From a virus: a stretch of DNA of 25,826 nucleotides. The stretch lies in IMG/VR virus record IMGVR_UViG_3300025138_000308, positions 1-25,826 of that record. One strand, written 5' to 3'. Shown in pieces: positions 1 to 25,826 of this stretch; position 1 is the stretch's first letter, and the number at the start of each line of letters is the position of its first letter. Below the pieces are notes generated by a model. It was not told the origin of the DNA. It saw only the letters and a list, made by a program, of their open reading frames with translations, and did no database searches. Both the position numbers and the translations under genes were made by a program.

Positions 1-520
1 GTATTCTTTCGTCATTCATCAAGAATGGCTCTGCTTCACCTAGACTTGCGTAAAGCAGTAAATCAGGTGTTGTTGCCAACCAAAGGTTTGATGAAACTGT
101 GTCGCTTAAATATGGTGGTTTATGATAGTAGACCATTTTTAGCGTGTATTCTATATCAGGTACAGGAGCAAATTGAAACTCACTACCAAGCAATGTATAA
201 AAGGTTGGTGGTCCTGATACTAAAACTCTTGCATTTCTAAAAAAGTTACTGGTTGATTGAAAAGTAACTGTTTGTATTGGGTTAGTAGATGATATATGTA
301 TATCTTTCATAGCAACAAAGTCTGCTGGTAATTCTACTGTAGCATCACCTGCTGTAGTTTTAGTAGTAGCAACTTTTAGCGTTTGTCTAATATACAAATC
401 TCTACTTAATCTGTCTTGTGCAAGTCTAATAAACTCTGGTATTTGTGTTGTTAAATCAGTACGAGCCAAGTAACTAGCAATGGTTGCTTGTAACTGTGCA
501 AAATCACCAAAAAATGCCAT
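1..520 (-). CDS. Head-tail adaptor-like protein (3' end cut by window edge)
   Basis: Open from ATG at 520 to the window edge, so the C-terminus is missing; 173 codons are visible. The protein starts MAFFGDFAQLQATIASYLAR, followed by a segment with IPEFIRLAQDRLSRDL, then a beta-rich middle and LGEAEPFLMNDERI at the cut. This N-terminal pattern (TTQIPEFIRLAQ) is common in small adaptor or tail-completion proteins encoded just after the capsid gene in SU10-like and P22-like podoviruses. Its start overlaps the stop of the preceding gene by one base (TAATG), indicating translational coupling. The adaptor role rests on position and resemblance; it is not proven. Confidence 0.72.
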   Translation of the reverse strand, partial: MAFFGDFAQLQATIASYLARTDLTTQIPEFIRLAQDRLSRDLYIRQTLKVATTKTTAGDATVELPADFVAMKDIHISSTNPIQTVTFQSTSNFFRNARVLVSGPPTFYTLLGSEFQFAPVPDIEYTLKMVYYHKPPYLSDTVSSNLWLATTPDLLLYASLGEAEPFLMNDERI

Positions 521-843
521 TATATTCTACCTTGTTTTGTTCTAAAAAATCTATTATCTGGGTCGTTTAACCATTCTTTAAACTTTTTTTGGTCTAATAC
601 ATGAAACCCTCTCATGATGCCCTTTTGGTTTAATTTATCAATAACAGTCATAGGAATAGATGCTATCTTATTATCAAATACATCATTACCCCAAGATGTA
701 CTAGCTTGGTTATATTCTTGTTTGTTTTTTTCTACAATATCAGTTACATCTTGTGCAACCTCTATAACAGCACCATTGTCTGTGTCGTGTTTTTTTGCTT
801 TTCTAAATTGTGTGTTTTTTAATTGGTCGTTATATTTACCCAT
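520..843 (-). CDS. Small basic head-region protein, unknown function
   Basis: A 107-residue protein starting MGKYNDQLKNTQFRKAKKHD. A longer frame starts at 879, but the internal ATG at 843 has a good ribosome-binding site (AAGGATT, 4 bases upstream), whereas the upstream ATG lies inside a stable hairpin. Visible features are a charged N-terminus, a middle helix with TDIVEKNKQEYNQ, and a C-terminus with LNQKGIMRGFHVLDQKKFKEWL. It lies between the capsid and adaptor genes, where head-completion proteins are often found. I do not recognise the family. Confidence 0.75.
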   Translation of the reverse strand: MGKYNDQLKNTQFRKAKKHDTDNGAVIEVAQDVTDIVEKNKQEYNQASTSWGNDVFDNKIASIPMTVIDKLNQKGIMRGFHVLDQKKFKEWLNDPDNRFFRTKQGRI

Positions 844-860
844 AATAATCCTTATGATAC

Positions 861-878
861 TGCCCACCGAAGTGGGCA
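861..878 (-). terminator. UUCG-tetraloop hairpin after the capsid gene
   Basis: A perfect 7-bp stem, TGCCCAC/GTGGGCA, closes a four-base loop that reads TTCG on the minus strand, the exceptionally stable C(UUCG)G tetraloop. It lies between the capsid stop (893) and the next gene's start (843). No T-run follows, so it is more likely an mRNA-stabilising or attenuating hairpin than a full rho-independent terminator. It could give high capsid expression relative to downstream genes. Confidence 0.65.
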
Positions 879-892
879 TATATCAATTAGTA

Positions 893-1864
893 TTAAGATA
901 CTAATAAGTCAGCAATAATGCCATGTGCTTTCTCGTTAGATACTTGCAGAGTGTACTCTGTAAGCATTTGATGTTTTTCGCTATCACCAGATTTAGCCAA
1001 TAGGTTAGACTGGAATGGGCGAAGTGTTGCAATAGATGCCATAGATGGGTCAAGTACAAGAGCTTGTTCTCCTGTTCCTGTTCCTGTATCTCTAGTCATA
1101 AATCTGTCAGGTACAACAGATAAAGTACCAAAGTCTGACATATAAACATCAGCAGCACCTACAATAGTAGTTTGCTTATCTGATGGAGCCATGTAACGCT
1201 GTGCTGCAATACCAGCAAATCCTGATACTACTTGTTTCTGTGTTGGAGGTACAACCAATAAAGTTGGATTACCACCACTTTCAAACACTTTTTTAACACA
1301 TTCTTTTAGTTTATCTTCACCAAAAGCTAAAGGAGTTCCTTTAGTACGAGTAGCAGTTCCGTTACCACCTACAGGACCTGCTGGAGAGCCTGCTGTAGCT
1401 TCTGTGACATAGTTAGTTAATAACCATGTTTGAATAGAACCAAGTAATCTCGCTGCGGAAGCAGTGCCTGCACTTTGAGCTACATTACCAAGAATAGTTT
1501 TTTCCATATCTCGTTTTAGCTCTTGTCCTGCTTTAGCTAATTGATAAGCTGTTTCTGTCTTACGACCTGCTTTATCAACTGCATCAAGAGTGCCAGAGAT
1601 ATGTACTGTTTTACCTTGAATTTGTGTTCTGTTACCTACACGAACAGTAGGAGTATCAGAAGCACCTGAAGCATCAGCACCTTCTACAAGACCTGTTGCA
1701 ACTGCATCAGCTAATGTATCAGTTTGCCATTCGTGAAATGTTGCTGTTGCCTTTGTTTTACCAATAGATGAAACTACTGGTGTTTCTGTTGGAGCAATGC
1801 TGTAGATTGTGTTGCTTAAATCTTCACGTTGTCCAATAGCTGTATACGTTCTAAATTCTGCCAT
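893..1864 (-). CDS. Major capsid protein, SU10/DUF5309-like
   Basis: A 323-residue protein forming the shell of the head (HK97 fold in this family). The N-terminus matches the family pattern: TYTAIGQREDLSNTIYSIAP at 6-25, then TPVVSSIGK and FHEWQTDTLA. Next comes a Gly/Thr-rich central domain, LVVPPTQKQVVSGFAG in the middle, and a C-terminal Q-V-N-E-K-A-H-G segment. Length is typical for the family. The start has AAGGAAA 6 bases upstream. It follows the acidic scaffold-like gene and precedes a stable hairpin and the adaptor-region genes, the standard head-gene order. Confidence 0.93.
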   Translation of the reverse strand: MAEFRTYTAIGQREDLSNTIYSIAPTETPVVSSIGKTKATATFHEWQTDTLADAVATGLVEGADASGASDTPTVRVGNRTQIQGKTVHISGTLDAVDKAGRKTETAYQLAKAGQELKRDMEKTILGNVAQSAGTASAARLLGSIQTWLLTNYVTEATAGSPAGPVGGNGTATRTKGTPLAFGEDKLKECVKKVFESGGNPTLLVVPPTQKQVVSGFAGIAAQRYMAPSDKQTTIVGAADVYMSDFGTLSVVPDRFMTRDTGTGTGEQALVLDPSMASIATLRPFQSNLLAKSGDSEKHQMLTEYTLQVSNEKAHGIIADLLVS

Positions 1865-1873
1865 TGTTTTTCC

Positions 1874-2902
1874 TTAAATAAAGTTTTCAAAAATAGCTGC
1901 TGCATCTCTGGCATCACCAGTTTGCTGTAGCCGTTTCATTTGTTTTTTCTGCGTATCGGTTACTGTTTGCTTTACTTTAGCTCCAGACTTAATCATCTTG
2001 GGAGCTTTAGCGACTTTTTTCTTAACGCCAGCTTTACCTGCCATTAATCTGTCTTGTAGCATAGCTTTGTGTAACACTTTGAATTGGCGGGAATCTCGAA
2101 CTTGAGATATATCTTCGTCTGTGAAACCCTCCTTTTTTGCATAATTGCGAACTTCTATTCTGATTTGTTCACCTTTAGCTTTGTCTGAAAACTCTGGTAG
2201 GTATTCTGCTAGTTTTTGTGCTTCTTTTTGTACAAACTCTTGCATTTGTGCTGCTCTATCCGATTGTTGCTGTTCAGCAAGTCGTCTTTGTTCAGCTTGC
2301 ACAGTTTGTAATTGTTCTTTTCTTTCGGTCATTTCTGCGACCTTAACTGCATATCCTATTGGGTCGTTCTCTTTCATAGCAGCTAAATCTTCTGGTTTGT
2401 CATTAGTACCAGTTAAGAATTGTTCTACTGCCTGAAGTTTTTGAGCATAATTATCTCTAACTTGTCTAGCCTCAATAATAGCTTTAGCTTCTTGCTCTAT
2501 AACCTTACGCTGTTCAGCTACTTCCTGAGTCTTTTTAGTATAATCAGAGCCGAGTTGATAGGATTTCTTTAGCTCATCAAGGGTAACTTCTTTTTCTTCA
2601 CCTGCTGCTTTAATGGTGAAAGTTTGTTCTTCCTCAACTACTTCTTCTTCCTCAACTTCGGATTCTTCTTCAGTTTCTTCTTCTACCTCTTCTTCGGTTG
2701 TTTCAACCTCTGGTTCGGTTTCTTCTTCTACTTCAGTTTCCTCTACTTCCTCTATTTCTTCAGTTTGTTCCTCTACAACTTCTGGTTGTTCCTCTGTGGA
2801 TTCCTCTGGTGTAGATAACATACCTTCAATAGTTGAAGCTGCATCTGATACTGTTAGATTTCCACTTTCCGTTGTTTCGGAAGTCATGGTGTCATCACTC
2901 AT
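1874..2902 (-). CDS. Acidic scaffold-like protein
   Basis: A 342-residue protein. Residues about 34-92 are almost entirely Glu, Val and Thr, an extremely acidic low-complexity stretch. After it come a short globular part (FTIKAAGEEKEVTLDELKKS), a long predicted coiled coil rich in Gln, Ala and Glu (about 120-220), and a basic C-terminus (GVKKKVAKAPKMIKSGAK). Acidic, helical proteins with a basic capsid-binding tail encoded directly upstream of the capsid gene are typically scaffolds that guide procapsid assembly and then leave. The start has AAGGAA 6 bases upstream. The role rests on position and composition. The Glu-rich stretch also creates spurious Ser- and Phe-rich frames on the other strand. 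Confidence 0.82.
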   Translation of the reverse strand: MSDDTMTSETTESGNLTVSDAASTIEGMLSTPEESTEEQPEVVEEQTEEIEEVEETEVEEETEPEVETTEEEVEEETEEESEVEEEEVVEEEQTFTIKAAGEEKEVTLDELKKSYQLGSDYTKKTQEVAEQRKVIEQEAKAIIEARQVRDNYAQKLQAVEQFLTGTNDKPEDLAAMKENDPIGYAVKVAEMTERKEQLQTVQAEQRRLAEQQQSDRAAQMQEFVQKEAQKLAEYLPEFSDKAKGEQIRIEVRNYAKKEGFTDEDISQVRDSRQFKVLHKAMLQDRLMAGKAGVKKKVAKAPKMIKSGAKVKQTVTDTQKKQMKRLQQTGDARDAAAIFENFI

Positions 2903-2952
2903 AATATTTCCTTATGCCATCTAGGTGTGGCTTTCCCATACAGGCAATATGC

Positions 2953-3183
2953 CTATAATATCTTCCATGATTTGTTTTTTATCTCATCATCTTTAGCAAT
3001 GGATTCAAAACGATTCATGATTTCATTAATTACTTTAATACGGAGGTAAGCATGATGTCGCACTTCTTCTTGCTCCATATCAGAGTTAATGATTAATTCA
3101 GTTAATTCTTTTTTCATAGCTTCTATTTCATCAAGCAATTCTTGGCTTTGTAAAATATTTCTAAATGCTTCTGATTTTGTCAT
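2953..3183 (-). CDS. 76-aa helical protein between portal and scaffold
   Basis: A short, highly charged, all-helical protein (MTKSEAFRNILQSQELLDEI...) with heptad-like spacing suggesting a small coiled coil. Its ATG shares one base with the portal stop (TAATG), so translation is probably coupled to portal. Position suggests a head-assembly accessory role, but I do not recognise the family. Confidence 0.75.
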   Translation of the reverse strand: MTKSEAFRNILQSQELLDEIEAMKKELTELIINSDMEQEEVRHHAYLRIKVINEIMNRFESIAKDDEIKNKSWKIL

Positions 3184-5372
3184 TACATTCCTGCAATATT
3201 ATTAATTTTATCTAAAGCATTTATAAGTTCTTTAGACTCATTTAAGTCAGATTTTTTATTATCATTAGCTGCTTTTTGTGCAAGCTCCATTTCTTTCATA
3301 GCCATATCTGCTTCAAACTGTGCTTGTTTCTGTTGTAGTTCTAACATTTCTTTTTGTACTTTTAATTCTAATTCTTGTTTTTCTAAATCTAGTTGAGCCA
3401 TTTTTTGTTGCATTTGCATCTGTGCTTTTTCTTGTTCTACTTGTGCAAGCACTTTAGCTGCTGCTGTATTTGGGTCATCTTTTGGAGGTGTTTGTGCAGC
3501 TTGTTGAGCCATTTGCATAGCTTGTTCTTCTGATATTTCCATAAGAAATGCAGAGTCATCTTTAAAGCCTGCCATATTAATAAATTTAGCTAGAGTATCT
3601 CGGTATTGTTTTAGATTTACTAATGGATTAGATAATCCATAACCCTTAATTACTTCTTCTTGTTTAGCAAGAATCATTTGCATAGTAGCTAGTTGTTCTT
3701 GTTTACCACCAGTACCAAGACCTACATTAACTGTAACATTGTATTGTGTATTCCATTCTCTAGGATTCATAGGAATAAAATTATTATTAATTTTTATAAT
3801 GCGTTCTTTATCTTGATACTTACAAACAAGTTGCAATATACCTTTAAACAAAGAGGTCATACCTGTATCTGCAAATATTCTAGCTATTAATTCTAACTTG
3901 CCTTGTGAAGCAGATGTCATAGCTGATACTGCTGTGGCAGTTACATTAGATAATATATCTGGGTTTAGTCCTTGTTGTGCATCTGATACGCCACTTCGTT
4001 TAGCTTGTACAGAATCTAAGTATTCAAGCATAGGAAATGATTGTGCAGCACTAGATTGTACAGTCATAGGCACTAACGCATTAGGATTCTTAATACGAAT
4101 AACACCGCCTGCTGTAGAGGTTAATAAGTCATCTAAATTTACTTGACCTTCTACTGCACCAACACGATAGTTGTTAGTAAGGTATAAGTTATCTAGCATT
4201 TGTCTAGTAACTGTAGATTTAATTAATTGTAAATCTACGGCTCTGTCTGCTAATGATTGACCAAAGAATTTATGTGGTACAGGAATAGGGCATACAGAAT
4301 GGAATGGTACATAATCACATTCTTCACTCATTAGTACTGTGTTGTCTGCATAACAAACTCTATGTAGTTCTGCTACACCATCTTCATCCATATCTGTTCT
4401 GACATAACACTCATAGTATTCTACTATTTCCATAGATTCATCATTAGAATCATTGGTGTTAAATGGTTGCTCACCTGCTCCAAATCGTGCAACTCTTTCA
4501 GGGGTATAATCTAATGTATCACCTGTTGCTAGACTTGCTACTACTTCTGGGTCGTAACCCATAGCAATTAAATCAGACCTTGTAACTAAACTTCTTTGTG
4601 CTACAAATGTAGCATCTTCAATAGTAGTTGCTCTTTTATCTATTAAAAATTCTTCTGGTGCTACATTTTCTATTTTAACTTTAGATGAATCTTTAGTGCG
4701 TTTGCATTTAATGTTGTAGGTAATATTTACAATCGGTGGCACATCCATCATCATAGGCATACCCATTTCATCCATTACAGGTTGCCCAGTCATAGGGTCC
4801 ATTGCTGGTTGTGGTTCTTGTTCTATTATTTCTTCTACTTCTTCTTGCTCAACAATTTCAACTTCTTCGTCTTGCATAATCATTGCAAGTTCATCTTCAG
4901 TTAAATTTTCATATTTTTCTTTTGTGGTATTTTTTTTATCATCCCAATATGCTTTTAATACGCCTACCTTTTGTAACAATCCGTCTTTAAACCAATCGTG
5001 CATTAATTCAAATCCGTTGTTATCTTTGTAAAATATATGATTTACATAAGCAGTTACTTGTTCTGCTATAGCACCATCACCAACATTAACTGGTTCAAAC
5101 TCTACTGCTTTAGATGAGGTAGTAAATACTTTCATAATTTGTGGCAATGCACCATCTACTACTTCTGCAACTTCACCAGTTACAATTTGAGAACGACCTT
5201 CTACTTCATTGCCATAAGGCTCACGAAGATAATACTCTAGTGCTGTTTGTCTTTCTTGGGATGTTTCAGTTTCAATGAATCCTAAAGAATCATCAATGTG
5301 GGATTCAACAATATTAAGCAATGCTCTGCTTTCATCTGAATCTTTATCCATATTTTTTTTATCATAGTCCAT
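3183..5372 (-). CDS. Portal protein, P22-like
   Basis: A 729-residue protein forming the dodecameric ring at the head vertex through which DNA is packaged and ejected. The N-terminal region has ESRALLNIVESHIDDSLGF and the typical EGRSQIVTGEVAEVVDGALP segment, followed by IMKVFTTSSKAVEFEPV. A Met/Pro-rich acidic insertion lies around residues 175-215. The core includes VPFHSVCPIPVPHKFFGQSL and RSGVSDAQQGLNP. The C-terminal 120 residues are a Gln/Ala/Met-rich coiled coil, matching the helical barrel of long P22-type portals. The start directly abuts the large-terminase stop (TAAATG). A second Met at codon 8 lacks a ribosome-binding site, so I keep the first. Confidence 0.93.
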   Translation of the reverse strand: MDYDKKNMDKDSDESRALLNIVESHIDDSLGFIETETSQERQTALEYYLREPYGNEVEGRSQIVTGEVAEVVDGALPQIMKVFTTSSKAVEFEPVNVGDGAIAEQVTAYVNHIFYKDNNGFELMHDWFKDGLLQKVGVLKAYWDDKKNTTKEKYENLTEDELAMIMQDEEVEIVEQEEVEEIIEQEPQPAMDPMTGQPVMDEMGMPMMMDVPPIVNITYNIKCKRTKDSSKVKIENVAPEEFLIDKRATTIEDATFVAQRSLVTRSDLIAMGYDPEVVASLATGDTLDYTPERVARFGAGEQPFNTNDSNDESMEIVEYYECYVRTDMDEDGVAELHRVCYADNTVLMSEECDYVPFHSVCPIPVPHKFFGQSLADRAVDLQLIKSTVTRQMLDNLYLTNNYRVGAVEGQVNLDDLLTSTAGGVIRIKNPNALVPMTVQSSAAQSFPMLEYLDSVQAKRSGVSDAQQGLNPDILSNVTATAVSAMTSASQGKLELIARIFADTGMTSLFKGILQLVCKYQDKERIIKINNNFIPMNPREWNTQYNVTVNVGLGTGGKQEQLATMQMILAKQEEVIKGYGLSNPLVNLKQYRDTLAKFINMAGFKDDSAFLMEISEEQAMQMAQQAAQTPPKDDPNTAAAKVLAQVEQEKAQMQMQQKMAQLDLEKQELELKVQKEMLELQQKQAQFEADMAMKEMELAQKAANDNKKSDLNESKELINALDKINNIAGM

Positions 5373-6638
5373 TTATACTATCCATTTGGTATTAATCTCT
5401 AGTGGTTTAGACCATGCTTCCATAGGTGATTCATCTAATCCTACAGCTAAATAACGGAACGCATCACTTGCGTGAGATGCCCAGTCATGAAATGGTCGGT
5501 CATGAAATACATTTCTTTTTTCGTCAAATACTCTACGATAGTTGCGTAGTGCATCTAACCCTTGTTTAGTGTTATCTTTGTCAAACCAACAGCGTGGTAA
5601 TATTTTGCGTGCTGATGATATGCCATCCATAACAGTTAGTTTTGTTGCTATAGTTATATTTAATCCAGCTTCTTCTAGTATTTCTTTTCTAGATTTACCT
5701 GTACCTAATTCTCTAACAGCTACATCATGAGGTAATATATGTGTTGCATACATATAGTCTTTTTCTCGTAACCAATTAACATAGTAATCAAGACCTACAC
5801 CATGATTTTCTACAAAATCTATAAGCCTAATTTCCTTATTAACTAATTGTGCTACCCATATGCTAGTGCTGTCTGACATGCCTAAATCCCAACCAGTATA
5901 TGTTCTTGCTAGTTCGTCTTTAGGTATATCAATAATTTGATTTTTTTCTTCTACATCATTAATAATAGATGAATAGTAAGAGCCTTCTACTGGTGCATTA
6001 AAGCTGCACTCAAACTCCTGCATATATTTATCATCACCCATTTCAGCTTTTGCAGCAAGTAACTCTTGTTTATCTACAATGCCTGTTTCAGATGATTTAA
6101 ACTCTAACAGCTCCCATCCTTCTTTTTTTGAGCCTCTATCACGTAAGTCTTTAAAATGATTTTGACCTTTAGGTGTACCCATAGCTACGCAGTAGCCAAG
6201 TCGGTCTGCAAGGGCAGGTCTGACAATCTCTGTGAATAATGTAGGATTAATGTTCCCAATCTCGTCAAGAACGCACCCGTCTAGGTAAATTCCACGCAGA
6301 CTATCAGGGTTATCTGCACCATATAAGTTAATACGCCTACCCATAAAGTCTACACGCAATTCAGCAATATTTGCTTTAGCGTTTAATGGTCTAGTGTATT
6401 CTAGTAAATAATCCCATGCTATTCGTTTAGCTTGATTGTAAGTTGGTGCTACATAAGCAAATCGTGGGTTAGGCTTTTCGCAGTTTAATGCACTATGTAT
6501 TAATTGGTTTATAGCACAGACTGTTTTACCCATTCGCCTATGGGCTACCACTACACTAAAACGACTACCTTTTACCATCTTATGTATTTCTTTTTGCGGT
6601 GGTCTGGGAGTATAGCCTGTTGTTATTTGTTTATCCAT
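5373..6638 (-). CDS. terL: Terminase large subunit
   Basis: A 421-residue packaging motor that drives DNA into the procapsid and cuts it. The ATPase has Walker A AHRRMGKT at 32-39, adenine-binding/Q-like PRPPQKE at 11-17, Walker B CVLDEIG at 122-128 and coupling motif MGTPKG at 153-158. The RNase H-like nuclease has GWDLG (D251), HDVAVRE (D305) and HDWASHASDAFRYL (D392) near the C-terminus. Portal follows immediately. The ATG has no clear ribosome-binding site: GTTTAAAC occupies 6642-6649, three bases upstream. Confidence 0.96.
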   Translation of the reverse strand: MDKQITTGYTPRPPQKEIHKMVKGSRFSVVVAHRRMGKTVCAINQLIHSALNCEKPNPRFAYVAPTYNQAKRIAWDYLLEYTRPLNAKANIAELRVDFMGRRINLYGADNPDSLRGIYLDGCVLDEIGNINPTLFTEIVRPALADRLGYCVAMGTPKGQNHFKDLRDRGSKKEGWELLEFKSSETGIVDKQELLAAKAEMGDDKYMQEFECSFNAPVEGSYYSSIINDVEEKNQIIDIPKDELARTYTGWDLGMSDSTSIWVAQLVNKEIRLIDFVENHGVGLDYYVNWLREKDYMYATHILPHDVAVRELGTGKSRKEILEEAGLNITIATKLTVMDGISSARKILPRCWFDKDNTKQGLDALRNYRRVFDEKRNVFHDRPFHDWASHASDAFRYLAVGLDESPMEAWSKPLEINTKWIV

Positions 6639-6672
6639 ACTGTTTAAACAATGTAACTCTCTTGCGAGGTCG

Positions 6673-6843
6673 TTACTCCGTAGTTAATTTTTCAACCAAT
6701 AATTCGGTTGTTGTTTTTTTATCTGTTATTAATGTGCTAGTGTTGTATACAGTAATACTTCTATCTACAAATTGATAATATTCGTTATGTATAAAATAAG
6801 TACAACCTTGTAAAAAGAAACACAAGACTATAATTTTTACCAT
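6673..6843 (-). CDS. 56-aa putative lipoprotein, outside the lysis region
   Basis: An unlisted-size small gene beginning MVKIIVLCFFLQGCTYF: a basic N-terminus, a short hydrophobic core, and a lipobox-like LQGC with Cys at 14 (Gln at -2 is atypical). The remaining 42 residues are polar, ending ELLVEKLTTE. The ATG overlaps the end of the preceding gene (ATGGTAA), with only a weak ribosome-binding site, so it would depend on coupling. Candidates are an outer-membrane spanin subunit far from the lysis genes, or a superinfection-exclusion lipoprotein. I cannot distinguish them. Confidence 0.6.
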   Translation of the reverse strand: MVKIIVLCFFLQGCTYFIHNEYYQFVDRSITVYNTSTLITDKKTTTELLVEKLTTE

Positions 6844-7085
6844 TTTTTACAAGACCAATATCCTGCTGTTAATTTACTCTTTTTTTCATCACACTTATGT
6901 CTAGCTCTAAAAGACTTTCTTCTAGCTGGTTGGTCTTTCTTTATGGTCATGTTGGCATCACCAAATCTTACTAACTTGACTGTGTTGCCTTCTTTAGCTA
7001 ATACAGCAAACTTTTTTGTTTTGGTTCTAGCTCGTTTAGGTTTGTTATATCCAGAGAATTTTTCTCCTCTGTAATCTATAGCCAT
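6837..7085 (-). CDS. Small basic phage protein with RRKSFRARH...YW.CKKW pattern
   Basis: An 82-residue basic protein: MAIDYRGEKFSGYNKPKRAR at the start, LAKEGNTVKLVRFGDANM in the middle, and RRKSFRARHKCDEKKSKLTAGYWSCKKW in separate conserved blocks at the end. I recognise this as a widespread small family in aquatic phages, normally near terminase or head genes, with no assigned function. The C-terminal Cys pair (in RHKCDEK and YWSCKKW) could bind metal. Its start overlaps the upstream gene stop by one base. Confidence 0.85.
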   Translation of the reverse strand: MAIDYRGEKFSGYNKPKRARTKTKKFAVLAKEGNTVKLVRFGDANMTIKKDQPARRKSFRARHKCDEKKSKLTAGYWSCKKW

Positions 7086-7252
7086 TATGCTTTAGCTCTT
7101 TGTTGTGATTTTTTAGAAAGCTCACCATAATGGTATAACTTTTCAGATGTTTTGGTATGGTTCTTATGACTATGCAAATCACCATTAGGCATTTTGTGTG
7201 TATTGCCTTTCCATTCCATACCACTTCTAGTGTAATGTTTTACGCCTTTCAT
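7085..7252 (-). CDS. 55-aa phage protein, KMPNG family
   Basis: Reads MKGVKHYTRSGMEWKGNTHK, then MPNGDLHSHKNHTKTS and a basic tail (SKKSQQRAKA). The pattern GVKHY...G.THKMPNG.LH...H...S is a small family seen beside the neighbouring two families in aquatic phages. Its function is unknown. Histidine and lysine richness suggests nucleic-acid or metal binding, but this is only a guess. The stop overlaps the next ATG by one base (TAATG). Confidence 0.78.
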   Translation of the reverse strand: MKGVKHYTRSGMEWKGNTHKMPNGDLHSHKNHTKTSEKLYHYGELSKKSQQRAKA

Positions 7253-7254
7253 AA

Positions 7255-7413
7255 TTAAGCCTTTTTAGTTTTCTTTTTTTTCTTTTTGTTTTTTGCAGAA
7301 TTAGGAAATCCTTTTTGCATTTCTTTGTATGCTTTTTTAGTAATAGTAGATTTCTTTTTAGTTCTACTAGTACCTGCTTTTTTTCTTTTATTTATATTTT
7401 CGTATAAACTCAC
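7255..7413 (-). CDS. 52-aa Lys-rich phage protein, GTG start
   Basis: Starts at GTG, with AGGAGG six bases upstream. The protein begins MSLYENINKRKKAGTSRTKK, continues STITKKAYKEMQKGFPNS and ends in a Lys tail. The pattern SLY.NIN.RKKAGTSR...S.I..KAY..M..GFP is a recurrent tiny phage family beside terminase genes. Function is unknown; the very basic composition suggests DNA or RNA binding. The GTG overlaps the upstream stop by four bases (GTGA). Confidence 0.78.
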   Translation of the reverse strand: MSLYENINKRKKAGTSRTKKKSTITKKAYKEMQKGFPNSAKNKKKKKKTKKA

Positions 7414-7565
7414 TCACAACCTCCTTGTGTTTCAAACCATCTGCGTAGTTCTTCTAGTCTGTTATGTATGTTTTTTTCTTTTTCTTTTTGTTCATTACTT
7501 TCTTTGTTTTTTTCATTGGATTGTTTTTGTACCCTGCTCCCATTTACCTTCTCCTTATCAGACAT
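7410..7565 (-). CDS. 51-aa charged helical protein
   Basis: Reads MSDKEKVNGSRVQKQSNEKN, a Glu/Lys-rich linker, and a C-terminal amphipathic helix NRLEELRRWFETQGGCE. Its end makes a GTGA junction with the next gene, supporting real translation. Its own start has no good ribosome-binding site; coupling to the upstream gene, which overlaps it by 8 bases, is likely. A 29-codon frame (7454-7543) lies inside it in another frame with a better ribosome-binding site. I do not recognise the family. Confidence 0.55.
   Translation of the reverse strand: MSDKEKVNGSRVQKQSNEKNKESNEQKEKEKNIHNRLEELRRWFETQGGCE
7454..7543 (-). CDS. Possible 29-aa overlapping micro-gene
   Basis: Starts MGAGYKNNPMKKTKKVMNKK and ends TYITD. 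The ATG follows AAGGAGAAGG within a few bases, a far stronger ribosome-binding site than that of the frame containing it. The basic composition resembles the neighbouring tiny proteins. Either this or the enclosing frame could be the real gene, or both. I recognise no family. Confidence 0.3.
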   Translation of the reverse strand: MGAGYKNNPMKKTKKVMNKKKKKKTYITD

Positions 7566-7716
7566 TAAAAATTTGTTCGCATTTTTGTATTCGCAAACAA
7601 CCTAAATCTATTATAAAATAACTATAACTAGTTTTGTTTCTGCTGTCATCTATTTTTTCAGCTTCATAAAATTCAAAACCAAGTTGGAATCCCATAAAAA
7701 AATGCCATGACCACAT
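7558..7716 (-). CDS. 52-aa phage protein, GFEFYEAE...IIDLG family
   Basis: Reads MWSWHFFMGFQLGFEFYEAE, then SYFIIDLGCLRIQKC and a short tail. The GxEFxEAE...YFIIDLGxxRIQ pattern is a small conserved phage protein of unknown function. The start has AGGAA 6 bases upstream, two bases after the stop of the previous gene, and its end overlaps the next start by 8 bases. The N-terminus is aromatic and hydrophobic but too short for a confident membrane segment. Confidence 0.75.
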   Translation of the reverse strand: MWSWHFFMGFQLGFEFYEAEKIDDSRNKTSYSYFIIDLGCLRIQKCEQIFNV

Positions 7717-7717
7717 A

Positions 7718-8116
7718 TTACATTCCTTGATTTTGCAAATAATTTTGCATCATTTGTTCTTTTATTAGCTGGTCAAAAAGATTATCTTCACGTTGTTGTG
7801 CTTGTATACTTTCTAATTCCATCATTTGTTGTAAATTTTGTTGCTCTCTTGGAGACATTTGCCCTTGAACACCTGTAGGAGCATTATTACGCATATTCAT
7901 AATCTCATCCATATAACTTCTTCTTTGGTCTCCTTGAAACATTCTCATTTCTTGGTCTGATACATTACCTACATTACCTTGCCCTTGCATAGCAGCATTA
8001 GCATTAGCAAACATTTGCCTTTCTCTGTTTGATACATTACCAAATCCTCCTGCTTCAGACATCATAGCCTTTGATTGTATTATTTTAATAAGTTCTGTTA
8101 AGGGCATATTGTTCAT
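7718..8116 (-). CDS. Met/Gln-rich virion-type protein with repeated GNVSxxExxMF
   Basis: A 132-residue protein, low in aromatics and very rich in Met, Gln and Asn. GNVSNRERQMF at 26-36 and GNVSDQEMRMF at 50-60 are internal repeats, with a looser third match (GQMSPREQQNL) at 85-95. The same motif, GNVSDREVAMF, appears in the 505-aa putative ejection protein at 22644-24161, linking the two functionally. Gln/Met-rich helical ends resemble structural or ejection proteins. The start has AGGAAA 6 bases upstream. Exact role unknown; a minor capsid or ejection accessory is my inference. Confidence 0.78.
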   Translation of the reverse strand: MNNMPLTELIKIIQSKAMMSEAGGFGNVSNRERQMFANANAAMQGQGNVGNVSDQEMRMFQGDQRRSYMDEIMNMRNNAPTGVQGQMSPREQQNLQQMMELESIQAQQREDNLFDQLIKEQMMQNYLQNQGM

Positions 8117-8150
8117 AATATTTTCCTGTTTTTATAAATATTTTATTTAG

Positions 8151-8229
8151 TATATACATAGTCTAGACATGTTCTAGACATGGTATAGACTTCGTATAGA
8201 ATAGAGAAGAGAAGAGTAGAGAATAGTAT
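8151..8229. repeat. 11-bp tandem array beside terS (iteron-like)
   Basis: Consecutive 11-mers read TATATACATAG, TCTAGACATGT, TCTAGACATGG, TATAGACTTCG, TATAGAATAGA, then degenerate purine-rich units ending in TAGAGAATAG. The consensus is TMTAKAC plus four bases. The array fills the intergenic space between terS and the next gene. A period near one helical turn puts every unit on the same DNA face, as expected for cooperative protein binding. A TerS-bound packaging site, origin iterons, or a promoter-control region are possible. The same consensus recurs at 13627-13702. Confidence 0.7.
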
Positions 8230-8264
8230 ATAGTTAAAAAATAAAAATTAGGTACTGGCGTTTA

Positions 8265-8804
8265 TTAATCTATTCCAGTAACTACTTTTATGTTTATAGG
8301 GGCACCCCCTTCTCCTGTTAATTCTGTAGTAGTTTTTTCTGACCATTGAGCACGAGTCTTTAACCAAAACATCATAGATGCAGTATCACCTTGTTTAGCT
8401 TTCTCATACAATGTACCAGCAATAACTGCGTTAGCTTCTATACGACCTTTCTCTAATTCATTCTTATAATACTTAGAAAGCGTATCATGAGACATTCCAA
8501 GCACAAGGGCTATATCTTCATACCTAGTACCTACTTTAGATAATTCATAAACCTCATTTCGGGTAGTCGCTAAAATTTGGTGTCGGGGTCTTCCCCTTTT
8601 CCTTCCTGTGGATAACTTCTGCTCATTTTTTAAGCAATCGTCCTGTGATGCAGTCATATCAAGGGGTTGGGTTTGCTTGTCTGTGGATAACTTCTGCTTA
8701 TTACCTTGTGGATAACTTTCTGTTGCTTCTAACTCATTGATTTCATTATGTTTATTATTCATATGTTTAAACGTCTTTTTATAAATTGTTTTTATTCTGT
8801 GCAT
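8265..8804 (-). CDS. terS: Terminase small subunit
   Basis: A 179-residue DNA-recognition subunit of the packaging motor. The conserved part begins at residue 68 with GRKRGRPRHQ. A helix-turn-helix follows at about 94-111 (YEDIALVLGMSHDTLSKYY), then GRIEANAVIAGTLYEKAKQG and ASMMFWLKTRAQWSEK, the usual TerS pattern. The first 67 residues are polar and variable. Their DNA carries several TTATCCACA sites, so the real start may be later: ATG 8762 (codon 15) follows GTTTAAAC as terL does, and ATG 8657 (codon 50) is another option. None has a strong ribosome-binding site. Start uncertain; family call good. Confidence 0.88.
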   Translation of the reverse strand: MHRIKTIYKKTFKHMNNKHNEINELEATESYPQGNKQKLSTDKQTQPLDMTASQDDCLKNEQKLSTGRKRGRPRHQILATTRNEVYELSKVGTRYEDIALVLGMSHDTLSKYYKNELEKGRIEANAVIAGTLYEKAKQGDTASMMFWLKTRAQWSEKTTTELTGEGGAPINIKVVTGID

Positions 8805-8818
8805 AAACCTGTGGATAA
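8607..8818. repeat. Cluster of DnaA-box-like sites in and before terS
   Basis: On the plus strand TGTGGATAA (complement TTATCCACA, the canonical DnaA box) lies at 8607-8615, 8682-8690, 8707-8715 and 8810-8818; TGTGCATAA (TTATGCACA, also a consensus match) lies at 8798-8806. The first two sit inside an 18-bp direct repeat, CTGTGGATAACTTCTGCT. Within terS the sites are read in two different frames (as QKLST and SYPQ), which argues for selection on DNA rather than protein. Candidate host DnaA-binding region. Confidence 0.7.
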
Positions 8819-9142
8819 CATTGGGCTTGTTTTAAGCCCGTTTAAGCTATTATATTTTGCTGTAAGGGGCAAGGTTAAAGAATGTTTAAAGTCTTTATGA
8901 TGAGCCTTGTAGATACTTTCATGAGCCTATTAAACCTTTTACCCCGTTATATTTACGCTTAAATACCTAACCTATTGATTTAAGGCGTTTTAAGCCTTTT
9001 TAAATTCATATGAATAATAGGTATTAAATGCAAATAAAAAGCTCATAGTGAGCCTTGTAGATATGTCAAATTAGATTGATTGTTGAAACGCTTGATTTAA
9101 TAGGGTGAATTATACTATAGAAAGGCTTTATTTTCAAGGCAT
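8819..9142. other. Non-coding AT-rich stretch with hairpin and 15-bp direct repeats
   Basis: No credible gene on either strand. It contains the hairpin GGGCTT-GTTTT-AAGCCC at 8823-8839, and two exact copies of TGAGCCTTGTAGATA at 8901-8915 and 9049-9063. The second copy closes a small hairpin, GCTCA-TAG-TGAGC, at 9041-9053. Near-palindromic GTTTAAAG/CGTTTAAG variants are also present. With DnaA-like boxes on its left edge, it may belong to a replication or regulatory region. Confidence 0.5.
8849..8854 (-). promoter_or_regulatory. Possible -10 element upstream of terS
   Basis: A perfect TATAAT on the minus strand, about 45 bases before ATG 8804. No convincing -35 is present (ACCTTG at 17-base spacing), so it may need an activator such as the Q/sigma-like protein. 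A GGGCTT/AAGCCC hairpin (8823-8839) would lie at the transcript's 5' end. Confidence 0.35.
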
Positions 9143-9167
9143 TAAAAAAGCCCCTAAAAAGGGGCTT
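9143..9167 (-). terminator. Rho-independent terminator, minus strand
   Basis: Read on the minus strand: stem AAGCCCC/GGGGCTT with a six-base loop, followed by a TTTT run. It lies just after the 46-aa gene and would end the SprT operon before transcription reaches terS. Confidence 0.82.
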
Positions 9168-9173
9168 AATTAA

Positions 9174-9382
9174 TTGATACTGTTTAGATTAAGCTACCTC
9201 TAATTTGTGGTCATAAACTAAATCTCTTAATTCACTAACAAATTCTAATGCTAATTCTTTTTCCTCAAGCTCTATCATTTTTTCTGTAGCTTTTAGCAAT
9301 GTATTTAAAAGTTTTGTTTTAGTGTCCATTATTTTTATTTCCTTGTGTTATTAATAAATTTGATACTGTTTAGATTAGGCTA
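9174..9382. repeat. 23-bp direct repeats around the 46-aa gene
   Basis: Copies at 9174-9196 and 9360-9382 (TTGATACTGTTTAGATTA followed by AGCTA or GGCTA) match at 22 of 23 bases, 186 bases apart. Each includes the stop codon and last codons of a gene: the 46-aa gene and the SprT-like gene. The arrangement looks like duplication of a 3' end or insertion of the small gene by homologous recombination. Confidence 0.8.
9189..9329 (-). CDS. 46-aa acidic helical protein
   Basis: Reads MDTKTKLLNTLLKATEKMIE, then a Glu-rich helix and LRDLVYDHKLEVA. It is probably a single amphipathic helix. AAGGAAAT precedes the start by about 9 bases. It lies between the SprT-like gene and a terminator, bracketed by near-identical 23-bp repeats. 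Function unknown. Confidence 0.65.
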   Translation of the reverse strand: MDTKTKLLNTLLKATEKMIELEEKELALEFVSELRDLVYDHKLEVA

Positions 9383-9977
9383 TATCCATTTCAACGCCAC
9401 AATGAGATGGCAAGCCGTAATTATTTATAGCACCGTTAGAACATCTAGCAATAAACCCACAGCATGAACATTCTAATTTAATCATTCTTGTAGATTGTTT
9501 TTTTCTATCTGCTTTTAGATTTATAGAGCCATGCGGATATTTTCCAATCTCTTTAATCCATTCTTTTATTAATTTAGATAATTCAATACCAGCACACGCT
9601 TGAGCATATTTTTTACTTCCGTCCATACCTATTTTTTTACATATAGCTCTAAATTCTTTTCCATGTGCTTTGCTTTTTGGGAATAAATCAGTTTGTATTG
9701 CATGCACTAATTCATGAAGCAATATATCAATAACCTGATACGTATCATCTACAATGGGATTTATGAATATTTCATGTTTACCAATACTCGAAGCTTTAGG
9801 GTTGATATGAACCCCTAAAGTGTCAAATTTAGCTCCAATTCTAGTGTTGGGAGGATAACCGCATGCCACCATAATGTTTTTGCTTAATCTATGTAAATCA
9901 TAATGATTTTTTGCGAATATTAATTGAGCTTTATTTATGATTAAATTTAAATATGTCTCTCTATTTATATTTTTCAT
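9375..9977 (-). CDS. SprT-like zinc metalloprotease
   Basis: A 200-residue protein. HELVH at 89-93 with a third histidine in AHGKEF (H105) forms the zinc-binding catalytic site, with E90 as the general base. The C-terminal part is a zinc ribbon with Cys at about 170, 172/173, 179 and 193. This matches SprT/Spartan-like phage proteins; the eukaryotic relative Spartan cleaves proteins crosslinked to DNA. No signal peptide, so cytoplasmic. The start has AAGGAT 5 bases upstream, and a strong promoter lies ahead. It may remove proteins blocking phage replication or degrade host DNA-bound proteins; the substrate cannot be read from sequence. Confidence 0.88.
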   Translation of the reverse strand: MKNINRETYLNLIINKAQLIFAKNHYDLHRLSKNIMVACGYPPNTRIGAKFDTLGVHINPKASSIGKHEIFINPIVDDTYQVIDILLHELVHAIQTDLFPKSKAHGKEFRAICKKIGMDGSKKYAQACAGIELSKLIKEWIKEIGKYPHGSINLKADRKKQSTRMIKLECSCCGFIARCSNGAINNYGLPSHCGVEMDIA

Positions 9978-10044
9978 TTTGTATCCTTTTAATGTTGTTT
10001 TTTTACAACACCTCCAAAATGGTATTGCGTTGGTGTTGTAGTGT

Positions 10045-10072
10045 ATTTTACACTGTCAATTTATACTGTCAA
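10045..10072 (-). promoter_or_regulatory. Promoter for the SprT operon
   Basis: -35 TTGACA (10067-10072), 16-base spacer, -10 TAAAAT (10045-10050). A second TTGACA (10054-10059) lies inside the spacer, starting 13 bases after the first, an arrangement repeated at 12066-12093. GTTTAAAC at 10083-10090 sits just upstream of the -35. Confidence 0.75.
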
Positions 10073-10090
10073 GTGTTTTATCGTTTAAAC

Positions 10091-10337
10091 ATGCTTATTT
10101 TTTTAATGCTTTGAATCCCTTGCTACATAAGGCTTTCAAGACGGCTTGCAGAATAGCCCCGTATGAGCTTTTTTGTAAACCTCTAATGCTATCCTATCAT
10201 AAAGTGTAAAGATTGATTGACAAGCTTTATATATACCTTAATGAGCTTTTTTAACTAATGCTTAATTTTTAGGCATAATACTTGAGTAATTTATAGGGTT
10301 ATTATGATTTTTAACAAGTGCTTAATTTTTAATCATC
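10091..10337. other. Non-coding AT-rich stretch
   Basis: I see no gene. It contains repeated short words: TGAGCTTTTTT (near 10168 and 10250) and GCTTAATTTTTA (near 10261 and 10320). It lies between the SprT promoter and the DnaA-box/A-tract module and may be part of an origin region. Confidence 0.45.
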
Positions 10338-10453
10338 TGTGGATAAGTCTATAAAAGTTATCCACAATGTATCCACAGCGTTTAAACAGAAAAAAAATAA
10401 AATAAAAATAAAAAAATAATTAAAATAAAAAAATAAAATAAGATTGTTTAAAC
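10338..10453. other. Candidate replication origin: DnaA-like boxes beside an A/T-only tract
   Basis: Two perfect TTATCCACA sites face each other (10338-10346 reverse, 10358-10366 forward) and a one-mismatch copy, GTATCCACA, lies at 10369-10377. Next is GTTTAAAC (10380-10387), then about 50 bases with no G or C and A-rich on one strand (10390-10441), then another GTTTAAAC (10446-10453). Boxes followed by a weakly paired A/T tract is the layout of bacterial origins (DnaA binding plus unwinding element). Confidence 0.5.
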
Positions 10454-10462
10454 AGAAAAATA

Positions 10463-10493
10463 AGACAAAAAAAACCCCGTAAAAAATACGGGG
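10463..10493 (-). terminator. Rho-independent terminator, minus strand
   Basis: Stem CCCCGTA/TACGGGG with a five-T loop on the minus strand, followed by eight T residues. It lies just after the 58-aa gene and would shield the DnaA-box module from read-through. Confidence 0.88.
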
Positions 10494-10511
10494 CTTGTAT
10501 AAAATAAAAAA

Positions 10512-10688
10512 CTATCTCATAAGAAAGAGAGTATCATCACAACGCCCCTTATAATTAGCTGTCAGTTTTTTAGGCTCTTGGCTTGAATCATAAGCAAATG
10601 ATTTCATAACAGGGAATTGCCATAACTTCTGCCCACTTGCACCAATTAAAAAATAGTTTTGTAAAAGTGTTGTTTTAGTAATTTTCAT
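10512..10688 (-). CDS. 58-aa basic protein, unknown
   Basis: Reads MKITKTTLLQNYFLIGASGQ, then KLWQFPVMKSFAYDSSQ and a basic end. AAGGAATC precedes the ATG, a promoter lies upstream at 10728-10756, and a strong terminator follows, so it looks like a stand-alone transcription unit. No family recognised. Confidence 0.65.
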   Translation of the reverse strand: MKITKTTLLQNYFLIGASGQKLWQFPVMKSFAYDSSQEPKKLTANYKGRCDDTLFLMR

Positions 10689-10727
10689 TTTTAAGATTCC
10701 TTTTAAATTAAAAAATGTTACAAGTAC

Positions 10728-10756
10728 ATTAAAACATAAATAATAAATAATGTCAA
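10728..10756 (-). promoter_or_regulatory. Promoter for the 58-aa gene
   Basis: -35 TTGACA (10751-10756), 17-base spacer, -10 TTTAAT (10728-10733) on the minus strand, about 40 bases before ATG 10688. Confidence 0.6.
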
Positions 10757-10763
10757 TTTATAT

Positions 10764-11141
10764 TTATATTAAATCATTGTTTGAACAGTAAGACATAAAA
10801 CGATTATAATATTTTAGTGCTTTTTCTGGCTTTATATTATAGTCGTTTTCTAATGTTTTAACGTGTTCGTCTTCTAATTCTGTGTATTGTAATTCGTAAT
10901 TCATAAATAAATCAAAAGCAATTTTATAGTCTGTTTTTAGTGCTTTTTCTTTTTCAATATTACTTTTTTTTATTTTTTCAAAATCATTAACAAAATTTTT
11001 ATAATTTCTTTTTGGCAAATAACCACCCATGCCAATCCTTACATAAGGTATTAAATTTTTTTCTATTTGACTGTCAAACTGTTCTTTATTAAAAGCAAAA
11101 AATCCTTTGTGATTCTCTAATAAATTATCTATATTAATCAT
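10764..11141 (-). CDS. 125-aa protein, unknown
   Basis: Reads MINIDNLLENHKGFFAFNKE, then PYVRIGMGGYLPKRNYKNF, a Lys/Glu helix and a C-terminal segment with YNIKPEKALKYYNRFMSYC. No family recognised; soluble and mostly helical by composition. The start is unusual: GTTTAAAC (11142-11149) fills the spacer between the GGGAG ribosome-binding site and the ATG, so whatever recognises that palindrome could block translation or transcription here. Confidence 0.75.
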   Translation of the reverse strand: MINIDNLLENHKGFFAFNKEQFDSQIEKNLIPYVRIGMGGYLPKRNYKNFVNDFEKIKKSNIEKEKALKTDYKIAFDLFMNYELQYTELEDEHVKTLENDYNIKPEKALKYYNRFMSYCSNNDLI

Positions 11142-11158
11142 GTTTAAACACTCCCTTT

Positions 11159-11320
11159 TTAATTATATAGTGATGTTGATAAAATTAAATTCCTGCTTAT
11201 ATTATACTTATCGGAAACTTTCCACTCTGCTATTAATGCACATCTTGCTTTTATATATTTTATATCTACATAAACACTATCAACATTTTTTTTAAAAACT
11301 ACTTTATATAATGCTTCCAT
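11159..11320 (-). CDS. 53-aa protein, unknown
   Basis: Reads MEALYKVVFKKNVDSVYVDI, then KYIKARCALIAEWKVSDKYN and a short tail. AAGGGGTG precedes the ATG by about four bases. It sits between the 66-aa and 125-aa genes in the same operon. No family recognised. Confidence 0.65.
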   Translation of the reverse strand: MEALYKVVFKKNVDSVYVDIKYIKARCALIAEWKVSDKYNISRNLILSTSLYN

Positions 11321-11330
11321 AATTCACCCC

Positions 11331-11531
11331 TTATTTATATAATCGTTTATAAAATTTATTTTTAACAGTGCCAAAATTCCTAGAATAAGCATTTACACCA
11401 ATAGTAAAAATAGTATCTGCATCAATATTCCTAGATAATAACAAAGCAATGTATTCTTTTGGAATGGGAGAAAGCCCAAAATGCTTATAAAAATTATTTC
11501 TTATTTCTTTTAACTGATTATTTATATTCAT
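11331..11531 (-). CDS. 66-aa protein, unknown
   Basis: Reads MNINNQLKEIRNNFYKHFGL, then SPIPKEYIALLLSRNIDADT and a basic C-terminus. The N-terminal half looks like a small helical domain, possibly DNA-binding, but no clear helix-turn-helix is visible. First gene of a minus-strand operon with a near-perfect promoter at 11572-11599; AAAGGGAT precedes the start. Confidence 0.68.
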   Translation of the reverse strand: MNINNQLKEIRNNFYKHFGLSPIPKEYIALLLSRNIDADTIFTIGVNAYSRNFGTVKNKFYKRLYK

Positions 11532-11571
11532 AATTTAATCCCTTTTAAAATTAATTTAACTTACAATTAAA

Positions 11572-11599
11572 ATTATATATGTTCTTATTATCTTGTCAA
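11572..11599 (-). promoter_or_regulatory. Near-consensus promoter, 66/53/125-aa operon
   Basis: TTGACA (11594-11599), 16-base spacer, TATAAT (11572-11577) on the minus strand, about 40 bases before ATG 11531. Confidence 0.8.
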
Positions 11600-11654
11600 G
11601 TATTATTTACAATATTATATAAATAAATAAAACTATGTTTAAACAGTTTATTTA

Positions 11655-11685
11655 AACCAAAAAAATAGGGAGCGTTTAAACTCCC
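11655..11685 (-). terminator. Terminator with GTTTAAAC in its loop
   Basis: On the minus strand GGGAG/CTCCC closes a loop containing GTTTAAAC, followed by a T-rich run. It follows the 69-aa gene. The palindrome in the loop (11674-11681) could itself pair or bind a regulator. Confidence 0.65.
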
Positions 11686-11690
11686 TAATA

Positions 11691-11825
11691 AAATTATTAG
11701 CCAACTTAAAAGGATTAAAAAAAACTAATAATTTTTAATCATGGCAAAGAAAATGAATAAAAAAAATTGCCATAAAAAAATAAAAATAAAAAATAAAAAA
11801 TAAAATTAAGCCAATAATTTATTAT
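11691..11825. other. Gene-free A-rich stretch
   Basis: Lies between the terminator and the 69-aa gene. It contains an ATGGCAA/TTGCCAT inverted repeat (11741-11774) with a 20-base loop, then an A/T-only tract. I see no supported gene; a 20-codon Lys-rich frame lacks a ribosome-binding site. Confidence 0.5.
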
Positions 11826-12035
11826 TTAAGTGTTTGGGAGGGCTATCTTGATAGTCCCATTGTCAAGTCTTAATTTAATTTTCTCATTCTTTTTAATAGA
11901 TGATTCTTTAAAAAGTTTAATTGCTTCTTTTTTTGTATAACCAACATATTTAACTTTTTTATTATTTTCTGAAATAATCATTGTATCAAATCCTAAATTA
12001 TTCCAATTTTTACATATAATTTTAATATCAATCAT
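11826..12035 (-). CDS. 69-aa protein, unknown
   Basis: Reads MIDIKIICKNWNNLGFDTMI, then SENNKKVKYVGYTKKEAIKL and KNEKIKLRLDNG near the C-terminus. The latter segment is nearly identical, in protein and DNA, to the end of the adjacent 54-aa gene (KNENIKLRLDKK). A perfect promoter lies ahead at 12066-12093 and an AAAAGGAT ribosome-binding site precedes the ATG. Family not recognised. Confidence 0.7.
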   Translation of the reverse strand: MIDIKIICKNWNNLGFDTMIISENNKKVKYVGYTKKEAIKLFKESSIKKNEKIKLRLDNGTIKIALPNT

Positions 12036-12182
12036 TTTTATATCCTTTTTTATTAATGTAATTTAATTATAGCATGTCAATTCTTTTTGTCAAGTCTTAA
12101 TTTAATATTCTCATTCTTTAAATAATTTCTTGTTGCTCTTTTTTCTTTTGCTGTTGGGTATCTATCGTGATAGTCCCATTGT
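11850..12182. repeat. Two shuffled direct repeats across the 69-aa and 54-aa genes
   Basis: Thirty-two bases (starting TGTCAAGTCTTAATTTAAT) at 11861-11892 recur at 12088-12119 with one mismatch. GATAGTCCCATTGT at 11850-11863 recurs at 12169-12182. The two blocks abut in one copy and are about 50 bases apart in the other. The 32-base block is read in the same frame in both genes; the 14-base block is read in different frames. Confidence 0.85.
12066..12093 (-). promoter_or_regulatory. Consensus promoter for the 69-aa gene
   Basis: TTGACA (12088-12093), 16-base spacer, TATAAT (12066-12071). A second TTGACA (12075-12080) lies in the spacer, as in the SprT promoter. The -35 overlaps the last codons of the 54-aa gene. 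Confidence 0.85.
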
Positions 12183-12241
12183 AATTTTGTTTCTTTACCT
12201 GATTCATTTACTAAAATTTCTGTTACTAAAAACTTTCCCAT
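12077..12241 (-). CDS. 54-aa protein, unknown, shares its end with the 69-aa gene
   Basis: Reads MGKFLVTEILVNESGKETKL, then QWDYHDRYPTAKEKRATRNY and LKNENIKLRLDKKN. AAGGAT precedes the ATG. The C-terminal 12 codons match the neighbouring gene at DNA level, suggesting recombination between paralogous ends. Transcribed from the divergent promoter at 12323-12350, with GTTTAAAC (12279-12286) in the leader. Confidence 0.7.
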   Translation of the reverse strand: MGKFLVTEILVNESGKETKLQWDYHDRYPTAKEKRATRNYLKNENIKLRLDKKN

Positions 12242-12322
12242 AAAAAATAATCCTTAAAAAAATAAAAAAATAAAGGGCGTTTAAACTTATTTAATTTAGT
12301 ACGATTTAGTACCATATAAAAA

Positions 12323-12350
12323 ATCATAGCACGTAAATATATCTTGTCAA
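12323..12350 (-). promoter_or_regulatory. Leftward promoter of the divergent pair
   Basis: TTGACA (12345-12350), 16-base spacer, TATGAT (12323-12328). Its -35 is four bases from the rightward -35, giving the perfect palindrome TGTCAA-GGGG-TTGACA apart from the G core. Confidence 0.8.
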
Positions 12351-12354
12351 GGGG

Positions 12355-12382
12355 TTGACATAATTATTTTATGTGTCATTAT
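12355..12382 (+). promoter_or_regulatory. Rightward early promoter
   Basis: TTGACA (12355-12360) followed at 16 bases by CATTAT (12377-12382), a weak -10. The spacer holds an imperfect inverted repeat (TGACATAA and TTATGTGTCA), an operator-like arrangement. It drives the early operon starting at 12415. Confidence 0.65.
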
Positions 12383-12414
12383 GTATTTACATTAATAAAA
12401 AAAGGGTAAACAAT

Positions 12415-12588
12415 ATGACTATAAAAAACCAAGAAATTAAAGAACTTAAAATATCAGAACTACAAAAATTTTTATTAGAAAGTATTTTATGGAAGTGGGT
12501 AAGTATTAATAAATGGGATAAAGAAAAAGCAAAACAAATAAGAAATATATTAAGACAAGTAGAAGATTTAAGGTTTAAACAAAACTAA
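12415..12588 (+). CDS. 57-aa early leader protein, unknown
   Basis: Reads MTIKNQEIKELKISELQKFL, then LESILWKWVSINKWDKEKAK and a helical end. A longer frame starting at 12373 would overlap the promoter and begins with an unlikely MSLCIYINKK, so I use ATG 12415, which follows GGGTAAA. First gene of the early operon. No family recognised. Confidence 0.65.
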   Translation: MTIKNQEIKELKISELQKFLLESILWKWVSINKWDKEKAKQIRNILRQVEDLRFKQN

Positions 12589-12747
12589 ATGAAAACTAAA
12601 ATAATACAATTAGCAATAGATAATTATGAGAGTGGAGTTGTATATGCACTTGATGATTGGTTAGAGCTAAAAGACGAATACTTTATAAGTAATTTTGGTT
12701 TTCTAAATAAAAAGAAAATTCCAATAATAGAAGAGGAGAATGAATGA
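12589..12747 (+). CDS. 52-aa early protein, unknown
   Basis: Reads MKTKIIQLAIDNYESGVVYA, then LDDWLELKDEYFISNFGFLN and a basic/acidic end. The ATG directly abuts the upstream stop (TAAATG) and the end overlaps the next gene. No family recognised. Confidence 0.65.
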   Translation: MKTKIIQLAIDNYESGVVYALDDWLELKDEYFISNFGFLNKKKIPIIEEENE

Positions 12748-12869
12748 TGAATGATAAACAATCAGGAGATTACTTCGGAGACGAAGACGAGATAGAAGCA
12801 GAACGTAGGGAAATAGAAGAAAATGACCCTAGACATGAACGTAACGCTGATGATGAGGAGAACGTGTGA
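12744..12869 (+). CDS. 41-aa very acidic early protein
   Basis: Reads MMNDKQSGDYFGDEDEIEAE, then RREIEENDPRHERNADDEEN and Val. Over a third of residues are Asp or Glu. GAGGAG lies 5 bases before the first of two tandem ATGs. It overlaps both neighbours. Small acidic early phage proteins often act as DNA mimics or host-enzyme inhibitors; that is speculation here. Confidence 0.55.
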   Translation: MMNDKQSGDYFGDEDEIEAERREIEENDPRHERNADDEENV

Positions 12870-13114
12870 TGGAAAAATTAGAAAAAGAATATCAAATAGG
12901 GTATGAATTAGGAATAAATTTGATAGATAAATTAGGAGTTGTAACAAAAGAACAACCTAATGTAAATCATTTGGCAGGAGTTTTATCCTGTATATTAAAT
13001 TTTGCATATTTTTCTGCACCTAATGATAATGCTGTTAATGAATTAATTAAAGTTTGTAAAAAAACTGCAAAAGAAAACATTGTTAAACATGAAAGTTCTG
13101 TTGACATACAGTAA
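12869..13114 (+). CDS. 81-aa early protein, unknown
   Basis: Reads MEKLEKEYQIGYELGINLID, then VNHLAGVLSCILNFAYFSAP and a Lys-rich end. The middle is a hydrophobic helix pair, perhaps an oligomerisation core rather than a true membrane segment. The ATG overlaps the upstream stop (TGATG); GAGGAG lies upstream. No family recognised. Confidence 0.7.
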   Translation: MEKLEKEYQIGYELGINLIDKLGVVTKEQPNVNHLAGVLSCILNFAYFSAPNDNAVNELIKVCKKTAKENIVKHESSVDIQ

Positions 13115-13159
13115 TGCAGCAATTAGAATAGACATTCAATTAATATTTACGGAGTAGAA

Positions 13160-13327
13160 ATGGAACCAATGACATTACAAAAAGTTATGGAAAAATTTGA
13201 GAATCAATCAGATTTAGCAAGGCAGTTAAATGTATCAAGACAAGCAGTAAATGTATGGTTTAGGGACAATCGCATACCAAAATTAAGACAATATGAGATT
13301 GCAGATATTATTAATAAAAGTGTTTAA
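13160..13327 (+). CDS. Cro-like helix-turn-helix regulator
   Basis: A 55-residue protein: MEPMTLQKVMEKFENQSDLA, then RQLNVSRQAVNVWFRDNRIP. Residues 17-40 are a clear helix-turn-helix (SDLARQLNVSRQAVNVWF), with the conserved RIP turn of Cro/YdaS-type proteins. GGAG precedes the ATG. The final codons and stop are embedded in GTTTAAAC (13322-13329), making that palindrome a natural candidate operator, although which sequence it binds is not shown. No partner repressor is visible, so it need not mean lysogeny. Confidence 0.83.
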   Translation: MEPMTLQKVMEKFENQSDLARQLNVSRQAVNVWFRDNRIPKLRQYEIADIINKSV

Positions 13328-13344
13328 ACATAAAAAGGATAATA

Positions 13345-14004
13345 ATGAAAGTTAAAAATTGGGATAAATTTCAACACTATAAACCAAAGAATCCAAAGTA
13401 TCAGTCAAAAATGATGTGGTTTAAACTTTATGGTGCTGATTTGTTAAACAGCATGGAATGGCACGAACTTTCACATGAGGAAAAAGCTACATTGCTTGAA
13501 ATTTGGTGTTTAGCTAGTGAAACTCGAGGTATATTACCAGACCCAAAAGAAATGGCTTTTAGGTTGCGTAAAGAAACAAAAATAATGGTAAAAATACTAG
13601 ACAAACTAAAGAATTGGATAGACTATTCTGATAATGGTCTAGACGAGGTATATACAAGCTCTATACTAGAGAAGAGTATAGAAGATAAGAGTATAGAGGA
13701 TAAAAAAATAGTTATAACTGTTAACCCTACTGTTATTAAAGCCAAACATACAGCAAATAACTTTGATAAATGGTGGTTAGCATTACCCATTACTAGAAAA
13801 GTTAATAAGAAAGGTTGTATAGAAAAATGGAAAGCAAAAAAATTAGACTTAGTATCTAATGACATTATGAAATGGACTCACATGATGGTCAAAACAAAAG
13901 ATTGGAAAGAGGGTTTTAATCCAGCACCTGAAACTATTTTAAATCAAGAACGTTGGAATGATACAGGTAAGGTACAAAGTTTAATACCGAAGGGGGTTGT
14001 ATGA
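13345..14004 (+). CDS. Replisome organiser / replication initiation protein
   Basis: A 219-residue protein. The N-terminus (MKVKNWDKFQHYKPKNPKYQ, then WFKLYGADLL and ATLLEIWCLASETRGILPDP) is the winged-helix domain typical of phage origin-binding proteins. The middle is a low-complexity linker, SILEKSIEDKSIEDKK, at about 107-122. The C-terminus (GFNPAPETILNQERWND) is the common helicase-loader-facing end of the family. It directly precedes and overlaps (ATGA) the helicase gene. The linker DNA carries an 11-bp-periodic array (13627-13702); in some phages, such as lambda O, the origin lies inside the initiator gene, so it may bind its own gene. Confidence 0.85.
   Translation: MKVKNWDKFQHYKPKNPKYQSKMMWFKLYGADLLNSMEWHELSHEEKATLLEIWCLASETRGILPDPKEMAFRLRKETKIMVKILDKLKNWIDYSDNGLDEVYTSSILEKSIEDKSIEDKKIVITVNPTVIKAKHTANNFDKWWLALPITRKVNKKGCIEKWKAKKLDLVSNDIMKWTHMMVKTKDWKEGFNPAPETILNQERWNDTGKVQSLIPKGVV
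13627..13702. repeat. 11-bp array inside the replisome organiser gene
   Basis: Successive units are TCTGATAATGG, TCTAGACGAGG, TATATACAAGC, TCTATACTAGA, GAAGAGTATAG, AAGATAAGAG and TATAGAGGATA. They have the same period and TMTAKAC core as the array at 8151-8229, and both contain TAGAGAAGAG. A candidate replication-origin iteron set, though amino-acid repetition in the linker could partly cause it. Confidence 0.6.
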
Positions 14005-14903
14005 ATGTAGGGGAGGTTGTAGAGCAATTAACAATAACTAAACAAGAGTTAATATCAGAAGGGTATTACGAGGATAAAGAAGATTTTAAAATTAAATCTA
14101 CTGATGACATGTATGATGATGTAATTAAGTATTACCGACAAGAAAAAAATAGTGGCTATCCATTAGGTTGGGCAAAAACTAGCCCTGATTTTATGATTCG
14201 TAAAGGTGAAACTACTTGTATTACAGGCAGTAGTGGTAGTGGTAAAAGTATGATTTTATCGCAGATTTTGTTACATGTTATGAACTATACCAAAGTATTA
14301 GTAGCAAGTATGGAAATGCGACCTGTTATACAGATTGCAAGAATGTTATCGCAAGTAGGTTTAAACGACCCAACAGATGATGGCATAAAAGATTTCTGCG
14401 ACAAGTACAAAGAAAAATTATATATTTATGACCAACAAGGTACTACTACTGATAAAGACCTGTTTGCAAGTCTGCACTATGGTAAGCAAGTATTAGGTTG
14501 TGATGTGTTTGTTATTGATAGTTTGATGAAGATAGATAGCATATCAGAAGAAGACTATGGAGCACAAAAAAAGTTTGTAAATAGATTAAGTGTGATAGCA
14601 AGAGATTTAGGTATACACGTTTTTTTGGTTTGTCATACTAAAAAGACAGATGAAAGCACATTACCAGATGCTACACACATTTTAGGCAGTAGCCACATTA
14701 GAAACTTGGTAGATAACATTTTATGTTTATGGCGTAACAAGGAACATGAGAAATTAGCAAATACTGGTGATTTGCCAGAAGATAGAAAGAATGAATGTAC
14801 TGCTTTAATGATGGTGCAAAAGCAACGCAATTATACTTATGAAGGTACATTTGGTTTTTGGTTTGACATTAAAACATTAACTTACAAGGAAAGACCATTA
14901 TGA
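14001..14903 (+). CDS. RecA-fold replicative helicase, DnaB-type ATPase domain
   Basis: A 300-residue protein corresponding to the motor domain of DnaB/T7 gp4-like helicases, without a primase domain. Walker A is GSSGSGKS at 76-83, catalytic Glu is in VASMEM (E105), Walker B is VFVIDSL at 169-175, the sensor is VCHTKK (H212), and GSSHIRNLVDNILCLWRN and QKQRNY carry the subunit-interface residues. It unwinds DNA at the fork, presumably recruited by the preceding organiser. No separate primase is visible, so priming probably uses the host. Overlaps both neighbours by ATGA. Confidence 0.9.
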   Translation: MNVGEVVEQLTITKQELISEGYYEDKEDFKIKSTDDMYDDVIKYYRQEKNSGYPLGWAKTSPDFMIRKGETTCITGSSGSGKSMILSQILLHVMNYTKVLVASMEMRPVIQIARMLSQVGLNDPTDDGIKDFCDKYKEKLYIYDQQGTTTDKDLFASLHYGKQVLGCDVFVIDSLMKIDSISEEDYGAQKKFVNRLSVIARDLGIHVFLVCHTKKTDESTLPDATHILGSSHIRNLVDNILCLWRNKEHEKLANTGDLPEDRKNECTALMMVQKQRNYTYEGTFGFWFDIKTLTYKERPL

Positions 14904-15031
14904 CTATAAACGAAGTATTAAAAGAGTTTAAACGCACTTTTGGAAACTTTGAATACAAAGCGACTAGCAAAGATGGTAGAGTATTTAAATCTAGCGGTTT
15001 TGACAAAGCAAATAAAGTATTGACAAAATAA
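14900..15031 (+). CDS. 43-aa basic protein, unknown
   Basis: Reads MTINEVLKEFKRTFGNFEYK, then ATSKDGRVFKSSGFDKANK and a short end. The ATG overlaps the helicase stop (ATGA). A possible promoter begins in its last codons (15020). GTTTAAAC lies in codons near the start. Function unknown. Confidence 0.65.
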   Translation: MTINEVLKEFKRTFGNFEYKATSKDGRVFKSSGFDKANKVLTK

Positions 15032-15048
15032 ATTTACAGTAGTAAACT
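15020..15048 (+). promoter_or_regulatory. Possible internal promoter before the recombination genes
   Basis: TTGACA (15020-15025), 17-base spacer, TAAACT (15043-15048), two mismatches from consensus. It lies about 50 bases before the 66-aa gene and the only sizeable gap in this part of the operon. Confidence 0.35.
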
Positions 15049-15095
15049 AATACCTAGTAACATTTTTATTAACCTTTAAAAAGAAGGAAGATACC

Positions 15096-15296
15096 ATGAG
15101 TAAATCAAATCAATATGCACTTGAATCTAACATTCAAGACATAGAACAACAAGAACAACTCCACGAACTATATTCCGAGATAGAACAAGCAGAAGAGCGT
15201 AAGCGTATTCAAGACTTACAACAAGCTGCAAGAGGTGAGTTTGACATTTTTGCAGAGATTAAGAAGTTTAATAAAGCATATAAGGAATCATTATGA
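15096..15296 (+). CDS. 66-aa Gln/Glu-rich helical protein
   Basis: Reads MSKSNQYALESNIQDIEQQE, a long helix rich in Gln and Glu, then GEFDIFAEIKKFNKAYKES. Predicted coiled coil. AAGGAAG precedes the ATG; the stop overlaps the annealing-protein start (ATGA). Function unknown; its position suggests an accessory of the recombination genes. Confidence 0.72.
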   Translation: MSKSNQYALESNIQDIEQQEQLHELYSEIEQAEERKRIQDLQQAARGEFDIFAEIKKFNKAYKESL

Positions 15297-15793
15297 GTAA
15301 ATATAAAGATATAAGAAAAGTAGATGTATCAGACCATACAGAAAAGAAAGGTAAATTTACGTATCTTTCTTGGGCTTGGGCTGTTGATACTTTATTGCAA
15401 CATGATGAATCAGCAACATGGACTTATGCAGAACCTATGACATTGCCTGATGGAAGTATAATGGTGTTTTGTACTGTAAAAGCATTTGGGAAAGAGATGA
15501 CTGCACAATTACCTGTACTAGACTTTAAAAACCAAGCTATTAAAAACCCAAATTCAATGCACTTGAATACAGCTATGCAAAGATGTTTAGCAAAAGCTAT
15601 AGCATTACATGGATTAGGTTTGTATATCTATCAAGGCGAAGATTTGCCTGAAGGAGATGTGCTAGAGCGTATAGAGAACATATTTAAGGAAGAGGGTATA
15701 GATGGTGCCAGAAGCTATTTTAATACGTTAAACAAGACTGAAAGAGATTTATGTACCCCTTTTATTAAAAAAGTAAATAAGGAGAAAGCATAA
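15293..15793 (+). CDS. Single-strand annealing protein, DUF1071/Sak-like
   Basis: A 166-residue protein. Family hallmarks are YLSWAWAVDTLLQHD at 24-38, LPVLDFKNQAIKNPNSMHLN at 73-92 and QRCLAKAIALHGLGLYIYQG at 96-115, followed by GEDLPEG. DUF1071 proteins belong to the phage single-strand annealing group and pair complementary ssDNA during recombination-dependent replication. The following YqaJ exonuclease and SSB genes complete a Red-like set. Overlaps both neighbours (ATGA before, TAATG after). Confidence 0.9.
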   Translation: MSKYKDIRKVDVSDHTEKKGKFTYLSWAWAVDTLLQHDESATWTYAEPMTLPDGSIMVFCTVKAFGKEMTAQLPVLDFKNQAIKNPNSMHLNTAMQRCLAKAIALHGLGLYIYQGEDLPEGDVLERIENIFKEEGIDGARSYFNTLNKTERDLCTPFIKKVNKEKA

Positions 15794-16413
15794 TGGAACA
15801 ACGTACAGACGAGTGGTTTCAAGCAAGATTAGGCAAGGTAACTGCAAGTAAGATAGATGATGTGGTTGTAAAGGTTAAGAATGGTGAGAGCCAATACAAA
15901 AGAAAGTATAGAACACATTTGATTACAGAAATACTGACAGGTAAGCCTGTAAAGATATTTATGAACGAGTTTATGAAACATGGGATAGAGTATGAAGATG
16001 AAGCTAGAAATTATTATATGGATAAAAAAGGTTACCTAAAAGATGTAGATGTTAAAGAAGAAGGTTTTGTTGACCACCCAACAGTTTCAAGGTCTGGTGC
16101 TAGTCCTGATGGATTAGTACGTTTAAACGGGTTAATAGAAATTAAATGCCCACAGGCTATAACACATACAGAGATGTTGCAAAATGGCAATATCCCTAAA
16201 AGATATATTCATCAAATGCAATGGCAGTTAGCTTGTACAGGTAGAGATTGGTGTGATTTTGTTTGTTATCACCCAGACTTTCCAGATGAGTATAAAATCT
16301 TTATCAAAAGAGTAGATAGAGATAATGACCTTATTGCAAGGTTAGAAAAAGATGTCCAAGACTTTGTTATAGAAGTTGAAGATTCAGTTAAATTTATTAT
16401 GGAGAATAATTAA
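15793..16413 (+). CDS. YqaJ/lambda-exonuclease-family 5'-3' nuclease
   Basis: A 206-residue PD-(D/E)XK nuclease. RTDEWFQARLGKVTASK at 4-20 is the typical N-terminal motif. The active site is GASPDGLV (D106) and LIEIKCP (E116, K118), with YIHQMQWQLA (Q141) after it. The enzyme resects one strand from duplex ends, giving 3' tails for the annealing protein encoded just upstream. Length matches the family. Confidence 0.92.
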   Translation: MEQRTDEWFQARLGKVTASKIDDVVVKVKNGESQYKRKYRTHLITEILTGKPVKIFMNEFMKHGIEYEDEARNYYMDKKGYLKDVDVKEEGFVDHPTVSRSGASPDGLVRLNGLIEIKCPQAITHTEMLQNGNIPKRYIHQMQWQLACTGRDWCDFVCYHPDFPDEYKIFIKRVDRDNDLIARLEKDVQDFVIEVEDSVKFIMENN

Positions 16414-16691
16414 TGGCAACAGTAGGAATTTCAGCAAGTATAGATGTAAGTAAAATTGATAAGACTAAATTAATTAAGGGTGATAAAGGTACATACCTGA
16501 ACATTACTACTTTTGTTAATTTAGATGAGAAAGACCAGTACGACAACAATGGTATGATTACCCAATCTACTACTAAAGAAGAGCGTGAGTCTGGTATAAA
16601 GGGCGTTATATTAGGTAATACAAGAGTGTTTTATACTGGAGAAAGTCAAGGTGCTTCATCTGTAGTGGAAGCAGAAGATATACCTTTTTAA
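16413..16691 (+). CDS. Single-stranded-DNA-binding-like protein
   Basis: A 92-residue protein: beta-strand pattern with KGDKGTYLNITTFVNLDEKD, then DNNGMITQSTTKEERESGIK and GVILGNTRVFYTG, ending in an acidic linker and DIPF. The C-terminal D-I-P-F is the SSB-type tip that recruits partner proteins. I recognise the family as common phage proteins beside annealing proteins and exonucleases. It probably coats ssDNA made by the YqaJ nuclease. Its start overlaps the nuclease stop by one base. Confidence 0.85.
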   Translation: MATVGISASIDVSKIDKTKLIKGDKGTYLNITTFVNLDEKDQYDNNGMITQSTTKEERESGIKGVILGNTRVFYTGESQGASSVVEAEDIPF

Positions 16692-16702
16692 TTAAGTAGG
16701 GT

Positions 16703-16775
16703 TACATTGGCTCTCAAGTGCAATAGTTTTAGAATTGGTCTAAATATTGTGTTGAGAACTTGAGAGTCTAATGTA
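16703..16775 (+). ncRNA. Long near-continuous RNA hairpin after the SSB-like gene
   Basis: Outer stem: 16703-16719 (TACATTGGCTCTCAAGT) pairs with 16758-16775 over 17 bp, with one G-U pair and one bulge. Inner stem 1: CAATA (16721-16725) with TATTG (16745-16749). Inner stem 2: TTTAGA (16728-16733) with TCTAAA (16739-16744), loop ATTGG. This makes 28 bp in 73 bases, filling the only gap between SSB-like and membrane-protein genes. It could be an mRNA-stability, processing or attenuation element or a small RNA; no T-run follows. No known RNA family recognised. Confidence 0.6.
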
Positions 16776-16792
16776 TTAAAGGAGTAAACTTA

Positions 16793-17020
16793 ATGATTAA
16801 ATGGTTACAAAATATTATTTCAAAAGGATTTGTAGTATATATAATAACTATATTGGTTTGTTTTCAAATATGGAATATATATAAAGCCAATAGTAAAAAT
16901 GATTACAATTATATATGTAGCAAAAAAGGTAATGTATTTAAATCTGCAACACCAGATTCTAATGTATATATAAAAGTAATTCATCAACAATGTATTAATG
17001 GAGAAACTTATGGAAGATAA
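16793..17020 (+). CDS. 75-aa single-span membrane protein
   Basis: Residues 12-29 (FVVYIITILVCFQIWNIY) form one membrane helix after a short amphipathic start. The remainder is polar with two cysteines (in YICSKKG and QQCING), which could form a disulphide if exported. AAGGAG precedes the ATG. Early-expressed, so not an obvious lysis protein; perhaps membrane-level exclusion of other phages, but this is a guess. Confidence 0.72.
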   Translation: MIKWLQNIISKGFVVYIITILVCFQIWNIYKANSKNDYNYICSKKGNVFKSATPDSNVYIKVIHQQCINGETYGR

Positions 17021-17306
17021 AATAAATCCAGACCATTACAAATCTGGAGGTATTGAAACCATAGAATATATGAAAGCTAAAATGAGTAAAGAAGAGTTTT
17101 ATGGTTATATAAAAGGTAACGCATTAAAATATATTAGTCGTGAGGGGTTAAAGTCTGACAAACTTACCGACAAAATAGATGACTGTAAAAAAGCTATATG
17201 GTATCTTGAGCAGATGATTAAAGTACATCAAACAGAAATAGCAGTATTAGAAGCTAAAGTTAAAGAAGATGAATGGATAGACGATTCATTGCATGACGAA
17301 GGTTGA
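17010..17306 (+). CDS. DUF3310 family protein
   Basis: A 98-residue protein: INPDHYKSGGIETIEYMKAK at 5-24, then FYGYIKGNALKYISREGLKS and DDCKKAIWYLEQM. This is the DUF3310 pattern, sometimes annotated as nucleotide-kinase-like without proof. I choose ATG 17010 because GGAGA lies five bases upstream; a start at 16998 lacks this. It overlaps the membrane-protein gene by 11 bases. Confidence 0.88.
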   Translation: MEDKINPDHYKSGGIETIEYMKAKMSKEEFYGYIKGNALKYISREGLKSDKLTDKIDDCKKAIWYLEQMIKVHQTEIAVLEAKVKEDEWIDDSLHDEG

Positions 17307-17469
17307 TTTAAGAAAAGCACATTTATGTAATGTTTGTAATAATTACGCTTGTTATCATGATGGAAAATTATGGTGGTGTAGTTTAATTTCTGACATTGGT
17401 ACATATAATATGAAAGGAGTATGTAAACATGACAAAAAAGAAAGAAAAAAAACCAGAAATAAAGATTGA
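17293..17469 (+). CDS. 58-aa Cys-rich, zinc-finger-like protein
   Basis: Reads MTKVDLRKAHLCNVCNNYAC, then YHDGKLWWCSLISDIGTYNM, KGVCKHDKKE and a basic tail. CxxC followed by further Cys and His residues suggests a small zinc-binding fold. It overlaps the end of DUF3310 and the start of the next gene in other frames. No clear ribosome-binding site, so translation is probably coupled. Confidence 0.65.
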   Translation: MTKVDLRKAHLCNVCNNYACYHDGKLWWCSLISDIGTYNMKGVCKHDKKERKKTRNKD

Positions 17470-17608
17470 TTACTTTCATGTAGATGGATATAAACATAGC
17501 ATTACATTTACACCTGATAGCAACGATACAAAGTATCAAATATTAAATGAACATACTACAAGGGTTATAGCAAAAGGAGTAGTTAATAATAAAATTTACA
17601 AGGTTTAA
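17429..17608 (+). CDS. 59-aa protein, unknown
   Basis: Reads MTKKKEKKPEIKIDYFHVDG, then YKHSITFTPDSNDTKYQILN and a beta-rich end. AAAGGAG lies 8 bases before ATG. The last codon and stop are inside GTTTAAAC (17603-17610), as in the Cro-like gene. No family recognised. Confidence 0.68.
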   Translation: MTKKKEKKPEIKIDYFHVDGYKHSITFTPDSNDTKYQILNEHTTRVIAKGVVNNKIYKV

Positions 17609-17623
17609 ACAGGAGTAACAACT

Positions 17624-17887
17624 ATGATTGAATATGCTTTTGTAATGATAATAAGCACTAACCCTATAAAAGATGATTTTAAATATTTAGGTAATTTTCT
17701 TAATTGTAAAGTTGCTCATGTATATGTTTCACTTTATCACCCAGATGTTAAAGCAACCAAATGTTTAATGAAAGATTATATACATTTACCAAAAGGTACA
17801 GTTATAAAAAATATAGACATGGCAACTAATACTATTAGGTATAGAGATGTTCATGATAGCTGCAAATTAAGGAGGGACTGTATATGA
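17624..17887 (+). CDS. 87-aa protein, unknown
   Basis: Reads MIEYAFVMIISTNPIKDDFK, with a short hydrophobic first strand, then KVAHVYVSLYHPDVKATKCL and a C-terminal KLRRDC. Beta-rich by pattern, similar in style to small phage proteins with a leading YAFV strand. AGGAG precedes the ATG, next to GTTTAAAC. The stop overlaps the next start (ATGA). Confidence 0.72.
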   Translation: MIEYAFVMIISTNPIKDDFKYLGNFLNCKVAHVYVSLYHPDVKATKCLMKDYIHLPKGTVIKNIDMATNTIRYRDVHDSCKLRRDCI

Positions 17888-18105
17888 GTAAGAAAAAAGC
17901 ATTTATTGAATGGGCAAACGGACATAATTATAATTTAAAAAAAGATGTTGGATGCAAAGTGTTTGTTGAAGATAAATTAACTTTAACAGACATTCCAATA
18001 AAGAATACATATTTAAGCACGCATACCGAATCTGCGTGGCAATCATGGGAGGCAGCATGGGAAAAGGCAGCGGAAGAAGACCAACAAATGAAAAGAAATT
18101 CTTAG
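17884..18105 (+). CDS. 73-aa phage protein with repeated Trp motif
   Basis: Reads MSKKKAFIEWANGHNYNLKK, then THTESAWQSWEAAWEKAAEE at the C-terminus. The F.EW...Y....T..AW..W.AAW.KA pattern is a small phage module found alone or fused to other domains; function unknown. Start overlaps the upstream stop (ATGA). Confidence 0.78.
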   Translation: MSKKKAFIEWANGHNYNLKKDVGCKVFVEDKLTLTDIPIKNTYLSTHTESAWQSWEAAWEKAAEEDQQMKRNS

Positions 18106-18212
18106 ATAATTTTGAAAGAATTTTTGGGCAGAAGCCTAATGATAAACAATTTGAAGGGATAAAACATGGCAATAAGTCCAACACAAAGAACATTAAAAAG
18201 ATTAAGGGATAG
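18057..18212 (+). CDS. 51-aa MGKGS...IFG family protein, overlapping both neighbours
   Basis: Starts MGKGSGRRPTNEKKFLDNFE, then RIFGQKPNDK and a Lys/Asn-rich tail. MGKGS.xRP....F..N...IFG is a recurrent tiny phage family of unknown function. GGGAGG lies four bases before the ATG. It overlaps the Trp-motif gene (49 bases) and the nuclease-like gene (47 bases) in other frames. The tail is longer than usual, perhaps because it runs through the neighbouring gene. Confidence 0.7.
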   Translation: MGKGSGRRPTNEKKFLDNFERIFGQKPNDKQFEGIKHGNKSNTKNIKKIKG

Positions 18213-18489
18213 TGGGGATTACCCATTAGTTTCTATTGTAGAAAGATGGAACGCATTTGCCAAGATACGCCAAGACCTTTTTGGCATAATTGATTTATTA
18301 GCAATAGACAGTAAAGGTAATACAGTTGGTATACAAGTAACAAGTTATAGTAACATTAGTGCTAGAGTAAAGAAGATGGAGGATAGTGATGCTATTAAAC
18401 ATTTAAGAGATGCTAACTGGATATTAATTGTAGAAGGTTGGCATAAAAAAAACAATAAATGGGTAAGTAGAATAGTAGATATTAGTTAA
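18166..18489 (+). CDS. PD-(D/E)XK-like nuclease, often labelled Holliday junction resolvase
   Basis: A 107-residue protein: RWNAFAKIRQDLFGIIDLLA at 28-46 (D43), GIQVTSYSNISARVKK at 55-70, then WILIVEGWHKKNNKW at 85-99. This is a frequent phage protein with the core of a restriction-endonuclease-like fold. The usual Glu-x-Lys is replaced by Gln57-x-Thr, so catalysis needs confirming. AAGGGAT precedes the ATG. It may process recombination intermediates. Confidence 0.82.
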   Translation: MAISPTQRTLKRLRDSGDYPLVSIVERWNAFAKIRQDLFGIIDLLAIDSKGNTVGIQVTSYSNISARVKKMEDSDAIKHLRDANWILIVEGWHKKNNKWVSRIVDIS

Positions 18490-18499
18490 GGACATTTAT

Positions 18500-18745
18500 A
18501 TGGATAAACAAAAAAGTAATTATACACAAGAAGAAGAAATTGCTATAGAACAAAGAACAATAGATTTTATAACAAAAACTCCAGATGCTAGTAGAACTAG
18601 AATTGCAAAATATGCAGGAGTTGGTATAAGTGTTTTAAAAAGATTAGAAAAAAAAGGTAATTTTAAATTACCCTTACCAATGACTCCAAAACAAATTAGA
18701 AGAAAAACTAACTGGACAAATAAATTAGGCAATTTAAGTAAATGA
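18500..18745 (+). CDS. Helix-turn-helix-like protein
   Basis: An 81-residue protein with an acidic N-terminus (MDKQKSNYTQEEEIAIEQRT) and ASRTRIAKYAGVGISVLKRL at about 31-50, followed by EKKGNFKLP and a basic tail. The middle has helix-turn-helix spacing and the pattern is common in phages. It lies just before the Q/sigma-like gene, with which its stop overlaps (ATGA). Probably a DNA-binding regulator. Confidence 0.75.
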   Translation: MDKQKSNYTQEEEIAIEQRTIDFITKTPDASRTRIAKYAGVGISVLKRLEKKGNFKLPLPMTPKQIRRKTNWTNKLGNLSK

Positions 18746-19065
18746 GAATTAATAGGCTGATGGTTCTTTTAGAAGATTGGTCTAAATGGATGAAACATGA
18801 TGGACATAAACTTGGATACCCTAGCAAATCATTAGGTATTGTTAGTGGAGGAGAATCATCAGAAGCATTTAATGATATGGTAGAAGAAGCAGACAATAGA
18901 AATACTAAAACTATAAATGCAATTATAAATAGTTTACCTAAAGAACAAAGAGAAGCAATATATGCTAGATGGTTAGGAAGTAAAAAGCCTATTTATTATG
19001 AGTTAAAGTTAGAGTTAGCTATGGATAACTTATTAACTATTGCAGGTAGAAGAATATATGCCTAA
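18742..19065 (+). CDS. Putative late-gene regulator, antiterminator Q/sigma-region-4-like
   Basis: A 107-residue protein: LLEDWSKWMKHDGHKLGYPS at 9-28, then LGIVSGGESSEAF and INSLPKEQREAIYARWLG at about 61-78. The W..W....GYPS beginning followed by a sigma-like LP..qr.ai...lG segment is the pattern of phage late regulators annotated as antitermination Q or sigma-70-like. Its position at the end of the early operon fits. A weaker helix-turn-helix follows than in true sigma region 4. Function moderately supported. Confidence 0.6.
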   Translation: MRINRLMVLLEDWSKWMKHDGHKLGYPSKSLGIVSGGESSEAFNDMVEEADNRNTKTINAIINSLPKEQREAIYARWLGSKKPIYYELKLELAMDNLLTIAGRRIYA

Positions 19066-19432
19066 CAAAATGAGAAATGTTTATGCACCACACATAGACT
19101 TTGAGTTTTTAGCAGGAATAATAGCTAGCAATCCAAAAGCACAACCATGTAATATAGATGGTTTGTTTCAAAGAAAAGATAAATTTTTAGTAATGGAATG
19201 GAAAAGACCTAATGAAAATATGAATTTAGGTCAAAAAATATTATTAGAATCTTTATCAAAACAAAAAAACTTTACAGTCATATTAATAGAAGGATACTCT
19301 CAAAATGGAGAAAGAGAAATAGGTAATGTTAGCGTATTAAAAAATAAACAATTTAAAACTCATGGAACAGGGGAAAAGTTTTTAATACAATTTATGCAGA
19401 GATTTTATGATTACGCCAATAAAAACAGGTAG
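19058..19432 (+). CDS. PD-(D/E)XK-like protein, distal gene of the early operon
   Basis: A 124-residue protein starting MPNKMRNVYAPHIDFEFLAG. NIDGLFQ (D34) and VMEWKRP (E47-W-K49) are separated as in PD-(D/E)XK nucleases, then NLGQKILLESLSK (Q59) and FTVILIEGYSQNGE. Similar small phage proteins keep D...EWK...GQ. I choose ATG 19058, overlapping the upstream stop by 8 bases; an in-frame start at 19040 is further inside that gene. Substrate unknown. Confidence 0.78.
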   Translation: MPNKMRNVYAPHIDFEFLAGIIASNPKAQPCNIDGLFQRKDKFLVMEWKRPNENMNLGQKILLESLSKQKNFTVILIEGYSQNGEREIGNVSVLKNKQFKTHGTGEKFLIQFMQRFYDYANKNR

Positions 19433-19457
19433 GCTTACCCCTTACCTAATGTATTTA

Positions 19458-19495
19458 AATCGCTTACAGAGCGATTGTGGAGGTCGTTTTTTTCT
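19458..19495 (+). terminator. Hairpin and T-run at the convergent junction
   Basis: AATCGCT/AGCGATT with a TACAG loop (19458-19476), then a T7 run about nine bases later. It lies where the plus-strand early operon meets the minus-strand late genes, so it probably ends early transcription. The distance from stem to T-run makes it imperfect. GTTTAAAC follows at 19496. Confidence 0.5.
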
Positions 19496-19506
19496 GTTTA
19501 AACGCA

Positions 19507-19668
19507 TTAATCATCTAATTGTGGTACATTAGCATATATACTGTCTACTATCATTTCTACACTAGAACCATCATTTAAATAAATAATTAACGTATTTTCT
19601 CCATAAACAACGTCAACAGAATCAATAGTTTTACCTATTATATAATCTGCTATTTCTTGTACGTCCAT
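19507..19668 (-). CDS. 53-aa acidic protein, unknown
   Basis: Reads MDVQEIADYIIGKTIDSVDV, then VYGENTLIIYLNDGSSVEMI and a short acidic end. AAAGGAAG precedes the ATG. Small beta-rich fold likely. It is the last gene of the minus-strand lysis operon, between the endolysin and the convergent terminator. GTTTAAAC sits upstream at 19699. No family recognised. Confidence 0.7.
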   Translation of the reverse strand: MDVQEIADYIIGKTIDSVDVVYGENTLIIYLNDGSSVEMIVDSIYANVPQLDD

Positions 19669-19713
19669 AGAGACTTCCTTTATGTGTTGAAATTGTATGT
19701 TTAAACCCTTTCA

Positions 19714-20169
19714 TTATTTAGTATAAATTGTTGTCCCATTTTTATTAATAATTAATGCTTCTTTTCTTGGGTTATCCTGTGAAAAAGATATATGCACCCA
19801 CCCACTATCTGGATTATAAGGGTTATGAAATTCAAGGATAAGCTGGTCATAATGAATATTGGAGCTAACAATAGCAAACACAATGTTGCTAGGATTGCCA
19901 TAACGACTTGATGTAAAATCACAAGCCAAACCCTGAGTGTGTTGAGAACTTGGTTTGCTGCCAAGTATAGTGTTAAGCTCAAGACAGCGATAACCAGAAG
20001 ATATGTGTATTGCTGTACCCAATAACTTTCTAACATCTTCCATCCTCTCTGCTAAAAATTGTAAGTTTTGAAGAGCATCTTTATCTGGTGTATTGTCTAT
20101 ACCTTTTCTACTAGCTGTTTGGCTAAAAGTAAACTCTTCTAATGTAAAATGTGGCGTTAGCCTTGTCAT
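19714..20169 (-). CDS. Endolysin, M15-family peptidase
   Basis: A 151-residue protein of the M15 (VanY/Hedgehog-like) group that cuts peptidoglycan peptides. SSGYRCLELNTILGSKPSSQ at 57-76 leads to H77 and ACDF (D84); WVHISFS supplies H126; these are the zinc ligands, with E113 in ILEFHN possibly catalytic. No signal peptide, so it needs the holin encoded just before it. ATGA overlap with holin. Length matches phage M15 endolysins. Confidence 0.9.
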   Translation of the reverse strand: MTRLTPHFTLEEFTFSQTASRKGIDNTPDKDALQNLQFLAERMEDVRKLLGTAIHISSGYRCLELNTILGSKPSSQHTQGLACDFTSSRYGNPSNIVFAIVSSNIHYDQLILEFHNPYNPDSGWVHISFSQDNPRKEALIINKNGTTIYTK

Positions 20170-20537
20170 TTTGTTAAGCCGTTTTTCTTCTCATAGCTAC
20201 GCAATCCTCCTAAACCTAACATACCCATTAGCACAGGTAGCATAGTAGAGGTGTCAGCTTGTGGGATTATAATGCCTAGTGGATGTAGTAATGGAGATAT
20301 AAGAAAGTTTATAGCAAACCCAGATACACATACCCAACCTACTGCTGGTCGCCAACCTGCTTGAAACCATGCACCTTTAGCATCTTCTTTGTTTACTGCT
20401 ATTTGTGCAATAGCTATTTCATGTGCTTGTTTTTCTGTAAGTGTAGCTATGTCATGTGCTAGTTTATTCTTGGTGTCTGCATCAGGTATAAACTTGTCTA
20501 GTAATGCTGTTACTGGTGCTATAAGTGCTTGAAACAT
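20166..20537 (-). CDS. Holin, 3TM family
   Basis: A 123-residue protein: N-terminal helix around LDKFIPDADTKNKLAHDIAT, a helical linker, then GAWFQAGWRPAVGWVCVSGF at 55-74 and two further hydrophobic helices to about 113, ending RSYEKKNG. W-x-x-x-GWRP-x-x-GW is the hallmark of the 3TM holin family found in many phages and gene transfer agents. It forms membrane holes that release endolysin, whose gene overlaps it. Confidence 0.9.
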   Translation of the reverse strand: MFQALIAPVTALLDKFIPDADTKNKLAHDIATLTEKQAHEIAIAQIAVNKEDAKGAWFQAGWRPAVGWVCVSGFAINFLISPLLHPLGIIIPQADTSTMLPVLMGMLGLGGLRSYEKKNGLTK

Positions 20538-20650
20538 TAGTTAGTCCATCCATATAATAAACATAATACTAAAGGAGTAATTGGTAGTGCTGCAAGTACA
20601 GCAAGTGTTATTACTACAGGTTTACCAAATAACTTTTTTAACGATTTCAT
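20537..20650 (-). CDS. 37-aa membrane peptide in the lysis cassette
   Basis: Reads MKSLKKLFGKPVVITLAVLA, then ALPITPLVLCLLYGWTN: a basic N-terminus then one or two short hydrophobic helices broken by Pro. TAATG junctions with both neighbours. Position and form suggest a holin partner or pinholin-like peptide. Confidence 0.68.
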   Translation of the reverse strand: MKSLKKLFGKPVVITLAVLAALPITPLVLCLLYGWTN

Positions 20651-20853
20651 TATTGCATCCAATTTTTAATAACTATAGATATTAAACTTCCAAAAAAAGC
20701 AGCACATGAAATAGCAATCCAAAAACCCCCCTTAGACCTTTCAGCTAAAGCTAAAATTTCTTTCATATCTTTTCTAAGTTCGTCTTGTCCTTTTTGCAAA
20801 TGCTCTATTTGTTCTTTCATTTTGCCAAACTCTACTGGGTTTATGTCGTTCAT
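20650..20853 (-). CDS. XhlA-like membrane-anchored coiled-coil protein
   Basis: A 67-residue protein: a coiled coil at 8-38 (EQIEHLQKGQDELRKDMKEI) followed by SKGGFWIAISCAAFFGSLIS and a C-terminal tail. Coiled coil plus one C-terminal membrane helix is typical of XhlA-like lysis proteins, which act with holins. No spanin pair is visible in this cassette. TAATG overlap with both neighbours. Confidence 0.78.
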   Translation of the reverse strand: MNDINPVEFGKMKEQIEHLQKGQDELRKDMKEILALAERSKGGFWIAISCAAFFGSLISIVIKNWMQ

Positions 20854-22643
20854 TATCTTGCTCCACCACCACGAATAGTAATAGTAGGAATTGATGGGTC
20901 TTCGCTGTACAAATATGGAGCTAATTCAGCTTTAGTAGTTTCTAATAAACTAGGAATAAATGTTGCAGCTCCAACTCCACCTCTACTAGAAGCACTTTGA
21001 AGTAAACCACTACCTGTAGGCATATAATTTCCAGAGCTTAATGCTCTTTGTGAATTTTTACTTAATAATAAGTTAGGAATAACTTTTTCTGCTCCTAATA
21101 ATAAAGGAATACCATAGCCATTTGTAGCATAACCAACACCACCATATTTTGTGGCTTGAAGAATTCCTTGCTGTATGCCTGCTTTAGATAGTGGGGCTAC
21201 TTTACTTGCAGGTTTTACAACATCTCCATATTCTTCAACAAAGTCCATAATTTTTTTACCTTCACCATCTACTGGGGCTTTGTTTCTTGTGTTTTTTTTG
21301 TAAAAATCAGTAGCATCTAAATTGCCTTTTTTAACAGAACTTTCTACATTAAATGCTCTAGCGTAACTTTGTTTAGCTTCTTTTAAACTATCAATTATTT
21401 TTGTGTCACCATATTTTTTAGCTACAACTTCAAGTTCTGTTTCTGCTTTGTCTAATCGTGCTTTTTCTTTTTCTATTTTTTTGTAATCAATAGGCTGTCC
21501 ATCTCTTTCAGCTTTTTTTCTAGCAGCTCTCCAAGCATTAGCATATTCTAACTTTATTTTTTTTATATCTTTTAGTATTTCTTTTCCACTTCTGGAATAA
21601 ACAGTTTTTGTTTTAGATGGTAGTGGGGTTACTGTTTTCATAATTGGTTTACCACTTGCATCAAGAAACCCTGTATCTATTTCTTTTGGTTTACCTTTTG
21701 TAGTTTTACTTTTTTTCAAAACAACAGGCTTATAAGATTTTATAGTATCGTATGTGCCTTTATATTTGTCTGCAACGAAGTCTACTAATTTTGTTAATGG
21801 AGTTGTTTCTGGTATATCCTCACTTACAAATTTTCTAGCTTTATTATCGAATATTTTTTGATTTATTTCTATAGCTTTGTTTTTTGTGTCACCAAATAAT
21901 GATTCTGCACTTTTTCTAATATTTCCTGCTTGTTTAGTAGAACTAGGAGGAACAACAAACCCTTCTTCAGTAAATTGAGCTAATTTAGCATCCACATCAG
22001 CCATTTGAGCTTTTTTTATGTCTGCTGCATTTTTAATTTTGTCAAAAGCCATACCTGCTGGTTTAGTAATTATTTGAGTTGGGTCTATAGCACCACTTAT
22101 TTTACTTCCTATTTCTCCTGCTTTTTGAAGTCCAGAAGAATACTGTTGTGCTTTTAATGGAAGAGTTATACCACGACCTAAAACACTTAAATCTAACAAG
22201 CTAGTAACAGGTTTTTCAGCTAGTCTTTTTTTAATACCACCTTCTGTAGCAAGTTCATTAAATTCGTCTGCAATAACACTTCTATATTTACGATACTTTT
22301 CCATTTGTTGAGGATTAGCATATTTAGCTAAACCAAGTTCGTCTACTAATTTAGATATACCTGATGAACCTAAATCTATCATACCTTCCATAGCTTGAAC
22401 AGCACCTGATGGAGTAAACATTGATGCTGCACCTTTTACAAGATTTTTTGCATCAGGAATAACATTGCCCAATGCAGTAAGGGCTACTTCACCAGCACTA
22501 GAATCTGCTGTAATACCTTTTTCTGGTAATGAGTTTGAATAAGACTGTATTTCTTGAGCCATTATTTTTGCTTTGTCAATCTCACCTGCTTCATATGCTA
22601 TATTCATAGCTTTTTCTAAATTTTGTAAATGTGTATCACTCAT
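20853..22643 (-). CDS. Putative internal virion / ejection protein
   Basis: A 596-residue protein. Its helical N-terminus (MSDTHLQNLEKAMNIAYEAG) is followed by small-residue-rich hydrophobic stretches, then a long Lys/Glu-rich helical middle (about 230-430), and a Gly/Leu-rich hydrophobic end. The helix-rich, locally hydrophobic form and downstream position after other virion genes resemble proteins ejected with the genome in podoviruses. No enzymatic domain or transglycosylase motif is visible. I infer role from context only. Confidence 0.72.
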   Translation of the reverse strand: MSDTHLQNLEKAMNIAYEAGEIDKAKIMAQEIQSYSNSLPEKGITADSSAGEVALTALGNVIPDAKNLVKGAASMFTPSGAVQAMEGMIDLGSSGISKLVDELGLAKYANPQQMEKYRKYRSVIADEFNELATEGGIKKRLAEKPVTSLLDLSVLGRGITLPLKAQQYSSGLQKAGEIGSKISGAIDPTQIITKPAGMAFDKIKNAADIKKAQMADVDAKLAQFTEEGFVVPPSSTKQAGNIRKSAESLFGDTKNKAIEINQKIFDNKARKFVSEDIPETTPLTKLVDFVADKYKGTYDTIKSYKPVVLKKSKTTKGKPKEIDTGFLDASGKPIMKTVTPLPSKTKTVYSRSGKEILKDIKKIKLEYANAWRAARKKAERDGQPIDYKKIEKEKARLDKAETELEVVAKKYGDTKIIDSLKEAKQSYARAFNVESSVKKGNLDATDFYKKNTRNKAPVDGEGKKIMDFVEEYGDVVKPASKVAPLSKAGIQQGILQATKYGGVGYATNGYGIPLLLGAEKVIPNLLLSKNSQRALSSGNYMPTGSGLLQSASSRGGVGAATFIPSLLETTKAELAPYLYSEDPSIPTITIRGGGAR

Positions 22644-24161
22644 TTAATCTATACCTAATAATTCATTAAAAATTGTTTTAGATTCAGGACTACTAAATAC
22701 AGGGGTATTTGGTTGTTTATTAATCTCTTCTTGTAATGTATTTACTTTTTGATTTCTTATTGCATCTGAAGCCGAAGATGGGTATTGTTTGTATGTGTGC
22801 ATAGCATTGTTTAATGAATTTGACCATTGGTCCTCTCCATAATCTTCTATAAAAACTGTTTTATATTCATTTGTAAGAATTTTTGACTTACCATATAAAT
22901 CAACCAATGCTTCATAGAGTTTATCTCTACTACCACCAATAGCTAAATATTCTTGCATATTTTGGAACATAGCTACTTCTCTATCAGACACATTACCTAC
23001 AGCACCACCAGTTGGGTTATTAGCTCTCATTCTTTGTATTTGTTCTGTAAATTGTTTACTTTTTAGTGAATTTAAAAAATTAGCAACATCAGCAGCTTTT
23101 CCACCAGATTCTGCAAACCAATTTCCAGTACTTTCATTAAATTTAACAGCAAATCTTCCTGTAGTTGTAAATAAAGCATTTAATGCTTCTGGGTCATCTA
23201 ATATTTTTTCAATATTTTTAGATACATCTCTTGTTGTTGTTAGTCCGTAACGAGCTAATCCTTTGTCTTTTACTCTTGCATCTAAAACTTTTTCTTTTCT
23301 TTTTCTAAATCCTTCTACACCTAAATCAGGGTCAAGGTATTCTTGAACTCTTAATGGCAATTTATTAAAATCTTCTACTGACATAATTTTTTTATTTGCT
23401 GTTTTTACCATACCTTCAGGAACAACTTGTTGTTCTAGTTGTGAATTAACAGATGTATTGATATTGTTAGACATATCAGCATTGTTAGTTTTTTGTAATC
23501 TTTTAATAAAGTCTAATTTACCATTATTTAAATAGTTAGGTTTGTATAATGGGTCATTTTGTGCCTTTCTATTTTCTTCTGCATTATGAGTATCAACATC
23601 TTTTTGGTCTGGTAATTGATTAAAGTAAGTTACCATACCTGCTTTATCTTGAGGAATATTAAATCTATCTTTAATACCTAATGATTGATACAACATTCTT
23701 TCTTCTTCAGTTATTTTATTATTTGCAAAATATTTGTCAGGGTTTATAGCTAACTCTGCTGCTTTCATAGGTGGCAATGTTTTTACATATCTTTGAATAC
23801 CATCTAATTTAGATACATCCAAAACAGATTTTACTCTTTTACTTTGCAAGTCGTAAGGTTGTTGTGCAATATCACCTTGTAATTTTTGTGTTTTTAAATT
23901 AGTATTTAAAATATCTTGTCTTGTTATATAGTTTTTAGTTTTTTTATCTACAATACCTTGTCTACCTGCACTTGCTCCTACATACGCTTCTAAAAGAGAT
24001 TTTGGAGTTACGCCCTGTTGAATTAAAGGAGCAGCAAGCCCTAAAGCAGTAGCAACATTAGCTTGTTGGTCAAAATTAGTTCCTAACAAAGAATCTGGAA
24101 CTACACTAGGAGTAATACCAAGAAGTTTATCTAAATTTTCTTTATCTAATAATGATGCCAT
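22644..24161 (-). CDS. Putative internal virion / ejection protein with GNVSDREVAMF
   Basis: A 505-residue, mostly helical, polar protein. It starts MASLLDKENLDKLLGITPSV, has AAPLIQQGVTPKSLLEAYVG near residue 50, and a central Asn/Gln-rich region. GNVSDREVAMF at 389-399 matches two sites in the 132-aa protein beside terS, suggesting a shared partner. The stop abuts the next start (TAAATG). Context suggests a virion component that enters the host with DNA; not proven. Confidence 0.72.
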   Translation of the reverse strand: MASLLDKENLDKLLGITPSVVPDSLLGTNFDQQANVATALGLAAPLIQQGVTPKSLLEAYVGASAGRQGIVDKKTKNYITRQDILNTNLKTQKLQGDIAQQPYDLQSKRVKSVLDVSKLDGIQRYVKTLPPMKAAELAINPDKYFANNKITEEERMLYQSLGIKDRFNIPQDKAGMVTYFNQLPDQKDVDTHNAEENRKAQNDPLYKPNYLNNGKLDFIKRLQKTNNADMSNNINTSVNSQLEQQVVPEGMVKTANKKIMSVEDFNKLPLRVQEYLDPDLGVEGFRKRKEKVLDARVKDKGLARYGLTTTRDVSKNIEKILDDPEALNALFTTTGRFAVKFNESTGNWFAESGGKAADVANFLNSLKSKQFTEQIQRMRANNPTGGAVGNVSDREVAMFQNMQEYLAIGGSRDKLYEALVDLYGKSKILTNEYKTVFIEDYGEDQWSNSLNNAMHTYKQYPSSASDAIRNQKVNTLQEEINKQPNTPVFSSPESKTIFNELLGID

Positions 24162-24163
24162 AA

Positions 24164-24979
24164 TTATGTTGCCCTTCTTATTTTGTATGGTTGTGTTGGG
24201 GTATATGTACCTTTTATTGCTTGTCCTGCTCTGGGGGATATAGGAGGTTGTTGAGTATTACCAGCAGATAGTGCTGTTAAACCTAATCCAGCCATTGCTA
24301 CTGGGTTTTCTTCTGCAAATCCTACAACGCTATCAAATGCTCTTTCATATAATGGTTTTTCAAAACCACCTTGTGCTGCTGCTATTTCTTCTGGAGTAGA
24401 TTTAGTTATATTATCAAATTTTGGAGCTTGATTTATTTTATCAAAAGTGCCATCTATATTTCTTGCAGAAGTATCAAAATTAGCTGTTTGCATTTGTTTA
24501 GTAGGGTCATTAGTCATTAATGAACTTACATAATCTGGAGTAGTAGTTGAACCTAATCGGTTTACTCCAATATCAGGAGTCATATTTATATATTGTTGTT
24601 TAAACGACATATCAGGAGCTATGCCTCCACCTAAAGGTTGATAGCTATTTGAAGCTAATAATGTTTGTTCTGCTGGAGCAGTAAATCCAGTTAAATTAGC
24701 TGTTTGACCACCCATACCAACATTATTAAGAGGTATGGTATTTCCAGTATTACTGCCTAATAAAGAAGTGCCACCTTGTAAGGAGTTTGCAGTTGCAGTA
24801 GAGGTTGCATCAGCAGGGTTTACACCTTTAAACATATCGCCAAAAGGTAACTTGCCACCAAGATAACCACCTGCTGCACCCATAGCTGCATCTTGTGCTA
24901 TACCTTTTAAATCTTTACCTTGTACAAGTCCTTTACCTGCACCTACAAGAGTTCCAACTGTAACTGGGTCCATTGCCAT
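24164..24979 (-). CDS. Gly/Ala-rich putative ejection protein
   Basis: A 271-residue protein: MAMDPVTVGTLVGAGKGLVQ, then AAMGAAGGYLGGKLPFGDMF, an Asn/Thr/Gly-rich disordered centre, and a hydrophobic segment, NPVAMAGLGLTALSAG, near residue 230. Gly zipper-like segments suggest membrane insertion during ejection. It overlaps the upstream gene by one base. Family not recognised with certainty. Confidence 0.7.
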   Translation of the reverse strand: MAMDPVTVGTLVGAGKGLVQGKDLKGIAQDAAMGAAGGYLGGKLPFGDMFKGVNPADATSTATANSLQGGTSLLGSNTGNTIPLNNVGMGGQTANLTGFTAPAEQTLLASNSYQPLGGGIAPDMSFKQQYINMTPDIGVNRLGSTTTPDYVSSLMTNDPTKQMQTANFDTSARNIDGTFDKINQAPKFDNITKSTPEEIAAAQGGFEKPLYERAFDSVVGFAEENPVAMAGLGLTALSAGNTQQPPISPRAGQAIKGTYTPTQPYKIRRAT

Positions 24980-25785
24980 TATTTACCTCCTCCACTAGAA
25001 GTTGAAGTAGTAGTAAGTGGGGCAGGAGCTCCATAGGATGCTGCTAAAAAGTTACCTAACTGTTGTTGTGGTGCGTTAGCTCCATATTCATATCTTGCAA
25101 TATCTGCATTTAGTGCATCTTTTGCATACCCTTCTTCTGTTTGACCTACTCTAGCTAATTGGTTTATATCAGAGTAATCTGCCATAGCTAAATTAGGAGC
25201 ACTTGCTATAGCTGCATCTTGTCTTCCTCTTTCATTGGCAAAGTTTGTGTAAGCTAATTCTGCACCTCTGCTAGTAAGGGCATTTGCTAGGTTTTCAGAT
25301 GCTTTAGATTCCATTTCTGCCATTGCTCCAGAACCATATCTTCCTGATTGAGCTGTTCTGCTACCTATGTCTCTAATAGCAGTATTAAATTCTGATACAG
25401 CAGGTTTTGCTGCTGACCTCATCATTGCATCAAAGTATGGATTGCCTGCTGATAGCCTATCTCCACGAATAGTAGACATCTGTTGTGCTTGAGCTGCTGG
25501 TAGTAATGGATTACCTGCTGTTGCCCTAGCTCTAGCTGCATCTAATGCAGTAGTGGTTGTTGCTCCTGCTGGAACATAAGTCTCGTCAGGATAGTATGCT
25601 GGAGCACCTTCATCATAAAGCCTAGATGCTTCATTTAAACCTTTTCTAATATAAGGCTTTAGCATAGGGTCAATTTCAGACGTAGTAGTTTGTTGCTGTG
25701 GACTACCACCTTTTGCAAGTATTCTACCCATCTTACCATTGTCAATAGATTGGTTTCCATCTAGCTCTGGAAAATAATCGTTCAT
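24979..25785 (-). CDS. Virion protein, probable tail/ejection component
   Basis: A 268-residue protein: Ser/Gln-rich start, then DPMLKPYIRKGLNEASRLYD, PAYYPDETYVPAGATTTTAL, FDAMMRSAAKPAVSEFNTAI and SGRYGSGAMAEMESKASENL. This order is a recurrent pattern in podovirus genomes before the ejection-protein genes. The C-terminus is a Thr/Ser/Gly tail. GGAG lies 8 bases before the ATG. Precise function unknown. Confidence 0.78.
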   Translation of the reverse strand: MNDYFPELDGNQSIDNGKMGRILAKGGSPQQQTTTSEIDPMLKPYIRKGLNEASRLYDEGAPAYYPDETYVPAGATTTTALDAARARATAGNPLLPAAQAQQMSTIRGDRLSAGNPYFDAMMRSAAKPAVSEFNTAIRDIGSRTAQSGRYGSGAMAEMESKASENLANALTSRGAELAYTNFANERGRQDAAIASAPNLAMADYSDINQLARVGQTEEGYAKDALNADIARYEYGANAPQQQLGNFLAASYGAPAPLTTTSTSSGGGK

Positions 25786-25826
25786 AGTTTTAGCTCCATT
25801 AGTGTGTATTTTTTTTCATAACCATA
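25782..25826 (-). CDS. C-terminal end of an upstream gene (cut by window edge)
   Basis: Fourteen codons (YGYEKKYTLMELKL) then TGA, overlapping the next ATG as ATGA, which is how most genes join here. Too little is visible to assign a family. Confidence 0.4.
   Translation of the reverse strand, partial: YGYEKKYTLMELKL

Follow-up and report, generated by a model that had tools for sequence, protein, structure and literature searches.

Which factor reads the palindrome GTTTAAAC, repeated many times in a viral stretch of 25,826 nucleotides (the whole stretch analyzed, hereafter the window)? A preliminary description had counted 19 copies, 17 of them between 8765 and 19706, and had taken them for binding sites of a phage regulator, with a 55-aa Cro-like protein as candidate, or of a host factor, or for a self-complementary RNA element. 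We recovered all 19 at the same coordinates and the same 17 in that interval. Among the palindromic 8-mers of the window, GTTTAAAC leads by a wide margin (19 copies; runner-up: 7). Following the comparisons proposed there, we obtained a mean of 1.08 and a maximum of 4 copies in 100 dinucleotide shuffles, and the motif was still over-represented against a maximal-order Markov estimate (19 vs. 9.6), which is the most conservative one and is built from the motif's own sub-words. One-mismatch variants were not enriched in the window (20 seen, ~25 expected), and recognition therefore appears to be exact. The distances to gene starts were reproduced (terL, 3 nt; 125-aa gene, 0 nt; organiser gene, 15 nt; 87-aa gene, 13 nt), and two sites do include a stop codon. 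The copies of GTTTAAAC, and the SprT-like gene considered below, are as follows (strand is assigned to the gene only):

6642–6649: site 3 nt before the terL start; inserted into the SD-ATG spacer when compared with motif-poor relatives
8765–8772: site preceding an alternative terS-like gene start by 2 nt
9375–9977, minus strand: SprT-like zinc metallopeptidase with C-terminal zinc ribbon, 200 aa, proposed reader (PF10263, PHROG 6361)
10083–10090: site ~105 nt upstream of the SprT-like gene
10380–10387: site forming the left border of an A/T tract beside DnaA boxes (putative origin)
10446–10453: site forming the right border of the A/T tract
11142–11149: site immediately 5′ of the ATG of the 125-aa gene (DUF7659)
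11637–11644: site, member of a pair 37 nt apart; the pair is 36 nt apart in relatives
11674–11681: site in the loop of a terminator-like hairpin (minus-strand)
12279–12286: site between the left and right early operons, in their divergent intergenic region
12573–12580: site 8 nt before a 52-aa ORF
13322–13329: site that covers the final codon and the stop codon of the Cro-like gene and precedes the organiser gene by 15 nt; also conserved in Venkman, G008, and L147
13419–13426: site within the replisome-organiser gene
14359–14366: site within the DnaB-like ATPase gene
14926–14933: site in a small ORF 3′ of the ATPase gene; conserved in Venkman and L147
16121–16128: site within the YqaJ exonuclease gene, conserved also in G008 and L147
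17603–17610: site that includes the stop codon of a 59-aa ORF and lies 13 nt before the 87-aa gene
19496–19503: site directly past the end of the 53-aa gene
19699–19706: site 30 nt before the 53-aa gene (minus strand)
24598–24605: site within the 271-aa gene

Positions 10330–10460 are a likely replication origin, with an A/T-rich tract between two GTTTAAAC copies beside DnaA boxes. Perfect DnaA boxes adjoin the tract at 10338 (minus) and 10358 (plus), and four more occur in the window, at 8607, 8682, 8707, and 8810.

Site number differs sharply among close relatives. The nearest isolate, Methylophilales phage Venkman (terL 93%), has 34 GTTTAAAC in 38.6 kb, several at places equal to those in the window, so that the positional conservation proposed as a check is seen. 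Whole-contig counts within the same phage group are 33, 20, 19, and 1 (G002, G004, G005, and G003, respectively), and the count is 0 in G007 and in Manatee Spring phage. The terL of G003 is ~94% identical to that of Venkman, yet the two differ 1 to 34, and motif-poor phages have other letters at the positions orthologous to GTTTAAAC sites. The motif is equally abundant in unrelated GC-rich viral contigs, which were found by a pattern scan for a Shine-Dalgarno sequence followed by GTTTAAAC and ATG; one of them (G022) has 40 copies in 48.8 kb.

Several other features of the relatives deserve mention. Drift from GTTTAAAC to GTATATAC was considered and rejected, the GTATATAC copies belonging to a separate 11-bp iteron array. 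These tandem iterons, followed by AGATAAGATAAG repeats (L121 224–264; L101, from G008; L126 407–447), occur at two places in relatives as a separate regulatory array. Contig L145, which might have passed for a recombinant that breaks the rule, joins G003-type and Venkman-type early regions head to head with the Cro segment duplicated; it is probably an assembly chimera, in which 7 sites lie on the Venkman-type half and the G003-type half has none. Distant organiser-gene relatives in other phages (L160–L182) have 0 GTTTAAAC vs. 8 expected, which may reflect avoidance. Venkman carries a DNA methyltransferase gene (L085 11091–11672) with no homologue in the window or in the other relatives.

When all proteins of the motif-rich and motif-poor contigs were clustered, a SprT-like family was found in 16 of 20 motif-rich contigs (the remaining four being partial) and in 0 of 9 motif-poor ones, and it was the only family so distributed. 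We then assembled a prospective set of 222 viral loci (2.53 Mb, not all independent, as about ten contigs are present twice) fetched solely for encoding a SprT-like protein. Three separate query alignments were used, one mixed alignment being too diverse for the collection scan. GTTTAAAC occurs 1532 times in these loci against 36.1 expected (next palindrome: 78 vs. 15) and is the top palindromic 8-mer in 189 of the 222; GTTTAAAC and/or GTGTAAAC are in excess in 216, and the six loci lacking a clear excess are mostly short contigs. In 120 neutral viral loci without SprT, GTTTAAAC was not enriched (30 vs. 36.3 expected) and was the top palindrome in none. The link is also near-exclusive: among the longer elements compared, SprT is present in 165/165 and the next real family in 74/165. 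In three loci (L470, L481, and L499), AATACTAG is the top 8-mer (8, 10, and 13 copies) on top of the SprT motif, a second repeated word.

The rule holds in isolated phages of Burkholderia, Dinoroseobacter, Enterobacter, and actinobacteria and in plasmids of Magnetospira and Pseudomonas. Isolates chosen for SprT have many more GTTTAAAC than expected (Mica: 7 vs. 0.20; R5C: 10 vs. 0.10; Pan1: 10 vs. 0.07), and in 4A and the actinobacterial phages GardenState, Tweety19, and Marky no 8-mer is more over-represented than GTGTAAAC. Among plasmids, Magnetospira MGMAQ_p has 18 sites vs. 0.53 expected and Sphingobium pTK6 3 vs. 0.07, and a sister site, GTGTACAC, is enriched in the P. viciae plasmid (9 vs. 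0.40) and in pBN5 (4 vs. 0.23). The gene common to these plasmids and the SprT phages is essentially SprT alone (15/16 phages). Motif variants are clade-specific, the motif class following the SprT tree with 20 changes against a shuffled mean of 95. Another variant is seen in L586, a SprT phage with 21 ATTTAAAC in place of GTTTAAAC. Because nearly every SprT-carrying phage or plasmid sampled has GTTTAAAC or a sister site, the SprT-like protein is probably the reader; the association is observed, and direct binding is what we infer from it. The earlier proposal of a binding site for a phage-encoded protein therefore fits, its choice of the Cro-like protein does not, and the SprT-like gene that tracks the motif had gone unmentioned.

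The SprT-like protein of the window matches Pfam PF10263 (E = 4e-8; 33.5 bits, gathering cutoff 25.6) and PHROG 6361. Its HELVH motif lies at 88–92 and its ribbon loop, KKQSTRMIK, at 159–167. Across 47 diverse members, H88, E89, H92, and H105 are invariant, giving the HExxH motif and a third histidine ligand. R6, E7, and H149 are invariant as well, as are T163, R164, K167, and C170 in the ribbon. T163, R164, and K167 occur in 219/219 SprT proteins, an invariance of the loop that is inflated because two of the three SprT scans used KKQ[SG]TRM as the search pattern. The AlphaFold model is of high confidence, with a pLDDT of 89.8; its best Foldseek match is the DNA-dependent protease Wss1 (probability 0.91, but E = 0.037 and a low TM-score) and the second is CapP (probability 0.38).

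Changes in the ribbon accompany changes in the site. The near-invariant loop KKQxTRM is altered in both GTGTACAC plasmids (KKQSKRHIK and KKQTRRHIK), and no sites occur in two SprT phages whose ribbon is degraded, Eden and Epa5. We predicted in advance that P. viciae-related SprT proteins with an intact T-R loop would keep GTTTAAAC, and this held in Arya, Persinger, and Mano, whose loops read TRL. There are two exceptions, a SprT without TRM in G020 and one with IRL in Magnetospira, both in elements with GTTTAAAC. Residue 168 was considered as a specificity switch and set aside, the correlation being strong but confounded by phylogeny. Pseudomonas phage Epa5 (L363), whose SprT homologue lacks the zinc ribbon, has 0 GTKTAMAC and 48 CCCTGGGC instead.

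The target is best described as a dyad of GTKT half-sites, because SprT isolates and plasmids use GTTTAAAC, GTGTAAAC, or GTGTACAC. When the SprT loci are pooled, the TT form exceeds expectation 42-fold, the TG form 10.7-fold, and ATTTAAAC 3.4-fold, and the remaining related words are near 1. A symmetrized logo built from 1068 distinct sites shows Y/R at ±5 and, less strongly, symmetric preferences at ±9 and ±10, a symmetric extended pattern such as would be expected for a dimeric protein on double-stranded DNA. In the 40 nt that precede gene starts, sites are 2.8 times denser than they are in coding sequence, and 77% of sites in the SprT loci lie inside genes. Several sites in GardenState fall between apparent −35 and −10 elements, and in Tweety19 directly 3′ of the −10. 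The SprT gene is preceded by a site at a distance of 16–21 nt in Mica, Arya, Persinger, and Mano, and of 62–73 nt in Pan1, Marky, and the Magnetospira and P. viciae plasmids. Overall, a site is found in the 100 nt that precede 36/165 SprT genes (22% vs. 8% expected, a 2.7-fold enrichment). Universal autoregulation was rejected, only this 22% having such a site, although the arrangement is invariable in the Mica-like group; a role at promoters alone is at odds with that same 36/165 and with the 77% in coding sequence. One SprT clade (L341 15–52, L507, L513, and L521) has two GTTTAAAC 30–31 bp apart around GAACGTTC, followed by an A/T stretch, and the GAACGTTC palindrome is itself enriched (115 vs. 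34).

We consider it likely that the phage's own SprT-like metallopeptidase (9375–9977) has the GTTTAAAC copies as its cognate DNA sites. We hypothesize that a SprT-like family in phages of Proteobacteria and actinobacteria, and in some plasmids, recognizes the dyad GT[T/G]TA[A/C]AC (half-site GTKT, flanks CANNNY..RNNNTG) as double-stranded DNA, most likely reading it through the C-terminal zinc ribbon (KKQxTRMxKxxC), and that each element would retain several to ~40 exact copies in its own genome. Over-representation at gene starts, at promoters, and upstream of SprT points to gene regulation, including autoregulation of SprT, and the many sites inside genes suggest that the protein may also mark or patrol its own DNA. 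Repressors, silencers, defence proteins, and other proteins bound at the sites could be targets of its protease activity. More tentatively, and at a strength well below that of the site assignment, these proteins may be sequence-addressed proteases, in which an evolvable ribbon code (TRM reading GTTTAAAC, K/R-R-H reading GTGTACAC) would tether a DNA-activated peptidase to sites in its own genome, where removing or cleaving bound repressors, silencers, or defence proteins would free and mark self DNA.

The simplest account is that the SprT-like protein itself reads the sites, and the main rival is a hidden partner: a separate DNA-binding protein, either a fast-evolving phage repressor or a host factor, would read the sites, with SprT as its partner protease. 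Sites close to promoters in GardenState, Tweety19, and the P. viciae plasmid would suit such a pair, as would the CapP fold match, and DNA-activated protease-repressor pairs are known (PMC10904395). We nevertheless think it unlikely, given that no second gene family is common to the elements (next best 74/165), that plasmids and phages share essentially SprT alone, and that the motif variants go with changes in the SprT ribbon.

A translation-start or other RNA element resembling the SAS of cluster K, or a gene-cassette junction, is very improbable. It would account for the six Venkman sites lying exactly between Shine-Dalgarno sequence and ATG, often including the stop of the preceding gene, and for the 2.4-fold excess of ATG immediately 3′ of sites; against it, most sites are in coding sequence and are dispersed through genes in GC-rich phages, and the palindrome with symmetric flanks out to ±10 is an extended DNA dyad, which also makes the self-complementary RNA element of the preliminary description unlikely. 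We give even less credence to a host-derived word or a methyltransferase or restriction site (HIP1-like or PmeI-like). The exact 8-bp palindrome and the methyltransferase encoded by Venkman would favor it, but that enzyme (gp32) was seen in Venkman only, no cognate methyltransferase gene being found elsewhere, and the SprT-motif link spans phyla and GC contents; a host word or host factor is further opposed by 60 genomes of the host family, Methylophilaceae, with no GTTTAAAC enrichment, and by the 34-to-1 difference between phages with terL ~94% identical. Binding by the 55-aa Cro-like protein is scarcely credible and already largely refuted: the site at the end of the cro gene is kept in all motif-rich relatives, but the Cro family occurs in 8 rich and 6 poor contigs, such a Cro is absent from most motif-rich phages and plasmids, and it was rejected as reader because L118–L128, with the same recognition helix (ISRQAVSKWF) and the organiser gene, have 0 GTTTAAAC.

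More than 150 sequenced phages, and conjugative plasmids as well, carry a gene annotated as 'SprT-like protease'; its PHROG has no known function, and the family now has a probable DNA target. If the proposal is correct, the SprT/Spartan family would gain its first member with a sequence-specific genome address. Phages and plasmids across phyla would then share a regulatory or self-marking system, and a natural experiment would tie ribbon residues to DNA letters. The motif by itself predicts a SprT gene, which should aid in annotating unknown viral genomes.

Our literature search found no paper describing the motif. The nearest system in kind is the SAS of cluster K mycobacteriophages, a short repeat found mostly in non-structural genes, with some copies at start codons, and not in the host (PMC3203893). 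SAS is a 13-bp asymmetric sequence (GGGATAGGAGCCC) a few nucleotides before starts in one phage cluster, with no known protein partner, whereas the present site, which does not belong to it, is an 8-bp palindrome in unrelated phages and plasmids with a candidate partner gene and 77% of copies in coding sequence. The stoperators of L5-like (cluster A) mycobacteriophages are 13-bp asymmetric sites read by a helix-turn-helix (HTH) repressor. They too are many dispersed copies of one binding site, with copies at promoters; they lie in one orientation, whereas the site here is palindromic and linked to a metallopeptidase, and the Cro HTH does not track it. PprI/IrrE cleaves DdrO, and CapP cleaves CapH. 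Both pairs likewise tie a zinc peptidase to DNA sites, and CapP is a weak fold match, but they need a separate HTH repressor, and none is conserved here as a second shared family, although a very divergent one could exist. The SprT/Wss1/Spartan proteases are known to bind DNA without sequence preference, which speaks against the proposed reading of GTTTAAAC. The window protein resembles the SprT/Spartan (SPRTN)/Wss1 family in its Pfam match, HExxH motif with third histidine, zinc ribbon, and predicted fold, nearest to Wss1; known members act on DNA-protein crosslinks with no known sequence specificity, whereas here the gene co-occurs with a fixed 8-bp dyad.
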